From Methyloversatilis sp. (lineage in GTDB: Bacteria > Pseudomonadota > Gammaproteobacteria > Burkholderiales > Rhodocyclaceae): a stretch of 64,000 bases of DNA. A program made the position numbers and the translations under genes. The stretch lies in the NCBI RefSeq assembly GCF_030698125.1, contig NZ_JAUYNV010000017.1, forward strand, positions 1 through 64,000. The letters are read 5' to 3'. Under the pieces are notes generated by a model. The model searched no databases, was not told the DNA's origin, and saw only the letters and a program-made list of their open reading frames with translations. Positions 1 to 64,000 of this stretch are shown here, one piece after another. The first letter of the stretch is position 1. Every line of letters begins with the position of its first letter.

Positions 1-124
1 CGACAACGTGTCGATCACGGTGAAGCTGATTGCGCCGATCGCGATGGAAGAAGGTCTGCGCTTTGCGATCCGCGAAGGCGGTCGTACGGTGGGTGCGGGC
101 GTGGTTGCCAAGATCATCGCTTAA
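1..124 (+). CDS. tuf: Elongation factor Tu, C-terminal end (partial)
   Basis: Only the last 40 residues are present, read from base 2 to a TAA at 122-124. They include [19 protein letters not shown] and the ending GVVAKIIA, the diagnostic C-terminus of domain 3 of EF-Tu, the GTPase that delivers aminoacyl-tRNA to the ribosome. A tuf copy directly upstream of rpsJ is the usual arrangement in beta- and gammaproteobacteria. Nothing can be said about the GTPase domain, which lies outside the window. Confidence 0.95.
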
Positions 125-190
125 GCAGGTTGATGTGCCCCTGTCTGCGCGAGCAGGCCGGGTCAGCTCTTTCGCTCTTTAGGAAATAAA

Positions 191-502
191 ATGGCAAGCC
201 AAAAAATCCGCATCCGTCTCAAAGCGTTCGACTACCGCTTGATCGATCAGTCGGCTCTTGAAATCGTGGATACCGCAAAGCGTACTGGTGCAGTTGTCCG
301 TGGCCCGGTTCCGTTGCCCACGCGCATTGAGCGCTTCGACATACTGCGCTCGCCGCACGTCAACAAGACGTCGCGTGACCAGTTCGAAATTCGTACTCAT
401 GTCCGTCTGATGGACATCATCGATCCGACCGACAAGACTGTCGACGCATTGATGAAGCTCGATCTGCCGGCTGGTGTTGATGTGGAAATCAAGCTTCAGT
501 AG
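191..502 (+). CDS. rpsJ: 30S ribosomal protein S10
   Basis: A 103-residue protein starting [19 protein letters not shown], the family's usual length and sequence. S10 sits in the head of the 30S subunit and also acts in NusB-linked transcription antitermination. The ATG is preceded by an AGGA-type ribosome binding site. It is the first gene of the S10 operon, 66 bp after tuf. The 112 bp before rplC hold no other gene; an in-frame extension of rplC into that gap lacks family similarity. Confidence 0.97.
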
Positions 503-614
503 GAGTTAGTGCAGTCTTTTTCCGGCGCTCTTTTTGTCGGACAAGGGTTACCGGAGGTTCCGGTGGCAGTTGAAACGAATCCTGGTCAATCGCAACCGGG
601 ATGAGGAGAAAAAC

Positions 615-1256
615 ATGACTTTAGGCCTTGTGGGTCGCAAGGTCGGCATGACGCGCATTTTTACCGATGACGGACAAACCGTTCCGGTGACAGTGGTCGA
701 TGTGTCGAACAATCGCGTCACCCAGATCAAGACAGCAGAAACCGACGGCTACTCGTCGGTGCAGGTCGCTTTCGGCAAGCGTCGCGCTACTCGCGTGAAC
801 AAGGCCGCAGCAGGTCACTTCGCCAAGGCAGGTGTCGAGGCTGGGCAGGTGTTGCGCGAGTTCCGCGTCGAAGCCGCTCAGCTCGAACAGTTCAAGGCGG
901 GTGACACCATCAGTCCGGCTTCAGTGTTCGCTGTGGGCCAGAAAGTGGACGTGACGGGTACGACGATAGGTAAAGGCTATGCCGGTGCCATCAAGCGTCA
1001 CCACTTTTCGTCCAACCGCGCATCGCACGGCAATTCGGTCTCGCACAACTCTGCCGGCTCGATCGGCATGGCGCAAGATCCGGGCCGCGTGTTCCCAGGC
1101 AAGCGCATGGCAGGCCATCTGGGTGACGTCAAGCGCACCCAGCAGGGCCTCGAAGTCGTGCGTATCGACGAAGCCCGTCAGTTGCTGCTCATCAAGGGCG
1201 CAGTTCCGGGTTCCAAGGGCGGCGACGTAATCGTCCTGCCCGCGGTCAAGGGCTGA
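615..1256 (+). CDS. rplC: 50S ribosomal protein L3
   Basis: 213 residues from the ATG at 615 ([20 protein letters not shown]), close to the E. coli length of 209. The start is supported by the AGGAG at 603-607. The open frame continues upstream to 534, but that part does not resemble L3. L3 is an early-assembly 23S rRNA-binding protein near the peptidyl-transferase centre. The conserved loop with [18 protein letters not shown] is intact, including the glutamine that is methylated by PrmB in relatives. Confidence 0.97.
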
Positions 1257-1266
1257 GGAGAGCGCG

Positions 1267-1890
1267 ATGGCTGAATTGAAAGTTCTGAATGATGCAGGTC
1301 AGCAGTCGTCGACGGTGCAGGCACCCGACACGCTGTTTGCCCGCGAATACAACGAAGCGCTCGTGCACCAGGTGGTCGTGGCCTATCAGGCCAATGCACG
1401 CCAGGGTACGCGTGCCCAGAAGGACCGCACGCTGGTCAAGCACACGACCCGCAAGCCGTGGCGCCAGAAGGGCACTGGCCGCGCGCGCGCCGGTATGTCC
1501 TCAAGCCCGCTGTGGCGTGGCGGCGGCCGTATTTTCCCGAATTCGCCTGACGAGAATTTCTCGCAGAAGGTGAACCGCAAGATGTATCGCGCAGGCATCG
1601 CCGCGATTCTTTCCCAGCTGGCGCGCGAAGATCGCGTTGCAGTGGTCGAGAGCTTCAGCATTGATGCGCCGAAAACAAAGCTCCTGTCGAGCAAGCTCAA
1701 GGATATGGGGCTCGATTCGGTTCTGGTGATCACGGACGAACTGGATGAGAACCTGTTCCTGTCGTCGCGCAACCTGCACAACGTGCTGGTGCTCGAAGCG
1801 CATGAGGCAGACCCGGTGTCGCTCATCCGTTTCGGCAAGGTGCTGATCACGCGCAACGCGATGAGCAAATTCGAGGAGATGTGGGCATGA
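1267..1890 (+). CDS. rplD: 50S ribosomal protein L4
   Basis: 207 residues; the central loop [20 protein letters not shown] and the GTGRARAG motif identify L4, which lines the peptide exit tunnel. In enterobacteria L4 also represses its own S10 operon through the mRNA leader; whether that leader control exists here was not established. It starts 10 bp after rplC with GAGGAG upstream and its TGA overlaps the rplW start (ATGA at 1887-1890), so the two are translationally coupled. Confidence 0.97.
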
Positions 1891-2213
1891 GCAACTTTTC
1901 GCAGGAAAGGCTGATGCAGGTTCTGCTCGCGCCGCAGATTTCCGAGAAGGCTACCTTCATCGCCGACCGCAACAATCAGGTTGTGTTCAAGGTGGCTTCC
2001 GATGCGACCAAGCCGGAAATCAAGGCGGCCGTTGAGTTGCTGTTCAGCAAGGGCGACAACAAGATCGAGGTTTTGTCGGTCCAGGTCCTGAACGTCAAGG
2101 GCAAGGTCAAGCGCTTCGGCCGCAGTTTCGGCCGTCGCAGTGACTGGAAGAAGGCATTCGTGTGCATCAAGCACGGCCAGGATATCCAGTTTGCTGAAGG
2201 AGGAGCTGTCTGA
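1887..2213 (+). CDS. rplW: 50S ribosomal protein L23
   Basis: 108 residues from the ATG at 1887 ([20 protein letters not shown]). A GTG two codons upstream at 1881 is in frame, but the ATG overlapping the rplD stop is preferred. L23 surrounds the tunnel exit and is the docking site for trigger factor and SRP. The conserved SEKAT and VNVKGK-type segments are present. It overlaps rplB by one base. Confidence 0.96.
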
Positions 2214-3040
2214 TGGCACTCGTCAAAGTCAAGCCAACGTCGGCCGGCCGCCGTGCCGTCGTAAAGGTCGTGAATGCGAGCCTGTACAAGGGTCGCCCGC
2301 TGGATTCGCTGACCGAAAGTCAAAGCAAGACCGCTGGTCGCAACAATCACGGCCACATTACGACCCGTCACAAGGGCGGCGGTCATCGTCAGCAATATCG
2401 CGTGATCGACTTCCGCCGCAACAAGGATGGCATTCCGGCCAAGGTCGAGCGTATCGAGTACGACCCGAATCGTTCTGCGCATATCGCACTGTTATGTTAT
2501 GCAGATGGCGAACGTCGTTACATCATTGCGCCGAAGGGCCTCGTGGTGGGGCAACAGTTGCTCAGCGGCTCCGAAGCGCCGATCAAGTCGGGCAACACAT
2601 TGCCGCTGCGTAATATTCCGGTCGGTTCTACGGTGCATTGCATCGAATTGATGCCGGGCAAGGGCGCGCAGATTGCACGTGCTGCAGGCACGTCGGTTCA
2701 GCTGCTGGCGCGGGAAGGCAGTTATGCCCAGCTGCGGCTGCGCTCCGGCGAAATCCGGCGTGTGCATGTGGAATGCCGCGCTACGGTTGGTGAAGTCGGA
2801 AACGAAGAGAATAATCTTCGCAAACTCGGCAAGGCCGGCGCAACCCGTTGGCGCGGTGTGCGACCGACGGTCCGCGGAACTGCGATGAATCCGATCGACC
2901 ACCCGCATGGTGGTGGTGAAGGCCGTACCGGCGAAGGCCGTGTGCCGGTCAGTCCGTGGGGGCAGCCGACCAAGGGCTACCGTACCCGCAGCAACAAGCG
3001 CACGAGCAACATGATCGTGCAGCGCCGTTACAAGCGATAA
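2213..3040 (+). CDS. rplB: 50S ribosomal protein L2
   Basis: 275 residues starting [20 protein letters not shown]2 is a core 23S rRNA-binding protein required for subunit association and peptidyl transfer. The universally conserved C-terminal segment around [14 protein letters not shown], with its functionally important histidine, is intact. It is coupled to rplW by a TGATG overlap and followed 10 bp later by rpsS. Confidence 0.98.
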
Positions 3041-3050
3041 GAGGTAGGCA

Positions 3051-3326
3051 ATGGCACGTTCAATCAAGAAGGGCCCGTTCGTCGATGCCCACCTGCTGGC
3101 CAAGGTGGATACGGCACGCTCCTCCAACGACAAGCGCCCGATCAAGACCTGGTCGCGTCGTTCGACAGTGCTGCCGGATTTCATCGGCCTGACCATCGCG
3201 GTACACAACGGTCGTCAGCACATTCCGGTCTATGTTTCGGAAAACATGGTCGGTCACAAGCTTGGCGAATTCGCGCTGACCCGGACGTTCAAGGGTCACA
3301 CCGCCGGCAAGAAAGCCAAGAAGTAA
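3051..3326 (+). CDS. rpsS: 30S ribosomal protein S19
   Basis: 91 residues, [19 protein letters not shown], with the [19 protein letters not shown] core typical of S19. It forms a complex with S13 in the 30S head and contacts the A-site tRNA region. Length and ends match the family. GAGGTAGGC precedes the ATG. rplV follows after 12 bp. Confidence 0.97.
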
Positions 3327-3338
3327 GGAGCGATGACT

Positions 3339-3668
3339 ATGGAAACCCGTGCAAATCTTCGCGGCGTGCGCCTGTCGGCGCAGAAGGGTCGGCTGGTTGC
3401 TGACCTCGTCCGCGGCAAACCGGTTGGTCAGGCTCTTAACATTCTGGCTTTCAGCCCGAAAAAGGGCGCCAAGATCATCAAGAAGGTCGTTGAATCCGCA
3501 ATCGCCAATGCTGAGCATAACGATGGCGCGGACATCGACAGCCTGAAGGTGAAGACCATCTACGTGGAAAAGGGCGCGGTGCTGAAGCGTTTCACCGCTC
3601 GTGCAAAGGGTCGCGGCAATCAGATCGTGAAGCAGACCTGCCACGTGTTCGTCACGGTTGGAGACTGA
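3339..3668 (+). CDS. rplV: 50S ribosomal protein L22
   Basis: 109 residues from the ATG at 3339 ([20 protein letters not shown]). An in-frame ATG at 3333 lies only 2 bp after the AGGAG at 3326-3330, whereas 3339 has an 8-bp spacing and gives the usual betaproteobacterial start. L22 extends a beta-hairpin into the exit tunnel; that loop, ending [18 protein letters not shown], is complete. It belongs to the S10 operon. Confidence 0.95.
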
Positions 3669-3673
3669 AGGTT

Positions 3674-4531
3674 ATGGGACAGAAGATTCATCCGACCGGC
3701 TTCCGTTTGGCGGTCACGCACAACTGGACGTCACGCTGGTTCGCTTCGAGCAAGGACTTCAGTCGCATGCTGAACCAGGACCTCGAGGTTCGCGCGTTTC
3801 TCAAGAAGAAGCTCGCGCACGCTTCGGTGGGCCGCGTGATTATTGAACGACCGGCGAAGAATGCCCGTATCACCGTTTTTTCGGCTCGGCCTGGTGTCGT
3901 GATCGGAAAGAAGGGTGAAGAGATCGAACTGATCAAGGCACAACTCGCCAAGATGATGGGCGTACCGGTACATGTGAACATCGAGGAAATCCGCAAGCCG
4001 GAAATCGATGCGCAACTTATTGCGGACTCCATCGCCCAGCAGCTTGAAAAGCGGATCATGTTCCGTCGCGCAATGAAGCGAGCGATGCAGAACGCGATGC
4101 GCCTGGGTGCCCAGGGCATCAAGATCATGTCGTCGGGTCGCCTGAATGGCATAGAGATTGCGCGCCGCGAGTGGTACCGCGAGGGGCGCGTGCCGTTGCA
4201 CACCCTGCGGGCAGACATCGATTACGGTACGTCGGAAGCCAAGACGACCTACGGTGTCATCGGGATCAAGGTCTGGGTATTCAAGGGTGAGATGCTCGCC
4301 CGTGGCGAAGCCCCGGCGGTTGCCGAGGAAAACGACAATGCACGCCGCCCGCGTCGTGATGGTCGCCGTCCGGAAGGCGATAATCGCCCGCCGGCAGGCC
4401 GTCGCCCGGCCCGCGATGCCAAGCCCGAAGGTGCTGCAGCGCCGGCAGATGCCGACGTGAAGGGCACTTCGAAACGAGTCAGAAAGTCAGGAGCTAATAA
4501 TGCTGCAGCCGGCGAGAAGGAAGTATCGTAA
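3674..4531 (+). CDS. rpsC: 30S ribosomal protein S3
   Basis: 285 residues, about 50 longer than E. coli S3 (233). Residues 1-210 carry the KH RNA-binding domain ([14 protein letters not shown]) and the S3 C-terminal domain ([18 protein letters not shown]). From about residue 215 on there is a low-complexity tail rich in Arg, Pro, Ala and Asp ([12 protein letters not shown] and similar). The tail runs 32 bp into rplP in another frame. Tails of this kind occur in other betaproteobacteria. S3 helps form the mRNA entry channel. Confidence 0.96.
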
Positions 4532-4913
4532 GGAGCAAAAGGGCCGCAACAAGGGCCTCGCCACCCGCGGCACCAAGGTTTCGTTTGGCGAGTATGGCCT
4601 CAAGGCGACTGCGCGCGGCCGTTTGACGGCTCGCCAGATCGAGGCAGCGCGCCGTGCGATGACCCGTCATATCAAGCGGGGTGGTCGCATCTGGATCCGG
4701 ATTTTCCCGGACAAACCGATTTCGCAGAAGCCTGCCGAGGTCCGCATGGGTAACGGCAAGGGTAACCCGGAGTATTGGGTGGCCGAGATCCAGCCAGGCA
4801 AGGTGCTGTACGAGATGGATGGCGTCGACGAAGCACTGGCGCGCGAGGCGTTCCGCCTTGCCGCGGCCAAGCTTCCGCTTGAAACCACCTTTGTCATACG
4901 ACAACTGGGGTAA
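4500..4913 (+). CDS. rplP: 50S ribosomal protein L16
   Basis: 137 residues starting [19 protein letters not shown], the canonical L16 N-terminus and length. L16 positions tRNAs at the A site near the peptidyl-transferase centre. Its ATG lies inside the last codons of rpsC (32-bp overlap), with AGGAG at 4489-4493 serving as ribosome binding site within rpsC. rpmC follows after 3 bp. Confidence 0.97.
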
Positions 4914-4916
4914 GTG

Positions 4917-5111
4917 ATGAAAGCTAAGGATCTGCGGGTCAAAGACACCGCCGAATTGAATACGGAGCTGATCGAACTTCTGAAGGCGCAGTTTTCCATG
5001 CGCATGCAGAAGGCGACCCAGCAGTTGACCAATACCAACCAGCTGAAGAACGTTCGCCGCGATATCGCTCGTGTGCGCACGCTGCTGCAGGAAAAGGCGA
5101 ACGCGAAATGA
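4917..5111 (+). CDS. rpmC: 50S ribosomal protein L29
   Basis: 64 residues, [18 protein letters not shown], the family's usual size and helical-hairpin composition. L29 sits next to L23 at the tunnel exit. The ATG at 4917 is chosen; a GTG at 4914 immediately after the rplP stop would add one residue. It overlaps rpsQ by 4 bp (ATGA). Confidence 0.95.
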
Positions 5112-5377
5112 GCGAGACCAATCAAAAGGTCAATCGCACGCTGGTCGGGCGTGTGGTCAGTGACAAGATGGACAAGACCGTGACCGTGCTGGTCGAGCGC
5201 CGCGTCAAGCACCCGCTCTACGGCAAGGTCATCATGCGTTCGAAGAAGTATCACGCGCATGTCGAAGGCCTCGATGCACACGAAGGCGATCTGGTTCAGA
5301 TCGTCGAGTGTCGTCCGATCAGCCGCACCAAGGCATGGAAAGTGACACAGGTAATGGAAGTGGCACGAATCATATGA
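5108..5377 (+). CDS. rpsQ: 30S ribosomal protein S17
   Basis: 89 residues containing [20 protein letters not shown] and the [10 protein letters not shown] segment typical of S17, a primary 16S rRNA-binding protein of the OB fold. It is the last gene of the S10 operon and is followed by a 148-bp gap before rplN, the largest gap in the ribosomal block. Confidence 0.96.
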
Positions 5378-5385
5378 TTTGGCAC

Positions 5386-5410
5386 GGGAGGGGCTTGCTC
5401 GCCTCCTCCC
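5386..5410 (+). other. Hairpin in the S10-spc operon gap
   Basis: GGGAGG at 5386-5391 pairs with CCTCCC at 5405-5410 around a 13-base loop, 8 bp after the rpsQ stop. There is no T-run, so this is at most a weak or factor-dependent terminator or an mRNA processing/stability element. The rest of the gap to 5525 is presumably where spc operon transcription could start, but no convincing -35/-10 pair was found. Confidence 0.35.
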
Positions 5411-5525
5411 GGCATGCTATCGTTGCGTGCTGTGCTTTACGAGCCTTGAATCTGTTGGGCTCGTCCTAAACCCTGACGGGTCCAAGACTGACCGCTCGCT
5501 GAGCGGGATAAGTTGGAGAAATTAA

Positions 5526-5894
5526 ATGATCCAGATGCAATCCATCCTGAACGTGGCCGATAACACGGGCGCGCGGTCGGTGATGTGTATCAAGGTGCTT
5601 GGTGGTTCCAAGCGCCGTTATGCGGGCATCGGCGACGTGATCAAGGTCACGATCAAGGACGCAGCGCCCCGTGGTCGCGTCAAGAAAGGCGAAGTTTACA
5701 ATGCCGTCGTCGTGCGCACCGCGAAGGGTGTCCGGCGCCCGGACGGTTCGCTTGTGAAGTTCGACAACAATGCTGCTGTGTTGTTGAATAACAAGCTGGA
5801 GCCGATCGGCACGCGCATTTTCGGGCCCGTCACGCGCGAGTTGCGTGGCGAGCGGTTCATGAAGATCGTGTCGCTGGCGCCAGAAGTCCTCTGA
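5526..5894 (+). CDS. rplN: 50S ribosomal protein L14
   Basis: 122 residues, [20 protein letters not shown], exactly the family's N-terminus and length. L14 lies at the subunit interface (bridge B8) and is the binding site of the silencing factor RsfS. It is the first gene of the spc operon, preceded by TTGGAGAAATTAA with GGAG about 8 bp before the ATG. Confidence 0.97.
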
Positions 5895-5913
5895 GGCTCG
5901 CGGGAGAATATTG

Positions 5914-6231
5914 ATGGAAAAGATTCGCAAGGGCGACGAAGTGGTCGTGCTGGCCGGCAAGGATCGCGGTCGTCGCGGAACGGTGTTGCGTCGCGTCGAT
6001 GAGCGCGCGGTGCTCGTTGAAGGCATCAATCGCGTCAAGAAACATCAGCGGCCGAACCCGATGAAAGGGCAGCAGGGCGGCATCGTCGAAAAGGAAATGC
6101 CGATCGACATTTCCAACGTGGCGTTGTTCAACCCAGGCACCAGCAAGGGTGATCGAGTCGGTATAAGAACTCTTGAAGATGGTACGAAAGTGCGCTTCTT
6201 CAAGTCGAACGGCGAGTTGGTGAAGGCCTGA
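5914..6231 (+). CDS. rplX: 50S ribosomal protein L24
   Basis: 105 residues from the ATG at 5914 ([19 protein letters not shown]), with the KOW motif at about residues 6-32. A TTG one codon upstream at 5911 is a less likely start. L24 is one of the two initiator proteins of 50S assembly. GGGAG at 5902-5906 is the ribosome binding site. Confidence 0.96.
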
Positions 6232-6268
6232 AGGCCTCTCCTACGGCAGTCTGGGATAAGGAATGACG

Positions 6269-6808
6269 ATGGCGCGCTTGCAGCAGTATTACAAAGAGGC
6301 CGTGGTGGGCGAATTGACGACCCGCTTTGGCTACAAGTCGGTGATGGAAGTGCCGCGTATCACCAAGATCACGCTCAATATGGGCGTTGGTGAGGCGATT
6401 GGTGACAAGAAGGTGCTTGAGCACGCGGTGGGCGACATGGTCAAGATCGCCGGTCAGAAGCCGGTCATTACCAAGGCGCGCAAGGCGATCGCTGGTTTCA
6501 AGATCCGCCAAGGCTATCCTATCGGCTGCATGGTGACGCTGCGCGGTCCGCGTATGTTCGAATTTCTCGACCGGTTGATCACCGTTGCAATGCCGCGCGT
6601 TCGTGACTTCCGAGGTGTGTCAGGCAAGGGTTTTGACGGTCGCGGCAACTACAACGTGGGCGTCAAGGAACAGATTATTTTTCCGGAGATCGAGTACGAC
6701 AAGATCGACGTGCTCCGCGGGATGAATATCAGCATTACGACCACCGCCAAGACCGACGAAGAAGCCAAGGCTCTTCTCGCCGCATTCAAATTCCCGTTCA
6801 AGAATTGA
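6269..6808 (+). CDS. rplE: 50S ribosomal protein L5
   Basis: 179 residues from the ATG at 6269 ([20 protein letters not shown]), the same length as E. coli L5. The in-frame ATG at 6263 directly abuts the AAGGA, so the second ATG with normal spacing is preferred. L5 binds 5S rRNA in the central protuberance. The conserved [13 protein letters not shown] and [18 protein letters not shown] segments are intact. Confidence 0.96.
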
Positions 6809-6815
6809 GGTTGCC

Positions 6816-7121
6816 ATGGCCAAGTTGTCATTGATTAACCGCGAGAAAAAGCGCGAAAAATTGGTCGCCAAGTTTGCCTCCAAGCGTGCAGCACTCGAAG
6901 CAGTTATTGCCGACATGTCGGCGAGTGATTCGGATCACGCGTCCGCCCGACTCAAACTGCAGGCGCTGCCGCGTAATGCGAACCCGACGCGTCTGCGCAA
7001 TCGTTGCGAACAGACTGGTCGCCCGCGCGGCGTGTTTAGCAAGTTTGGTCTGTGTCGCATGAAGTTGCGTGAAGCGGCCTTCCGGGGTGAAGTGCCCGGG
7101 ATGGTCAAGGCTAGTTGGTAA
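6816..7121 (+). CDS. rpsN: 30S ribosomal protein S14 (zinc-free type)
   Basis: 101 residues, [19 protein letters not shown], ending with [20 protein letters not shown]. It is the long form without the CXXC zinc-binding pairs found in the 61-residue form. S14 assembles late into the 30S head. It starts 7 bp after rplE. The window shows no second, zinc-binding S14, so nothing can be said about zinc-dependent switching. Confidence 0.96.
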
Positions 7122-7133
7122 CAGGGGTACAAG

Positions 7134-7529
7134 ATGAGCATGAGTGATCCGATTGCGGACATGCTGACCCGCATCCGCAATGCACAAATGGCGCAGAAAG
7201 GCTCTGTTGTCATGCCTTCCTCGAAGATCAAGGTTGCGATCGCCGGGGTGCTGCAGTCCGAAGGCTACATTGAAGGGTTTTCCGTTCGTGCGAACGGTCA
7301 GAAATCCGATCTTGAGCTGGTTCTCAAGTATTACTCGGGGCGTCCGGTCATCGAGCGCATCGAAAGAATAAGTCGCCCGGGTCTTCGCGTCTATCGCGGC
7401 TCGGATGATCTTCCGCGCGTCATGAATGGTCTCGGTGTTGCCATTGTATCGACGCCGCGTGGCGTCATGACGGATCGCAAGGCACGCGCCGAGAAGGTTG
7501 GCGGCGAAGTGCTGTGCATCGTGGCTTGA
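7134..7529 (+). CDS. rpsH: 30S ribosomal protein S8
   Basis: 131 residues, [18 protein letters not shown], ending in the typical [10 protein letters not shown]8 is a primary 16S rRNA-binding protein; in E. coli it is the translational repressor of the spc operon. Two ATGs (7134 and 7140) are in frame; the first is kept because betaproteobacterial S8 commonly starts MSMSDP and AGGGG precedes it. Confidence 0.96.
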
Positions 7530-7539
7530 GGAAACAGAC

Positions 7540-8073
7540 ATGTCACGTATAGCGAAAAATCCGGTTGTTGTTCCCAAGGGTGTGACTGTTGCGCTGAACA
7601 ACGGCGAACTTTCGGTCAAGGGTCCGCTTGGGGAAATCAGTCGAATCATCAATCCGGCTGTCTCGGTGTCAGTTGATGCCGCCGAAGTCCGCTTTGCGCA
7701 GATCGAAGGCAAGGAAAACACTAAGGCGTTGTCCGGCACCATGCGCGCACTTGTCGCAAACATGGTTCAGGGCGTGACGCAGGGTTTCGAGCGCAAGCTC
7801 ATGCTCGTCGGTGTTGGCTACAAGGCACAGGCTCAGGGCGACAAGCTCAATTTGTCGCTTGGCTTCTCGCATCCGGTTGTGCACGAGATGCCGGCCGGTA
7901 TCAAGGTGGAGACGCCTGTGCAGACGGAAATTCGCATCAAGGGTATCGACAAGCAGCTGGTGGGTCAGGTTGCTGCCGAAATCAGGGCTTACCGCCAGCC
8001 CGAGCCTTACAAGGGCAAGGGTGTCCGTTATTCGGATGAGGTGGTAGTGATCAAAGAGACGAAGAAGAAGTAG
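7540..8073 (+). CDS. rplF: 50S ribosomal protein L6
   Basis: 177 residues from the ATG at 7540 ([19 protein letters not shown]), matching the family length, with GAGGAAAC upstream. An in-frame extension back to 7498 overlaps rpsH and is not L6-like. The protein has the two L6 repeats and the conserved [11 protein letters not shown] near the C-terminus. L6 lies near the sarcin-ricin loop and translation-factor binding site. Confidence 0.96.
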
Positions 8074-8084
8074 GGGTGACGAAC

Positions 8085-8438
8085 ATGGACAAGAATCAAT
8101 CCCGTTTGCGTCGTTCCCGTCAGACTCGCGCACGGATCGCGCAACTGAAGGCAGTTCGGCTGTCGGTTCACCGCAGCAACAGTCACATTTACGCTCAGGT
8201 GTATTCAGGCTGCGGTACCCGCGTCATTGCAGCGGCATCGACTGTAGAAGAGTCGGTACGCAAGGAGTTGAGCAGTGGGGGGAACGTACAGGCAGCTACG
8301 CTGGTGGGAAAGCTCATCGCCGAGCGCGCACGCGCTCAGGGTGTCGAGCAGGTTGCCTTCGACCGCGGCGGATTCAAGTATCACGGCCGTATCAAGGCGC
8401 TCGCTGAGGCCGCCCGCGAAGGCGGTCTTAAGTTCTAA
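8085..8438 (+). CDS. rplR: 50S ribosomal protein L18
   Basis: 117 residues from the ATG at 8085 ([18 protein letters not shown]), the same length as E. coli L18. A GTG at 8076 in frame would add three residues; the ATG preceded by GGGGTGACGAAC is preferred. L18 binds 5S rRNA together with L5. The C-terminal [20 protein letters not shown] segment is canonical. Confidence 0.95.
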
Positions 8439-8458
8439 CTGTTCAGGCGACTAAAGCG

Positions 8459-8983
8459 ATGGCTAAACCACAACGCAAGCAACACCAGGCCCAGGAAGAG
8501 CGCGATGATGGCCTGCGTGAAAAAATGGTGTCGATCAACCGTGTCACGAAGGTCGTGAAGGGTGGTCGTATTCTAGGTTTCGCTGCTCTGACCGTCGTCG
8601 GCGACGGTGACGGCGGGATCGGCATGGGCAAGGGCAAGGCGCGTGAAGTGCCGGTTGCCGTCCAGAAGGCGATGGAAGAGGCGCGTCGCAAGATGTCGCG
8701 CGTCAGTCTCCGTAATGGAAGTTTTCACCACCAGATCATTGGGCACCACGGCGCCTCGACAGTGCTTATTCAACCTGCTGCGCCCGGCACGGGAATCATC
8801 GCAGGCGGTCCCATGCGCGCCGTGTTCGAAGTCATGGGCGTCACGGACGTGGTGGCAAAATCGCTCGGTTCGTCCAATCCTTACAACCTTGTGCGTGCGA
8901 CGCTGAATGGCCTTTCGCGCATGAGCACTCCGTCCGAAATTGCCGCCAAGCGCGGCAAGACCGTTGCGGAAATTCTCGGCTGA
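8459..8983 (+). CDS. rpsE: 30S ribosomal protein S5
   Basis: 174 residues with the double-stranded RNA-binding-like N-terminal domain ([18 protein letters not shown]) and the [13 protein letters not shown] loop. S5 influences decoding accuracy and mRNA unwinding at the entry channel. The length fits betaproteobacterial S5. It is preceded by rplR (20-bp gap) and followed by rpmD (8-bp gap). Confidence 0.96.
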
Positions 8984-8991
8984 GGTCGCAC

Positions 8992-9174
8992 ATGGCTGAA
9001 AAAACTCTGAAGGTCACGCTGATCAAGAGCCTGATCGGTCGCAAGCAGGATCACCGCGCAACGGTTCGCGGATTGGGTCTGCGTCGCATCAACCACACCG
9101 TCGTCCTTGAAGATACGCCGGCGGTTCGCGGCATGATCAACAAGGTGGTCTATCTGCTGAAGCTCGAGGCGTAA
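8992..9174 (+). CDS. rpmD: 50S ribosomal protein L30
   Basis: 60 residues, [20 protein letters not shown], the usual short L30 of bacteria with the [10 protein letters not shown] motif. L30 binds 5S and 23S rRNA. It sits between rpsE and rplO; its TAA is immediately followed by the rplO ATG. Confidence 0.96.
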
Positions 9175-9609
9175 ATGGAACTGAACGATATCAAGCCCGC
9201 TGAGGGCTCCAAGCACGCCCGTCGCCGTGTCGGTCGCGGCATCGGCAGTGGTTTGGGCAAGACGTGCGGACGTGGTCACAAGGGCCAGAAATCGCGCTCG
9301 GGCGGTTGGAAAAGCGTTGGTTTTGAGGGTGGTCAGATGCCTCTCCAGCGCCGTCTCCCGAAGCGCGGGTTCAAGTCGCTGACCCGGGCACGTAATGCCG
9401 AAGTGAATTTGTCTTCGCTGTCGCGCCTGCCGGTCGAAGAGATCGATTTGCTCGTGCTCAAGCAGTTCAATCTCGTGCCGCGTGATGCGTTGGCTGCGAA
9501 GGTTGTTCTGTCTGGCGAGATCACTCGGAAAGTTGCGCTGCGTGGAATCGGTGCGACGAAGGGCGCGCGGGCTGCTATCGAAGCGGCTGGCGGCCAGGTC
9601 GGGGAGTAA
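9175..9609 (+). CDS. rplO: 50S ribosomal protein L15
   Basis: 144 residues, [20 protein letters not shown], with the Gly/Arg-rich N-terminal tail ([19 protein letters not shown]) that threads into the 23S rRNA. Same length as E. coli L15. The ATG directly follows the rpmD stop with no intergenic bases, implying coupled translation. secY follows after 3 bp. Confidence 0.97.
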
Positions 9610-9612
9610 GTT

Positions 9613-10938
9613 TTGGTCACTGCCGCCCAGCAGCCTGGTCGTAGCGCAAAGTTCGGAGATCTTTGGCGTCGCCTGTGGTTTCTCGCAGGTGCGCTGATTG
9701 TCTATCGACTGGGCGCGCATATACCTGTTCCCGGTATTGACCCTGCGCGTCTTGCCGAGTTGTTCCAGGGGCAGCAGGGCGGCATTCTTGGAGTGTTCAA
9801 CCTTTTCTCCGGCGGCGCTCTTTCGCGATTCACGATTTTTGCCTTGGGGATCATGCCGTACATTTCGGCGTCGATCATCATGCAATTGCTGACGGTTGCC
9901 GTTCCGACGCTTGAAGCGCTCAAGAAGGAAGGTGAAGCCGGACGCAGGAAAATCACGCAGTACACGCGTTATGGAACGCTGGTACTCGCGTTGTTTCAGG
10001 CAATCGGGATTTCGATTGCACTTGAGTCACAGCCGGGGTTGGTGCTTGATCCTGGCATGATGTTCCGATTCGTGACGATCTCTACGCTTGTAACCGGCAC
10101 GATGTTTCTGATGTGGCTGGGCGAACAGATCACCGAACGCGGCGTAGGCAACGGTATTTCGATAATCATTTTTGCAGGTATCGCTGCAGGTCTGCCCGGT
10201 GCAATCGGCGGCTTGCTTGAACTGGTGAACACCGGAGCGATGCATGAACTGACGGCACTGTTCATCGTGGCGCTCGTCATTGCGGTGACAGCGGTTGTTG
10301 TCTTTGTTGAACGTGGCCAGCGCAAGATTCTGGTCAATTACGCAAAGCGTCAGGTGGGTAATAAAGTCTACGGGGGGCAGAGTTCGCATTTGCCTTTGAA
10401 GCTCAACATGGCAGGCGTCATTCCGCCGATTTTCGCGTCGTCGATCATCCTGTTCCCGGCGACGCTGGCCGGATGGTTCGCCACGACCGAAAGCACGCGT
10501 TGGCTCAAGGATCTTGCGGCAACGCTTTCTCCTGGACAGCCGGTGTACGTATTGCTGTACGCGGCTGCGATCGTGTTTTTCTGTTTTTTCTACACGGCGC
10601 TGGTGTTCAACGCGAAAGAAACTGCAGACAACTTGAAGAAAAGCGGCGCCTTTGTGCCCGGTATTCGCCCTGGTGAGCAGACCGCGCGCTACATCGACAA
10701 GATTTTGACGCGTCTTACGCTGGTGGGCGCGGTGTACATCACACTTGTGTGCCTGCTGCCGGAGTTTCTGATCCTGAAATGGAATGTGCCGTTTTATTTC
10801 GGTGGTACGTCGTTGCTGATCATCGTCGTCGTGACAATGGACTTCATGTCGCAGGTTCAGGCCTATGTGATGTCGCATCAGTACGAAAGTTTGTTGAAGA
10901 AAGCAAATTTCCGCGGGACTGGATTCCCGACGCGCTAG
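9613..10938 (+). CDS. secY: Preprotein translocase subunit SecY
   Basis: 441 residues and ten predicted membrane segments. It forms the Sec protein-conducting channel in the inner membrane with SecE and SecG. Recognisable parts are the plug-region [12 protein letters not shown]-like segment near residue 35, the [15 protein letters not shown] segment and the cytoplasmic loop [15 protein letters not shown]. Translation appears to start at a TTG (9613), 6 bp after GGGGAG; no nearer ATG precedes the conserved FGDLWRR start. Its location at the end of the spc operon is normal. Confidence 0.95.
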
Positions 10939-10944
10939 GTACTT

Positions 10945-11163
10945 ATGTCCAAGGAAGATGTCATTGAAATGCAGGGGGAAGTTGTTGAAACCCTGCCTAA
11001 TGCGACGTTTCGCGTGAAGCTCGAAAATGGACACGTGGTTCTCGGGCATATTTCCGGAAAGATGAGGATGCATTACATCCGGATTCTTCCCGGAGACAAG
11101 GTAACGGTGCAGCTCACGCCTTATGACCTCACAAAAGGTCGCATCGTGTTTCGCGCCAAGTAA
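10945..11163 (+). CDS. infA: Translation initiation factor IF-1
   Basis: 72 residues forming a single S1/OB domain ([40 protein letters not shown]). IF-1 binds the A site of the 30S subunit during initiation. Length and sequence are canonical. infA between secY and rpmJ is a frequent arrangement in betaproteobacteria and in Gram-positive bacteria, unlike E. coli, where it is elsewhere. Confidence 0.97.
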
Positions 11164-11193
11164 ATCGGCGTTTGGTTCAGCTGGAGAAATAGG

Positions 11194-11307
11194 ATGAAAG
11201 TCCAAGCTTCTGTAAAGCGCGTTTGCCGCAAGTGCAAGGTGATTCGTCGCCACGGGGTTGTGCGTGTCATTTGCGCGGATCCACGTCACAAGCAGCGTCA
11301 AGGTTGA
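11194..11307 (+). CDS. rpmJ: 50S ribosomal protein L36 (zinc type)
   Basis: 37 residues, [19 protein letters not shown] and the ending [14 protein letters not shown]. The zinc ligands C11, C14, C27 and H32 of the C+ form are all present. L36 is a late-assembly protein of the 50S subunit. The start has GGAGAAATAGG upstream. It lies between infA and rpsM. Confidence 0.95.
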
Positions 11308-11333
11308 CGCTTGCTAGTGGTTTTTGATAAAAT
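11304..11333 (+). promoter_or_regulatory. Candidate sigma-70 promoter of the alpha operon
   Basis: TTGACG (11304-11309) and TAAAAT (11328-11333) are separated by 18 bp, just upstream of rpsM, and the -35 overlaps the rpmJ stop codon. The spacer and both hexamers are near consensus. This would allow the rpsM-rpsK-rpsD-rpoA-rplQ genes to be transcribed independently of spc readthrough. Confidence 0.5.
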
Positions 11334-11361
11334 TTAAGGTTTCGCTTTTCGGGGTGACTGC

Positions 11362-11727
11362 ATGGCCCGTATCGCCGGCGTAAACATTCCTAACCACCAG
11401 CACACCGAGATCGCTCTCACCGCGATCTTCGGCGTCGGTCGGTCCCGCTCACAAAAGATCTGTGACGCTGCCGGGGTAACCCGCACCGCCAAGATCAAAG
11501 ACCTCTCGGAGGCCGAAATGGATCGGCTGCGGGAAGAGGTCGGCAAGTTCACGATTGAAGGTGACCTTCGTCGCGAAGTGACGATGAACATCAAGCGCCT
11601 GATGGATCTCGGGTGTTACCGCGGTGTTCGTCATCGTCGCGGCCTGCCGCTTCGTGGACAGCGTACCCGCACGAACGCACGTACCCGCAAGGGACCGCGC
11701 AAGTCGATCTCCGGCGGCAAGAAGTAA
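11362..11727 (+). CDS. rpsM: 30S ribosomal protein S13
   Basis: 121 residues, [20 protein letters not shown], ending in the basic tail with [16 protein letters not shown] that contacts the P-site tRNA. It has the helix-two-turn-helix typical of S13. GGGGTGACTGC precedes the ATG. It is the first gene of the alpha operon. Confidence 0.97.
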
Positions 11728-11749
11728 GCGCCGCTAACAGGACACGATC

Positions 11750-12139
11750 ATGGTCAAGAGTGCTGCAAAAGTAAGGAAGAAAGTCAAGAAGAACGTCGCG
11801 GAAGGCATCGCGCACATTCACGCTTCTTTCAATAACACGATCATCACGATCACCGATCGCCAGGGCAATGCCCTGTCGTGGGCCACTTCCGGTGGCGCGG
11901 GCTTCAAAGGCTCACGCAAAAGCACGCCTTTTGCCGCGCAGGTTGCCGCTGAAGCTGCTGGCAAAGTGGCAGTCGAGTGTGGCGTGAAGAATCTGGAAGT
12001 GCGCATCAAGGGGCCTGGTCCCGGTCGCGAGTCGGCTGTGCGTGCGCTCAATGCGCTCGGTATCAAGATTTCGTCGATCACCGATATCACGCCGATCCCG
12101 CACAACGGCTGCCGTCCGCCCAAGCGCCGGCGCATCTGA
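11750..12139 (+). CDS. rpsK: 30S ribosomal protein S11
   Basis: 129 residues ending in [18 protein letters not shown], the signature of S11, which lies on the 30S platform next to the mRNA 3' side and the Shine-Dalgarno helix. The sequence [20 protein letters not shown] is canonical. rpsD follows after 13 bp. Confidence 0.97.
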
Positions 12140-12152
12140 GAGGAAGTAGAGA

Positions 12153-12782
12153 ATGGCTCGTAATCTCGACCCGAAATGTCGTCAGTGCCGTCGTGAAGGC
12201 GAAAAGCTCTTCTTGAAGGGCGAAAAGTGCTTCACCGACAAGTGCGCGATCGAACGTCGGTCCTATGCGCCCGGACAGCACGGACAGAAATCCGGTCAGC
12301 GCCTGTCCGGCTTCGGTCAGCAGTTGCGTGAAAAGCAGAAGATTCGCCGCATCTATGGCGTTCTCGAGCGCCAGTTCCGCCGTGTTTACGCGGAAGCCGT
12401 GCGCCGCAAGGGCCAGACTGGCGAAAACATGCTGCAGCTGCTTGAAAGCCGTCTGGACACGGTTGCCTACCGCATGGGTTTCGGCGCATCGCGTGCCGAA
12501 TCGCGCCAGGTGGTGCGTCATAACGGTGTTCTGGTCAATGGCAAGCGCGTGAATATTCCTTCGTACGAAGTGCGTCCGGGCGATGTGGTCGAACTGACCG
12601 AACGCGCAAAGGCCCATCTGCGTTCGAAAGGTGCGCTCGAAGCCCAGGCATCTCGTGGCTTCCCGGACTGGATCGACGTCGATTCCAAGGCGGCTCGCGG
12701 CGTGTTCAAGGCTCTGCCGGCTCGCACCGACCTTCCGTCGACGATCAACGAAAGTTTGGTTGTCGAACTGTATTCCCGCTGA
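12153..12782 (+). CDS. rpsD: 30S ribosomal protein S4 (zinc-binding, four-cysteine form)
   Basis: 209 residues with the S4 RNA-binding domain (about 98-160) and the usual [12 protein letters not shown] end. S4 nucleates 16S assembly and is the alpha operon repressor in E. coli. Cysteines are at 9, 12, 26 and 31 (CRQC...CFTDKC), the spacing of the zinc-binding form known from Thermus S4. E. coli and, as I recall it, Burkholderia S4 lack this set. The rest of the protein is ordinary. Confidence 0.96.
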
Positions 12783-12824
12783 TCGCGTGTGCGATCAGCT
12801 CGCTGACGTCACTGAGGACTGCAG

Positions 12825-13802
12825 ATGCAAAGCAATGCTCTCTTGAAACCGCGCATCATTGACGTACAAAATCTTTCACCGGCTCACGCACGTGTTGTGA
12901 TGGAGCCGTTCGAGCGCGGATTCGGGCACACGCTGGGCAACGCGCTCCGCCGCATTCTCCTGTCGTCCATGCCCGGCTTCGCGCCGACTGAAGTGCAGAT
13001 CGAAGGTGTACTGCACGAGTATTCGACGCTCGATGGTGTTCGTGAGGACGTGGTCGACATCCTGCTGAACCTGAAGGGTGTCGTACTCAAGCTTCACAAC
13101 CGCTCGGAGGCCTACCTGCGCCTGTCGAAAACCGGCGAGGGTGTCGTGACCGCTGGTGATATAGAAGTCACGCACGACGTCGAAATCGTCAATCCGGAAC
13201 ACGTCATCGCCCACGTTGCACCGGGCGGCAAGCTCGAGCTTCAGTTCAAGATCGAGCAAGGTCGCGGTTATGTTCCGGGTACGTTGCGTCAACACACGTC
13301 GGAAAGCAAGGCGATTGGCCACATCCTGCTGGATGCTAGTTTCAGCCCGGTTCGTCGTGTGAGCTACTCGGTCGAGTCGGCGCGTGTCGAACAGCGCACT
13401 GACCTTGATCGTCTGGTGATGGACGTTGAAACCAACGGTGCTGTAGAGCCTGAAGAAGCGGTTCGCTACGCGGCACGCGTGCTGGTGGATCAGCTGTCGA
13501 TCTTCGCCGAGCTGGAAGGTACGGCGCCGGCTGTCGAAGCGCGTCGTCCGGCGCAGATCGATCCGATCCTGCTGCGTCCGGTGGATGATCTGGAATTGAC
13601 GGTTCGCTCTGCGAACTGCCTGAAGGCCGAGAACATCTACTACATCGGCGATCTGATACAGCGCACGGAGAATGAGTTGCTGAAGACCCCGAATCTGGGT
13701 CGCAAGTCGCTCAACGAGATCAAGGAAGTGCTTGCTTCGCGCGGCTTGACGCTGGGTATGAAGCTCGAGAACTGGCCGCCGGCTGGTCTCGATCGGGGTT
13801 GA
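12825..13802 (+). CDS. rpoA: RNA polymerase alpha subunit
   Basis: 325 residues. The N-terminal dimerisation domain (about 1-230, with [20 protein letters not shown]) initiates polymerase assembly. The C-terminal domain (about 245-310, [38 protein letters not shown]) binds UP elements and activators. Length and both domains are normal. It lies between rpsD and rplQ, as is usual. Confidence 0.98.
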
Positions 13803-13884
13803 GCCCCAGCCGGGTCCGCCCGGTCACAATATGAACCGGCCACTTGCCTGACCCGCGGTGGCCGCATAATTTTACGGAGTCATC

Positions 13885-14277
13885 ATGCGTCATCGTAACG
13901 GTCTTAGAAAACTCAATCGCACCAGCTCGCATCGCGAAGCGATGTTTCGCAACATGGCGGTTTCTCTGCTTCGTCATGAAGCGATCAAGACCACCGTGCC
14001 GAAGGCCAAGGAGCTGCGTCGCGTCGTTGAGCCGCTGATCAATCTCGGCAAGACGCCCAATCTGTCGAACCGCCGCCTCGCTTTTTCGCGCCTGCGCGAT
14101 CGTGAAGTTGTGTGCAAGATTTTCGACGTGCTCGGCCCGCGCTACGCGACCCGCAACGGTGGCTATCTCAGCATTCTGAAGATGGGCTTCCGCCAGGGCG
14201 ACAACGCGCCGATGGCGTTTGTGCAGCTCATGGATCGTCCTGACGACAGCGTCGAGGCTGTTGAAGTCGCCGAGTAA
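13885..14277 (+). CDS. rplQ: 50S ribosomal protein L17
   Basis: 130 residues, [20 protein letters not shown], the canonical L17 start. L17 lies near the exit tunnel on the solvent face. It is the last gene of the ribosomal block, 82 bp after rpoA, and is followed directly by a strong terminator. Confidence 0.97.
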
Positions 14278-14301
14278 GTTCGTGCGTTCCCCAATAGAAA
14301 G

Positions 14302-14325
14302 GCCTCGCTCAGCGAGGCTTTTTTA
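14302..14325 (+). terminator. Rho-independent terminator after rplQ
   Basis: GCCTCGC (14302-14308), loop TCA, GCGAGGC (14312-14318), then a run of T to 14324. It ends the alpha operon 25 bp after the rplQ stop and separates it from the leftward cobA gene. Confidence 0.9.
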
Positions 14326-14355
14326 TTTCTGTCGCTGGGGGAATTGAAAGGTGAA

Positions 14356-15168
14356 TCAGGCTGCGTTCGGAGCGTGCCGCGAAAGCGGCGCGAATTGATC
14401 GATCCGTTGCGCCAGCACTTCCCGGAACACTTCACCCAGCATGACCAATACCGCGCCTTCCGGAGGACCTTCCGTACCGAGCAGTTCCGATACCGGCTGT
14501 GCCGCGAGCTCGGACAAGGTGGTCAAACATTCGCGTGACGACGGAAGGCTGGCGTTTTCGATGATCGCAACGGGAGTGTCGGGGGCGCGTCCGTATTCCA
14601 TCAGTTCACGGGCAATGGCCATCGATTCGTGCGAAGCCATATACAGTGCCAATGTCGGCACATCGGCATTGGCACGCAGCGCCTGCGACGGGTTTTCGCC
14701 TGCGCCCGCGCGCGGTGTAAGCAAGGCGACGCTGCGCGACAGGCCACGCCGCGTCAACGAAACCCGCAGTTGAGCGCAGGCGGCACTTGCAGCCGTGATG
14801 CCGGGCACCACTTCATAATCAATGCCGGCTTCGGCGAGTGCATCCATTTCTTCCTGCGCCCGGCCGAACAACATCGGATCGCCCCCCTTGAGGCGAACTA
14901 CCACAGCGTTCGTGCGTGCTGCATGCACCAGCTGATGGTTGATGAAGCGTTGTGCCGTCGAATGCCGGCCGCAGCGTTTGCCAACCGGGATACGCTTCGC
15001 CCGGCTAGCGAGCGCCAACACATCTTCCCCGATCAGCGCGTCGTGCAGCACGACATCGGCTTCGGCAAGCAGCTTTGCGGCGCGCAGCGTCAGCAGATCC
15101 GCCGCACCCGGGCCGGCGCCTACCAGCCACACCTTGCCGGGCAGATGCGCGTCAGTCGCCTTTGACAT
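14356..15168 (-). CDS. cobA: Uroporphyrinogen-III C-methyltransferase (SUMT)
   Basis: 270 residues from the ATG at 15168, which has AAGGAG about 10 bp upstream. It makes precorrin-2 from uroporphyrinogen III with two SAM, on the way to sirohaem. Motifs include VWLVGAGPGAADLLTLRA near the N-terminus, VVRLKGGDPMLFGRAQEE and VVPGITAASAACA, typical of the tetrapyrrole methylase family. The single-domain length means it lacks the CysG dehydrogenase/ferrochelatase half. As the last gene of the sulfite-reductase operon (17-bp overlap with cysH) it presumably supplies sirohaem to CysI. Confidence 0.92.
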   Translation of the reverse strand: MSKATDAHLPGKVWLVGAGPGAADLLTLRAAKLLAEADVVLHDALIGEDVLALASRAKRIPVGKRCGRHSTAQRFINHQLVHAARTNAVVVRLKGGDPMLFGRAQEEMDALAEAGIDYEVVPGITAASAACAQLRVSLTRRGLSRSVALLTPRAGAGENPSQALRANADVPTLALYMASHESMAIARELMEYGRAPDTPVAIIENASLPSSRECLTTLSELAAQPVSELLGTEGPPEGAVLVMLGEVFREVLAQRIDQFAPLSRHAPNAA

Positions 15169-15880
15169 GCAGGCCGCACTCCTTGCTGTCAGGGTTTTCC
15201 CACCACCAGCGCCCCGCGCGGATGTCTTCGCCGGGCGAAATTGCACGCGTACAGGGCTGGCAGCCGATGCTGGGGAAGAACTGTTCGTGCAGCGCGTTGT
15301 ACGGCACCCCCTCGGTCTGGATGTAAACCCACACCTCGCGCTCGGTCCAGTCGGAAAGCGGGTTGAATTTCTCTATACCGTACGACTCGTCGAACTCGCG
15401 CAGCGGCAGATCCGCGCGCGTGGTCGACTGTTGCGCACGCATGCCGGTGATCCAGGCCTTCTTGCCGGCCAGAGCACGCTTCAGTGGCTCGACCTTGCGC
15501 ATGCCGCAGCAGGCCTTGCGCAGTTCGACCGAGTCATAGAAGGCGTTGATGCCGTGCTTGCGCACGTATTCCTCCACCGCCTCATGGCGCGGAAACCAGG
15601 TGACCGGGTGTGCGCCATAGTGCTTCTCGGCCTTCTCCATCAGGTCGTAGGTTTCAGCAGGCAGCCGGCCGGTGTCGAGGGTGAAAATTTCGATGTTGAT
15701 GTCGTGCCTCTGAATGAGGTCGGTCAGCAGCATGTCCTCGGCGCCCATGCTGCTCGCAAAGCCGATCGGCTGAAACTCGGCGGCGGCACGCCGCAGCCGG
15801 TCAATCGCTGCCGTTGTCTTTTCGGCCACCTTCACGCGCAGCGCATCGGTCACGTTCGGGTGGATCATCGGATTACTCAT
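15152..15880 (-). CDS. cysH: Adenylyl-sulfate (APS) reductase, Fe-S type
   Basis: 242 residues of the PAPS/APS reductase family, reducing activated sulfate to sulfite with thioredoxin. The CC pair in ELRKACCGMRKVEPL and the CQPC pair in FFPSIGCQPCTR are the [4Fe-4S] ligands that mark the APS-specific type. The catalytic ECGLH is 5 residues from the C-terminus. It overlaps both its neighbours (DUF934 gene by 4 bp, cobA by 17 bp), as in one operon. The nucleotide-binding SSMGAEDMLL segment is near residue 45. Confidence 0.93.
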   Translation of the reverse strand: MSNPMIHPNVTDALRVKVAEKTTAAIDRLRRAAAEFQPIGFASSMGAEDMLLTDLIQRHDINIEIFTLDTGRLPAETYDLMEKAEKHYGAHPVTWFPRHEAVEEYVRKHGINAFYDSVELRKACCGMRKVEPLKRALAGKKAWITGMRAQQSTTRADLPLREFDESYGIEKFNPLSDWTEREVWVYIQTEGVPYNALHEQFFPSIGCQPCTRAISPGEDIRAGRWWWENPDSKECGLHVKGD

Positions 15881-16491
15881 GCGCCAGCTCCCGGCGCTGC
15901 ACGCCGTCGAAACACTGGTGGTTGGCCGTCGGTCGAGGTCTGGTACGGCGTCGTGAAGTCCTTCAGTGCGCCGATGCAGCGCTCTGCCTTCTGATCGGCG
16001 CGCAGCAGATAGGCGTCAAAGCCGCAGCGATGGAAGAAAAACATCTGGTCGCGCAGCACGTCGCCAAGCGCCCGCAACTCGTTCCGGTAGCCGAATCGGG
16101 TGCGCAGGATGAAGGCGATCGAGTAACCGCGGCCGTCGATGAACTTCGGGAAGTTCACGCCGATCAGCGGCAGTCTGTTCAAGTTCCCGCCCAGACTTTC
16201 TGCCAGCTCGGCAGGCTCTTCATGGCTGTCCAGCCAGACGCCGATCTCGCCGTCGTCGGCGCGGGTAGCCAGTTCGTCGCGACGGCGGAGCCACACCGAC
16301 AGCGGCAGCAGCACCTTGCCAGCGGGAATGTCGCAGGCGGAAATCACGTCGTCCGACGCCGCCGGCTCACCGGTAAGCTTGAACAGCACCACCTTGCCGG
16401 CCGACTTGCGCACCGGTTCATTCGTCTCGGGCAGCCGCACCCAGGTCCAGTCGTCGGCCACCACTTCGGTGCCGCGGATCAGTTCAGCCAT
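15877..16491 (-). CDS. DUF934 family sulfite-reductase-associated protein
   Basis: 204 residues, MAELIRGTEVVADDWTWVRL, matching the DUF934 family by its core (GVNFPKFIDGRGYSIAFILR). Its biochemical role is not established. It is found next to sulfite reductase and CysH in many proteobacteria, and here it overlaps cysI by 8 bp and cysH by 4 bp. That context suggests an accessory or electron-transfer role in sulfite reduction, which is inference. No cofactor motif or membrane segment is visible. Confidence 0.85.
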   Translation of the reverse strand: MAELIRGTEVVADDWTWVRLPETNEPVRKSAGKVVLFKLTGEPAASDDVISACDIPAGKVLLPLSVWLRRRDELATRADDGEIGVWLDSHEEPAELAESLGGNLNRLPLIGVNFPKFIDGRGYSIAFILRTRFGYRNELRALGDVLRDQMFFFHRCGFDAYLLRADQKAERCIGALKDFTTPYQTSTDGQPPVFRRRAAPGAGA

Positions 16492-18166
16492 GAGTCACCT
16501 CGGCCTTCTTCGTGGGTTCGCCATAGACGCGTGCCTTGAATGGCGCCATGCCAATCCGCCGTACGGTATCGATGAAGCGCTCTTCCGGGGTGCGTTGTTC
16601 GACGTAGGTCTCGACCAGCTTCGTGACGACGCCCGGCACTTCTTCGGCCGCGAACGACGGGCCGATGACATCGCCGAGCGATGTCAGGTTGCCCTGCGAA
16701 CCGCCGATCGACACCTGGTACCACTCGGACCCGGTCTTGTCGACGCCCAGAATGCCGATGTGACCGACGTGGTGATGCCCACATGAATTCATGCAGCCGG
16801 AAATGTTCAATTCCAGATCGCCGACGTCGTACAGGTAGTCGAGGTTTTCAAATGCCTCCTGGATCGCCTGCGCGATCGGGATCGACTTAGCGTTGGCCAG
16901 CGAGCAGAAGTCACCGCCCGGGCAGCAGATGATGTCCGTCAGCAGCCCGATGTTCGGCGTCGCGAGTCCGTGCGCGCGGGCGCCCAGCCACAGTTCGTAC
17001 AGGTCGGCCAGCGCGACGTCGGCCAGCACCACATTCTGTTCGTGCGATACACGCAGTTCGCCGAAGCTGTAGCGGTCTGCCAGATCGGCCAGCGCATCCA
17101 TCTGCTCACAGGAAATGTCACCCGGCGCGACACCGGTCGGTTTCAGCGACAGCGTCACCGCGCGGTAGCCCGGCCGCTTGTGGCCGCGCACGCAGCGCGA
17201 CACCCAGCGGGCGAAAGCAGGGTCGGACGCGCGCTTTGCATCGAAGCCTGCGTCGGTTGCCGGGCGGAGCGGTGCGTCCGGATCGGTGAATGCGGCGCTC
17301 GCGCGGTCCAGTTCGGCCTGCGTCACGGTAGCGATGCCGTCACGCTCCAGTTGCCACTCCTCATCCACCTGTCGGGCGAACGTTTCCGCGCCGATGGCCT
17401 TCACCAGAATCTTGATGCGGGCCTTGTAGGCGTTGTCACGACGACCGTAGCGGTTGTACACGCGAAGCACGGCGTCGAGATAGGTCGGCAGGTGTTGCCA
17501 TGGCAGAGCGTCATGGATGACGCTGCCCAGTATCGGCGTCCGGCCCATGCCACCACCGACGATGACGCGGGCCAGCACCTCGCCCTTATCGTCGCGATAC
17601 AGCTGCAGGCCGACATCGTGCGCGTAGGTCACGGCACGGTCTTCCAGCGTGCCGCTGACGGCGATCTTGAACTTGCGCGGCAGGAAGGCAAACTCCGGGT
17701 GGAAAGTCGACCACTGGCGGAGGACTTCGCAATAAGGCCGCGGGTCAACGATCTCGTCCGGCGCGACACCAGCGAACGGGTCGGTCGTGATGTTGCGGAT
17801 GCAGTTGCCGGATGTCTGGATGGCGTGCATTTCCACCGTGGCCAGTTCGGCGAGGATGTCACCCGTATCTTCCAGCTTCGGCCAGTTGAACTGCATGTTC
17901 TGCCGGGTCGAGAAGTGGCCGTAGCCGCGGTCGTAGCGCCGACCGATATCGGACAGTTTACGCAACTGGGTGCTCGACAGCATGCCGTACGGAATGGCGA
18001 CGCGCAGCATCGGCGCGTGGCGCTGGATGTACAGGCCGTTCTGCAGCCGCAGCGGCCGGAATTCGTCGTCCGACAGCTCACCGGCGAGGTTGCGCTGCAA
18101 CTGGTCCCGGTACTGCGCGACACGCTCGAGCACCAGCGTGTGGTCGTATTCGTCGTAGCGATACAT
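16484..18166 (-). CDS. cysI: Sulfite (nitrite/sulfite) reductase haemoprotein
   Basis: 560 residues of the sirohaem/[4Fe-4S] reductase family, reducing sulfite to sulfide. The C-terminal half has both cysteine pairs that bind the coupled cofactor: CCPGGDFCSLANAKS (about 430) and ISGCMNSCGHHHVGHIG (about 470). The N-terminal ferredoxin-like half contains GYGHFSTRQNMQFNWP. No flavoprotein subunit CysJ is nearby, so electrons probably come from ferredoxin or an unlinked reductase. Its genomic partners (cysH, cobA) favour sulfite over nitrite as substrate. Confidence 0.92.
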   Translation of the reverse strand: MYRYDEYDHTLVLERVAQYRDQLQRNLAGELSDDEFRPLRLQNGLYIQRHAPMLRVAIPYGMLSSTQLRKLSDIGRRYDRGYGHFSTRQNMQFNWPKLEDTGDILAELATVEMHAIQTSGNCIRNITTDPFAGVAPDEIVDPRPYCEVLRQWSTFHPEFAFLPRKFKIAVSGTLEDRAVTYAHDVGLQLYRDDKGEVLARVIVGGGMGRTPILGSVIHDALPWQHLPTYLDAVLRVYNRYGRRDNAYKARIKILVKAIGAETFARQVDEEWQLERDGIATVTQAELDRASAAFTDPDAPLRPATDAGFDAKRASDPAFARWVSRCVRGHKRPGYRAVTLSLKPTGVAPGDISCEQMDALADLADRYSFGELRVSHEQNVVLADVALADLYELWLGARAHGLATPNIGLLTDIICCPGGDFCSLANAKSIPIAQAIQEAFENLDYLYDVGDLELNISGCMNSCGHHHVGHIGILGVDKTGSEWYQVSIGGSQGNLTSLGDVIGPSFAAEEVPGVVTKLVETYVEQRTPEERFIDTVRRIGMAPFKARVYGEPTKKAEVTHG

Positions 18167-18224
18167 GGATGCGATCTTCCGTCCGTCGGCGCCCGCCGGC
18201 AGGCCGGGTCACCATGTCAATTAT

Positions 18225-19010
18225 TCAGCCTAGAAGGTTCAGGCTCAGCTTGCCGCCAATGCCGAACAGCATGGTCGCCAGCAGCGGTCTAAGAAAACGC
18301 TCCGGCAGGCGCGCCGCGACCTGGCTGCCGATCGCGATGCCGGGCAGCGAACCGATCAGCAGCGCGCCCAGCAGCGCCCAATCGACGTTGCCGAGCCACC
18401 AGTGACCGAGACCGGCCACCAGCGTGAGCGGCACGGCGTGGGCGATGTCGCTGCCGACAATGCGCACCGCCGACAGGCGCGGGTAAAGGAATACCAGCAC
18501 TGCTGTACCCAGTGCGCCGGCACCGACCGAAGAGATCGTGACGAGTACGCCGAGTATCGCCCCCGTGCCCACCGTCAGCGCGCGCAGATTGCGTTCGCGC
18601 CACTCACGGATGCCTGGTCGTTCGGCCACTGCCTGCAGCCGCTTGCGAAACAGCAATGCGCAGGCCGTCAGCACAAGCGCAATCCCGAGCGTACCGCTGA
18701 TGATCGACGCACTGCCATAGGCTGAGCGGGAATGCGTCGATAACCACCATAGCGTCACTGCTGCCGCCGGCACGCTGCCGGCGCCCAGACCGGTCACGAT
18801 GCGCCAGTCAACGGTCTGGTTGCGCCCATGCACCAGTGCTCCACCGGCCTTGGTCAACGCGGCGTACAACAGGTCGGTGCCGACGGCTACCGCGGGGTGG
18901 ATGCCGAAAAGCAACACCAGCAGCGGTGTCATCAGCGAGCCGCCGCCCACACCGGTCAGTCCGACGACGGCGCCGACGAAAAAACCGGCAATGGAATAGC
19001 CGAACTCCAT
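18225..19010 (-). CDS. TauE/SafE family sulfite/sulfate-linked permease
   Basis: 261 residues, about eight hydrophobic segments, with the family's duplicated Gly-rich motif (VVGLTGVGGGSLMTPLLV near residue 20 and VTISSVGAGALGTAVLVF near 155). TauE/SafE proteins export or import sulfite, sulfonates and related anions. It is the first gene of the operon with cysI, 58 bp upstream of it, and divergent from the CysB-type regulator. A role in sulfate uptake or sulfite efflux during assimilation is inferred from this context. Confidence 0.85.
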   Translation of the reverse strand: MEFGYSIAGFFVGAVVGLTGVGGGSLMTPLLVLLFGIHPAVAVGTDLLYAALTKAGGALVHGRNQTVDWRIVTGLGAGSVPAAAVTLWWLSTHSRSAYGSASIISGTLGIALVLTACALLFRKRLQAVAERPGIREWRERNLRALTVGTGAILGVLVTISSVGAGALGTAVLVFLYPRLSAVRIVGSDIAHAVPLTLVAGLGHWWLGNVDWALLGALLIGSLPGIAIGSQVAARLPERFLRPLLATMLFGIGGKLSLNLLG

Positions 19011-19119
19011 ATGTGTATAGGAACAAGCACGCGGGAAGTGCGCAGCTTAGTTCGACAGCAAGATAATCGGAAATGCTTTGAAGTAAGATTCAAATCACTT
19101 CCAGTGCTAAAGGCCGCCC

Positions 19120-20043
19120 ATGAACCTGCAACAGTTGCGTTATGTAGCCGAAGTCGCCCAGCGCAACCTGAATGTGTCCGAGGCGGCGCGGGCGCTCCAC
19201 ACTTCGCAGTCCGGCGTGTCGCGGCAGATCAGCCTGCTGGAAGCGGAGCTGGGCGTCGACGTGTTCATCCGGCAGGGCAAGCGGCTGGTGGCAATGACGC
19301 GCCCGGGTGAAGAAGTGGTGGCGATCGCGCGGCGCATGCTGCGCGACATGGGGGCGCTCAGGCAGGTGGGCGAAGAATACGCGGTCGGCGAACGCGGCCG
19401 GCTGACCATCGCCATGACGCATACGCAGGCGCGCTACGTGCTCCCGCGCATCCTGCCCGAGTTCATGCGCGCCCACCCGGAAGTAAAGGTCGCGCTGCAT
19501 CAGGGCAATCCGACGCAGTGCTGCGAATACGTCTTGTCAGGCGAGGCCGATCTGGCGATCGCGACCGAAGCGATCGATGAATACGAGCAACTGGTGAGCC
19601 TGCCCTGCTACCAGTGGAACCGCTGCCTGATTACCCCGCCCGGCCATCCGCTGCTCGATGAGAAGCCGCTGACGCTGGCCGCCATCGCCGAGTGGCCACT
19701 GATCACCTACGACTTCACCTTCACCGGCGGTTCCACCGTCAATCGCGCCTTCGCCGCGCAGTCGCTGTCGCCCAACATCATGCTGAGTGCGATCGACGCC
19801 GACATCATCAAGACCTATGTCGCGCTGGGGCTCGGCGTCGGCATCGTCGCGCAGATGGCGTTCGACCCTGAGCAGGACCGCGCCCTGCGCGCGCTTGACT
19901 GTGCCCACCTGTTCGAGCCGAGCACCACCCGCATCGGCCTGCACCGCAACGCATGGCTGCGCGGCTACACCTACGATTTCATCGAGCAGTTTGCGTCCGC
20001 GCTGAACCGTGATGTGGTCGATCAGGCGCTCGGCCGCGGCTGA
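19120..20043 (+). CDS. cysB: CysB-type LysR transcriptional regulator
   Basis: 307 residues: N-terminal winged HTH (MNLQQLRYVAEVAQRNLNVS, SQSGVSRQISLLEAELG) and a C-terminal substrate domain (about 90-300). The N-terminus and the LHTSQSGVSRQI recognition helix are typical of CysB/Cbl, which sense sulfate status through N-acetylserine or APS. It is divergent from the tauE-cysI operon across a 109-bp gap, where its binding sites are expected. No specific operator was resolved by eye. Confidence 0.9.
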   Translation: MNLQQLRYVAEVAQRNLNVSEAARALHTSQSGVSRQISLLEAELGVDVFIRQGKRLVAMTRPGEEVVAIARRMLRDMGALRQVGEEYAVGERGRLTIAMTHTQARYVLPRILPEFMRAHPEVKVALHQGNPTQCCEYVLSGEADLAIATEAIDEYEQLVSLPCYQWNRCLITPPGHPLLDEKPLTLAAIAEWPLITYDFTFTGGSTVNRAFAAQSLSPNIMLSAIDADIIKTYVALGLGVGIVAQMAFDPEQDRALRALDCAHLFEPSTTRIGLHRNAWLRGYTYDFIEQFASALNRDVVDQALGRG

Positions 20044-20110
20044 GCACCTTCACGAGGCGGTAACCTCGGGCGGCGACAGTGCAGGCAACGACCTTCCCGG
20101 GCTTGCCGCC

Positions 20111-20698
20111 ATGACCGAGTTTCACGCCGATCCGTTGCATCCGCTGGTGCTCGACGCCGACACCGGCGTCGCCGAGCTCGCGGGGGTGCGCTATCTCGCC
20201 AGTCAGCCGGTCCAGGCCAAGGACGGTCGCACCGTGCTCTACCTGACCGAAGCATCGCGGCCGATGCACCTGTTCAAGTTCGTTGGTCCGGCAGCCTCCA
20301 GCGGCGCGCTGCCGCACGGCACGCTATATGTCGCCAGCCTGGGCGCCGACGGTGCGGACGAAGGTCACGGCCGATGGCTGCCACTGGTGCTGGCGCGCCA
20401 TGGTCTGTCGGTGCGCGACGGCTATGCCAGTCTGCAGGCCATCCTGGCCGACCCGGCCGATGCCGCCTGCCGCGCCGGCGCGTCGCGCATCGAAGGGCTG
20501 TTTGCGCCACAGGCACGCAGCGAGGGCGGCGCCCTGCTGCTGTGTGATCGCGCGACACCGGCGCTGAACTGGCGCGAGGCACTGGGCGACGCGGCAAGCC
20601 TGAGCTTCGCCTGGCATGGACGCGCGTCGGTGGAAGGCATCGATACAAAACTTCACCTTCAGCGCATCGGCAGCGCTGCCGCGCGCTTGCGCAGCTAG
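20111..20698 (+). CDS. PhoX-like (DUF839) C-terminal fragment
   Basis: 195 residues from the ATG at 20111. The segment ALPHGTLYVASLGADG followed by GRWLPLV resembles the GTLYVARF...GEWLPL part of PhoX-type alkaline phosphatases, and YLTEASRPMHLFKFVGPA resembles the part before it. A full PhoX is about 600 residues with a Tat signal; here the N-terminal two thirds and the signal are missing. The open frame extends upstream into cysB. It may be a decayed or truncated gene rather than an active enzyme. The family call is from remembered motifs. Confidence 0.5.
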   Translation: MTEFHADPLHPLVLDADTGVAELAGVRYLASQPVQAKDGRTVLYLTEASRPMHLFKFVGPAASSGALPHGTLYVASLGADGADEGHGRWLPLVLARHGLSVRDGYASLQAILADPADAACRAGASRIEGLFAPQARSEGGALLLCDRATPALNWREALGDAASLSFAWHGRASVEGIDTKLHLQRIGSAAARLRS

Positions 20699-20768
20699 GG
20701 CGGATGCCGGCGGCCGCTCACCCGCGCCCGCCGTGACATGGTTGCGCTGCCGCCAGCCGGACGACTTC

Positions 20769-20774
20769 TATAAT
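20769..20774 (+). promoter_or_regulatory. Candidate -10 box before prsT
   Basis: A perfect TATAAT lies 28 bp upstream of the prsT start. The nearest -35-like TTGCGC is 21 bp upstream of it, longer than normal, so the assignment is tentative. No sigma-54 element like those of the nearby PEP-CTERM genes was seen in this gap. Confidence 0.35.
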
Positions 20775-20802
20775 CCGGAGTCGATCCGCATTTCCGTACT
20801 CC

Positions 20803-23601
20803 ATGAAACGTCCCCTCTGGCCACTGATCGCATTGATCCTGTTTGCAGGCGTGCTGGCGTCTTTTCCGACCCGTGCGGCCGACGAAGCCAGCCGGTTCTA
20901 CGAGGATGCACTGGTGCGCTACGAGCGCAAGGACGACGCCGGCGCGATTATCCAGCTCAAGAACGCGCTGAAGGCCGACCCCGGCATGCTGGCGGCTCAT
21001 CTGCTCATGGGGCGAGCCGGACTGCGCAAGGGCGATTTCGCCGCCGCTGAGGTGGCCTTGCGCGAGGCGCAGCGCCGAGGTGCATCGCGTGCCGAGTACA
21101 TCGTTCCGCTGGCCAATGTCCTGCTGGCCATCGGTCAGCAGAAGGAACTGCTGGAAACGCTGCAGCCGACCGATCTGCCGCTCGGCATCCGATATGAGCT
21201 GATGCTGCTGCGGGCCCGTGCCCATCAGGAGTCGAGCCAGTACGCCCAGGCAATCGCGGTCATTAATGAGGCACGCGCGCTCAATCCGAACGCGCCGTCC
21301 GCGCTTGCACTCCATTCGCGCTTCGCACTCGGCGCGGGGCGCGCCGAAGAAGCCGCGACGCTGGCCGAGCAGGCAACCAGCCTCGGTCCCGCTGATACCG
21401 ATGCCTGGACAGCACGTGCGGCGGTTGCCTATGCGTCCGGCAAGTTGGCGGTGGCGCTTGAGTACTATGACCAGGCACTGAACTTCGCGGCCGACAACAG
21501 CGAGGCCCTGCTCGGGAGAAGTTCGGTATTGATGGATCTCGGCCGCATGGCCGAGGCCAAGGTTTCGCTACTGCAACTGGCGAAGGTGGACAAGACCGAA
21601 CCGCGCGCCGCCTATCTGCGGGCCGTGATTGCCGACCTCGAAGGTGATCGCGACGGCGCCAGGAAACTGCTTGGCGAAGTCGTCAACATCATCGACCCGT
21701 TGCCGCGCGGCGCACTGACCAGTCGCTCCCATCTCGCGCTGATTGCCGGTCTGGCGCATCTGAGCCTTGGCGGGCCAGCAAAGGCAAAAGAGTATTTCGA
21801 ACTGCACGTGCGGTTTTTCCCGTCGCAGCCGGCCGCGCGAAAGCCGCTTGCCTCGCTGCAGATCGCGGGCGGAGATCCGGCGTCCGGCATTGTCACGCTC
21901 GAACCTTTGATGCGCAGCGGTACCCGTGATCCCGAAGTGCTGTCGCTGATGGCGACCGCCTATGGCAAGCTCAAGCGACATGAGCGCGCCACTGAACTGC
22001 TTGAACAAGCCGCCAGGCTGGGCAAGTCTCCGGAGATACAGACTTCGCTCGGCCTGAGCCTGCTCGGGTCGAAGCAGACGCAGGAAGGTCTGGCGCAGTT
22101 GCGCGAGGTGGTCAAGGACGACCCGGGTCAGGGCCGGGCCAGCATGGCACTTGCACTCACCGCGCTGCGCGAGCAGCAACCGCGGCGTGCAGCGGAGCTG
22201 ATGGAAGAGGTGATCAAGCGCGAACCGGACAATCTTCCGGCGCTGAATGTGCTCGGCGTCGCGCGTGCAGCTGCGGGCGATTTCGCGGGTGCGCGCAAGG
22301 CGTACGACAAGGCGCTGTCGAAAGACAAGAATTTCGACAGCGTCAAGCTCAATCTGGTCAAGCTGGAACTCGCCGAAGGCAAACCGGCCGAGGCGCGGAC
22401 CCGGCTGCTTGCGCTGCTCAAGGAAAAGCCTGACCACCCTTCCGCACTTTTCGAACTGGCACAGCTCGACGTACGCGAGAAGCGGGTTGCCGAGGCGCTG
22501 CGCGGCCTGGAGATCCTGCGCGACAAGCACCGCAGGCACGTCGACGGCCAGATCGCGCTGATCGAGCTATATCTCCAGACGGGCGCGCTGGACAAGGCGC
22601 TTGAAGTGGCCAAGGACAGCACTCCGAGTCAACCGGGCTACCTTGCCGTGCAGGCGGCGCTGGTCCGTGTTCAGCTTGCCCGCAGCGACGCAGCAGGCGC
22701 GCGCGCGACACTCACGTCGATGACGCGTGCGGCAGATTTCGACGCCGTTGCGCAGTACCGGATCGCGCGCCTGCAAATGCAGGCAGGCAACCCGTCCGGT
22801 GCCGCCTACAGCCTTGAAAAGGCGTTGCAGGGCGCGCCGGATTTCGTGCCCGCCAAGGTCATGCAAGGCGAACTGTTGCTTGGCGAAGGCGCACTGGACA
22901 AGGCCGATGCGCGCGCCCAGCAGCTCCTCAGAGACGCGAAGCCGCCTCCGGAAGCATTCAAGCTGGCGGGAGACGTCGCGTTCGCACGCAGCAAGTGGAC
23001 TGAAGCGATCGGCCACTACGGGATGGCGCTTTCGAAGGGTGCAGGGGTTGATGTCGCCGGACGCCTGTACGAAACGCACCGGCGGGCCGGCAATGCGGCG
23101 CAGGCGAGGGCGTCGGTCGAAGCGCTGGTCAAATCGAGACCACGCGACATGGCGATGAAGCTCCTGCTGTCCCAGGCGCAGACCGAATCAGGTCAGTTGC
23201 GCGAAGCAAAGGCGACGCTCGAAACCGTATTGAAGGTCGGGGAATCGGCGCCAGTGTTGAACAATCTCGCCAATCTGCAATGGCAGCTCAAGGATCCCGC
23301 TGCCCAGCAGACCGCCGAGCGCGCCTTCAAGCTGGCGCCTGGCGACGCCTTGATCCTTGATACGTTGGGATGGATCCTGGTGCAGAAATCCCAGCTCGAT
23401 GCGGGATTGCGGCATCTGCGCGAGGCGCGCCTTCGTGACCCGGCCAATCCGGAAATCCGTTATCACCTGGCCTGGGCCCTGGCCAAGTCCGGGCGCAAAG
23501 CCGAAGCGCTTCAGGAACTGGAGGCCGCGCTGCAATCCGGCAGGTCGTTTCCGGGGATCGATAACGCTCGCGCGCTCAGAGCCGAAATTGGGGTCCCCTG
23601 A
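20803..23601 (+). CDS. prsT: PEP-CTERM system TPR-repeat protein PrsT
   Basis: 932 residues, the size expected of PrsT, consisting of a signal peptide (cleavage expected after PTRA, about residue 24) and TPR repeats to the end. The segment YEDALVRYERKDDAGAIIQL then NALKADPGMLAAHLLMG is characteristic. PrsT accompanies exosortase XrtA/EpsH and exopolysaccharide genes and is thought to act in PEP-CTERM protein sorting at the envelope; its exact role is unknown. Unlike many PrsT, the signal has no lipobox cysteine. A PEP-CTERM gene follows, but no exosortase is in the window. Confidence 0.88.
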   Translation: MKRPLWPLIALILFAGVLASFPTRAADEASRFYEDALVRYERKDDAGAIIQLKNALKADPGMLAAHLLMGRAGLRKGDFAAAEVALREAQRRGASRAEYIVPLANVLLAIGQQKELLETLQPTDLPLGIRYELMLLRARAHQESSQYAQAIAVINEARALNPNAPSALALHSRFALGAGRAEEAATLAEQATSLGPADTDAWTARAAVAYASGKLAVALEYYDQALNFAADNSEALLGRSSVLMDLGRMAEAKVSLLQLAKVDKTEPRAAYLRAVIADLEGDRDGARKLLGEVVNIIDPLPRGALTSRSHLALIAGLAHLSLGGPAKAKEYFELHVRFFPSQPAARKPLASLQIAGGDPASGIVTLEPLMRSGTRDPEVLSLMATAYGKLKRHERATELLEQAARLGKSPEIQTSLGLSLLGSKQTQEGLAQLREVVKDDPGQGRASMALALTALREQQPRRAAELMEEVIKREPDNLPALNVLGVARAAAGDFAGARKAYDKALSKDKNFDSVKLNLVKLELAEGKPAEARTRLLALLKEKPDHPSALFELAQLDVREKRVAEALRGLEILRDKHRRHVDGQIALIELYLQTGALDKALEVAKDSTPSQPGYLAVQAALVRVQLARSDAAGARATLTSMTRAADFDAVAQYRIARLQMQAGNPSGAAYSLEKALQGAPDFVPAKVMQGELLLGEGALDKADARAQQLLRDAKPPPEAFKLAGDVAFARSKWTEAIGHYGMALSKGAGVDVAGRLYETHRRAGNAAQARASVEALVKSRPRDMAMKLLLSQAQTESGQLREAKATLETVLKVGESAPVLNNLANLQWQLKDPAAQQTAERAFKLAPGDALILDTLGWILVQKSQLDAGLRHLREARLRDPANPEIRYHLAWALAKSGRKAEALQELEAALQSGRSFPGIDNARALRAEIGVP

Positions 23602-23605
23602 GCCA

Positions 23606-23622
23606 TGTCGGATATCTTTACA
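23606..23622 (+). promoter_or_regulatory. Candidate sigma-54 activator site 1 (PEP-CTERM motif)
   Basis: TGTCGGATATCTTTACA, 68 bp upstream of the sigma-54 element at 23674. The same 17-bp pattern (TGTCG-N7-T-N-ACA, an imperfect TGTC/GACA dyad) occurs at 28280 and 55399 before the other PEP-CTERM units. It is proposed to be the enhancer of a sigma-54 activator such as PrsR; this is inference. Confidence 0.6.
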
Positions 23623-23673
23623 ACACACATTTTTGTAGTTATCAAGTAATTGATTTTATTTGATATTAAAAAC

Positions 23674-23689
23674 TGGCCTTAATTTTGCT
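23674..23689 (+). promoter_or_regulatory. Sigma-54 promoter of the XDP1-like gene
   Basis: TGGCCTTAATTTTGCT matches TGGCACG-N4-TTGCW at the invariant GG (-24) and GC (-12) with exact spacing. It lies 51 bp before the start codon, which would give a leader of roughly 40 bases, in an AT-rich intergenic stretch. Confidence 0.75.
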
Positions 23690-23739
23690 ATGAAGTTACT
23701 GACAGTCAGTCATAGTCAATGACTTCCAAGGATCAAATG

Positions 23740-24519
23740 ATGAAAAAGAAAAGCCTGAAAATCCTGAGTGCCGCTCTGCTGATCGGTTTGAGCGGTGCCG
23801 CATCGGCTGCGTCGACGAGCTGGTCATTCACCTCCACCGCAACGTCATCGGTCAGTGCAAGCGGCTTTGCGTCGCAAGTCGCCGAGTATTCGGCGATGAC
23901 GTACACCAATGGTGCAGGCAATTCGGTCACGATGAATGCGTTCGCGAACACAGCCTCCAACGCGAAGATCGAAGCTGCATACCTGAACTATCAAGGGTCT
24001 AGCGGTCTGGGCGTCACGAGCCGCGACAGCAGCACGAATGACGAGGTAACGTCATCCGGTTATCTGAACAACCCGCAGCACTCGTTCGACAATCAGGGCG
24101 CAGTCGAGTCCATCCTGTTCTCTTTCTCGTCGGCGTTCACGATGGAACAGCTCGATATCGGATGGTCGACAAACGATTCTGACCTCCAACTTTACGCTTA
24201 CACCAGCTCGACCCCCTTTTCGACGTCTACGGTTCTTGGCAAGGATTATTCGACGCTGACCGGCTGGACCAAGGTTGGCGACTTCACCGGCCCGACCGAT
24301 CCGCGCCTGACGACCAACAGCACGTATTCGCGTTATTGGCTCGTCACGCCGGGGCCGGCTTCTGACAAGCTGGATTACATCAAACTGGCGGGCATCACCG
24401 GCTCGTACAAGCCGACGACGCCGCCGCCCTCGACCGGCGTACCTGAGCCGGAATCGCTGGCCCTCGTTGGCGTGGCACTGGCCGGCATGCTCCTGACCCG
24501 TCGCCGCAAGCTGGTCTGA
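23740..24519 (+). CDS. PEP-CTERM surface protein, XDP1-like
   Basis: 259 residues: signal peptide (about 1-23, MKKKSLKILSAALLIGLSG), a Ser/Thr-rich secreted region, and a C-terminal sorting tail of VPEPESLALVG, a hydrophobic helix and RRRKLV. The exosortase is expected to cut near PEP. The body (ESILFSFSSAFTMEQLDIGW, DSDLQLYAYT) resembles the exosortase-dependent surface protein XDP1 family as I remember it. ATG 23740 is preferred over 23737 because of its spacing to AAGGA. It has its own sigma-54 promoter and an upstream shared motif. Confidence 0.88.
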   Translation: MKKKSLKILSAALLIGLSGAASAASTSWSFTSTATSSVSASGFASQVAEYSAMTYTNGAGNSVTMNAFANTASNAKIEAAYLNYQGSSGLGVTSRDSSTNDEVTSSGYLNNPQHSFDNQGAVESILFSFSSAFTMEQLDIGWSTNDSDLQLYAYTSSTPFSTSTVLGKDYSTLTGWTKVGDFTGPTDPRLTTNSTYSRYWLVTPGPASDKLDYIKLAGITGSYKPTTPPPSTGVPEPESLALVGVALAGMLLTRRRKLV

Positions 24520-24533
24520 TCGGTTGAGGCAAC

Positions 24534-24564
24534 AAAAAAAACCGCGCAACGCGCGGTTTTTTTT
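24534..24564. terminator. Bidirectional terminator
   Basis: An A-run, ACCGCGC (24541-24547), loop AAC, GCGCGGT (24551-24557) and a T-run to 24564. It can terminate both the PEP-CTERM gene and the convergent ABC transporter gene. Confidence 0.9.
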
Positions 24565-24598
24565 CGTCCATCGCCGGCGCCAGCGGAGAGTGATGTTG

Positions 24599-26437
24599 TC
24601 AGGTTCCTTCTTCCTCCTGCGCCTGCAACGCCCACATCTGCGCATAGGCGCCGTCGAGCGCCAGCAGTTCGGCATGCGAGCCGCGCTCCACGATGCGGCC
24701 GGCGTCCATCACCAGGATCTGGTCGGCATCCATGATCGTGGACAGCCGGTGCGCGATGATCAATGTGGTGTGGCCGCGCGCCACCTGTTCAAGCTGCGAC
24801 TGGATCGCCTGTTCGGTTTTCGAGTCGAGCGCCGACGTCGCTTCGTCGAAGATCAGTACCGGCGGGTCTTTCAGCAGCGCGCGCGCGATGGCGACGCGTT
24901 GTTTCTCACCGCCGGACAGCTTCAGGCCGCGCTCGCCGACCTTGGTGTCGTAGCCGTCAGGCAGGCGGGTGACGAAGTCGTGCAGTTGCGCGGCGCGGCT
25001 CGCCGCTTCGACCTCTTCCGCCGAGGCGGTGACCCGGCCGTACTGGATGTTGTAGTGAATGCTGTCGTTGAACAGCACGGTGTCCTGCGGCACGATGCCG
25101 ATCGCGGTGCGCAGGCTGTCCTGCGTGAGTTTGCGGATGTCGGTGCCATTGATCGTGATGCGCCCGCCGCCGCTGTTCACTTCATAGAATCGGTACAGCA
25201 GCCGCGCCAAAGTCGATTTGCCGGAGCCCGACTGGCCGACCACTGCGACCCGGCCACCGGCCGGTATCGTGAAGTCTACGTCGTGCAGGATCTGGCGCGC
25301 CGGCTCGTAGCTGAAATTCACCTGCTGGAAGCGCACTTCGCACGGTCCCGGCGGCAGGGTTTTTGCATCCGGGTCATCGGCGATCTCGCGGTGGGTGTCC
25401 ATCAGGCCGAACATGCGCTCGATATCGGTCAGTGACTGACGGATTTCGCGGTACAGCACGCCGAGGAAGTTCAGCGGGATGTAGAGCTGGATCATGAAGG
25501 CATTGACCAGCACGATGTCGCCCAGCGTCATGCGGCCTTCGGCCACGCCGACCGTGGCGCGCCACATCATCAGCGTGACGCCGATGGCGATGATGAAGGC
25601 CTGGCCGATGTTCAGATACGACAGCGACACCTGGCTGCGCTCCTGCGCGCGCTGCCAGCGCGCCATCTGTTCGTCGTAGCGGCGCGCCTCGAAGCCCTCG
25701 TTGTTGAAGTACTTCACCGTTTCGTAGTTCAGCAGGCTGTCGATGGCACGTGTGTTGGCCGCCGAATCCAGCTCGTTCACTTCGCGTCGCAGCTTGGTAC
25801 GCCAATTGGTGACGACCACGGTGAACGTGATGTAGATCGCCAGCGTGATCGCGGTGATCAATGCGAACGCCGCTTCGTACTTCACCGCGAGGATGCTCAG
25901 CACGAGGCCCATCTCCACCAGCGTCGGCAGGATGGAATACAGCGTGTAGCTGATCAGCGAGCCGATGGCGCGGGTGCCTCGCTCGATGTCGCGCGTCAGA
26001 CCTCCGGTCTGGCGTTCGAGGTGAAAGCGCAATGAAAGGGCATGCAGATGCTGGAATACCTGCATCGAAATGCGCCGCACCGCCTGTTGCGTGACACGCG
26101 AAAACACGATTTCGCGCAGTTCGGTCAGCAGCGAAGTCGAAAAGCGCAACGCGCCGTAGGCCGCCAGCAGACCGAGCGGCACCAGCAGCGGTGCGGCTTC
26201 GAGCGCGCTCTTCTGCATGGCGGCGGCCGGCGTCAGCGCGTCGATCAGCTGCTTGAATATCAGCGGCACCGTCACGTTCGCGCCCTTGGCGCCGATCAGG
26301 AAGGTGAGCGCGATCAGCACGCGCCACTTGTAGGCCCAGAGGTAGGGGAAAAGGCTCTTGAGGGTGTCGAGATCCCGGCGACGGGTGCCTGGGGGGGCTT
26401 CGGGTGCGGGCAGGGGCGCAGCGGCGGAGTGTCTCAT
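24599..26437 (-). CDS. Atm1-type ABC exporter (permease-ATPase fusion)
   Basis: 612 residues from the ATG at 26437. A six-helix membrane domain (about 35-330) precedes one ATPase domain with Walker A GQSGSGKST, signature LSGGEKQRVAIARAL and Walker B VLIFDEATSALD. The stretches LNYETVKYFNNEGFE and QLYIPLNFLGVLYREIRQ are hallmarks of the Atm1/HMT1 subgroup, which exports glutathione-linked sulfur or metal complexes. The open frame continues upstream, but that part belongs to a decayed cyclase/kinase gene. Substrate here is unknown. Confidence 0.92.
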   Translation of the reverse strand: MRHSAAAPLPAPEAPPGTRRRDLDTLKSLFPYLWAYKWRVLIALTFLIGAKGANVTVPLIFKQLIDALTPAAAMQKSALEAAPLLVPLGLLAAYGALRFSTSLLTELREIVFSRVTQQAVRRISMQVFQHLHALSLRFHLERQTGGLTRDIERGTRAIGSLISYTLYSILPTLVEMGLVLSILAVKYEAAFALITAITLAIYITFTVVVTNWRTKLRREVNELDSAANTRAIDSLLNYETVKYFNNEGFEARRYDEQMARWQRAQERSQVSLSYLNIGQAFIIAIGVTLMMWRATVGVAEGRMTLGDIVLVNAFMIQLYIPLNFLGVLYREIRQSLTDIERMFGLMDTHREIADDPDAKTLPPGPCEVRFQQVNFSYEPARQILHDVDFTIPAGGRVAVVGQSGSGKSTLARLLYRFYEVNSGGGRITINGTDIRKLTQDSLRTAIGIVPQDTVLFNDSIHYNIQYGRVTASAEEVEAASRAAQLHDFVTRLPDGYDTKVGERGLKLSGGEKQRVAIARALLKDPPVLIFDEATSALDSKTEQAIQSQLEQVARGHTTLIIAHRLSTIMDADQILVMDAGRIVERGSHAELLALDGAYAQMWALQAQEEEGT

Positions 26438-27701
26438 CGCGCAATTGTAAGGTACGGAGCAGGCGCCACACGGGCTGTCGGCAACGGTTTCGCGAGGATG
26501 GCCTCTAGGGAAAGCAGCCGCGCCGACGGGCCGATTGCGACCACCACGGCACCCCAAAGGCGCTTGCGATCTGCCGCCGACCAGTTCGCGAGTGGCCGTA
26601 CATCGAGTTCGGGCGCCGGACGCGACGCGGCGGCCTTCAATGCGGCTTCGACCACCTCCGACCGTGGCAGCGAGGCGATCCGGATCATCGATGGCCGCGG
26701 AGCGTGCCGTGAGCCGGATGATGGTTTCGGTGGAGTCGAAATCGCGTGCCAGTCCGCGCGAGACCGTCGCAGCACCCGGCGCGGGCGAGGACTCGGTGAC
26801 GGCGCCGGACGCACCGGACGTCGACCGGACCCGCACTGGCGGCTTGAAATCAGTGTCCGACACACATTGCAGGCGGCAGGCGCGCAGGTCGTCCGGCATG
26901 TGCGCGGCGTTCTGGTAACGCGCATCCGGTGATTTGGTCAGCGCTCTTGCCACAATGAGATCGACCAGCGCCGGATCTGACTTCCACCTGCTGTTCATGC
27001 GGCGCAAACGCGGGGTTGCGGATTTCGATACTGCAGGCGGGGCGCCAAAATGAGGTTGCGCTCCGGCGGTGCCGCGCCATGGAGGGCACCGGCCACGCTG
27101 ACCTCGCCCCATGCCAGTACATTCACCCGCAGGGTTCCGGGCCGCACCGCTTCCGCAGGCCCGCCAGCGGTCGCATCGACCGCTTGCCTGACTCGCGGCC
27201 ACTGCCCGGCGCGCTGTCAAGTCGGCCGGGCAGCGGGTTGTCGGTCAGGATGAACACCTCGTGTTCACGCAGCTGCGCATCGGTGCGGATACCCGCCGGT
27301 TCGAACAGCCGCCTGCACGCATCTTGCCGATTCGCCAGTGCATCGACGAAGGCTGGTGTCGCGAACACCCTGCCGACGCCGGCAACGCCCGCGACGCGAT
27401 GCGCCACTCCGAGGCCGTCACCGACGAGGTTGGGCGGCATCACCGGTGCGCCGATCCGCATGACCGGCCCGTGCTGCACAGCGAAGCGCGTCGTCCGGGC
27501 TTCGACGAACGTGACGGCCGCGCCGTCTGCGGTATCCAGCACGATTCGCGCCGCCGGGCGCACGCCAGTCAGTGCCGTGCCCGATATCTGATTGAAGCGC
27601 GCTCGCATCTGCGCCTGTTCGGCCACCGGTTTGTCCGGATAACCGATGATGTCGATCACGGCGATGCTGCAGACCGCTGCGCGTGAGCCTTCTTGAGTCA
27701 T
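26438..27701 (-). pseudogene. Decayed adenylate/guanylate cyclase-Ser/Thr kinase gene
   Basis: Reading leftward, 27701-27123 encodes a class III cyclase remnant: AVIDIIGYPDKPVAEQAQMR, RIVLDTADGAAVTFVEA, PNLVGDGLGVAHRVAGVAG and RTDAQLREHEVFIL. It lacks about 40 residues in the middle compared with the family pattern I know. About 27000-26870, in another frame, is the end of a protein-kinase domain (PALVDLIVARALTKSPDARY). From about 26680 a third frame carries a plausible C-terminus (SEVVEAALKAAASRPAPELD, then LLSLEAILAKPLP). Three frames and large gaps show decay. A run of ten G lies just upstream at 27743-27752. Confidence 0.7.
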
Positions 27702-27931
27702 GTCCCGAGAGGCGGCCGGATATCGGGTTCTTGAAGGAAAGCGGGGGGGGGGCCGGCAAGTCCGAAGCGGGCTGAGCGCTCGCCTGCCGCAGCCTGCAGA
27801 CAGCAGTCAGGATGGGCGCGCGACCGACCGTGTCTGGTGGCATGCCTGCGCCGGATGTTTCCGGACCTGCTCCCTTATTGCCGCAGGGCTGCGGCAGGTC
27901 GCCGGATCGAAGGGGCCCTGGTGCGACCCGG

Positions 27932-28138
27932 TCAACGCTGCACCGGAAAACCGCCGTCCTCAAGCGCACGGCAGATATCGTCTTCCGACACAAGAGGACT
28001 GTGCTCAACGCTGACCGTACCGGTTTCCGGCGATACGTCGACGCTGTCTATCCCCGGGAGCTCATGGACGATGTTGACGATGTCGGCCGCACAGTCGGGA
28101 CCTTCAACGCCTGACTCGATGATGACAGTGGTGTGCAT
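27932..28138 (-). CDS. Small HMA-like (heavy-metal-associated fold) protein
   Basis: 68 residues from the ATG at 28138, with GGAG 7 bp upstream. The pattern VIIESGVEGPDCAADIVNIV, GIDSVDVSPETGTVSVEH and ALEDGGFPV fits the beta-alpha-beta fold of HMA copper-chaperone domains. The metal-binding CXXC is missing: only one cysteine (C16) is at its place and a second is near residue 58 (DDICRAL). It may bind metal differently or have another role. The 230 bp between it and the pseudogene hold nothing I recognise. Confidence 0.6.
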   Translation of the reverse strand: MHTTVIIESGVEGPDCAADIVNIVHELPGIDSVDVSPETGTVSVEHSPLVSEDDICRALEDGGFPVQR

Positions 28139-28279
28139 GTGCGTCTCCAACTGGTATCCGGTCTTCACAGGGACCCGGATGCATCGTAGCTGCCCGGTGC
28201 AAGCTGTGGTTCCGGGTGCATCGGGATCCTGGTGCGAAACAGAACTTCACGCGCAAAGTTCAGGAAATGGTTCACGAGG

Positions 28280-28296
28280 TGTCGGTAAATCTTACA
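28280..28296 (+). promoter_or_regulatory. Candidate sigma-54 activator site 2 (PEP-CTERM motif)
   Basis: TGTCGGTAAATCTTACA, 89 bp upstream of the sigma-54 element at 28369. Its TGTCGG and TTACA ends are identical to site 1 and its distance differs by 21 bp, two helical turns. Confidence 0.6.
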
Positions 28297-28368
28297 TCGC
28301 ACGATCCGCTTCATTTGAGTGGAATCTCAATGAACTGAAAATAAAGAGTTTTTCGGTAATTAAATCGA

Positions 28369-28384
28369 TGGCACAGCAATTGCT
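28369..28384 (+). promoter_or_regulatory. Sigma-54 promoter of the second PEP-CTERM gene
   Basis: TGGCACAGCAATTGCT matches the -24/-12 consensus TGGCACG-N4-TTGCW at every conserved position but one. It is 40 bp before the start codon, giving a leader of about 30 bases. Confidence 0.85.
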
Positions 28385-28423
28385 GGTAATGACTCACGAA
28401 AACCTACAGCGTCAGGAGCTTCC

Positions 28424-29146
28424 ATGAAGTACGCCCTCAACTCAGTCGCTGCGCTCGTTGCATTCGCCAGCACTGCAGCTTTCGCTGCGCCGATCACGCC
28501 GTCGAGTACCGCACTGCAAACCCTGTCGGGTGCCACATTTGGCGGGTCGGGCATTCCGAATACCGCAGTCCAGGTGCTTGCAGTGGACCCGACGATGGCA
28601 GATGTAACCATCGGCCTGACCGCACATCAGCGTTTCACCGGCCCGAATCTGGTCAATAACGGCACCAGCACTTTCGAAGCCGCGACCGGTGTGTCCGCAA
28701 GCCCGCCGTCTTCGCCTGCCGATCCCTACGCATTGTGGAACTTCGCGTTCTATGTGGGTGGTGACGACATTTCGAATTACGTGTTCCGGTTGTACTACGA
28801 CTTCGATCCGGCCAGCGGCACGGACGAAGCCAATCACGGTGTGATCGAGTTTCTCGGTTCGACGTTGCAGGGTGCGGCGATCCAGAATTCGTTCAATCTC
28901 GGTATGGATTTCCTCGCCACGAGCATCCCCGGCGTCATCACCGCACCTCTCGGTTCGTTCTCGCCGACGGTAGAAGGCGAATACACCTTCGCGCTGACCG
29001 CCATACTCGAGCGGGTTGAGGTGGGTCGCGTGGCCATTCTGGTCGACGTCAATAACCCGGGCACGCCGATTCCGGAACCGGGCACGCTTGCACTCGCGAG
29101 CCTTGCGCTGCTCGGTCTTGCCGGCCTGCGCCGCCGCTTCAGCTGA
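28424..29146 (+). CDS. PEP-CTERM sorting domain protein
   Basis: 240 residues: signal peptide (about 1-21, ending AAFA), a secreted body with NYVFRLYYDFDPASGTDEAN, and a C-terminal tail IPEPGTLALASLALLGLAGL then RRRFS. The tail marks it as an exosortase substrate destined for the envelope or extracellular matrix. I do not recognise the body. It has its own sigma-54 promoter and upstream motif, AGGAG before the ATG, and a terminator 38 bp after the stop. Confidence 0.88.
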   Translation: MKYALNSVAALVAFASTAAFAAPITPSSTALQTLSGATFGGSGIPNTAVQVLAVDPTMADVTIGLTAHQRFTGPNLVNNGTSTFEAATGVSASPPSSPADPYALWNFAFYVGGDDISNYVFRLYYDFDPASGTDEANHGVIEFLGSTLQGAAIQNSFNLGMDFLATSIPGVITAPLGSFSPTVEGEYTFALTAILERVEVGRVAILVDVNNPGTPIPEPGTLALASLALLGLAGLRRRFS

Positions 29147-29184
29147 CAGTCGCCTCCGCGCTCGTGCGCGGATGGTGGCCGCAC

Positions 29185-29220
29185 AAAAAGCCCGACCTCC
29201 AGGTCGGGCTTTTTGTTTTT
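29185..29220. terminator. Bidirectional terminator
   Basis: AAAAAGCCCGACCT, a two-base centre, then AGGTCGGGCTTTTT, a perfect inverted repeat with A- and T-runs on the two sides. It can end both the PEP-CTERM gene and the leftward Nit1C operon. Confidence 0.9.
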
Positions 29221-29292
29221 GCGGTGTCTCGTCGTGCCGCGCGCAGGGTTCATGCAAGTCGCCTGCCGCTTCGCGTTGGCCGTGCCGGTACC

Positions 29293-30684
29293 CTACATCA
29301 CCGTCGAATGCGGCTGCAGCGGATGTTCCAGTGTGTCGGCGATCAGGCGCAGCGCGAGGTCGCAGTCGTCGCGCGACATCGGGCCGCCGAGGCACACGCG
29401 CACCGCGTCGGGTGGTGTGCCGTCGGTGCTGAACGCGGCGCTCGCGACGACGCCGACGCCCTGCGTGCGCAGGTAGGACGCGAATTCCACCATCGACCAG
29501 TCGGACGACAGCGGCAGCCACAGGTGAAAGCCTTCCGCGTGCGCGCGCATCGCATGGCGGCCCAGATGGCGTGTGGCCAGTGACTGGCGGAAAACGGATT
29601 CGCTGCGGATGGCGTCCAGCATGGCGTCGGCCGTGCCATCCGTGATCCACCGCGTGGCCAGCGCATTGGTGATCGGCGAACACATGACCGTGGTGGCGCG
29701 CAGCGCGCCGGCCAGGCGTTCCGCCTGGCGCGGGCCGGGTGCGTGCACGAAGGCCGAACGCAGGCCGGCGCCGAAACACTTCGACAGGCCCGTCATGTAA
29801 TAGGTGAGCGCCGGTGCCAGCGTGGCCAGCGGCGGCGGTGTGTCGCGCGGCAGCATGGCGTAGGCGTCGTCCTCGATGATGGGAACGGCGTAACGCAGTG
29901 CCACATCGGCCAGCGCCTCGCGCCGGGCGCGCGTGACGGTCGCGGTGGTCGGGTTCAGCAAGGTCGGGTTGCAGTAAAGCGCGCGCGGTTTCAGCGTCCG
30001 GCACGCGTGTTCGAAGGCGTCGGCGCTGGGGCCGTCGTCGTCCAGCGGCAGCGCATGCAGTTGCACACCGAGCTGTGCGGCGATGGCCTTGATGCCCGGA
30101 TAGGTCAGCGACTCGACGCAGATCAACTCGCCCGGTCGTGCCAGCAGCGACACCAGCGCAGTCAGCGCGGCGTGGATGCCCGGGCACACGAGCACCCGCT
30201 CGACCGCGCACAGCGGCAGCCGGCGACGCAGCCACTGCACGCCGGCTGCGCGGTCGTCACGCGTGCCGCCGAAGTCCTGATAGCGCAGCAGGTCGTACCA
30301 GTCGGACTGCACCATCACCTGCGCCGCACTGTCGCGCAGGCGCGCAATGAGCGCCGGGTCGTGCGGCTCGGGCGGCAGGTTCATCGTCATTTCGGCGCCG
30401 CTGCCGCCGCGCAGCGTCAGGCCGGGTGTGGCCCCGCGCACGAAGGTGCCCATGCCGGCGCGCGAATCGATCAGGCCGCGCTTGCGCGCCTCGGCATAGC
30501 CGCGCGCCACCGTCGTGTAATTCAGTTCGAGGTAGTCGGCCAGTTCGCGCAGCGTGGGCAGACGGTCTCGTGCGGCGAGCCGGCCGCTGCGCACGTCTTC
30601 GGCGATCAGGTCGGCGATCAGCAGATAGGCCGGCTTGTTGCTCGACCGGATACGCTTGAGCCAGATCTGCGCGGTCTTGTCCAT
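29293..30684 (-). CDS. MocR-type (GntR-aminotransferase) transcriptional regulator
   Basis: 463 residues from the ATG at 30684. A GntR winged helix (residues 20-90: LIAEDVRSGRLAARDRLPT, LNYTTVARGYAEARKRGL) is fused to a type-I PLP aminotransferase-like domain. The PLP lysine is in the segment TGLSKCFGAGLR. Such proteins use PLP as part of an effector sensor. It is the last gene of the Nit1C operon (ATGA overlap with the gene before it), so it is a likely regulator of that operon. A catalytic role cannot be excluded. Confidence 0.88.
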   Translation of the reverse strand: MDKTAQIWLKRIRSSNKPAYLLIADLIAEDVRSGRLAARDRLPTLRELADYLELNYTTVARGYAEARKRGLIDSRAGMGTFVRGATPGLTLRGGSGAEMTMNLPPEPHDPALIARLRDSAAQVMVQSDWYDLLRYQDFGGTRDDRAAGVQWLRRRLPLCAVERVLVCPGIHAALTALVSLLARPGELICVESLTYPGIKAIAAQLGVQLHALPLDDDGPSADAFEHACRTLKPRALYCNPTLLNPTTATVTRARREALADVALRYAVPIIEDDAYAMLPRDTPPPLATLAPALTYYMTGLSKCFGAGLRSAFVHAPGPRQAERLAGALRATTVMCSPITNALATRWITDGTADAMLDAIRSESVFRQSLATRHLGRHAMRAHAEGFHLWLPLSSDWSMVEFASYLRTQGVGVVASAAFSTDGTPPDAVRVCLGGPMSRDDCDLALRLIADTLEHPLQPHSTVM

Positions 30685-31544
30685 CAGTCGGCTCGTCGGG
30701 TGAAGCGCTTGCGGGTGATCACGTCGGCAATGCAGAGGCCGTCGGTGCGGCGCACGATGCGGCAGCGATGATGAAAGCCGTCCGGCTCCGCACCGGCGGA
30801 CAGCAGTTCCACACGTACCGCTTCGCCCGGGTCGATATTGCCGTGGAAATACAGCGTCCGCTCGGCGGTGACCGACGCGCGCAGGCCGTACCAGGCGAAC
30901 TCTGCGCGGTCGACCAGGGCCTGGAAGGTGGCGAAGTACAGGAAGCCGGCACCGTTGAAATCGCTGTTCGGGCAGGGCGTGAAGTCGAAGCTGCGCAGTA
31001 CTTCGCCCTCGTGCGCCGCGGTGCGGTGCGCCCGGCCGAGCGACTTCAGTTCGGCTGCAGCCGCCATCAGCGTGGCGTCGCCGGACATCGGGTCTTCGCT
31101 CCCCGGAAGCATCTGCGCCCTGGCGACGCTGCGGTTGCCGCCGCCCGGCTCGCGGCGCACCAGCGCCGACAGCAATTCGATGCGCGCCACGCGCGTGTTG
31201 CCCATGCGTACCGTCTGCGCGCTGAAATGCTGCGCGCGGCCATGCGGCACCAGCCGCGCCAGCAGCGCGAAGGGCGCATGTTCGGCCACTGCATCGAGCT
31301 GCGCCTCGTACAGCCGCACCGCGGTCAGCGCGGCATAGCTGCGGCGGCCTTCGATGTCGGAGAAGGTCGCTTCGTCGCGCCCCTGCGCGCGGGCGATGGC
31401 CATCCAGTGCAGGTGGGCGCATTCCTTCAGCAGCCAGTTTTCCGACAGGCCATACAGCGCCAGTTGCGGCATGCCGGCCTGATAGTGCTGCAGCAGCGCC
31501 AGCGTGGCGCGCGGCTGCAAGTGGTTCGCGTCCTGCATCAGCAT
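30684..31544 (-). CDS. LnmK-like / Pnap_2097-type protein
   Basis: 286 residues from the ATG at 31544, which has GGAGGAGG 8 bp upstream. The double hot-dog pattern (ENWLLKECAHLHWMAIARA; FNGAGFLYFATFQALVDRAE; ERTLYFHGNIDPGEAVRVEL) resembles the LnmK bifunctional acyltransferase/decarboxylase family and the related Pnap_2097 biosynthetic proteins. An acyl-CoA or acyl-carrier substrate is likely; none is shown. It overlaps the flavin oxidoreductase by 7 bp and the MocR gene by one base, so it belongs to the operon. The family call is from remembered motifs. Confidence 0.65.
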   Translation of the reverse strand: MLMQDANHLQPRATLALLQHYQAGMPQLALYGLSENWLLKECAHLHWMAIARAQGRDEATFSDIEGRRSYAALTAVRLYEAQLDAVAEHAPFALLARLVPHGRAQHFSAQTVRMGNTRVARIELLSALVRREPGGGNRSVARAQMLPGSEDPMSGDATLMAAAAELKSLGRAHRTAAHEGEVLRSFDFTPCPNSDFNGAGFLYFATFQALVDRAEFAWYGLRASVTAERTLYFHGNIDPGEAVRVELLSAGAEPDGFHHRCRIVRRTDGLCIADVITRKRFTRRAD

Positions 31545-32812
31545 GTGACGGCCTCCTCCGGTTGAAGATGCCGGGGCGCGAAGGCGGTCACCTGCTCGGT
31601 CAGCCAGGCGGCGTCGCGCGCCACGCCGGAAAAACGGCCCGAGCCCCAGGTGTACAGCCAGGGCAGACCGAGGAAGTACAGGCCCGGTTGCTGTGTCACG
31701 CCGCGCGTGTGCACCGGGTCGCCGCGACCGTTGAATACCGGCGCGTCCACCCAGCGGAAGTCCGGGCTGAAGCCGATGCACCAGATGACACTCGTGATGC
31801 CGCTCGACGACAGGTCGAGCGTCGTACGCTCCGCCGCAGGCGCCCAGACCGGTTCATAGACCGACGGCGGCGGTGCGTCGATGCCGGCGCCGGCGATGTG
31901 CTTGTCGATCGCGGCATTGATGCCGTTGTAGATGCGGTCGGCGTGGTCGAGCGCAGCACCCAGGCCGGGCTGGAAGGTGAGCGTCGTACCATCGAGATCC
32001 TGCAGCAGACCGTACAGTTCCATGCCTTCGAGCGCGAAGCGGCGCAGATCGATGTCGCGCCCGCCGTCGCGGCCGGTCACGTAGTGGTTGGTGTTGTCGC
32101 GCACGCCTTCGCGCAGCGGGTGCTCGGTCACCGGCATGTCGTAGTAATTCATGTCGGCCAGCCAGTCGACCACGTCGCGTCCGCGGTAGAAGCGCGCGCA
32201 GCGCGGCGCATCGCCCACCGCGAGATGCACCTTGCGCCCCGCCAGATGCAGGTCTTCGGCAATCTGCGCGCCGGACTGCCCCGACCCGACCACCAGCACT
32301 TCGCCCTCGGGCAGTGCGGCCGCGCTGCGGTACTGCTCGGAATGCAGTTGCACGATGCCGGCCGGCAGACGCTCGGCCAGCCGCGGCACGATGGGCAAGT
32401 GATAGCCACCGCTGGCGACCACGACCTGATCGGCCGTCCACTCGCCATCCGACGTGATCACGTCGAAACCGCCCTGCGCGCGCGGGCTGACGCGGCGCAC
32501 CGCCACGCCCTCGCGGATCGGCGGCGCAACCTTGCGCCGGAAGGCGGCCAGCCAGGCGTTGATTTCGTCCTTCTTCATGAAGCCGTGCGGGTCCGGACCG
32601 TCATACACATGACCGGGCAGCGCGCACTGCCAGTTCGGCGTGACGAGGCAGAAGTTGTCCCAGCGCTGGGTGCGCCAGACATGCATCGCGCTGTGCTTTT
32701 CCAGCACCAGATGGTCGATGCCGGCCTGCTGCAGGCAGTGGCTCATCGACAGGCCGGCCTGGCCGCCGCCGACGATGATGACCGGCAGATGGGAAGGGGA
32801 GGATGGGGGCAT
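31538..32812 (-). CDS. MSMEG_0569-type flavin-dependent oxidoreductase (Nit1C)
   Basis: 424 residues from the ATG at 32812; a GTG at 32833 overlapping the previous stop is an alternative start. The FAD-binding GGGQAGLSMSHCLQQAG is at residues 11-27, and the NAD(P)H-binding VVGSGQSGAQIAEDLHLAG is near 170. The pair resembles flavin monooxygenases of the FMO/TrkA type. It is one of the conserved Nit1C proteins. A role in oxidising a cluster intermediate is inferred; the substrate is unknown. Confidence 0.88.
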   Translation of the reverse strand: MPPSSPSHLPVIIVGGGQAGLSMSHCLQQAGIDHLVLEKHSAMHVWRTQRWDNFCLVTPNWQCALPGHVYDGPDPHGFMKKDEINAWLAAFRRKVAPPIREGVAVRRVSPRAQGGFDVITSDGEWTADQVVVASGGYHLPIVPRLAERLPAGIVQLHSEQYRSAAALPEGEVLVVGSGQSGAQIAEDLHLAGRKVHLAVGDAPRCARFYRGRDVVDWLADMNYYDMPVTEHPLREGVRDNTNHYVTGRDGGRDIDLRRFALEGMELYGLLQDLDGTTLTFQPGLGAALDHADRIYNGINAAIDKHIAGAGIDAPPPSVYEPVWAPAAERTTLDLSSSGITSVIWCIGFSPDFRWVDAPVFNGRGDPVHTRGVTQQPGLYFLGLPWLYTWGSGRFSGVARDAAWLTEQVTAFAPRHLQPEEAVTC

Positions 32813-32829
32813 GGCAGTGACTCCGTGGT

Positions 32830-33117
32830 TCACTCGTCGAAGGCGAGTACTTCGATCTGCGCATCGGGCTGCATGGCCCAGTGCGCAGCGCGTTGTTCGA
32901 TGTCGGCCAGCTGGTCCAGCGCGGCCGAACAGGCGAATCCGTATTTCGCGCGCACCCGCTCGGATGCGATGTGCAGCGCCTCGCGCACCGACACCATGAA
33001 TTCGGCCAGCGGATAGCAGGTGCCCGGCGCGAAGTAGTCCTTGATCACCAGTGATGGCGAATAGCAGCGGGTTTCGGTCTGGTCGGGCCAGCGGACCCGG
33101 AAGTGCATGGTGGGCAT
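32830..33117 (-). CDS. MSMEG_0570-type nitrogen-starvation protein (Nit1C)
   Basis: 95 residues, MPTMHFRVRWPDQTETRCYS, a small soluble protein with no known catalytic motif. The pattern (IKDYFAPGTCYPLAEFM; SERVRAKYGFACSAALDQL) is that of the MSMEG_0570 family seen only in Nit1-type clusters. The two cysteines in that region could bind a ligand. It lies between the glycosyltransferase (14-bp gap) and the oxidoreductase genes. Confidence 0.85.
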   Translation of the reverse strand: MPTMHFRVRWPDQTETRCYSPSLVIKDYFAPGTCYPLAEFMVSVREALHIASERVRAKYGFACSAALDQLADIEQRAAHWAMQPDAQIEVLAFDE

Positions 33118-33130
33118 GGCGCAGATATCC

Positions 33131-34327
33131 CTATATGGATGCAGGCGGAAGCAGCGACGCCCGGTACAGGTCGGCGTGACGCCGGGCGCTGGCCGGCCAG
33201 CTGAAGCGCCGGCACACTTCGGGCAGTTCGTAGCGCAATACCTCGGCGCGGCGCGGGTCGCAGGCGCGGCGCATCGCGTGGGCGATCGACAGGGCGTCCT
33301 GCGGGTCGGCCCAGCTGACGTCGGTGTCGCCCAGATATTCGGTGAAGGGCGCAGTCGACGACACGACGACCGGCGTGCCGCTGGCCAGCGCTTCGAGCAC
33401 CACCAGTCCGAAGCCTTCGCACGTCGAGGCCATGACCAGCACGTCGGCGAGGCGGAACAGCGCCGGCATGTCGGCATCGGCCAGCGTGCCGGCGATGACC
33501 ACGTCGTGCGCATAGCCCACGGTCAGGCCACTGTCGCGCAGGTCAGCCTGGAAGGCGCGTGCATAGCCGTCGTGGTCGAGCAGGCTGGCGCCACCGGCGA
33601 TCACCAGTTGCGCACCCGGCAGATCGGCCTTGAGCAGCGCGAAGGCTTCGAGCACGCGCCGCGTGTTCTTGCGCTCCTCGACGCCGCCGACGGCGAGGAA
33701 CACCGGGCCGCGCCCGGCGGCTTCGGTGATGCCCAGCCGATGTGCGAGGATGAGGTCGCCGTCGCCCGGCTGTGCCGAGTAGCGTTCGGCGTCGACCCCG
33801 TTGTTGACGCGCTGCGCGTCGATGCCGAAATCGTCGGCCAGCCGGTCGCGCCACAGATCGCTGACGCACAGCACGGTGCGTGCGCACTGCACGCCGCGCG
33901 CCTGCCAGGCGGCGAGCCGGCTGTCGTCGAACTCGTCGAGGTGGTGCACGGTGCGCACGAAGCCGTCGATCAGACCCAGATCTTCCAGTGCGGCCAGCGC
34001 GTTGGCGCTGATGCTGTCCTGCGCATGCAGGATGTCGAATGGCCGGGTCGCCAGACGCGGCGCGAGGTGGGCGACATAGGCGCCGATGCGTTCGCTGACC
34101 ATGTCGACCACGCCGCCGGCGGTGCCGGTCACCGGCACCGGTTCGAAGCTGCACGCCGGCGCGCGGAACAGACGCTGCCCGGGTGCGGCCGGTGCGAACA
34201 TCGTCACGTCGTGGCCGTCGCGCTGCAGCGCCTGCGCCAGTTCCAGCGTGTGCACCACGCCGCCACGCGGATTGACGGAATGCGTCAGCAGGCCGATTTT
34301 CAGCCCCGCCTGCAGTGCGTCAGCCAT
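33131..34327 (-). CDS. MSMEG_0565-type glycosyltransferase (Nit1C)
   Basis: 398 residues from the ATG at 34327, 7 bp after GGAGGCG. A GT4-type retaining glycosyltransferase: N-terminal KIGLLTHSVNPRGGVVHTLE, and a C-terminal EX7E region at about 300 (STCEGFGLVVLEALASGTPV). Its presence indicates that a sugar is added to the Nit1C product or scaffold. It overlaps the AIR-synthase-like gene by 8 bp. Acceptor and donor are unknown. Confidence 0.88.
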   Translation of the reverse strand: MADALQAGLKIGLLTHSVNPRGGVVHTLELAQALQRDGHDVTMFAPAAPGQRLFRAPACSFEPVPVTGTAGGVVDMVSERIGAYVAHLAPRLATRPFDILHAQDSISANALAALEDLGLIDGFVRTVHHLDEFDDSRLAAWQARGVQCARTVLCVSDLWRDRLADDFGIDAQRVNNGVDAERYSAQPGDGDLILAHRLGITEAAGRGPVFLAVGGVEERKNTRRVLEAFALLKADLPGAQLVIAGGASLLDHDGYARAFQADLRDSGLTVGYAHDVVIAGTLADADMPALFRLADVLVMASTCEGFGLVVLEALASGTPVVVSSTAPFTEYLGDTDVSWADPQDALSIAHAMRRACDPRRAEVLRYELPEVCRRFSWPASARRHADLYRASLLPPASI

Positions 34328-35333
34328 GCATCGCCTCCACATCCGCGCGTGCCGTCGACGCGGCGAGAATGAAGGCCTGTTCGGCGACATTCCACAGCAG
34401 CGCGCGTTCGTCCTGCAGGGTCAGCCACACCTCGGGCGATGCGGTCACGCGGCCGATGCGCGCCGCGGCAATGTCGCGTTCGCCGAAGCGCGCGATGACG
34501 CGGTCGGCGTGGGCCGGACGCACCGACAGCAGATAGCCGAAGCTCGGAAAGGACAGCAGCCAGCGCAGCAGCGGCATGCCGTCAGGGCGCGGCACCGCGT
34601 CAAGATCAATCACCGCGCCGACCTTCGAGCACTCGAGCAGCATCAGCGCGGTGCCGATCAGGCCGGCCATGCTGACGTCCTTGCCGGCGTCGCACAGGCC
34701 GGCTTCGGCCAGCTGCGGCAGCAGTTCGATGTCGCCGCGCAGGCGCTCGGCCGGTGCGCGGGTCGAGGCATTCCAGTACGGATAGGGTTCTTCGTACGCG
34801 CCGCGCAGGTCGACCGCCAGGATCAGTTCGTCGCCCGGCTGCGCATTGAAACTGGTGATGAGCCTCTTCGCGCGGCCGAGTATGGCGACCGCCAGCTGGC
34901 CGCGCGCCGCGCGGTGATTGCTGTGGCCGCCGACGATGGGCACACCGTAGCGCGCCGACGCCGCGGCCATGCCTTCGAGCACCGGCGACGAGGCGTCGGC
35001 GCCGTCGCTCCACAGCGCGTCGACCACCGCGATCGGCCGCCCGCCCATGGCGCAGATGTCGCTCACATTCACCATGACGCCGCAGTAGCCGGCGAACCAG
35101 GGCATGCGCGACACGAACTGTTCGACCAGCCCTTCGATGGCGAACAGCAGCCAGCCCTCGCCCGACGGATCGGCGATGGCGGCACAGTCGTCGCCGATGG
35201 CCACGGCTTGCGCCATGTCCTGCATGCCGCCGGGCAGTGCACGGCCGAGTGCCGCCATCACGTCGCCGATGTCGCGCTTGTGCGCGAAGCCGGGGCTGCC
35301 GCGCAGCGCGTCGACGAGGGCGTGCAGATTCAC
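34320..35333 (-). CDS. Sll0787-type AIR synthase-like protein (Nit1C)
   Basis: 337 residues starting at a GTG (35333) that overlaps the previous gene's stop (GTGA). It belongs to the PurM/ThiL/SelD-like ATP-binding superfamily (AVAIGDDCAAI near residue 45; GYCGVMVNVSDICAMGG near 85; VPIVGGHSNHRAARGQLAVA near 130), which phosphorylates or activates amide-type substrates. The true substrate in Nit1C is not known. Longer upstream open frame is overlap with the acetyltransferase gene. Confidence 0.85.
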   Translation of the reverse strand: MNLHALVDALRGSPGFAHKRDIGDVMAALGRALPGGMQDMAQAVAIGDDCAAIADPSGEGWLLFAIEGLVEQFVSRMPWFAGYCGVMVNVSDICAMGGRPIAVVDALWSDGADASSPVLEGMAAASARYGVPIVGGHSNHRAARGQLAVAILGRAKRLITSFNAQPGDELILAVDLRGAYEEPYPYWNASTRAPAERLRGDIELLPQLAEAGLCDAGKDVSMAGLIGTALMLLECSKVGAVIDLDAVPRPDGMPLLRWLLSFPSFGYLLSVRPAHADRVIARFGERDIAAARIGRVTASPEVWLTLQDERALLWNVAEQAFILAASTARADVEAMHG

Positions 35334-35920
35334 GCGGCGACTCCGCTGCGCGCAGTCGTCGAGCGCGTGACGAAGCCGCTGAACACGTCGAAACACGGCG
35401 GGTAGTGATCGAGTTCGGCCTGCATCAGCCAGTGCGCCCGGCCGTGCAGGGTTTCCGGCTGCAGTGGCTTCCAGTGCAGGCGACGGAACAGCGGCAGGTT
35501 CTGCGCCTGCACGTGGGCGAGGAAGGTGTGGCAGCCGCGCGCATGCGCACTGGTCACCGCGAGCCGGATCAGCGTCGCGGCCAGCTTGCCGTGGCTGCGG
35601 AATGCCGGCGCCACCGCGAGGCGCGAGCCCCACCACAGGCCAGGTTCGCCGGAGCGCCGGTCTTCGTGGATGCGCACCGTGCCGACCACCTGGTCCGGCA
35701 TGCCGCCGACCTGGGTCACGGCGACGATGAGCTGGGCATATGCATCGATGGCGTCGATGTCGTCGCCGTCGAACACGCCCTGTTCCTCGCAAAACACCGC
35801 GCGCCGCAGGCGATGCGCTTCGCTGCGCTCCCACGCGCTGTCCGCCCACTTGATGCGGAATTCGCACGGCGCGAAATGCGCCGGCAGTTCGCAGTACCCG
35901 ACCGGGTCAGCGTGCAGCAT
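35330..35920 (-). CDS. MSMEG_0567-type N-acetyltransferase (Nit1C)
   Basis: 196 residues from the ATG at 35920. A GNAT-type acetyltransferase: SEAHRLRRAVFCEEQGVFDG near residue 35, and the acetyl-CoA loop RLAVAPAFRSHGKLAATLIR near 105. It overlaps the radical SAM gene by 14 bp and the next gene by 4 bp. The acceptor amine is unknown; it is presumably part of Nit1C product formation. No membrane segment or signal. Confidence 0.87.
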   Translation of the reverse strand: MLHADPVGYCELPAHFAPCEFRIKWADSAWERSEAHRLRRAVFCEEQGVFDGDDIDAIDAYAQLIVAVTQVGGMPDQVVGTVRIHEDRRSGEPGLWWGSRLAVAPAFRSHGKLAATLIRLAVTSAHARGCHTFLAHVQAQNLPLFRRLHWKPLQPETLHGRAHWLMQAELDHYPPCFDVFSGFVTRSTTARSGVAA

Positions 35921-37100
35921 GGTGAGCGTCCCGTTTTTCGTACGACGACAGCGACGAGCAGGCGCCGCATTTGCCGCAGCCGGCCTTGATGTCGGTCGAG
36001 CGCAGGCCGGCATCGGACAGCATCGCGCCCAGCGGTTCGAGGATGGACCGCATGAAGGCCGGGCTGGGCGCCGGGTGATCTTCCAGCGGCGTGCCGCTGA
36101 TCGGCACGAAGGGCACGACGAAGGGATACACGCCCAGGCCGATGAGTTTCGCGCTGATGTCGAGGATGGCGTCCGTGGTGTCGCCCAGCCCGGCCAGGAT
36201 GTAGGTGCTCACCTGGCCGCGGCCGAATACCGCGACCGCCGCCTCGAACGCCTCCATGTAGCGCTCGATCGAGACCGTCGCCTTGCCCGGCATGATCTGT
36301 TCGCGCAGCGCCGGCGTGACCACTTCGAGGTGCATGCCCAGACTGTCGATGCCGGCCGCCTTCATGCGCGCGAACCAGCGGTCACCGTCGTCACCCCCGG
36401 GCGGCTCGCACTGCGCCTGTATCGGCAGGTCGACCGCGGCGCGCACGGCGAAGGCGGAATCGCACAGCACCTGCGCGCCGCGGTCCGGCGTGGCCGGCGT
36501 GCCGGTGGTCATGACCATGTGCTTCACGCCATCGAGCAGCACCGCGGCGCGGGCGACTTCGGCCAGCTGGTCCGGTGTCTTGTGCGCAATGGTGCGACCG
36601 GCCGCCAGCGACTGGCCGATCGAGCAGAACTTGCACGACTTGCGCCGGCTTTCATACCGGATGCAGGTCTGCAGTACCGTGGTCGCGAGCACGTCGGCGC
36701 CGTGCAGCGTTGCGATGTGCGAGTAGGGCACGCCATCCAGTGTCTGCAGCGCGTAGAAGCGCGGCTGTTCAGGAAAGCGGATCTGCGCGATCGGAATGCT
36801 GCCGCGCTTCAACTGCACGCGGCCGTCTGCGTCCGGCGCTTCGGCGATGAAGGGCGAGTTGAAGGCCGAGCCCGTATGCACCGGCACCATGATGGTTGTG
36901 CCGTCCACCGTCACCGCCTTGTGATCGGACGGCCCGGCACCGCCGCGCCGGCTCGGTGCGCCGGCGCCCGGATCAGCCAGCCGCAAGCCGAACGACTGCA
37001 GTTCCGTCATCAGCGCCGTCGCCTGCTGACGGTCGGTCGATGTGCGGTTCGATGTGCGGTGCGATTCGCGGTCCGCTTCGATAATCGGTGGGGTGCTCAT
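35907..37100 (-). CDS. MSMEG_0568-type radical SAM protein (Nit1C)
   Basis: 397 residues from the ATG at 37100 (GGAG 8 bp upstream). It overlaps the nitrilase 3' end by 128 bp; an ATG at 37010 would reduce this to 38 bp but has no ribosome binding site. The expected CX3CX2C is replaced by [14 protein letters not shown] (C146, C156, C159: CX9CX2C). A C-terminal CGKCGAC (about 380) may bind a second Fe-S cluster. Followed by [20 protein letters not shown], as in lipoyl/biotin synthase-like families. Reaction unknown. Confidence 0.85.
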
Positions 37101-38064
37101 CGGAGGTGCTCCGGACAGGGTCTGAAGGGGACGCCATCGACACGACCGGACGGGCCGGGCGGTCGTTGATGGCGAGGCTGAGCAGTTCGGGCCGCGCGTA
37201 GTGGCCGACCGAATCCATCATGCGTTTGCGCTTGGTGACCAGCGCCATGTCCAGATCGGCGATCACCATGCCTTCGCCTTCGGTCAGCGGCGGCGCCAGA
37301 TGCACGCCTTCGGGCGACACGATGGCGGTGCAGCAACCGCCGCGCAGCGTCTTCTGCAGGCCCGCGTCGGGCGTGATGGACTGGATCTGCGCGTCGCTCA
37401 GCCAGCCGGTGGAATTGATGACGAAGCAGCCCGCTTCGAGCGCGTGATGGCGGATCGTCACTTCCATCTGGTCGGCGAAGATCTGGCCGACCATCGAACC
37501 CGGAAACTGCGCGCAGTGGATTTCCTCGTGCTGCGTCATCAGCGCGAAGCGCGCCAGCGGGTTGTAGTGCTCCCAGCAGGCCAGCGCGCCGACGCGACCG
37601 ACCACGGTGTCGACCACCTTCAGGCCGCTCGCGTCACCCTGACCCCACACCATGCGCTCGTGATAGGTCGGCGTGATCTTGCGGCGCTTCAACACAAGCT
37701 TGCCGTCGGCGTCGAACACCAGTTGCGTGTTGTACAGGCTGCCGTGATCGCGCTCGTTCACGCCGAGCACCACCACGACGCCGCGCGAGCGCGCCCGCTC
37801 GGCGAGGGCCTGCGTCACCGGCCCGGGCACCGCCACCGCCCGTTCGTACAGCTTCAGGTGCGCCGCGCCCATCAGCACCGGCGGCTGCACGAACGAAAAG
37901 TACGGGTAGTAGGGCAGAAAGGTTTCCGGGAACACCGCAATCCGCGCGCCGCGATCCGCCGCTTCGTCGATCGCCGCCAGCACGTGCGCCAGCGTGCCGT
38001 CGGCCGATTCGAGGTCGGGCGCGATCTGGATCGCGGCGGCGCGGATTACTCGCGCGGAAGACAT
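36973..38064 (-). CDS. nitC: Nit1-type nitrilase (Nit6803/NitC family)
   Basis: 363 residues from the ATG at 38064. The catalytic triad is E47 ([12 protein letters not shown]), K129 ([13 protein letters not shown]) and C163 ([12 protein letters not shown]), all in place. It hydrolyses nitriles to acids and ammonia. NitC of the equivalent cluster in Pseudomonas fluorescens NCIMB 11764 is required for growth on cyanide as nitrogen source. The last 40 residues are low-complexity ([12 protein letters not shown]) and are read in another frame by the radical SAM gene. Symbol by family. Confidence 0.92.
37037..37072. repeat. 12-bp tandem repeat in the nitrilase/radical SAM overlap
   Basis: TCGATGTGCGGT occurs twice (37037-37048, 37049-37060), then a degenerate GCGATTCGCGGT (37061-37072). 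The period is 12, a multiple of 3, so length changes keep both overlapping genes in frame (PHIEPHID on the nitrilase side). Confidence 0.8.
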
Positions 38065-38546
38065 CACAAGGTCCAGGTGTCGAGGATGAAGGCGTTGTCC
38101 TTGCGGTGCAGCAGGATGATGTCGAGCACGTCGAGCGGGTTGATCGGCGTGATGCCTTCGATCAGCGACCCTTCGCCATGGCCGTACAGCGCCTGCAGTG
38201 CAAAGCGACATGCATAGACCTTGCCGCCTTCGGCGATGAACTTGGTGATCTGGTTGTTGAAGTTCTGGTGGCCGGGGAAGGCTTCGTCGCCCAGCGTCGG
38301 AAAGCCGCGCTTGACGCCCAGCGTGACGCCCGGGCCGTACAGCAGGATGGAGGTGTCGAAGCCCTTGCGCTTCAGCCGGGTGGCCTGCAGCAGATTGACG
38401 AAGCCGATCGAGCCTTCGAAGGCGACCGTATGGAAGGTGACCAGCGCCTTTTCGCCCGGCTCGGCTTTCACGTCCTCGAACACCTTCTCTTCGTAATCGA
38501 CGAGGAATTCACCTTTCTGATTGGCGGGCTTGGTAACTTTCGGCAT
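38064..38546 (-). CDS. MSMEG_0572/Sll0783-type protein (Nit1C)
   Basis: 160 residues, [20 protein letters not shown], a DsrE-like small protein ([48 protein letters not shown] with one Cys). Its homologue Sll0783 in Synechocystis is linked to nitrogen-starvation response. AGGAG 8 bp upstream supports the start. It is the first gene of the operon and overlaps the nitrilase by one base. No enzyme activity is known. Confidence 0.9.
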
Positions 38547-38607
38547 GAGAACTCTCCTGTGGGGTGGTCGTCCGGGTCAGTGCGCTCTGGCGGCGCTCCC
38601 TGTCCTT

Positions 38608-38623
38608 TGCACGCTGCGTGCCA
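38608..38623 (-). promoter_or_regulatory. Sigma-54-like promoter of the Nit1C operon
   Basis: On the minus strand TGGCACGCAGCGTGCA matches the -24/-12 consensus TGGCACG-N4-TTGCW with one mismatch (G for T at -14). It is 62 bp upstream of the first start codon. The same bases form a perfect GCACGC/GCGTGC palindrome, so a repressor operator is an alternative reading. Confidence 0.55.
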
Positions 38624-38639
38624 TGCCGGCGTCACTGCC

Positions 38640-38660
38640 TGCGATCAATATGCGATCAAT
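38640..38660. promoter_or_regulatory. Direct repeats TGCGATCAAT upstream of Nit1C
   Basis: TGCGATCAAT at 38640-38649 and 38651-38660, 11 bp apart (about one helical turn), just upstream of the sigma-54-like element. A third copy is at 38770-38779 in the same intergenic region. Direct repeats at one-turn or two-turn spacing are typical of MocR-type operators, so the MocR gene of this operon is a candidate binder. The rest of the 301-bp gap holds nothing else I can name. Confidence 0.55.
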
Positions 38661-38847
38661 GAACATACGCGCCCGCCGTGGCCGTTGACAGATTTTCACG
38701 GTCGCTGAAATGTCCTTTCCGGATCGGGGTTTAGGGGTGGCTTCACGCACCGCGATGGAGCACCCGCCATGCGATCAATGCACCCGATCATTCATCCGGA
38801 TCGCACCGGATGAGCGTCGGTGCCGCCTACCCGCGTATCGTTGAGGC

Positions 38848-40098
38848 ATGTCCGAATCCGTTGATCCCAGATTGATCGGCCTGGCTGCCGCGCTCGGCAT
38901 CGGCCTGCTGATCGGCATGGAGCGCGAGCGGCGCAAGGGCGAAGGTCCGGCGCGCGCGGCAGCCGGTCTGCGCACCTTCACGCTGGCTGCATTGCTTGGC
39001 GCGCTGGCCATGCTGCTCGGCGGCGGCCTGACACTGGCGGTACTGGCGGCAGCCGTGGGGCTGCTGACGGTGGTGTCCTACCGCAAGTCATCCGTCACCG
39101 ACCCCGGCCTGACGACGGAAATCGCGCTGCTGCTGACCTTCACGCTCGGTGCGCTGGCGCAGGTCGATGCGCCGCTGGCGACCGGCATCGGCGTGCTGGT
39201 GGCCATCATGCTGGCCGCGCGCAGCCACCTGCACCGCTTCGTCGTGCGCGTCATGTCGGAGCAGGAACTGCACGACGCGCTGCTGCTGGCGGCCGCGGCG
39301 CTGGTCATCCTGCCGCTGACGCCCGATCGCACGGTTGATCCGTTCGATGCGATCAATCCGCGCACCTTGTGGACGCTGGCCGTGCTGATGATGGCGATCA
39401 ACGCGTGCGGCCACATTGCGCTGCGCGCCGCCGGGCCGGCGCTCGGCCTGTCGTTCGCCGGCTTCGCATCGGGCTTCGTGTCGAGCACCGCCACCATCGC
39501 GGCGATGGGCGCGCAGGCCGTGCGCACGCCCGCGTTGCGCGCCGGCGCCGTGTCGGGTGCCGTGCTGTCGTCGCTGGCGACCGTGCTGCAACTGGTGCTG
39601 CTGCTCGCAGTGACCAGTACCGCCGTACTGCGCGAAATGGCGCTGCCGCTGCTGGCGGCCGGTATCGCGGCGCTGGCTTACGGTCTGCTGGTCGCGTGGC
39701 GCAGTGTGCATGCGATGGAGGGCGAGACCGTGCCGCCCGGCCGCGCCTTCAACCCGCGTATCGCCGTGCTGTTCGCCGTCACGATGGGCGGCATGCTGCT
39801 GCTGACTTCACTGCTGCGCGAAGCCTTCGGCAGCGCCGGCCTGAACCTGGCCGTGGGCCTGGCCGGTTTCGCCGACGCCCATTCGTCTGCCGCGGCGGTC
39901 GCCGCGCTCAACGCTTCGGGCAAGATTGAGGCCGCACAGGCGGTGCTGCCCATCCTGATCGCCTTCACGACCAACGCGATCAGCAAGATCGTTGTCGCTG
40001 CGACGGCCGGCGACCGGGCCTTTGCGGCTCAGGTTGCACCGGGTGTGCTGCTGTCGGTCGGCGCCGCCTGGGCGGTCTGGCTGCTGCGCGGAGGCTGA
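38848..40098 (+). CDS. MgtC/SapB N-domain DUF4010 membrane protein
   Basis: 416 residues with about 12 hydrophobic segments. The N-terminal third is the MgtC/SapB domain (GLAAALGIGLLIGMERER) and the rest is DUF4010 (GFASGFVSSTATIAAMG; GFADAHSSAAAVAALN; AFTTNAISKIVVA). Function is unknown. It is divergent from the Nit1C operon and shares its regulatory region, including the third TGCGATCAAT. A gene relation to Nit1C is possible but not shown. Confidence 0.88.
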   Translation: MSESVDPRLIGLAAALGIGLLIGMERERRKGEGPARAAAGLRTFTLAALLGALAMLLGGGLTLAVLAAAVGLLTVVSYRKSSVTDPGLTTEIALLLTFTLGALAQVDAPLATGIGVLVAIMLAARSHLHRFVVRVMSEQELHDALLLAAAALVILPLTPDRTVDPFDAINPRTLWTLAVLMMAINACGHIALRAAGPALGLSFAGFASGFVSSTATIAAMGAQAVRTPALRAGAVSGAVLSSLATVLQLVLLLAVTSTAVLREMALPLLAAGIAALAYGLLVAWRSVHAMEGETVPPGRAFNPRIAVLFAVTMGGMLLLTSLLREAFGSAGLNLAVGLAGFADAHSSAAAVAALNASGKIEAAQAVLPILIAFTTNAISKIVVAATAGDRAFAAQVAPGVLLSVGAAWAVWLLRGG

Positions 40099-40126
40099 TG
40101 CCCGCACGCAGCGGTGGTCAACATGC

Positions 40127-40154
40127 TTGACAGCGACGCTTTCCTGGCTAGAAT
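40127..40154 (+). promoter_or_regulatory. Sigma-70 promoter of the tetR-fad operon
   Basis: TTGACA (40127-40132), a 16-bp spacer and TAGAAT (40149-40154). The predicted start of transcription, near 40161, falls inside the palindrome at 40154-40171. Confidence 0.75.
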
Positions 40155-40171
40155 TTAAACGAACGTTTGAA
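40154..40171 (+). promoter_or_regulatory. TetR-family operator (palindrome)
   Basis: TTTAAACGAACGTTTGAA is an 8-2-8 inverted repeat with one mismatched pair. It starts at the last base of the -10 and covers the expected transcription start, 16 bp before the TetR gene. The AAACG/CGTTT arms resemble operators of fatty-acid-responsive TetR proteins such as PsrA. Confidence 0.75.
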
Positions 40172-40187
40172 TGAGGGCTGTGCAGGC

Positions 40188-40871
40188 ATGGATGTCCGTC
40201 GCACTTCGCTGACCGCGCACGAAACCCGCAGCCGCATTCTCGATGCGGCGCAGGCCCTGTTCGTGGCACACGGTTTCGAGGCGACGTCGATGCGCATGAT
40301 CACCGGCGACGCCGGCGTCAATCTTGCGGCGGTGAACTACCACTTCGGTTCGAAGGACGTACTGGTGCGCGAGGTGCTGAAGCGCCATCTGCAGCCGCTG
40401 AACGCGCAGCGCATGCAGGCACTCGATGCGGCCGAAGCCGCGGCCGGCGAGCAGCCGGTGAAGCCGCACCGCATCGTCGATGCGTTCTTCAGCAGTTCGC
40501 TCGATCTGGCGTCAGGCAGTGCTGCCGGGCGTGAATTCATGCAGTTGCTCGGCCGCACCTTCACCGAACCGTCACCGTCCGTGCGCGAATATCTCGCGAC
40601 CGAATACGCGCCGGTGATCGGCCGTTACCGCGATGCGTTCTGCCGCGCGCTGCCGACGGTGCCGGTCGAGGAAATCCTGTGGCGCCTGCATTTCATGCTG
40701 GGCGCCATGTCGTACGCGGTGTCGGGCATCGATTCGCTGCAGGTGCTGACCGGCGTGCGCATCGATGAGCCGGACGCCATGCAGCGCATGCGGCCGCGCC
40801 TGATGAGTTTCCTGCTCGGCGGTTTGCGGGCGCCACTTCCTGCGGGCGACGGCGCGGACGAAACAACGTAG
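40188..40871 (+). CDS. TetR-family (PsrA-like) fatty-acid regulator
   Basis: 227 residues from the ATG at 40188 (MDVRRTSLTAHETRSRILDA). An N-terminal HTH (DAAQALFVAHGFEATSMRMI, NYHFGSKDVLVREVLKRHL) is followed by a ligand domain with FMQLLGRTFTEPSPSVREYL, as in PsrA-type regulators that release DNA on binding acyl-CoA or free fatty acid. It opens a co-directional run of beta-oxidation genes and has a palindrome over its own start site, so autorepression of the whole operon is likely. Confidence 0.87.
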   Translation: MDVRRTSLTAHETRSRILDAAQALFVAHGFEATSMRMITGDAGVNLAAVNYHFGSKDVLVREVLKRHLQPLNAQRMQALDAAEAAAGEQPVKPHRIVDAFFSSSLDLASGSAAGREFMQLLGRTFTEPSPSVREYLATEYAPVIGRYRDAFCRALPTVPVEEILWRLHFMLGAMSYAVSGIDSLQVLTGVRIDEPDAMQRMRPRLMSFLLGGLRAPLPAGDGADETT

Positions 40872-40938
40872 CGGAACAGGGTGCAACGGCCGACGATGGC
40901 CTGCACACCGGAGCGAAGCACCGAGGAGGGGAAACGAC

Positions 40939-43419
40939 ATGACCTGGATAGTGTTGCTGCTGGTGCCTGTGGGCATCGTACTGCTGGGCTACCTGCGCGC
41001 GCCGCTGCTCGTGAGCACCGTGGCGGCTGCCGCGTGGCTGGTGGCGGCCAGCCTGCATTTCGACTGGCCGGTGGCGATGAATGTCGCGGTTGCGCTGCTG
41101 GCGGGCGTGCCGGCACTGCTGCTGAACGTGCCGGCGCTGCGCCGTGCGGTCATTTCAAAACCGCTGTTGAAGGTTTACCGAAACATCCTTCCGCCGATGT
41201 CCGACACCGAACGCATCGCGCTGGAAGCCGGCACCGTGTGGTGGGAAGGCGAACTGTTCCGCGGCCACCCGGACTGGTCCGTGCTGCACGCCTATCCGGA
41301 GCCGACGCTGAGCGCGGAAGAACAGGCCTTCCTCGACAACGAGGTCGAACAGCTGTGCCGCCTGTCCGACGACTGGACCATTTCGCACGAATTGAAGGAC
41401 TTGCCGCCCGAGGCGTGGCAGTACATCAAGGATGCCGGCTTCCTCGGCCTCATCATTCCGAAGCAGTACGGCGGCAAGCAGTTTTCGGCCTGGGCGCATT
41501 CGCAGATCGTGACCAAGCTGTCGACGCGCTGCTCCGCCTCGGCGGTCACCGTGATGGTGCCCAACTCGCTCGGCCCGGCCGAACTGCTGCTGCACTACGG
41601 CACCGACGCGCAGAAGGATCACTACCTGCCGCGCCTGGCCAGGGGGCTGGAGATTCCGTGTTTCGCACTCACCAGCCCGCAGGCCGGCTCGGACGCGGCG
41701 TCGATTCCGGACTTCGGCATCATCTGCAGGGGCGAATATCAGGGCCGCGAAGTACTGGGCATGCGCGTCACCTGGGACAAGCGCTACATCACGCTGGGTC
41801 CGGTCGCGACACTGCTCGGTCTGGCGTTCCGGCTGTACGACCCGGACCACCTGCTGGGCGACACCGAAGATATCGGCATCACCTGCGCACTGATTCCGAC
41901 CGATCACCCGGGCGTCGAAATCGGCCGCCGCCACTTCCCGCTGAACGCGGTGTTCCAGAACGGACCGAACTGGGGCCGCGACGTATTCATGCCGATCGAG
42001 TGGATCATCGGCGGCCCGGCGATGGCCGGGCAGGGCTGGCGCATGCTGATGGAGTGCCTCGCCGCCGGTCGCTCGATTTCGCTGCCGGCGTCGAACACCG
42101 GCATGGCCAAGCTCACCGCGCGCGCCGTCGGCGGCTATGCGCGCGTGCGCAGCCAGTTCAAGACTGCGATCGGCCGCTTCGAAGGCATCCAGGAACCGCT
42201 GGCCCGCATCGGCGGCCACCTGTACATGATGGACGCGGCACGTCGCATGACTGCCGGCGCCATCGACCTGGGCGAAAAGCCCTCGGTGGTGTCGGCCATC
42301 GTGAAATACCACATCACCGAGCGCGCGCGCATCGTCGTCAATGACGGCATGGACATCCTTGGCGGCAAGGGCATCTGTCTGGGGCCGTCGAATTTCCTCG
42401 GCCGCGCCTACCAGCAGATCCCGATCGGCATCACGGTCGAGGGCGCGAACATCCTGACACGCAGCCTGATCATCTTCGGCCAGGGCGCCATCCGCTGCCA
42501 TCCGTACGTGCTGCGCGAAATGCGCGCCGCGCTGGCCGACGACACGCCGGCGGCGCTGGCCGAATTCGACGATGCGCTGTTTTCGCACATCGGCTACACC
42601 GCCAGCAATGCGATACGCGCGCTGGTGACCGGCCTGACCGGTTCGCACTGGGTTGGCGTGCCGAGTGGCGTGGCGCCGGAAACGCACCGTTACTACCAGC
42701 AGCTCACGCGCTTTTCGACCGCCTTCGCGTTCATTTCGGATGCCGCGATGCTCACCATGGGCGGCGATCTGAAGCGCAAGGAAAAACTGTCGGCGCGGCT
42801 GGGCGACATCCTTTCGCAGATGTATCTGTGCTCGGCCACGTTGAAGCGCTACGAAGCCGATGGCCGGCAGGCGGCCGACGCGCCGCTGATGCACTGGGCC
42901 ATGTGGGACGCGATGTTCCATGCCCAGACCGCATTCGAAGGCGTGATGTCCAACTTCCCGAATCGCGCCATCGCCATCCTGCTGCGCCGTCTGATCTTTC
43001 CGCTCGGCCGGCCGTATGTGGTGCCGTCGGACCGGCTCGGCGGCGAGGTGGCGAATCTGCTGATCGAGCCGTCCGCGACGCGCGACCGGCTGACCGCCGG
43101 CATGTACATCCCCGACGACGAACACGACCCGGTCGGCGTCATCGAACACGCGCTGAACGCGACGATCGCCGCCGAAACCATCGAAGCACGTGTGCGCGCG
43201 GCGCAGAAGAAGGGTGTGCTGAAAGCGCACGGGGCCGGGCTGATGCAGGCCGCGTTCGACGCCGGCCTGATCGAGGCCGCCGAATTCGCGCTGATCCGCC
43301 GGCGCGACGAACTGCGTGACCGGGTCGTCCGGGTGGACGACTTCCCGCAGGATTTCGGTGTCGATGCGGTGAGCACACCGCCGGCCGAATCGCACAACGT
43401 CACCGCGATCGCCGCCTGA
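40939..43419 (+). CDS. fadE: Acyl-CoA dehydrogenase, FadE type
   Basis: 826 residues, the length of the FadE class, catalysing the first step of beta-oxidation (acyl-CoA to trans-2-enoyl-CoA) with electrons passed to ETF or quinone. Two N-terminal membrane segments (residues 1-60, MTWIVLLLVPVGIVLLGYL) are followed by the ACAD fold (EAWQYIKDAGFLGLIIPKQY; CFALTSPQAGSDAASI; NDGMDILGGKGICLGPSN) and the FadE C-terminal domain. GAGGAGGGG precedes the ATG, 68 bp after tetR. Its stop overlaps the thiolase start. Confidence 0.93.
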   Translation: MTWIVLLLVPVGIVLLGYLRAPLLVSTVAAAAWLVAASLHFDWPVAMNVAVALLAGVPALLLNVPALRRAVISKPLLKVYRNILPPMSDTERIALEAGTVWWEGELFRGHPDWSVLHAYPEPTLSAEEQAFLDNEVEQLCRLSDDWTISHELKDLPPEAWQYIKDAGFLGLIIPKQYGGKQFSAWAHSQIVTKLSTRCSASAVTVMVPNSLGPAELLLHYGTDAQKDHYLPRLARGLEIPCFALTSPQAGSDAASIPDFGIICRGEYQGREVLGMRVTWDKRYITLGPVATLLGLAFRLYDPDHLLGDTEDIGITCALIPTDHPGVEIGRRHFPLNAVFQNGPNWGRDVFMPIEWIIGGPAMAGQGWRMLMECLAAGRSISLPASNTGMAKLTARAVGGYARVRSQFKTAIGRFEGIQEPLARIGGHLYMMDAARRMTAGAIDLGEKPSVVSAIVKYHITERARIVVNDGMDILGGKGICLGPSNFLGRAYQQIPIGITVEGANILTRSLIIFGQGAIRCHPYVLREMRAALADDTPAALAEFDDALFSHIGYTASNAIRALVTGLTGSHWVGVPSGVAPETHRYYQQLTRFSTAFAFISDAAMLTMGGDLKRKEKLSARLGDILSQMYLCSATLKRYEADGRQAADAPLMHWAMWDAMFHAQTAFEGVMSNFPNRAIAILLRRLIFPLGRPYVVPSDRLGGEVANLLIEPSATRDRLTAGMYIPDDEHDPVGVIEHALNATIAAETIEARVRAAQKKGVLKAHGAGLMQAAFDAGLIEAAEFALIRRRDELRDRVVRVDDFPQDFGVDAVSTPPAESHNVTAIAA

Positions 43420-44702
43420 TGACCTTATCCGACGTTTTCGTGGTCGATGGCGCGCGCACGCCCTTCCTGAAGTCGCGCAACGCGCCCGGCCCGTTCGCCG
43501 CGGCCGACCTCGCGGTGGCGGCCGGCAGTGCGCTGCTGTCGCGCCAGACCTTCCGGCCGGATCAGCTCGACGAAGTCATCCTCGGCTGCGCGGCGCCCTC
43601 TGCCGACGAAGCGAACATCGGTCGCATCGCTGCACTGCGCCTGGGCTGTGGCGACCGCGTGCCGGGCTGGACGGTGATGCGCAACTGCGCGAGCGGCATG
43701 CAGGCACTCGATTCGGGCATTGCCAACATCCGGCTCGGACGCGCCGATCTGGTGCTGGCCGGCGGCGTCGACGCCCTGTCGCGTGCCCACCTGCTGTTTT
43801 CCGACGCCATGGTGCGCTGGCTGTCGCAGTGGTACGCGGCCAGAGGCATCGGCGCGCGCGCGCTGCTGCTGACGAAATTGCGCCCCGGCATGCTGGCGCC
43901 GGTCATCGGTCTGCTGAAAGGCCTGACCGATCCGGTCATCGGCATCAATATGGGCCAGACCGCCGAAAACCTCGCCGCGCGCTTCGGCATCAGCCGCACA
44001 CAGATGGATTTCCACGCCATGCGTTCGCACCAGCGCACCGCCGCCGCGCTCGATGCCAGCCATTTCGGCGAAGTCGTGCCGATCGCCGACGCCGGTGGAC
44101 ATATCTATACGGAGGACGACGGCGTACGACGCGATTCGTCGGTGCCGCGGCTGGCAAAGCTGCGCCCGGTGTTCGACCGCGCGCAGGGTCACATCACGGC
44201 CGGCAACAGTTCGCAGGTGACCGACGGTGCGGCCTGGTTGCTGCTGGCGTCGCGCAAGGCGGTGGATGAGCATGGCCTGACGCCGCTCGGCCGCATCGTC
44301 GACACCGAGTGGGCCGGACTGGACCCGGCGCAGATGGGACTGGGCCCGGTGCACGCCGCCACACCCATCCTGCAGCGTCACGGTCTCGGGCTGAACGATC
44401 TTGATGCCTGGGAAATCAACGAAGCCTTCGCCGCTCAGGTCATCGGCTGCATCGAGGCGTGGAAAAGCGATGACTACTGCCGCACCGAACTGGGCCTGCC
44501 CGGCGCGCTCGGCACGCTCGATGAGCGCCGGCTGAATGTCGACGGCGGCGCCATTGCGATCGGTCACCCGGTCGGCGCAAGCGGTGCACGCATCGTGCTC
44601 CACCTGCTGCAGGTGCTGCGCCGGCAGGGTGGCGGCCGCGGCATCGCGGCCATCTGCATCGGCGGCGGGCAGGGCGGTGCCATGCTGGTGGAAACGACGT
44701 GA
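43419..44702 (+). CDS. fadI: Acetyl-CoA C-acyltransferase (FadI-type thiolase)
   Basis: 427 residues; thiolytic cleavage of 3-ketoacyl-CoA. The nucleophilic C90 is in RNCASGMQALDSG, the catalytic histidine in GGAIAIGHPVGASGAR and the second cysteine in CIGGGQGGAML. The length and an inserted loop around SQWYAARGIGARALL match the longer FadI class rather than FadA. It is coupled by one-base overlap to fadE and by 4 bp to the next gene, its expected trifunctional partner. Confidence 0.9.
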   Translation: MTLSDVFVVDGARTPFLKSRNAPGPFAAADLAVAAGSALLSRQTFRPDQLDEVILGCAAPSADEANIGRIAALRLGCGDRVPGWTVMRNCASGMQALDSGIANIRLGRADLVLAGGVDALSRAHLLFSDAMVRWLSQWYAARGIGARALLLTKLRPGMLAPVIGLLKGLTDPVIGINMGQTAENLAARFGISRTQMDFHAMRSHQRTAAALDASHFGEVVPIADAGGHIYTEDDGVRRDSSVPRLAKLRPVFDRAQGHITAGNSSQVTDGAAWLLLASRKAVDEHGLTPLGRIVDTEWAGLDPAQMGLGPVHAATPILQRHGLGLNDLDAWEINEAFAAQVIGCIEAWKSDDYCRTELGLPGALGTLDERRLNVDGGAIAIGHPVGASGARIVLHLLQVLRRQGGGRGIAAICIGGGQGGAMLVETT

Positions 44703-46651
44703 GCGCCGAAATGACACAAGGGCTCGAGCACTGGCGCCTCGAGCGCGACGCGGAAGGCATCGCCTGGCTCACTTTCGACCGGGCCGGCGAAAGCGTGAAT
44801 ACATTGTCCGGTGAAGTCATGCGCGAACTGGCCGGCGTGCTCGACACATTCGACGCCGCGCCGCCGCGTGGGCTGGTGATCCTGTCCGGCAAGGCAAGCG
44901 GCTTCATCGCCGGCGCCGACATCGCCGAATTCGGACAGGTGAGCGATCTGGCCGGCGCGCGGGCGCTGATCGAACGCGGCTGGAACCTGTTCAACCGGCT
45001 GGCGGCCGTGCGCTACCCGACCTGTGCGCTGGTGCGCGGTTTCTGCGTTGGCGGCGGCACAGAACTGGCGCTGGCCTGCGACCGCATCGTCGCAGTCGAT
45101 GACCCCGGTACCCGCTTTTCGCTGCCCGAAGTGATGCTGGGCATCGTGCCCGGCTGGGGCGGCATGCTGCGCCTGCCGGCCCGCATCGGCGCACCGGCGG
45201 CGCTGGACATGATGCTGACCGGCCGCGCGCTCGACGTGCGCCGTGCGAAGTCGCTTGGTCTGGTCGACGACATCGCGCCGGCGCGGCTGATGCGCGAACA
45301 TGCGGGTGCCGCCGTGCTGTCGGGCGCGCCGCGCAAGCCGCTGCCGCTGCTGAAGCGCCTGCTGTCCGGGCCGCTGCGCAGCGTGGTGGCGAAGAAGGCC
45401 ATGGCCGGCGTGGCCAAGCGCGCCAGTCGCCGGCACTACCCGGCGCCGTACGCCATCATCGACATGTGGCGCGATTTCGGCGGCAATGCGCTGGCCGTGC
45501 CGGCGGGGCATGCTTCATCGATGGGCGCACTTGTCGCCCATCCGACCACCGCCAACCTGCAGCGCGTGTACCACCTGCGCGAGCGCTTGCGCGGCTTCGG
45601 CAAGCCGGAAGGCGTCGAGCTGCCGGTGGTCCGCCACGTACATGTGGTGGGTGCCGGCGTCATGGGTGGCGACATCGCGGCCTGGTGCGCGTTGCGCGGC
45701 TTTCGGGTGACGCTGCAGGACAGCAGTGCCGAACGCATCGCCCCGGCGCTGCAGCGCGCCGCGAAGGCCTGGGGCCGCAAGTTCCGGCGCGACCGGCGCG
45801 GTCTGCGCGGCGCGCTCGACCGGTTGGTGCCGGACGTGACCGGCGCGGGTATCGCGGGGGCTGACGTCATCATCGAAGCCATCTACGAAGACCTCGACGC
45901 GAAGCAGGCGCTGTTTCGTGACATCGAACGGCGCGCGAAGCCCGACGCGCTGATCGCCAGCAACACCTCCAGCCTGCGCATCGAGGACATCGCGGCCTGC
46001 CTGCGCACGCCGTCGCGGCTGGTCGGCATCCATTTCTTCAATCCGGTGGCGCAGATGCCGCTGGTCGAAGTGGTGAGCGGCGCCGCCAGCGATCCGCTGG
46101 CCGTGCAACGCGCCGCGGCCTTCGTCGGCGCGCTCGACAAGTTGCCGCTGCCGGTGGCCAGCAGTCCGGGTTTCCTCGTCAATGCGGTACTCGGCCCCTA
46201 CATGCTGGAAGCGATGAAGTGCGTTGATGAGGGCATTGCACCCGAGGTGGTTGACCGCGCGGCACAGGATTTCGGCATGGCCATGGGGCCGGTCGAACTG
46301 ATCGATACCGTCGGGCTCGACATCGCCCTGGCCGCTGGTGCGCGGCTGACCGGCAGTGCCCAGGCGCCGGCCTGCCTGCAGCGCCATGTCGATGCCGGCC
46401 GACTCGGGCGCAAGACCGGCAGCGGATTCTACGAGTGGACCGACGGCAAACCTCAACGTGGTGCGGTATCGTCCGTGCCCGACGGACTGACCGACCGGCT
46501 GCTTGCGCCGCTGATCGCCGTCACGCGGCGCTGCGTCGAACAGCAGGTGGTCGCCGATGCCGATCTGGCCGACGCCGGCCTGATCTTCGGCGCCGGCTTT
46601 GCCCCGTGGACCGGCGGCCCGCTGCACCATGAACGCCTGAAACCTCACTGA
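44699..46651 (+). CDS. fadJ: Enoyl-CoA hydratase/3-hydroxyacyl-CoA dehydrogenase, FadJ-like
   Basis: 650 residues starting at a GTG (44699) overlapping the thiolase stop; an ATG at 44711 is an alternative. The N-terminal hydratase (about 1-290) has SGKASGFIAGADIAEF and CVGGGTELALACDR. The dehydrogenase has the NAD motif GAGVMGGDIAAWCAL (about 320) and HFFNPVAQMPLVEVV. It handles steps 2 and 3 of beta-oxidation with FadI. The order, hydratase first, is the FadB/FadJ order, opposite to that of the 799-residue protein downstream. Confidence 0.88.
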   Translation: MSAEMTQGLEHWRLERDAEGIAWLTFDRAGESVNTLSGEVMRELAGVLDTFDAAPPRGLVILSGKASGFIAGADIAEFGQVSDLAGARALIERGWNLFNRLAAVRYPTCALVRGFCVGGGTELALACDRIVAVDDPGTRFSLPEVMLGIVPGWGGMLRLPARIGAPAALDMMLTGRALDVRRAKSLGLVDDIAPARLMREHAGAAVLSGAPRKPLPLLKRLLSGPLRSVVAKKAMAGVAKRASRRHYPAPYAIIDMWRDFGGNALAVPAGHASSMGALVAHPTTANLQRVYHLRERLRGFGKPEGVELPVVRHVHVVGAGVMGGDIAAWCALRGFRVTLQDSSAERIAPALQRAAKAWGRKFRRDRRGLRGALDRLVPDVTGAGIAGADVIIEAIYEDLDAKQALFRDIERRAKPDALIASNTSSLRIEDIAACLRTPSRLVGIHFFNPVAQMPLVEVVSGAASDPLAVQRAAAFVGALDKLPLPVASSPGFLVNAVLGPYMLEAMKCVDEGIAPEVVDRAAQDFGMAMGPVELIDTVGLDIALAAGARLTGSAQAPACLQRHVDAGRLGRKTGSGFYEWTDGKPQRGAVSSVPDGLTDRLLAPLIAVTRRCVEQQVVADADLADAGLIFGAGFAPWTGGPLHHERLKPH

Positions 46652-46673
46652 ACCCTTTTTTGAGCATCGATCC

Positions 46674-47069
46674 ATGAATGATTCCGTACAGTCCCTGCCC
46701 GACGACCAACCCGCGCTGCGCCTGCTGCCGATGCCACGCGACCTCAACGCCGCGGGCGACATTTTCGGCGGCTGGGTCATGTCGCAGGTGGATGTGGCCG
46801 GTTCAATCGCGGCCATGCGTCGCACCCGCTCACGCGTGGTGACGGTGGCCGTCAATTCCTTCGTGTTCCTGCAGCCGATCACCACCCAGTACCTCGTGTC
46901 CTTCTATGCGTCGGTGGCGCGGGTCGGCAACACCTCGATCACGGTCGATGTATCGGTCTATGCGGAAACGGGTTACGAAAACATACACATAAAGAAGGTG
47001 GCGGAGGCGACGTTGACCTATGTTGCAGTGGGCGAAGAGGGGCAGAAGCTGAATATTCCGAAAGATTGA
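46674..47069 (+). CDS. Acyl-CoA thioesterase, YciA type
   Basis: 131 residues with a single hot-dog domain: LRLLPMPRDLNAAGDIFGGW, the catalytic Asp in DIFGGWVMSQVDVAG, and TVAVNSFVFLQPI. It hydrolyses acyl-CoA to free fatty acid and CoA, likely to relieve CoA sequestration. It lies 22 bp after fadJ in the same direction. The C-terminal KKVAEATLTYVAV is canonical. Confidence 0.9.
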   Translation: MNDSVQSLPDDQPALRLLPMPRDLNAAGDIFGGWVMSQVDVAGSIAAMRRTRSRVVTVAVNSFVFLQPITTQYLVSFYASVARVGNTSITVDVSVYAETGYENIHIKKVAEATLTYVAVGEEGQKLNIPKD

Positions 47070-47154
47070 CCGTTGCAGCGCTGAACGGTCACGTCGACCC
47101 TGTCTTCAGATATGAAGCGGGGCGGGGCAACGCATAACCAGGCGAGGAGCTGAA

Positions 47155-48441
47155 ATGTCATCACACAACAAATGTGCAAGTCCCGATCTGCCGTTCGCAC
47201 GTCTGGCCGTGCTGATCGGGCTGACGATGCCCGGCCAGGCCATGGCGGCCGGCTTTGCCATACAGAACCAGAACGGCGCTGGTACGGCAACGGCATTTGC
47301 CGGCGCGGCCGCCGTCGCGGACGACGCCAGCACGATCTACTTCAACCCGGCCGGCATGACCTATCTGCCGATGGGTCACAGCATTTCGGTCGCCGGCACG
47401 CTGCTGCACCGGTCGCTGAAATTCGATGACCGCGGTTCGAATGCGCTGGGCCCGTTTCCGCTCGGCGATGACGGCGGCGAGGGTGGCGGGCTGTCGCTGA
47501 TTCCGGCCGGCTACTACAGCTATGCGATCAATGACCGTTTCCGCATCGGTGTCGGCGTGTCGGCCACCTTCGGCAACAAGACCGACTACAACACCACCTT
47601 CCTCGGCCGCTTCCAGGGCAATTACGTCGACCTGAAGGCGCTGAACATCAATCCGTCGGTCGCCTGGCGCGTCAATGATCAGTTGTCGATCGGCGCCGGC
47701 ATCAGCTTCGTCAAGCTCGAAGGCGACATCCAGCAGCAGCTTCCAATAGGCGGCTTCCCGAATGCGCGCAACCGGCTCGAAGCCGACGACACGGCGATGG
47801 GATTCAACGTCGGCCTGATGTATCAGGTGACGCCGGCGATGCGCGTCGGCATGTCGTATCGCTCGAAGATCGACCTTCGGTTAGAAGGAGAATCGACCCG
47901 TTCGGGCGTCGGAGCGGAACTCGTCACACCCGCCTTCGCCAAGATCGAACTGCCCGATACCTTTTCCGTGGCGGTGCATCAGCAGCTGAACGAGCGCTGG
48001 GAAATGATGGGCGACTACACCTGGACGGGCTGGTCGTCGTTCAAATCGCTCGACGTGCGCAATGGCAACACCGGCGGACCCATCACGAATCCGGAGTACG
48101 ACTTCCGTGACAGCTGGCGCATCGGTTACGGCGCGGCCTACAAGTACACCGAAGCGCTGAAGCTGCGCTTTGGCGTTGCGTTCGACAAGTCGCCAGTGCA
48201 TGACGAAACGACACGCACGCTGACGCTGCCGGACAGCGACCGCTACTGGGTGGCGATCGGTGCGCGCTATGCGCTGTCGCCGAAATCGACGATCGACATC
48301 GGCTACGCGCACATCTTCTTCGACCGCGAAGGCATCGACCGGCGCACCATCGTCGGCACCACCCCGACCGGCCAGATCATTCGCGGCAAGTTCGACACCA
48401 GCGCCGACCTGCTGTCGGTGCAGTACAACCAGACCTTCTGA
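47155..48441 (+). CDS. fadL: Long-chain fatty acid outer-membrane transporter, FadL/OmpP1
   Basis: 428 residues, a signal peptide (cleavage expected near AMAAG, residue 30) and a FadL-type beta-barrel. The N-terminal hatch and first strand have NGAGTATAFAGAAAVADDAS and YFNPAGMTYLPMG, hallmark sequences. The last residue is Phe (QYNQTF), the usual outer-membrane protein end. It imports long-chain fatty acids. It is 85 bp after the thioesterase and 106 bp before the next gene. Confidence 0.92.
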   Translation: MSSHNKCASPDLPFARLAVLIGLTMPGQAMAAGFAIQNQNGAGTATAFAGAAAVADDASTIYFNPAGMTYLPMGHSISVAGTLLHRSLKFDDRGSNALGPFPLGDDGGEGGGLSLIPAGYYSYAINDRFRIGVGVSATFGNKTDYNTTFLGRFQGNYVDLKALNINPSVAWRVNDQLSIGAGISFVKLEGDIQQQLPIGGFPNARNRLEADDTAMGFNVGLMYQVTPAMRVGMSYRSKIDLRLEGESTRSGVGAELVTPAFAKIELPDTFSVAVHQQLNERWEMMGDYTWTGWSSFKSLDVRNGNTGGPITNPEYDFRDSWRIGYGAAYKYTEALKLRFGVAFDKSPVHDETTRTLTLPDSDRYWVAIGARYALSPKSTIDIGYAHIFFDREGIDRRTIVGTTPTGQIIRGKFDTSADLLSVQYNQTF

Positions 48442-48547
48442 TGCCGCGCCGGCCGGCGTCCGCAAGGCGCCGGTCACTGTGCTGCGCCTGATTCTTCCCT
48501 GAACCGGCGGCGCATCGCCGCCGGCCCTCCAACCTCGGGAGACCGCC

Positions 48548-50947
48548 ATGTCCCGTCCCATCGCCCTTCAGTTCCGGATCCGTCGCGTGGCCGTGCTCGG
48601 TGCCGGCGTCATGGGTGCGCAGATCGCTGCGCACTGCGCCAATGCCAATGTATCGGTCGTACTGTTCGACCTCGCCGCGAAGGAGGGCGACCCGGACGGC
48701 ATCGTCAAACGCGCGCTCGACGGCCTGAAAAAGCTCGAACCGGCGCCGCTGGCCACTGCCGACCGGCTGGCACTGATCGACATCGCCAACTACGACCGCG
48801 ACCTCGCGCGGCTGGGCGAGTGCGATCTGGTGATCGAAGCGATCGCCGAACGCATGGACTGGAAGCACGGCCTGTACGCGAAAGTGGCGCCGCATCTGCG
48901 CGCCGACGCCATCTTCGCCAGCAACACGTCGGGCCTGTCGATCAACGCACTGGCCGACGGTTGCCCGGACAGCCTGCGCAGCCGCTTCTGCGGCGTGCAC
49001 TTCTTCAATCCGCCGCGCTACATGTCGCTGGTCGAGCTGATCCCGTCGCGCTCGACCGACGCGGCGCTGCTCGATGCGCTGGAAACCTTCCTGACGACGA
49101 CGCTGGGCAAGAGCGTGGTGCGCGCGCTCGACACGCCGAACTTCGTCGCCAACCGGGTCGGCGTGTTTTCGATGCTGGCGGCGATGCACCACACCGAGCG
49201 CCTCGGCCTGGGCTTCGACGAGGTCGATGCGCTGACCGGCCCGGCGATCGGCCGGCCGAAGTCCGCCACCTACCGGACCGCCGACGTGGTCGGGCTGGAC
49301 ACGCTGCTGCATGTCGTGAAGACCATGACCGACAACCTGCCGGCCGACCCGTGGCACCGCTACTACACCGCGCCGGCCTGGCTCGCGGCGCTGGTCGGCC
49401 AGGGCGCGCTGGGCCAGAAGACGAAGGCCGGCGTGTATCGCAAGGACGGCCGGCAGATCAAGGTGCTGGATCTGGCGACGCAGGACTACCGCGATTCGGC
49501 CGGCGCCGTGGCCGAGGAGGTGCAGGTCATCCTGGCCGAGCGTGATCCGCAGATGAAGCTCGCGGCGCTGCGTGCGTCGGCACACCCGCAGGCGCAGTTC
49601 CTGTGGTCCGTCTTCCGCGACGTGTTCCATTACGTGGCCTTTCATCTGGCGGACATCGCGCACACCGCGCGCGACGTCGATTTCGCGATGCGCTGGGGCT
49701 TCGGCTGGCAGACCGGGCCGTTCGAAACCTGGCAGGCCGCCGGCTGGCAGCAGGTCTCCGGCTGGCTGCGCGATGACATTGCCGCCGGTCGCACCATGAG
49801 TGACGCTCCGTTGCCGGCCTGGGTGTTCGAGCGCCACGCGGCGCATGAGGCCGCCGGATCGTGGTCGGCGTCGGCCGCCGCGCTGCAGCCGCGTGCATCG
49901 CTGCCGGCCCATGCACGCCAGCTGTTTCCCGAACTCGTGCTCGGCGAGATGCCGCGTGCCACGCACACGATCTGGGAAGGCGACGAGGTGCGGCTGTGGA
50001 CGCTGGATGATGCCGATGGCGCGCGCGCGCCGGTGCTGTCGTTCAAGAGCCGCATGTCGGCCATCGGGCCGAAGGTGCTCGAAGGCGTGCGCGAAGCCAT
50101 CGCCCGCGCCGAGCGCGACTTCGATGCACTGGTCATCTGGCAGCCGCAGGGGCCGTTTTCGGTCGGCGCCAACCTGAAGCAGATCCGGCCGGTGCTCGAA
50201 GCCGGTGATTTCAAGGCGCTGGATGGCGTCATCAACGATTTCCAGCAGGCGTCGCAGGCGATCAAGCACGCACAGATTCCGGTCATCACCGCGGTGCAGA
50301 ACATGGCGTTGGGCGGCGGCTGCGAATTCGTCATGCATTCGCCGCGCGCCGTGGTGGCGCTGGAAAGCTATATCGGGCTGGTGGAAGCGGGCGTCGGCCT
50401 GATTCCGGCCGGCGGCGGCTGCAAGGAATTCGCGCTGCGCGCAGCGCGCGCCGCCGAAGCGTCGGCGACGAAGGACCCGATGAATTTCCTGCAGTCGGTG
50501 TTCCAGACCATCGCCATGGCGCAGGTGTCGAAAAGCGCGCGTCACGCGCAGGAACTGGGCCTGCTGAAGCCGGACGACGTGGTGGTGATGCATGCGCACG
50601 AACTGCTGCATGTGGCGCGTCGCAACGCGGTCGCCATGGCCGACAGCGCCTGGCGCCCGGCGCTGCAGGCGTCGAACATCATGGTGGCCGGGCGCAGCGG
50701 CATCGCCACGCTGGAAATGATGCTGGTGAACATGCGAGAGGGCGGCCTGATTTCGGCGCACGACTATCGCGTCGCGCGCGCGGCCGCCGTGGCGCTGTGC
50801 GGCGGCGAAATCGAAACCGGCTCGCGTGTGAGCGAGCAGTGGCTGCTCGAAGTCGAGCGCGCGGAATTCGTCGCGCTGCTGCGAACGCCGGAAACGCAGG
50901 CGCGCATCGCGCACATGATGGACACCGGCAAACCGCTGCGCAATTGA
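48548..50947 (+). CDS. 3-Hydroxyacyl-CoA dehydrogenase/enoyl-CoA hydratase (dehydrogenase first)
   Basis: 799 residues. The N-terminal NAD(P) domain (VAVLGAGVMGAQIAAHCANA, about 13-32) and dehydrogenase core (SNTSGLSINALADGCPDSLR, HFFNPPRYMSLVELI) precede a C-terminal crotonase domain (FSVGANLKQIRPV; ITAVQNMALGGGCEFVMHSP). This order is that of the Bacillus FadN type, distinct from FadB/FadJ. It pairs with the FadA-type thiolase 11 bp downstream. GGGAGACCGCC precedes the ATG. Confidence 0.9.
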   Translation: MSRPIALQFRIRRVAVLGAGVMGAQIAAHCANANVSVVLFDLAAKEGDPDGIVKRALDGLKKLEPAPLATADRLALIDIANYDRDLARLGECDLVIEAIAERMDWKHGLYAKVAPHLRADAIFASNTSGLSINALADGCPDSLRSRFCGVHFFNPPRYMSLVELIPSRSTDAALLDALETFLTTTLGKSVVRALDTPNFVANRVGVFSMLAAMHHTERLGLGFDEVDALTGPAIGRPKSATYRTADVVGLDTLLHVVKTMTDNLPADPWHRYYTAPAWLAALVGQGALGQKTKAGVYRKDGRQIKVLDLATQDYRDSAGAVAEEVQVILAERDPQMKLAALRASAHPQAQFLWSVFRDVFHYVAFHLADIAHTARDVDFAMRWGFGWQTGPFETWQAAGWQQVSGWLRDDIAAGRTMSDAPLPAWVFERHAAHEAAGSWSASAAALQPRASLPAHARQLFPELVLGEMPRATHTIWEGDEVRLWTLDDADGARAPVLSFKSRMSAIGPKVLEGVREAIARAERDFDALVIWQPQGPFSVGANLKQIRPVLEAGDFKALDGVINDFQQASQAIKHAQIPVITAVQNMALGGGCEFVMHSPRAVVALESYIGLVEAGVGLIPAGGGCKEFALRAARAAEASATKDPMNFLQSVFQTIAMAQVSKSARHAQELGLLKPDDVVVMHAHELLHVARRNAVAMADSAWRPALQASNIMVAGRSGIATLEMMLVNMREGGLISAHDYRVARAAAVALCGGEIETGSRVSEQWLLEVERAEFVALLRTPETQARIAHMMDTGKPLRN

Positions 50948-50957
50948 GGAGACAGTC

Positions 50958-52157
50958 ATGACACGACAGATCCAGGACGCCTACATCGTCGCCGCGAAGC
51001 GCACGGCCGTGGCGCGCAAGAACGGTGCCTTCCGCCATGTGCGGCCGGACGACATGCTGGCGCACGTGCTGCGCGGTACGGTCGACGCCGTGCCGGCCTT
51101 CGATCTGAACGACATCGGCGACGTCGTCGTCGGCTGCGCGATGCCGGAGGGCGAACAGGGCATGAATGTGGCGCGCATCGGCGTGCTGCTGGCCGGTTTT
51201 CCGGTGTCGGTGCCGGGCATCACGGTGAACCGTTTCTGCGCCAGCGGCCTGAATGCGGTGGCCGATGCTGCGATGAAGATCATGACCGGGCAGTGCGACA
51301 TCGCCATCGGCGCCGGCACCGAATCGATGACCGTCATGCCGACCATGATGGGCAACAAGGTGACGGTCAATCCGCGTGCCTTCGAGTCGGACGATCACGT
51401 CGCCATCGCCTACGGCATGGGCCTGACCGCGGAAAAGGTCGTGCAGCAGTATGGCGTGTCGCGCGAAGACCAGGACGCCTTCGCGCTGGCGTCGCACCAC
51501 AAGGCGCTGGCCGCGATCGCCGCCGGCCGCTTCCGCGACGAGGTGCTGCCCTACACCGTGCGCAGCCATCTGCCCGATCTGGCGAGCAATACGGTACGCA
51601 TGACCGAGCGCATTTTCGACACCGATGAGGGGCCGCGCGCCGATTCGAGCGCGCAAGCGCTGGCGAAGCTGCGTCCGGCCTTTTCGGCGCGCGGCTCGGT
51701 CACCGCCGGCAACAGTTCGCAGATGTCGGATGGCGCAGCCGCCGTGCTGCTGATGTCGGAAGCCGCGATGACACGCACCGGCGCCGTGCCGATCGCCCGC
51801 TTCCGCAGCTTCGCGGTGGCCGGCGTGCCGCCTGAAATCATGGGCATCGGTCCGGTCGAGGCGATCCCGAAGGCACTGAAGCTGGCCGGCGTTGCGCAGG
51901 ACGACATCGACTGGATTGAGCTCAACGAAGCCTTCGCCGCGCAGGCGCTGGCGGTGATGCGCACGCTGGGGCTGGACCCGGCGAAGGTGAATCCGCTCGG
52001 TGGGGCCATCGCACTCGGTCACCCGCTGGGCGCCACCGGTGCCATACGCACCGCCACCGTCATCGCCGCGATGCAGCGCGGCGAGGCGCGCATCGGCATG
52101 GTAACGATGTGCATCGGCACCGGCATGGGCGCCGCCGGGATATTCGAGAAGGTGTGA
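50958..52157 (+). CDS. fadA: Acetyl-CoA C-acyltransferase (FadA-type thiolase)
   Basis: 399 residues, the usual thiolase length. The nucleophile is C94 (NRFCASGLNAVADAAMK), the general base histidine is in GGAIALGHPLGATGAIRT and the second Cys is in MVTMCIGTGMGAAG. It starts after GAGGAGACAGTC, 11 bp after the dehydrogenase/hydratase. It is the last gene of the fatty-acid block. A GC-rich hairpin near 52185 without a T-run follows. Confidence 0.92.
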   Translation: MTRQIQDAYIVAAKRTAVARKNGAFRHVRPDDMLAHVLRGTVDAVPAFDLNDIGDVVVGCAMPEGEQGMNVARIGVLLAGFPVSVPGITVNRFCASGLNAVADAAMKIMTGQCDIAIGAGTESMTVMPTMMGNKVTVNPRAFESDDHVAIAYGMGLTAEKVVQQYGVSREDQDAFALASHHKALAAIAAGRFRDEVLPYTVRSHLPDLASNTVRMTERIFDTDEGPRADSSAQALAKLRPAFSARGSVTAGNSSQMSDGAAAVLLMSEAAMTRTGAVPIARFRSFAVAGVPPEIMGIGPVEAIPKALKLAGVAQDDIDWIELNEAFAAQALAVMRTLGLDPAKVNPLGGAIALGHPLGATGAIRTATVIAAMQRGEARIGMVTMCIGTGMGAAGIFEKV

Positions 52158-52211
52158 GCGCGCGTCGGCGCCGACGGTCGGAACCGGCGATATGCCGGTC
52201 CCGGATCAGCC

Positions 52212-52931
52212 TTACTTGATGGCGGACAGACGCTTTTCGAGCTGCGCGACCGGTACATAGCCAGGGATGCGCTCGCCGGTGCTCAGGAAAATCGTCGGCG
52301 TCCCGCGCACCCGGTACTTCTCGCCCAGCGCCGCCGCTTTCTGGAAGCCGGCCATGTCGCACGATGCGACGGCGGATGCCGGCGCGACATTGCCGGTCAT
52401 CCAGTCATTCCAGGCCTTCAGGCGATCGGGCGAACACCAGATCGCTTCAGACTTCTTCACCGAATCCGGGCCGAGCACCGGTGTCAGGAAGGTGTAGACG
52501 GTCACGTTGTCCATCGTCACCAGTTCCTTCGCGAGCTTCTTGCAGTAGCCGCAGTTCGGGTCTTCAAAGGTGGCAATGACCCGCTTGCCGGTGCCGCGCA
52601 CCTGCTTGATCGCGAGCTCGAGCGGCAGCTCTGCGAAGTTGATGCCTGACAGCTGGTTCACCCGCTGCTGCGTGATGTTCTGGCGCGACTTCGCGTCGAG
52701 GATTTCGCCCAGGAGGAGGTAATTCGCCTTCTCGTCGGTGTACAGGATCTCTCCGCCGATGCGGACTTCATACAGGCCGAGGTAGGGCGTCCTGGTGACG
52801 CCTTCGACCTTTGAACCGTTGCCGATGGCGGCTTCGACGGCGGTCTTGATCGAATCTTCAACCGGACCCGCGAAGGCAACCGATGTGGCGGCGAGCGCGC
52901 ACATCAGTGCGGCGGTGTGCTTGATGGACAT
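52212..52931 (-). CDS. dsbC: Thiol:disulfide isomerase DsbC
   Basis: 239 residues from the ATG at 52931 (AGGAG upstream): signal peptide (about 1-21), an N-terminal dimerisation domain and a thioredoxin-like domain with the active site CGYC (C127, C130). The cis-Pro loop RVRGTPTIFL is also present. It isomerises wrong disulfides in the periplasm. It is co-directional with the ubiH-type gene, 87 bp upstream. Length and motifs are usual for DsbC/DsbG. Confidence 0.92.
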   Translation of the reverse strand: MSIKHTAALMCALAATSVAFAGPVEDSIKTAVEAAIGNGSKVEGVTRTPYLGLYEVRIGGEILYTDEKANYLLLGEILDAKSRQNITQQRVNQLSGINFAELPLELAIKQVRGTGKRVIATFEDPNCGYCKKLAKELVTMDNVTVYTFLTPVLGPDSVKKSEAIWCSPDRLKAWNDWMTGNVAPASAVASCDMAGFQKAAALGEKYRVRGTPTIFLSTGERIPGYVPVAQLEKRLSAIK

Positions 52932-53018
52932 GAAAACTCCTGTTGGGGCGCTGTGTTGGCGGCCCCGATGGGCCTGATTTACTTCGTGCGTGACGTCGTG
53001 TGCTAATTCGTGCGCCAA

Positions 53019-54185
53019 TTAACCGAGCGCGTAGCGTACCAGCGCATTGCGTAGGACAGGCATGCCCTGTGTCAGGTTCAGCCCGGTATTCCTGAGCCAG
53101 GCCAACGCCGGCCACGCCGGGCGGAACAGCTCGTGCAGCGCGTGCGTCGTCAGTTGCAGCGCCTGCACCTCTTCGGCCCGCTTGCGCTCATAGCGGCGCA
53201 GCACGCGCACATCGCCCAGCACGCTGCGATCGGTGTCGGCCAGCACGCCGGCCAGCACGCGCACGTCGGCAAAACCCAGATTCACGCCGTGACCCGACAG
53301 CGGGTGGATGGCATGCGCTGCATCGCCGACCAGCGCCACGCCCGGTGCGATCACCTTGGGTACCTGCATCAGGCGCAGCGGAAAACCGGCTGCCGGCGTG
53401 ACCAGCTCGAGTGCGCCGAGCACGTGATCGCCCGCGGCCGCAACCTCGATCGCCAGTGTGGCCGCGTCATGTTGCAGCAGTTCGCGACCCCTGGCTTCGG
53501 GCGCCGACCACACCATGGACATGTGCTGATCCGGCAGCGGCAGGAAAGCCAGCACGCCATCCGGCCTGAACCATTGCCAGGCGCAGCCCAGATGCGGCTT
53601 TTCGCAGCGGAAGTTGGCGATCACGCCCAGTTCGTTGTAATCGGTGAAGCGCGCGTCCAGCCCGACCTGCGTGCGTACCCATGAATTGACGCCATCGGCG
53701 CCGACCACCAGCGCGGCATCGAGCGTGCGCCCGTCTTCGAGCGTCAGCCGCGAGCGGCCGCGCTCGTGCGCCAGCTTCGCCGGCCGCGCCGGGCACAGCA
53801 AGGTGGCATTGGCCTGCCGCTTCACGCCTTCCCACAGCTCGCGCGCGATCAGGCTCGATTCGGCAATCCACGCCAGCTCACCCACGCCGACGTCGAACGC
53901 CGAAAAGTCGAGCCGTGCACCGCGGTCGCCGAACACCTCGATGCGGGCGAGCGGCTGCATCCGCGCATGATCGAGGTGCGCCCAGGCGCCCACCGATTCG
54001 AGAAAGGCCGCGCTCGACGGGCTGACCGCATACACCCGCGCGTCCCAGCTGCCGACCGGCCACTCCGGCATCCGTCCCTCGACCAGCGCCACCGACAACT
54101 GCGCCCGGCGCAGCGCCGCACACAGCGCCAGTCCGGGCAGGCCGGCGCCAACGATGACCACGTCGAACTTGAGATCCTGCTGCAT
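53019..54185 (-). CDS. UbiH/UbiF-type FAD-dependent hydroxylase (ubiquinone biosynthesis)
   Basis: 388 residues from the ATG at 54185 (MQQDLKFDVVIVGAGLPGLA). The FAD motif GAGLPG is near residue 15, the DG motif LVVGADGVNSWVR near 155 and the GD motif VALVGDAAHAIHPLSGHGVN near 280, all typical of UbiH/COQ6 aromatic hydroxylases. It adds a hydroxyl group to the ubiquinone ring precursor. Which position (UbiH, UbiF or UbiI type) cannot be decided from the sequence alone. Confidence 0.88.
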   Translation of the reverse strand: MQQDLKFDVVIVGAGLPGLALCAALRRAQLSVALVEGRMPEWPVGSWDARVYAVSPSSAAFLESVGAWAHLDHARMQPLARIEVFGDRGARLDFSAFDVGVGELAWIAESSLIARELWEGVKRQANATLLCPARPAKLAHERGRSRLTLEDGRTLDAALVVGADGVNSWVRTQVGLDARFTDYNELGVIANFRCEKPHLGCAWQWFRPDGVLAFLPLPDQHMSMVWSAPEARGRELLQHDAATLAIEVAAAGDHVLGALELVTPAAGFPLRLMQVPKVIAPGVALVGDAAHAIHPLSGHGVNLGFADVRVLAGVLADTDRSVLGDVRVLRRYERKRAEEVQALQLTTHALHELFRPAWPALAWLRNTGLNLTQGMPVLRNALVRYALG

Positions 54186-54286
54186 CGCGAAAATGACCGC
54201 ACGGATGAAAGACCCGCGATTGTCCGGCCGGGCCGCCATTCTTGACAAGACCCGGTCGCTCCACGACAATCCACGGCCTTTCAAAG

Positions 54287-54363
54287 GGTGATGTAGCTCA
54301 GCTGGTTAGAGCGACGGATTCATAATCCGTAGGTCGAGGGTTCAAGTCCCCCCATCACCACCA
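54287..54363 (+). tRNA. tRNA-Met (CAT anticodon)
   Basis: 77 bases including an encoded CCA. The acceptor GGTGATG pairs with CATCACC, the D-arm is GCTC...GAGC, the anticodon arm ACGGATTCATAATCCGT has CAT in its loop and the T-arm contains GGTTCAAGTCC. The elongator-type body suggests Met; a lysidine-modified tRNA-Ile(CAT) cannot be fully excluded by eye. A weak G+C hairpin with TTTTCGTTT follows at about 54373-54400. Confidence 0.92.
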
Positions 54364-54467
54364 GCTTTCAAGCGGCTCCCAGCGATGGGGGCCGTTTTCG
54401 TTTCCGGGCGCTTCGTTTCGGACGGACTTCAAGGCCTCTTCTGGCGACAAGACGCTCACCCCTGAAT

Positions 54468-55148
54468 TCACGGCTGCGCCGTCAGGTACAGCCAGATTTC
54501 ATTGCGCCGCATGAACCAGGGTGTGAACGGCGCGTTGTAGCGCGAAAATACCGGCTCGCCGGCCCACTTCATGTCGGCGGCGCGCAGTGCCGACTGCAGC
54601 CGGCCCAGATGCTCGGTGTAATTCGATTCTGACCAGAAGCCCGAGTAGCGGATGACGGCCACCTGACCGGGCGATACGTCGCGCAGCTGGATGCGCGCAT
54701 CGAGCGGCTCCGGTGCGTCGGCCGCCGTCACGCCCCTGGGCAGCACGAACTGCACGAGGAAACCCGCTTGCGATGCGGTCTGGGTGACCGGGGCGGTCAT
54801 CGGCAGCTTCACAGGCGCCGGGGCCTGCGTGACCGGTGCCGTCATCGCGAACTTCTTCTCGCCCTTGTTCTTGCCGAAGATGTATCCCGCCAGGATCGGG
54901 AAAGCCTGGCTGCCCGCTTCGTCCGCGGGCCCGGGTACCACGACCTCGGCCACCGTGTAGTCGGCGTACTGCCGCACCTCGAAATCAGCCTGTGTGCGGA
55001 CCACCTGGTATTCGGGTTCTTCCGTGGCGTGCAGGGGCATGGAAAGGCCGAACAGCATGAGTGTCGAGACCAGCAGCTTGCCCCACGCGGGCACGAGCCG
55101 GGTTGGCACGAAGGGGGAAACAGGATGCATCGGTACGGGCCTCATCAT
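54468..55148 (-). CDS. SOUL-family haem-binding protein
   Basis: About 226 residues from the ATG at 55148; ATGs at 55145 and 55130 are also possible and no ribosome binding site settles it. An N-terminal signal/anchor (VSTLMLFGLSMPLHA) is followed by the SOUL domain (YQVVRTQADFEVRQYADYTV; KKFAMTAPVTQAP; YTEHLGRLQSALRAADMKWA; FMRRNEIWLYL). SOUL proteins bind haem or tetrapyrrole. It faces the PEP-CTERM tandem across a 456-bp gap. Confidence 0.88.
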   Translation of the reverse strand: MMRPVPMHPVSPFVPTRLVPAWGKLLVSTLMLFGLSMPLHATEEPEYQVVRTQADFEVRQYADYTVAEVVVPGPADEAGSQAFPILAGYIFGKNKGEKKFAMTAPVTQAPAPVKLPMTAPVTQTASQAGFLVQFVLPRGVTAADAPEPLDARIQLRDVSPGQVAVIRYSGFWSESNYTEHLGRLQSALRAADMKWAGEPVFSRYNAPFTPWFMRRNEIWLYLTAQP

Positions 55149-55398
55149 GATCACGACACTGAGGCCGATTTGCTGCACCGGGAGTTCAACAACCCGGCAT
55201 CAAACAGAAGCTTTCTTTTTCTTGGCGCCACCTCCGAAAGTGTTCCGACGCACTCGACGACGGGGTGCTTCGCATCGGCGAGCCGCATGCCCGGAGGCGG
55301 GTTCAGCTGACACGCATTGCCCGGTGCGGGCGGGTGGTGGCGAGACCCCGCACGGCAGGCGCACCACGGTTCCCCGCCCGTGTCCGCTTCGCCTTGGG

Positions 55399-55415
55399 TG
55401 TCGAACAATTTGACA
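55399..55415 (+). promoter_or_regulatory. Candidate sigma-54 activator site 3 (PEP-CTERM motif)
   Basis: TGTCGAACAATTTGACA, an almost perfect TGTC/GACA dyad 69 bp upstream of the sigma-54 element at 55468. It has the same spacing as site 1 and matches its conserved positions. A second partial dyad, TGACAGTACTTGTCA, overlaps its end at 55411-55425. The other 340 bp or so of the 55149-55604 gap hold no gene I can support. Confidence 0.65.
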
Positions 55416-55467
55416 GTACTTGTCACCGTGGTCGTTCAACCCGTTGTTCGAACAGACCTTGGACTGA

Positions 55468-55483
55468 TGGCTCGAATCTTGCA
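55468..55483 (+). promoter_or_regulatory. Sigma-54 promoter of the PEP-CTERM tandem
   Basis: TGGCTCGAATCTTGCA matches the -24/-12 consensus TGGCACG-N4-TTGCW with one mismatch outside the invariant GG and GC. It is 137 bp before the first start codon, giving a leader of about 110 bases. Confidence 0.8.
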
Positions 55484-55604
55484 AGCCCCACGCACGTTCG
55501 CCGGTGCGCGACGGCGCGTGGCAAGGCCCGGCGCCGCCTCAAATCGCCGTGACCGTCCGCTGCAGTCGTGACATCGCAGAATTCAACCCCTACCTAAGCC
55601 AATA

Positions 55605-56831
55605 ATGAAAACAAAGAGAGTGCGCTCCACGTTGGCGCTGGCCAGCGCCCTGCTGAGCTTCAGCGGTGCATCCGGTGCGATCGATATTTCGGTCAATTTC
55701 GAAGCTGTCACCGTGGTTCCCTACACCGTCAACTACGGCCGGGAGTTGATGTCCATCCAGCTTACGGAAGACACGAGTTTCGGCCGCTTCTTGAAGTCGA
55801 TTGTCATGATAGACGGCGTTTTCCGTAAGACCGGCGGCAATATTGCCGCCCCCGAACCGACCGTCAACTACGTGCACAACCTTTACCTGCAGATGAAGGT
55901 GTCGCCCGACTACGGTGGCGTCTACGGCGAGCCGCAGGTGTTTTCCGCCGGCAACCTGATCGTCGAGCAGCAAGGCGACGGCACGGTCAGGTACTACGAT
56001 GGGCGCCCCTCGCAGCCGTACCGGATCTATCTCGGCTCCGTGACGAAGATACCGGAGGAAATCGTGGTGACCGAGGCGCCGCAGGCCCGCATCGACACGG
56101 TTACCGTCGCCGACCCGTTGGCGATCCGCGGTAACGTCGAAGGATCAGTGGTCCTGCGCACGAACTACAGCGTCGTGTACGCCGTCGATACCTTCTTCGA
56201 CACATCCCTCGGCTGGCTCCAGAACGTATCGGACACCACTGCCCTGAACGCCGCGAGAACCCTTCGCGAATACGTCGAGGGCAACTCCCTGCACGCCGCG
56301 CCGAGCGAAAACAAGCTGTACATCAACGTAAGGGGGCCGCGGACTCCCGACAACATCCGGAACGACGGCACCTTCACGGGCTTCAAGGTGCATACGGCTT
56401 CGCCGGGCATCCTGGCCTACAACGTCACGCTGCCGGACGCCGCCACCATCGACGTTCCGATCGCCTTCATCAAGAACAATATGGAGGCCACGCTGGATGT
56501 CGCGTTCGAAGGTGAATCGCTGATGACCTTTTATGGCCGCGATTACCTGACCGACGAGATCCAGATGCTCAGCATCGGCATCGCCGGCCTCGAAGGCAGG
56601 CAGGGGCTGCTGACCTTCACGATCAACACCGACGGTCCGGAAAGCGCGGAAATCTTCGTGGCCGACAATCTCAGCCTGCGGGGTTTCCAGGTCACCGCAC
56701 TGGCGGCGCCCGTGCCGGAACCCGGCTCGTGGGCGTTGATGACGGGCGGGTTGGCGCTGGTCGGTGTCATGGCGCGTCGCCGGTTTACGCAGCCGCGACG
56801 CAGCCCCGTGTCAGCACAAGGTACCGCCTGA
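55605..56831 (+). CDS. PEP-CTERM protein, tandem paralogue 1
   Basis: 408 residues, MKTKRVRSTLALASALLSFS; signal peptide (about 1-25), a long secreted beta-rich body, and the sorting tail VPEPGSWALMTGGLALVGVM with ARRR. No known domain in the body. It is preceded by its own sigma-54 promoter. A near copy follows 47 bp downstream; the two share their signal region and a nearly identical block of about 110 residues before the PEP tail. Confidence 0.85.
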   Translation: MKTKRVRSTLALASALLSFSGASGAIDISVNFEAVTVVPYTVNYGRELMSIQLTEDTSFGRFLKSIVMIDGVFRKTGGNIAAPEPTVNYVHNLYLQMKVSPDYGGVYGEPQVFSAGNLIVEQQGDGTVRYYDGRPSQPYRIYLGSVTKIPEEIVVTEAPQARIDTVTVADPLAIRGNVEGSVVLRTNYSVVYAVDTFFDTSLGWLQNVSDTTALNAARTLREYVEGNSLHAAPSENKLYINVRGPRTPDNIRNDGTFTGFKVHTASPGILAYNVTLPDAATIDVPIAFIKNNMEATLDVAFEGESLMTFYGRDYLTDEIQMLSIGIAGLEGRQGLLTFTINTDGPESAEIFVADNLSLRGFQVTALAAPVPEPGSWALMTGGLALVGVMARRRFTQPRRSPVSAQGTA

Positions 56832-56877
56832 AATCACCTTGAACGTACGCAGAACCCAACTCCTACCAAAGCAAATG

Positions 56878-58056
56878 ATGAATACAAAAAGAGTGCGTTC
56901 CACGTTGGCGCTGGCAAGCGCCCTGCTGACAGTCAGCGGTGCATCCGGTGCAGTCGATATTTCGGTCAATCACACGGTCACCACGACGGTTCCCTACACA
57001 TTCGATTCCGGCAAGGCGTTGCTGTCCATACATCTGCAGCCGGACACCAATTTCGGACGAGTCCTGTCCTCGACCGTTACGATGGACGGTGCGTTCCTGA
57101 AGGCCCCCGGCGACATCGTTGCCCCCTTGCTGGATGTGAATTATCGCCACGAGCTGATCATCGGGATGAATGTCTCGCCCGGTTATGGCAGCCAGACATT
57201 TTCGGCGGGCAGCCTGTTTTCCGAGCAGATGACCCTCGGCGTGTACAACATCGCGGTCAAGGGATCCGAACCCTACGTGATACACGTTGACCCCGATTCA
57301 TCGAGGTACAACACCATTGTGGTGTCAGAGGCGCCGCAGGCGCGCATCGACGACTACATCGTCGCCAATCCGCTGGCGATCAAGGGTGACGCCAGAGGTG
57401 TTGTCATGCTGAGGGCGAACTACAGCGTTGCCTACCGGACCGACACCTTCTTCGACACGGCCCTCGGCTGGCTGCAGAATGTGTCGGAATTCAATGCGCA
57501 AGACTACGTGGTCAAGATGCTTCGCGAGTACGTTCAGGAAAAGTCCGAACATGCGGAGCGCAGTACGAACAGCCTGTACATCAGACCACCCCGTAACGGC
57601 GGCCCCGGTATCCGCGGCGATGCCACCTTCACCGGCTTCAAAGTGCACACCGCATCGCCGGGCATTCTGGCCTACGACGTCACGCTGCCAGACACCGCGT
57701 TCATCGACGTTCCGATCGCCTTCATCAAGAACAATATGGAAGCCACGCTGGATGTCGCGTTCGAAGGTGAATCGCTGATGACCTTCCATGGCAGCGATTA
57801 CCTGACCGACGAGATCCAGATGCTCAACATCGACATCAGCGGTTTCGAAGGCAGGCAGGGTCTGCTGACCTTCACGGTCAACACCGACGGCCCGGAAAGC
57901 GCGGAAATCTTCGTGGCCGACAATCTCAGCCTGCGGGGTTTCCAGGTCACCGCGCTGGCGGCCGCCGTGCCGGAACCCGGCAGCTACGCGTTGATGCTCG
58001 CCGGCCTTGCGGTGCTGGGTGCGAGGGTTCGTCGCCGTAGGCAGCACGGGGCCTGA
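56878..58056 (+). CDS. PEP-CTERM protein, tandem paralogue 2
   Basis: 392 residues from the ATG at 56878, chosen because MNTKRVRSTLALASALLTVS aligns with the start of paralogue 1. Signal peptide, body and tail VPEPGSYALMLAGLAVLGAR with RRRRQ. Residues from about FTGFKVHTASPGILAYDVTL to FVADNLSLRGFQVTALA are nearly identical to paralogue 1, while the first 200 residues have diverged more. There is no room for a separate sigma-54 promoter, so it is probably co-transcribed. Confidence 0.85.
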   Translation: MNTKRVRSTLALASALLTVSGASGAVDISVNHTVTTTVPYTFDSGKALLSIHLQPDTNFGRVLSSTVTMDGAFLKAPGDIVAPLLDVNYRHELIIGMNVSPGYGSQTFSAGSLFSEQMTLGVYNIAVKGSEPYVIHVDPDSSRYNTIVVSEAPQARIDDYIVANPLAIKGDARGVVMLRANYSVAYRTDTFFDTALGWLQNVSEFNAQDYVVKMLREYVQEKSEHAERSTNSLYIRPPRNGGPGIRGDATFTGFKVHTASPGILAYDVTLPDTAFIDVPIAFIKNNMEATLDVAFEGESLMTFHGSDYLTDEIQMLNIDISGFEGRQGLLTFTVNTDGPESAEIFVADNLSLRGFQVTALAAAVPEPGSYALMLAGLAVLGARVRRRRQHGA

Positions 58057-58241
58057 TGTCCTGAGCCGGCCCGGCGGCGGGTGCATCGTGGCGGCAGCCG
58101 AACGCGATGCGCAGTCGTGCCGGGTGCGCACCTCGAACGCACTTGCGAGCGCCCCCGACGGACGTGTCTTTCCGGCCTTGTGCGGCGCGAACTGCGCTAC
58201 AGTCCGGCCCGGTCGTCATGCCTTGCCTGCGGGAGTCGAAC

Positions 58242-59153
58242 GTGAAATATCTATTGGCGGCGCTGGTGCTGCTGGCCGGGCTGATGTTCTGGCTCTGGAC
58301 GCCGGATCGCAAACTTGCCGAACTCGAAGCGCGCTATCTGGCGGCACCCGGCGACATGCTGGAAGTGGCCGGCACCCGGCTGCATGTGCGCGACAGCGGC
58401 CCGAAGGACGCGCCGGCGCTGATCATGCTGCACGGCTTCGGCGCCAGCCTGCACACCTGGGAGCCGTGGGCGCAGTCGCTGGCGGGCGACTACCGGGTGA
58501 TCCGTTTCGACCTGCCGGGCAGTGGCCTGAGCCCCCCGGATACGACGGGCGACTACACCGATGCGCGCAGCATGCAGATCGTGGCGGCGCTGATGGACCG
58601 CCTCGGCGTGGCGCGCGCGACGCTGGTCGGCAATTCGATGGGCGGGCGCATCGCGTGGACCTTCGCCGCGACGCAGCCGGCGCGCGTCGACAAGCTGGTG
58701 CTGCTGTCGCCCGACGGTTTCGCCAGCCCCGGCTTCGAGTATGACAAGGCGCCCGAGGTGCCGGCGCTGATGTCGCTGATGCGCCACTGCCTGCCGCGCT
58801 TCATGCTGAAGATGAGTCTGGAGCCGGCCTACGCTGACAAGGCGGTGCTGACCGACGCGATGACCGATCGCTACCATGACCTGGTGCTGGCGCCCGGTGG
58901 GCGCGACGCGATGATGCAGCGCATGGCGCAGGTGAAACTGGTCGATCCGGTGCCGTTGCTCAAGCGCATCACCGCGCCGACGCTGCTCGTGTGGGGCGAG
59001 CAGGACGCCATGATTCCGGTCGCCAATGCGGCCGATTACAAGGCCGCTATTGCCGACGCCACCGTGGTGACCTTGCCGGGCGTCGGCCACCTGCCGCATG
59101 AAGAAGCGCCGGCGCGCGCACTCGAACCGGTGCGCGCCTTCCTGAAGCGCTGA
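58242..59153 (+). CDS. Membrane-anchored alpha/beta hydrolase
   Basis: 303 residues from the GTG at 58242, which has GGGAG about 7 bp upstream (an ATG at 58218 is an alternative). An N-terminal anchor (YLLAALVLLAGLMFWLW) is followed by the hydrolase fold: HGFGASLHTWEPW, nucleophile in VGNSMGGR, acid in WGEQDAMIP and base in GVGHLPHEE. Substrate unknown. It is separated from the PEP-CTERM pair by 185 bp and converges on the crtI gene. Confidence 0.85.
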   Translation: MKYLLAALVLLAGLMFWLWTPDRKLAELEARYLAAPGDMLEVAGTRLHVRDSGPKDAPALIMLHGFGASLHTWEPWAQSLAGDYRVIRFDLPGSGLSPPDTTGDYTDARSMQIVAALMDRLGVARATLVGNSMGGRIAWTFAATQPARVDKLVLLSPDGFASPGFEYDKAPEVPALMSLMRHCLPRFMLKMSLEPAYADKAVLTDAMTDRYHDLVLAPGGRDAMMQRMAQVKLVDPVPLLKRITAPTLLVWGEQDAMIPVANAADYKAAIADATVVTLPGVGHLPHEEAPARALEPVRAFLKR

Positions 59154-59165
59154 GCGCTGCCTTCC

Positions 59166-60680
59166 CTAACGGCGGCGCGGGTCCGGCACCACGCGGTCGA
59201 GCACCTTGGCCGATGCGATCACGCCCGGAACACCGGCACCCGGGTGGGTGCCGGCGCCGACCAGATACAGGTTGTCCACTTCTTCGCTCTGGTTGTGCGG
59301 CCGGAACCAGGCGCTCTGCGTCAGCACGGGTTCCAGGCTGAAGGCCGCGCCATTGATGGAATTCAGCCGGTCCTGGAAATCCTGTGGCGTGAGCATCATC
59401 GACGTGACGATTTCGTCCGCCAGCCCGGGCAGGATGGAATCGCTCAGATACTTCTCGATCGCCTTGCGATAAGGCTCGGCCTTTTCGCGCCAGTCGGTGC
59501 CGCTGCCCAGATGCGGCACCGGCGACAGCACATAGAAGGCGTCGCAGCCGTCCGGCGCCAGCGAGGTGTCGGTTTTTGTCGGCCGGTGCAGATAGAGGCT
59601 GAAGTCGTCGGCCACCACCTTGTTGCGGAAGATGTCGGTCAGCAGGCCTTCATAGCGCGGGCCGAGCAGGATGGTGTGATGCTGCACGTCCGGGTACTGG
59701 CGGCGGGTGCCGAAGTACCACACGAACAGGCTCATCGAATACTTCGACTTTTCCAGGCGCCGGTCGGTCCAACGCCGGCGATGTTCCGGCGCCACCAGCT
59801 TGCGGTAGGTCCAGGCCGCATCGGCATTCGACACCACGACATCGGCTGCGATGACTTCGCCCGATGCGAGCGTCACGCTGCGGGCGCGGCGGTTGGCCAC
59901 GTCAATCGATGCGACTTCGGCGTTCAGGCGCACCGTACCGCCCTGGCCGTCGATCAGCCCGATCATGCCCTTGACGATCCGGCCGGTGCCGCCCATCGCG
60001 AAATGCACGCCCCAGCGTCGCTCCAGATGCGAAATGAGGCACAGGATGGAGGTGGTCGTGAACGGGTTGCCGCCGATCAGCAGCGGGTGAAAGCTCAGCA
60101 CCGTGCGGATGCGTTCGTCCTTCACATAGCTGGCGACCATCCCGTACACCGTGCGGTAGCTCTTCAGCCGGACCAGTTCGGGCGCGACCTTCAGCATCGT
60201 CGTCCAGTCGGCGAACGAAATGTCGGCCAGCTGGGTGAAGCCCACGTCGAAGATGGCTTCGGCCTGTTTCATGAAACGTTCGTAGCCGGCGACGTCGTCG
60301 GGCGCGAAGCGGGCGATTTCGCGCCGCATGGTTGCCGGATCGCCGGAGTAGTCGAGGTGCTCGCCGTCGTCGAAGCGGATGCGGTAGAAGGGCGCGACCG
60401 GCCGCAGATCGACGTCGTCGGAAAAGGTCTTGCCGCACAGCGCCCACAGCTCTTCGAGCAGGAAGGGCGCGGTGACGATGGTCGGCCCGCCGTCGAAGGT
60501 GAAGCCGTCCTGCCGGTATACATAGGCGCGACCGCCCGGCGCATCGAGTTTTTCGAGCACGGTGACGCGGTAGCCGCGGGCGCCGAGGCGGATCGCCGCG
60601 GCGAGGCCGCCGAAACCTGCGCCGATGACGAGGGCGTGCGGTCGGTCGGATTCAGGGGTGGAGATCATGGAGGCGGTCAT
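59166..60680 (-). CDS. crtI: Phytoene desaturase, CrtI type
   Basis: 504 residues with the FAD-binding VIGAGFGGLAAAIRLGARGY at the N-terminus and the CrtI C-terminal signature NLYLVGAGTHPGAGVPGVIA. It introduces double bonds into phytoene at the membrane, giving neurosporene, lycopene or related carotenoids. The segment DGFTFDGGPTIVTAPFLLEE is characteristic. It is 147 bp downstream of crtD in the same direction; no phytoene synthase is in the window. Confidence 0.9.
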   Translation of the reverse strand: MTASMISTPESDRPHALVIGAGFGGLAAAIRLGARGYRVTVLEKLDAPGGRAYVYRQDGFTFDGGPTIVTAPFLLEELWALCGKTFSDDVDLRPVAPFYRIRFDDGEHLDYSGDPATMRREIARFAPDDVAGYERFMKQAEAIFDVGFTQLADISFADWTTMLKVAPELVRLKSYRTVYGMVASYVKDERIRTVLSFHPLLIGGNPFTTTSILCLISHLERRWGVHFAMGGTGRIVKGMIGLIDGQGGTVRLNAEVASIDVANRRARSVTLASGEVIAADVVVSNADAAWTYRKLVAPEHRRRWTDRRLEKSKYSMSLFVWYFGTRRQYPDVQHHTILLGPRYEGLLTDIFRNKVVADDFSLYLHRPTKTDTSLAPDGCDAFYVLSPVPHLGSGTDWREKAEPYRKAIEKYLSDSILPGLADEIVTSMMLTPQDFQDRLNSINGAAFSLEPVLTQSAWFRPHNQSEEVDNLYLVGAGTHPGAGVPGVIASAKVLDRVVPDPRRR

Positions 60681-60827
60681 TCGGGCGGGTCAGTCTGGCA
60701 AGGTCACTGGAACGAAGTCGATTCAGGGTTGCAGCGGATGAAATCAATGCATGGTGTCGGCACGCGATTGACCGTCCGGGGCAACAAAAGCTCCGCCCGG
60801 GCAGCCGGCAGAGTGCGGGCGTGGCAA

Positions 60828-62336
60828 TCAGCGCGCATGGCCGAGGTCGGCGACCAGCCGCTCTGCTGCGCGGCGCCCGGACAGCAGGGCCATCGGAATG
60901 CCCGGGCCGGGGTGCACCGAGCCGCCGGCCAGATACAGGCCCGCAATGGCGCTGGCTGAGCCAGGGCGCGCGAAGCTGCCCATCGAGCCGTGGTTGGCGC
61001 GGCCGTACAGCGCGCCGCCGGTGGCCGGGAACAGCTGGTTGAAACCGTGCGGCGTGGTGGCGACCGCGTCCATCGACGCGCGGTCGATGTCGAGCCCGCA
61101 GCGGCGCATCAGGTCGAAGGCGTTGTCGGCCAGCCGGGCGACTTCGGCATCACCGAAAGGCCGCGTGTCGCCGTCGGCGGGTGCGTTGATCAGCACCAGC
61201 AGGCGTTCGCGATCGAGTGCCGGCGCCGCCGCACCGTCAGGGGTATCGGCGCGGTCCTGCGCGCACACATAGACGGTCGGCGCATCGACGATGCTGCGCC
61301 GCTGGAACACCGCGGCGAATTCGTCCGGATAGTTTTCGGCGAAGAACACATTGTGGTGGTGCAGCGGAAAGCCCCGCGTGCGGCCATGGACGCACCAGGT
61401 GATCGCCGACAGCGAGCGCTCCGCCGGCTTGATGACGGGGGCCGCCCGCTGCACGGTCGACCCGAGCAGACCGGTCGCCAGCGCCGACACGTCGCCGTTG
61501 AACACCACGCGTTCGCAGTCGATGACTTCGCCGCCGGCCAGCCGCACCCCGGCGACCCGACCGCCACGCACGACGATTTCCTCCACCTGGCAGTCGAAGC
61601 GGAAGCGCGCGCCGTGCCGCTCGGCCAGCGCCTGCAGCGCGTCGGCCACGCGGCGCATGCCGCCCTCGACGATCCACACGCCGTCCTGTTCGACATGCGC
61701 GATGAGCATCAAGGTGGCCGGTGCGCGCAGCGGCGACGAACCGACATAGGTGGCGTAGCGGCCGAACAACTGGCGCAGGCGCGGGTCGCGGAAGTACCGG
61801 CCGAGCGCGCTCCACAGCGTGCTCATCGGCTGGGTGCGCCACAGCGCGCCGAGGTGGGCGAAACCGACGCGCTGTGTCAGTTCGATCGCCGACGGCCGCT
61901 GGCCATCGATGAAGGGGCCGCGCAGCGTCTGGTAGATCTCGCGGCTGCGCGCGCAGAAGGCGCGGTAGCCAGCGGCATCGTGTGCGCCGGCGAAGTCGCC
62001 GATCGCCTCGACGCTGCGTTCGATGTCGGCGAACAGGTCGAGCCGGCCGCCTTCGCGCCAGGCGTGGCGCGCCAGCACAGAGGTGGTATGCAGCGTCAGT
62101 GCGTCGGTCAGCGAGGCGCCGGCGTCGGCGAACAGTGATTCGAACGCCCAGCGCATCGTGAATACGGTCGGGCCGCCGTCGATGGCGGCGCCGCCCACCT
62201 TCACTTCACGCATCTTGCCGCCGGGCGCAGGGGCGCGTTCGAGCAGCTGCACGTCGACACCCCGACGCGCCAGATCGACCGCGGCCGACAGCCCGCCCAT
62301 GCCGGCGCCGATGACCACCACCCGTTCAGACGCCAC
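60828..62336 (-). CDS. crtD: CrtD-type carotenoid desaturase
   Basis: 502 residues; FAD motif VVVIGAGMGGLSAAVDLARR, the RGVDVQLLERAPAPGGKMRE segment and the C-terminal GLYLAGGSVHPGPGIPMALL. The last differs from the CrtI form and matches CrtD (1-hydroxycarotenoid 3,4-desaturase) and related desaturases. With crtI this suggests a spirilloxanthin-like or hydroxylated carotenoid. Its regioselectivity cannot be read from the sequence. Confidence 0.82.
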   Translation of the reverse strand: MASERVVVIGAGMGGLSAAVDLARRGVDVQLLERAPAPGGKMREVKVGGAAIDGGPTVFTMRWAFESLFADAGASLTDALTLHTTSVLARHAWREGGRLDLFADIERSVEAIGDFAGAHDAAGYRAFCARSREIYQTLRGPFIDGQRPSAIELTQRVGFAHLGALWRTQPMSTLWSALGRYFRDPRLRQLFGRYATYVGSSPLRAPATLMLIAHVEQDGVWIVEGGMRRVADALQALAERHGARFRFDCQVEEIVVRGGRVAGVRLAGGEVIDCERVVFNGDVSALATGLLGSTVQRAAPVIKPAERSLSAITWCVHGRTRGFPLHHHNVFFAENYPDEFAAVFQRRSIVDAPTVYVCAQDRADTPDGAAAPALDRERLLVLINAPADGDTRPFGDAEVARLADNAFDLMRRCGLDIDRASMDAVATTPHGFNQLFPATGGALYGRANHGSMGSFARPGSASAIAGLYLAGGSVHPGPGIPMALLSGRRAAERLVADLGHAR

Positions 62337-62445
62337 GCCTGCCTTTCACGTGCGTTGCCGCCGCCGCGCCGGTCAGCAGCAGGCCGGTTGCGCCGGTCAC
62401 GATGTGACGGGCGACGAAGCGGTGGAACAGCTCGGACACGGACAT
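62326..62445 (-). CDS. Possible small membrane protein upstream of crtD
   Basis: 39 residues from the ATG at 62445 (MSVSELFHRFVARHIVTGAT), with a hydrophobic stretch TGATGLLLTGAAAA. It overlaps the crtD start by 11 bp, as co-translated genes do. There is no clear ribosome binding site and no family match known to me, so it may be noise. Confidence 0.3.
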   Translation of the reverse strand: MSVSELFHRFVARHIVTGATGLLLTGAAAATHVKGRRGV

Positions 62446-62535
62446 GTTGCGCGCTCGACAGGCCTTGCCAAAGGTGAAGGGCGGGGAACCCACATGACGA
62501 CAAAAGCGGGTGCTCGATGCATTGACACTTTGCAC

Positions 62536-62553
62536 TGTAACCTCGGGCGGACA
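62536..62553. promoter_or_regulatory. PpsR/CrtJ-like site TGT-N12-ACA
   Basis: TGTAACCTCGGGCGGACA fits the TGT-N12-ACA pattern bound by PpsR/CrtJ-type regulators of carotenoid and photosynthesis genes in other proteobacteria. It lies between crtD and the divergent P450 gene. With one match in a gap of 289 bp it could be chance. Confidence 0.3.
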
Positions 62554-62689
62554 GATTCGGTATCGTGCAGTGCGGCAAGCCGGATCCGGGCCCGACACCT
62601 ATACTCGGGCCGTGACACGGAGGGCGCCGTCCGTCCGGGCGCCGCTCGACCCGCCGGACTGACCGATAGACACAGCAACGCACGCAACA

Positions 62690-62716
62690 CACAGCACAAC
62701 GCTCACAGCACAACGC
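62690..62716 (+). repeat. CA-rich direct repeat in the P450 leader
   Basis: CACAGCACAACGC occurs at 62690-62702 and 62704-62716 (period 14), within a longer unstructured, T-poor stretch from about 62671. It lies just before the P450 start. Confidence 0.7.
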
Positions 62717-62734
62717 ACACGGACAGCGGCCGAA

Positions 62735-64000
62735 GTGACAGCCATTCCTGCGGGCCTCGATGCGAGCCCGACCTACATTCCGCCGCGGCCACAGGCGCTG
62801 TCGCCCATCATTTCGCTGTTCCGTCTGATTGCGCAGGGCGATGGCGACCTGCTGAGCCTGCTGCCGGCTGACGCCTACCGTGTGCCGGTGGGCCATCTGG
62901 GCTATTCGCGGCGGCAGATACTGATCGTCAATGATCCGCAGTTCTATCGCAGCATCCTGACCGATCCGACCGACATCTATCCGAAGAATGACCTGATGGT
63001 GGGCGCGCTGGAACCGCTGGTCGGCAACTCGATCTTCGTGTCGTCCGGCGACACCTGGCGCAAGCAGCGCCGCATGATTGATCCGGCCTTTTCGCACATG
63101 CGGCTCAGTCAGGCCTTCCCGTCGATGGCGGCCGGTGTCGATGCCTGTGAAGACACGCTGCGCGAGCAGGCACTGACCGGTGAAGCCTTTTCGCTCGATC
63201 TGGCGATGAGCCACCTGACGGCCGACATCATCTGCCGCACGGTGTTTTCGACTTCGTTCGACACGAAGGCGTCGCGCGAAGTATTCGATGCGTTCACGCT
63301 GTTCGAGCGCAGCGTGGCCCAGGTCGAGTGGAAGCGGCTCATTTTCGATCCGGCATGGAAGCGCGTCGATCAGCGCCCGGACGTCGAAGCCGCCTGCCGC
63401 ATCATCCGCCAGCGCCTGGGTGAACTGGTCGATACGCATCTGACCGGGCCGATCACGCGCTGGAACGACATCGCCGCCGAAATGGTGAATGCGGAAGACC
63501 CGGAAACCGGCGACCGTTTCGACCGCAAGGAGCTGATCGACCAGCTGGGTGTCATGTTCCTCGCCGGCCACGAAACCACGGCCAGCGTGCTGACCTGGGT
63601 GTTCTTCATCCTGAGTTCGCAGCACGACACGGTGGCGCGCATGCGCGCCGAGGTGGATGCGGTGGTGGGCGAGGGCGACATCGGCTTCGAGCACATCCGC
63701 CGGCTCACCTTCACGCGCAACGTGTTCCGCGAAACCATGCGGCTGTATCCGCCCATCACCTTCATTCCGCGCGTGGCGGCCGAGGCGACGCAGATCGGCA
63801 AATACCGGGTGAAGCGGGGCGCGATGATCATGATTTCGCCATGGACCATCCACCGCAACGAAAATTACTGGCGCAACGCCCACCACTTCGACCCCGACCG
63901 CTTCAGCGCCGAACGCGAGCACGAACTGGTGCCCGGCGCCTATCTGCCATTCGGGCTCGGACCGCGCGTGTGCGTCGGCGCCGCCTTCGCAACCACCGAA
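62735..64000 (+). CDS. Cytochrome P450 (partial, runs off the window)
   Basis: 422 residues are visible, starting at a GTG (62735) with no strong ribosome binding site; the C-terminal few tens of residues are missing. Visible P450 features are the I-helix LAGHETTASVLTWVF, the K-helix RETMR and the haem loop FGLGPRVCVG with C413 as the thiolate ligand. Its place opposite crtD-crtI suggests oxygenation of a carotenoid or terpenoid. The family within P450 is not determined. Confidence 0.88.
   Translation, partial: MTAIPAGLDASPTYIPPRPQALSPIISLFRLIAQGDGDLLSLLPADAYRVPVGHLGYSRRQILIVNDPQFYRSILTDPTDIYPKNDLMVGALEPLVGNSIFVSSGDTWRKQRRMIDPAFSHMRLSQAFPSMAAGVDACEDTLREQALTGEAFSLDLAMSHLTADIICRTVFSTSFDTKASREVFDAFTLFERSVAQVEWKRLIFDPAWKRVDQRPDVEAACRIIRQRLGELVDTHLTGPITRWNDIAAEMVNAEDPETGDRFDRKELIDQLGVMFLAGHETTASVLTWVFFILSSQHDTVARMRAEVDAVVGEGDIGFEHIRRLTFTRNVFRETMRLYPPITFIPRVAAEATQIGKYRVKRGAMIMISPWTIHRNENYWRNAHHFDPDRFSAEREHELVPGAYLPFGLGPRVCVGAAFATTE

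Follow-up and report, generated by a model that had tools for sequence, protein, structure and literature searches.

Predicted PrsR-Type Sigma-54 Promoters of PEP-CTERM Genes in Methyloversatilis sp.: An IHF-Like Element, Helically Phased Spacing and the HPr-rel-A Operon as a Candidate Second Target

PEP-CTERM Genes and Promoter Elements in the Window

The window, the 64,000-nucleotide stretch of Methyloversatilis sp. DNA that was analysed, contains four PEP-CTERM genes, the last two of which are in tandem. A 17-bp UAS and a sigma-54 -24/-12 element, all on the plus strand, precede the first gene of each unit, and the statement in the earlier note that this holds for all three PEP-CTERM transcription units is true for the window. 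The six element sequences read as claimed there, and so do the start-to-start distances from motif to -24 element of 68, 89 and 69 bp.

The first unit lies directly downstream of a prsT paralogue (TIGR02917; 20803..23601, plus strand). A predicted PrsR-type UAS (Haft motif 1), TGTCGGATATCTTTACA, matches the motif exactly at 23606..23622, and its first base is 5 bp past the prsT stop codon. After a gap of 51 bp follows the sigma-54 element TGGCCTTAATTTTGCT (23674..23689) and then a PEP-CTERM gene for an exosortase-dependent surface protein of the XDP1 family (23719..24519, plus strand; NF041927, 162 bits, cut-off 125). By eye, 23738 or 23741 is a likelier start codon for this gene. In the spacer, a predicted IHF-like site at 23640..23655 matches WATCAANNNNTTR without mismatch on the plus strand (23640-23652) and on the minus strand (23643-23655), with the minus-strand match ending 18 bp ahead of the -24 TGG. 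This site is kept in two close relatives and altered in a third.

The second predicted PrsR-type UAS, TGTCGGTAAATCTTACA (28280..28296), is also exact and is separated by 72 bp from a full-consensus sigma-54 element, TGGCACAGCAATTGCT (28369..28384). The PEP-CTERM gene downstream (28424..29146, plus strand) is recognized by its tail only (TIGR02595, 21.7 bits, over cut-off), and other models remain below cut-off. The spacer contains IHF-like sites with two mismatches each at 28325..28340 (28325-28337 plus, 28328-28340 minus), which are weak taken alone; the minus-strand match ends 28 bp ahead of the TGG. In the third promoter, the predicted UAS TGTCGAACAATTTGACA (55399..55415), again exact, and the sigma-54 element TGGCTCGAATCTTGCA (55468..55483) are 52 bp apart, and the IHF-like sites between them (55434..55449; plus-strand match 55434-55446, minus-strand match 55437-55449, whose end is 18 bp ahead of the TGG) are equally weak alone, with two mismatches each. 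Downstream are the tandem PEP-CTERM genes, the first with a PEPxxWA-like tail (55605..56831, plus strand) and the second (56764..58056, plus strand) with no UAS of its own found.

Relation to Described Promoters

Haft et al. 2006 (PMC1569441) reported that a 17-nt motif combined with a sigma-54 -24/-12 element lies upstream of PEP-CTERM genes, and they suggested PrsR as the activator. The finding in the window is therefore a rediscovery. The motif in that paper ends in TTTACA, with a mean spacer of 62.8 (32-92). The window promoters resemble these motif 1/motif 2 promoters in motif end (TTTACA at 23606, CTTACA at 28280 and TTGACA at 55399), in the -24/-12 element, in the spacing, with all three gaps between the UAS and the T of TGG inside the 32-92 nt range, and in the PEP-CTERM gene downstream. 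As far as found, and going by the parts of that paper available to us, the helical spacing, the IHF-like site and the HPr-rel-A target described below go beyond it. In Aquincola tertiaricarbonis RN12, the PEP-CTERM gene pepA is RpoN1-dependent, with a mapped -24/-12 start and a predicted upstream enhancer (PMC9850573). This gene adjoins prsT, as in the window, but lies upstream of prsT, whereas the window gene lies downstream.

Occurrence of the Pair in the Window and the Genome

The exact 17-mer occurs four times in the window, and the exact pattern TGGCNYN5TTGCW is found at the three sigma-54 sites and nowhere else. The fourth 17-mer (17116-17132, minus strand) is backed only by a sigma-54-like site with four mismatches. 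When one mismatch is tolerated, neither element by itself is in excess over chance in the window (17-mer 16 against 12.1 expected; sigma-54 19 against 18.3), so what stands out is the exact pair.

The whole-genome scan that the earlier note had proposed was run on the organism's own genome. The strict pair (46-76 bp between the elements) was found four times and the relaxed pair (GG-N8-TTGCW, 38-98 bp) 11 times, and both reversed patterns were absent. Ten of the 11 relaxed pairs are ahead of PEP-CTERM genes and one is ahead of an HPr-rel-A operon. Exact 17-mers number 47, against 14 for the reversed motif. Sixteen of these are tied to promoters: one belongs to the HPr-rel-A operon and 15 stand before PEP-CTERM genes, and for one of the 15 (C1:78424) no sigma-54 site lies at a usable distance. 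The remaining 31 look like background. Among the 66 PEP-CTERM matches over cut-off, 14 are preceded by a UAS within one mismatch of the motif and by a sigma-54 site, which is poor in one case; for the other 52, no pair of their own could be recognised. UAS-like matches with two mismatches, present upstream of many PEP-CTERM genes, were taken as noise.

The IHF-Like Element in the Spacer

Promoters of the NifA/NtrC class, such as those of nifH and glnA, consist of a UAS, an IHF bend and a -24/-12 element, and the UAS is usually roughly 100-200 bp away. The promoters described here would share this three-part layout, with a predicted IHF-like site between activator site and promoter, but the UAS is nearer to the -24 element (about 50-95 bp). 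In a set of 148 pairs, 74 spacers contained an IHF-like site with zero or one mismatch (mean of 16.8 in shuffles, highest of 200 shuffles 27), and the other half contained none within one mismatch. The set includes 80 extra regions that were selected manually so as to cover many genomes and to have good motif cores, with poor cores excluded, and this choice was made after the IHF-like element had been noticed. In 41 of the 148 spacers, a minus-strand site ends 18-20 bp ahead of the TGG.

We consider it unlikely that the central element is, in place of an IHF site, an upstream (UP-like) element for sigma-54 or a second activator site of low affinity. In favour of this alternative, the region is AT-rich, 24 of the 88 matches have the opposite orientation, and in the window only one of three promoters has an exact site, the two-mismatch sites of the other two being no proof taken alone. 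However, the IHF consensus is matched far above dinucleotide shuffles (22 exact matches against 0.98 expected), one orientation dominates (64 of 88), and in the 85-bp spacing register the best offset is 30 bp in place of 18-20.

PrsR as the Probable Activator

The genes prsK, prsR and prsT are neighbours in the own genome, in which rpoN and ihfA were also found. Across 150 genomes of the same family, the pair follows PrsR: 63 genomes contain both, six PrsR only, 11 the pair only and 70 neither (Fisher p 2.5e-23). In total, 281 pairs were found against seven for the reversed pattern, of which 263 are in the 69 genomes with PrsR and 18 in the 81 without. An off-by-one sigma-54 control (GG-N9-TTGCW) gave 34 pairs, 23 of them in PrsR-containing genomes, and 11 reversed pairs, against the 281 of the N8 form; this control is imperfect because T-runs can fit N8 and N9 alike. 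The UAS and the -24/-12 element are retained in three named Methyloversatilis records. Together with the ten of 11 own-genome pairs before PEP-CTERM genes, this association supports the earlier suggestion that the 17-mer is the PrsR enhancer of a shared regulon.

The sigma-54 promoter code could be real and yet be read by another activator of the NtrC family, which seems improbable. Many sigma-54 activators of the own genome match the PrsR model below cut-off, and in one genome (G243) the UAS precedes a different NtrC-family gene. In addition, a PrsR match is absent from 11 of the 74 pair-bearing genomes, one of them with six pairs, and six of the 69 PrsR-containing genomes are without a pair; some PrsR calls were possibly missed, since just 10 candidates per genome were scored. 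Against this stand the strength of the association and the fact that a single gene of the own genome passes the PrsR family cut-off, a gene that lies together with those for PrsK and PrsT. Moreover, Zoogloea prsK/prsR mutants, according to a second-hand account, lose their PEP-CTERM-dependent flocs (PMC9012009). A result that speaks against PrsR comes from an Aquincola prsK-region mutant, in which a plasmid with prsK or prsK-prsR failed to restore flocs (PMC9850573).

The pair also occurs outside PEP-CTERM genes. Among the genes downstream of the 148 pairs, 25 belong to neither target class by simple rules, eight positions have no ORF and ten run off the locus end. Autoregulation of prsKRT was considered and is unsupported here, as no suitably placed UAS was found upstream of prsK or of the window prsT. 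A 19-kb locus (L142) contains three 17-mers with one mismatch, and on the prsK strand the 4.8 kb ahead of prsK is free of them; upstream of the window prsT (20301-20900), the plus strand has no UAS within one mismatch.

Helical Phasing of the Spacing

In two genome samples, the preferred spacings between UAS and promoter are 52, 63, 74 and 85 bp, with a period of 11.08 bp (95% 10.90-11.27). The family sample consisted of 150 of the 281 listed pairs and gave an R of 0.734 at 11 bp, nearly equalled at 10.5 bp (0.692). The class sample, 140 pairs among those listed with the own genome left out, gave 0.518; some of these pairs are chance matches, since the reversed pattern gives about 26 matches in the class scan. 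With a split by motif core made after the data had been seen, R was 0.648 for the 110 good-core pairs and 0.042 for the 30 with poor cores. Both samples share five registers (52 to 96), and a sixth near 41 comes from seven pooled pairs.

The 11-bp steps could reflect descent from a few ancestral promoters and no present constraint: many pairs are paralogues within one genome or come from related species, and register 63 has about half of all pairs (73/150 family, 62/110 class core). This explanation seems improbable. The five registers recur in both samples, one pair per genome (class core, n = 50) still gives a p of about 4e-8, and phasing is absent with poor motif cores. The 23 HPr-rel-A promoters located via the kinase gene are also phased (R 0.67 at 11 bp, 0.71 at 10.5 bp), some of them being identical to family-sample promoters. 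That the three motif pairs in one window are a coincidence, as the chance frequency of each single element might suggest, is already refuted by the genome scans, with no reversed pairs against four strict and 11 relaxed ones, and deserves practically no weight.

The best-fitting reading, to which we assign a probability of about 0.86 from the sequence comparisons, is that the three promoters are PrsR-type sigma-54 promoters, bent by IHF and helically phased, which would switch on PEP-CTERM genes and the HPr-rel-A operon together. In this mechanism, phosphorylated PrsR, with PrsK as kinase partner, would bind the 17-bp imperfect inverted repeat, IHF would bend the DNA that separates this repeat from the promoter, and PrsR would contact RpoN-RNA polymerase at the -24/-12 element and open the promoter. 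The outcome would be joint expression of several surface proteins of the PEP-CTERM type with a single HPr-rel-A operon located elsewhere in the genome. Because the UAS is only about 50-95 bp from the promoter, it would have to face the right side of the helix, which would account for the 11-bp steps, including the 51, 72 and 52 bp of the window. The sequences themselves show the pairs and their enrichment, the link with PrsR, the phasing, the IHF-like element and the second target, and from these we infer the assignment of PrsR and IHF to their elements, the looping and the signal. This promoter grammar of a phased UAS, an IHF-like bend site and a -24/-12 element could be tested via spacer inserts.

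The HPr-rel-A Operon as a Candidate Second Target

The HPr-rel-A operon appears to be a recurrent second target of the promoter, which would give this cassette a place in biology. The operon consists of a twin-Arg lead protein, a PqqD-like protein, an HprK-related kinase and a nucleotidyltransferase. At 30 loci chosen by the kinase alone, the best 30 of 62 kinase matches by score, the promoter was present in 23 (reversed control 0/30). In the own genome (contig C21), the HprK_rel_A kinase (TIGR04352, 360 bits, cut-off 200) and the nucleotidyltransferase (PF14907, 169 bits, cut-off 31) were recognized, and no ORF of at least 50 aa for the PqqD-like TIGR04353 was found between lead and kinase. 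Among ten ORFs of relatives tested with TIGR04353, six pass the cut-off, two match below it and two do not match. No paper on the cassette was found in a limited literature search by name.

The lead protein, which is about 150-290 aa long and begins with a twin-Arg signal-like stretch, is probably secreted. None of seven lead proteins tested matched Pfam at E<=1; with NCBIfam, five of the seven had no match and two had matches far below cut-off, judged to be chance. An AlphaFold model (pLDDT 59.5, pTM 0.59) was too weak for a fold search. Nine of 43 cassette loci have no lead ORF by the rule used, which missed at least one real lead (L325). The 14 genes assigned as HPr lead among the 148 downstream genes and the 12 followed loci were picked by eye from the lead protein. 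The lead alignment includes 25 of 34 proteins and leaves out eight divergent ones and one duplicate.

In lasso peptides, an HprK-type kinase phosphorylates a serine, and a nucleotidyltransferase reportedly adds a hexose (PMC8498205). By analogy, it is tentatively proposed, with more doubt than confidence, that PrsK/PrsR-RpoN has a second conserved output in the HPr-rel-A operon, which, with the PqqD-like protein as carrier, may phosphorylate and then glycosylate the lead protein, mostly on a serine of an SxxxS stretch immediately behind the signal-like start. The product would be a matrix protein with a linked sugar, synthesized alongside the proteins sorted by exosortase. The serine proposal is weakened by the eight divergent leads, which have no SxxxS stretch at the tested place. 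If the cassette does modify the lead protein, the PrsR switch would yield matrix proteins of two kinds, sorted and sugar-linked, a point of relevance to flocs and biofilms. The likeness to lasso-peptide tailoring (PMC8498205) lies in an HprK-type kinase with a nucleotidyltransferase and a PqqD-like partner, the set that makes up the HPr-rel-A system of TIGR04352 and TIGR04353. Unlike in lasso peptides as described there, the first gene of the operon codes for the twin-Arg protein of about 150-290 aa and not for a short precursor, and the operon is preceded by a predicted PrsR-type promoter.

Sigma-54 promoter pairs in the window and the genome

The earlier note described a 17-bp upstream motif (UAS) paired with a sigma-54 -24/-12 element before three PEP-CTERM units, and on re-reading the sequence all of its coordinates and distances were correct: the UAS start at 23606, 28280 and 55399 and the -24/-12 elements at 23674, 28369 and 55468, with start-to-start distances of 68, 89 and 69 bp. 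Gaps of 51, 72 and 52 bp separate the end of the 17-mer from the T of TGG. Within the window, neither the UAS alone nor the sigma-54 element alone, with one mismatch allowed, occurs above chance. The exact pair, unlike the single elements, exceeds chance, with 4 strict pairs in the Methyloversatilis genome versus 0 for the reversed control pattern, and 11 versus 0 for a relaxed pair (GG-N8-TTGCW, gap 38-98).

The genome scan for such pairs, proposed in the earlier note, bore out the link with PEP-CTERM genes, which lie downstream of 10 of the 11 pairs; the remaining pair, on contig C21, precedes a non-PEP-CTERM operon. A pair (at most one UAS mismatch) is found at 14 of the 66 PEP-CTERM matches over the cut-off, with a poor sigma-54 site in one of the 14, and the PEP-CTERM genes marked by it are therefore a minority in this genome. 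The UAS and the -24/-12 core are conserved in all three of the named relatives found, all Methyloversatilis. An exact UAS motif at C1:32520-32536 of this genome lies within the open frame of a PEP-CTERM match, and no good sigma-54 site follows it.

In the window, prsT (20803-23601) is accompanied by one XDP1-family PEP-CTERM gene, another PEP-CTERM gene and two more in tandem, these last with PEPxxWA-like tails. AAGGA is present upstream of ATGATG at 23738/23741 (window 23719-23745), and the listed start of the XDP1 gene at 23719 is probably too early. There are two prsT paralogues, one beside prsK-prsR (L142:11992-14787) and the one in the window, which ends 5 bp ahead of the UAS. Between the PEP-CTERM units (40167-52157), a TetR-type regulator lies ahead of a set of fatty-acid beta-oxidation genes and of a FadL-like porin.

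PrsR, the proposed regulator

One PrsR gene over the cut-off is present in the genome, in the order prsK-prsR-prsT and adjoining exosortase-A-associated genes; RpoN and ihfA are both encoded as well. Among 150 same-family genomes, PrsR was detected in 69, the search having scored 10 candidates per genome so that some PrsR genes may be missed, and the pair in 74. The proposed tie between PrsR and the pair holds across these genomes (both 63, PrsR only 6, pair only 11, neither 70; Fisher 2.5e-23), and 263 of 281 pairs fall in PrsR-positive genomes. As controls, in these 150 genomes the reversed pattern gave 7 matches and an off-by-one pattern 34.

One genome of the family, G036, has six UAS/sigma-54 pairs and no PrsR match at E<=1e-150; PrsR is present in two further genomes of its genus (G094 and G133). 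In G243, contig C85 (L327:4529-5950), a PrsR-type UAS and sigma-54 site precede an NtrC-family activator gene that scores below the PrsR cut-off (294.6 versus 502.6 bits). A short ORF after the pair in L224 (G364) resembles this candidate activator gene.

Relation to published work

The interpretation of the pairs as PrsR-type sigma-54 promoters is supported, though already in print in Haft 2006 (PMC1569441). Section 7 of that paper is silent on phasing, on IHF and on HPr-rel-A. In searches with most subscription papers outside their reach, three papers combine PEP-CTERM with integration host factor, none of them on PEP-CTERM promoters by title, and no paper was found for 'HPr-rel-A' or 'HprK-related kinase'; a wider search found no survey of sigma-54 enhancer spacing among the nine titles listed. 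Novelty beyond Haft 2006 is thus provisional; what is added to the published promoter code is phasing, an IHF-like element and a second output that recurs, the HPr-rel-A operon.

Helical phasing of the spacing

Among 150 of the 281 same-family pairs, the UAS-promoter spacings cluster at 52, 63, 74 and 85 bp, with a Rayleigh R of 0.734 at 11 bp and 0.692 at 10.5 bp; the highest R over periods was 0.25 in 500 uniform draws. In the own-genome set by itself, R is 0.71 (n=15). A class-wide sample of 369 genomes, 110 of them with a match, repeats these registers, with R 0.518 for 140 of the listed pairs (own genome excluded). Pairs with a good motif core reach 0.648 (n=110) versus 0.042 for those with a poor core (n=30), which act as chance matches. 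Phasing persists with one class-wide pair per genome (n=50, p near 4e-8). Pairs at most 2 bp from a register number 139/150 (family), 115/140 (class) and 137/148 (sequence set), where 5 in 11 are expected. The pooled period is 11.08 bp (bootstrap 10.90-11.27), and the in vivo helical repeat is about 11 bp according to looping studies.

An IHF-like element between UAS and promoter

In 148 distinct pairs with sequence, compared with 200 dinucleotide shuffles, an IHF-consensus match (at most one mismatch) is present in 74 spacers versus 16.8 in shuffles (SD 3.8, highest 27), and exact matches number 22 versus 0.98. The minus strand holds 64 of 88 matches, and in 41 of the 148 spacers a minus-strand match ends 18-20 bp before TGG; the best offset shifts to 30 for pairs in the 85-bp register. 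The first window promoter has exact matches at 23640-23652 (plus) and 23643-23655 (minus, 18 bp before TGG), and the other two have matches only at two mismatches. Judged from sequence, IHF may bind between the UAS and the -24 element.

The HPr-rel-A operon as a target

By simple assignment rules, the 148 pairs precede a clear PEP-CTERM gene (73), a looser PEP-CTERM match (18), an HPr-rel-A lead protein (14), other ORFs (25), no ORF (8) or run off the locus end (10). On C21 (L173:2253-5892), the PrsR-type promoter is followed by a twin-Arg protein, HPr-rel-A kinase and nucleotidyltransferase genes, and then rpiA. The lead protein has 258 aa and a twin-Arg signal-like start, and downstream of it come HprK_rel_A, scoring 360 bits, and a protein of the NTP_transf_5 type. 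In relatives, among 12 pair-bearing loci selected for a C21-like lead protein, HprK_rel_A lies next to the lead gene in all 12, in one of them as a partial match close to a contig end, and the nucleotidyltransferase is also present in 11. The small gene between lead and kinase matches PqqD_rel_X in 6 of 10 cases, with a below-cut-off match in 2 and no match in 2; on C21 there is no intervening ORF of at least 50 aa.

All 25 aligned leads share, without exception, the twin Arg, two serines (SxxxS) and one Trp; 8 further divergent leads are without SxxxS at that place. In lasso peptides, an HPr-type kinase and a nucleotidyltransferase add phosphate and hexose to a serine, according to PMC8498205. 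By analogy, it is proposed that the HPr-rel-A cassette may modify its own lead protein.

When loci were selected by the kinase alone, a UAS (at most one mismatch) and a sigma-54 site (at most two) were found 1.0-1.35 kb upstream in 23 of 30, and in 0 of 30 for the reversed control; the other seven, one of them incomplete, have no such combination by these thresholds. The 14 motif-found HPr-rel-A leads show weaker phasing (R 0.47), and the kinase-selected promoters are phased with R 0.67 (n=23, p 3e-5), a period of 10.5 bp fitting equally (R 0.71). The kinase occurs in 60 of the 150 same-family genomes, and 57 of those 60 are PrsR-positive (p 1.6e-25).
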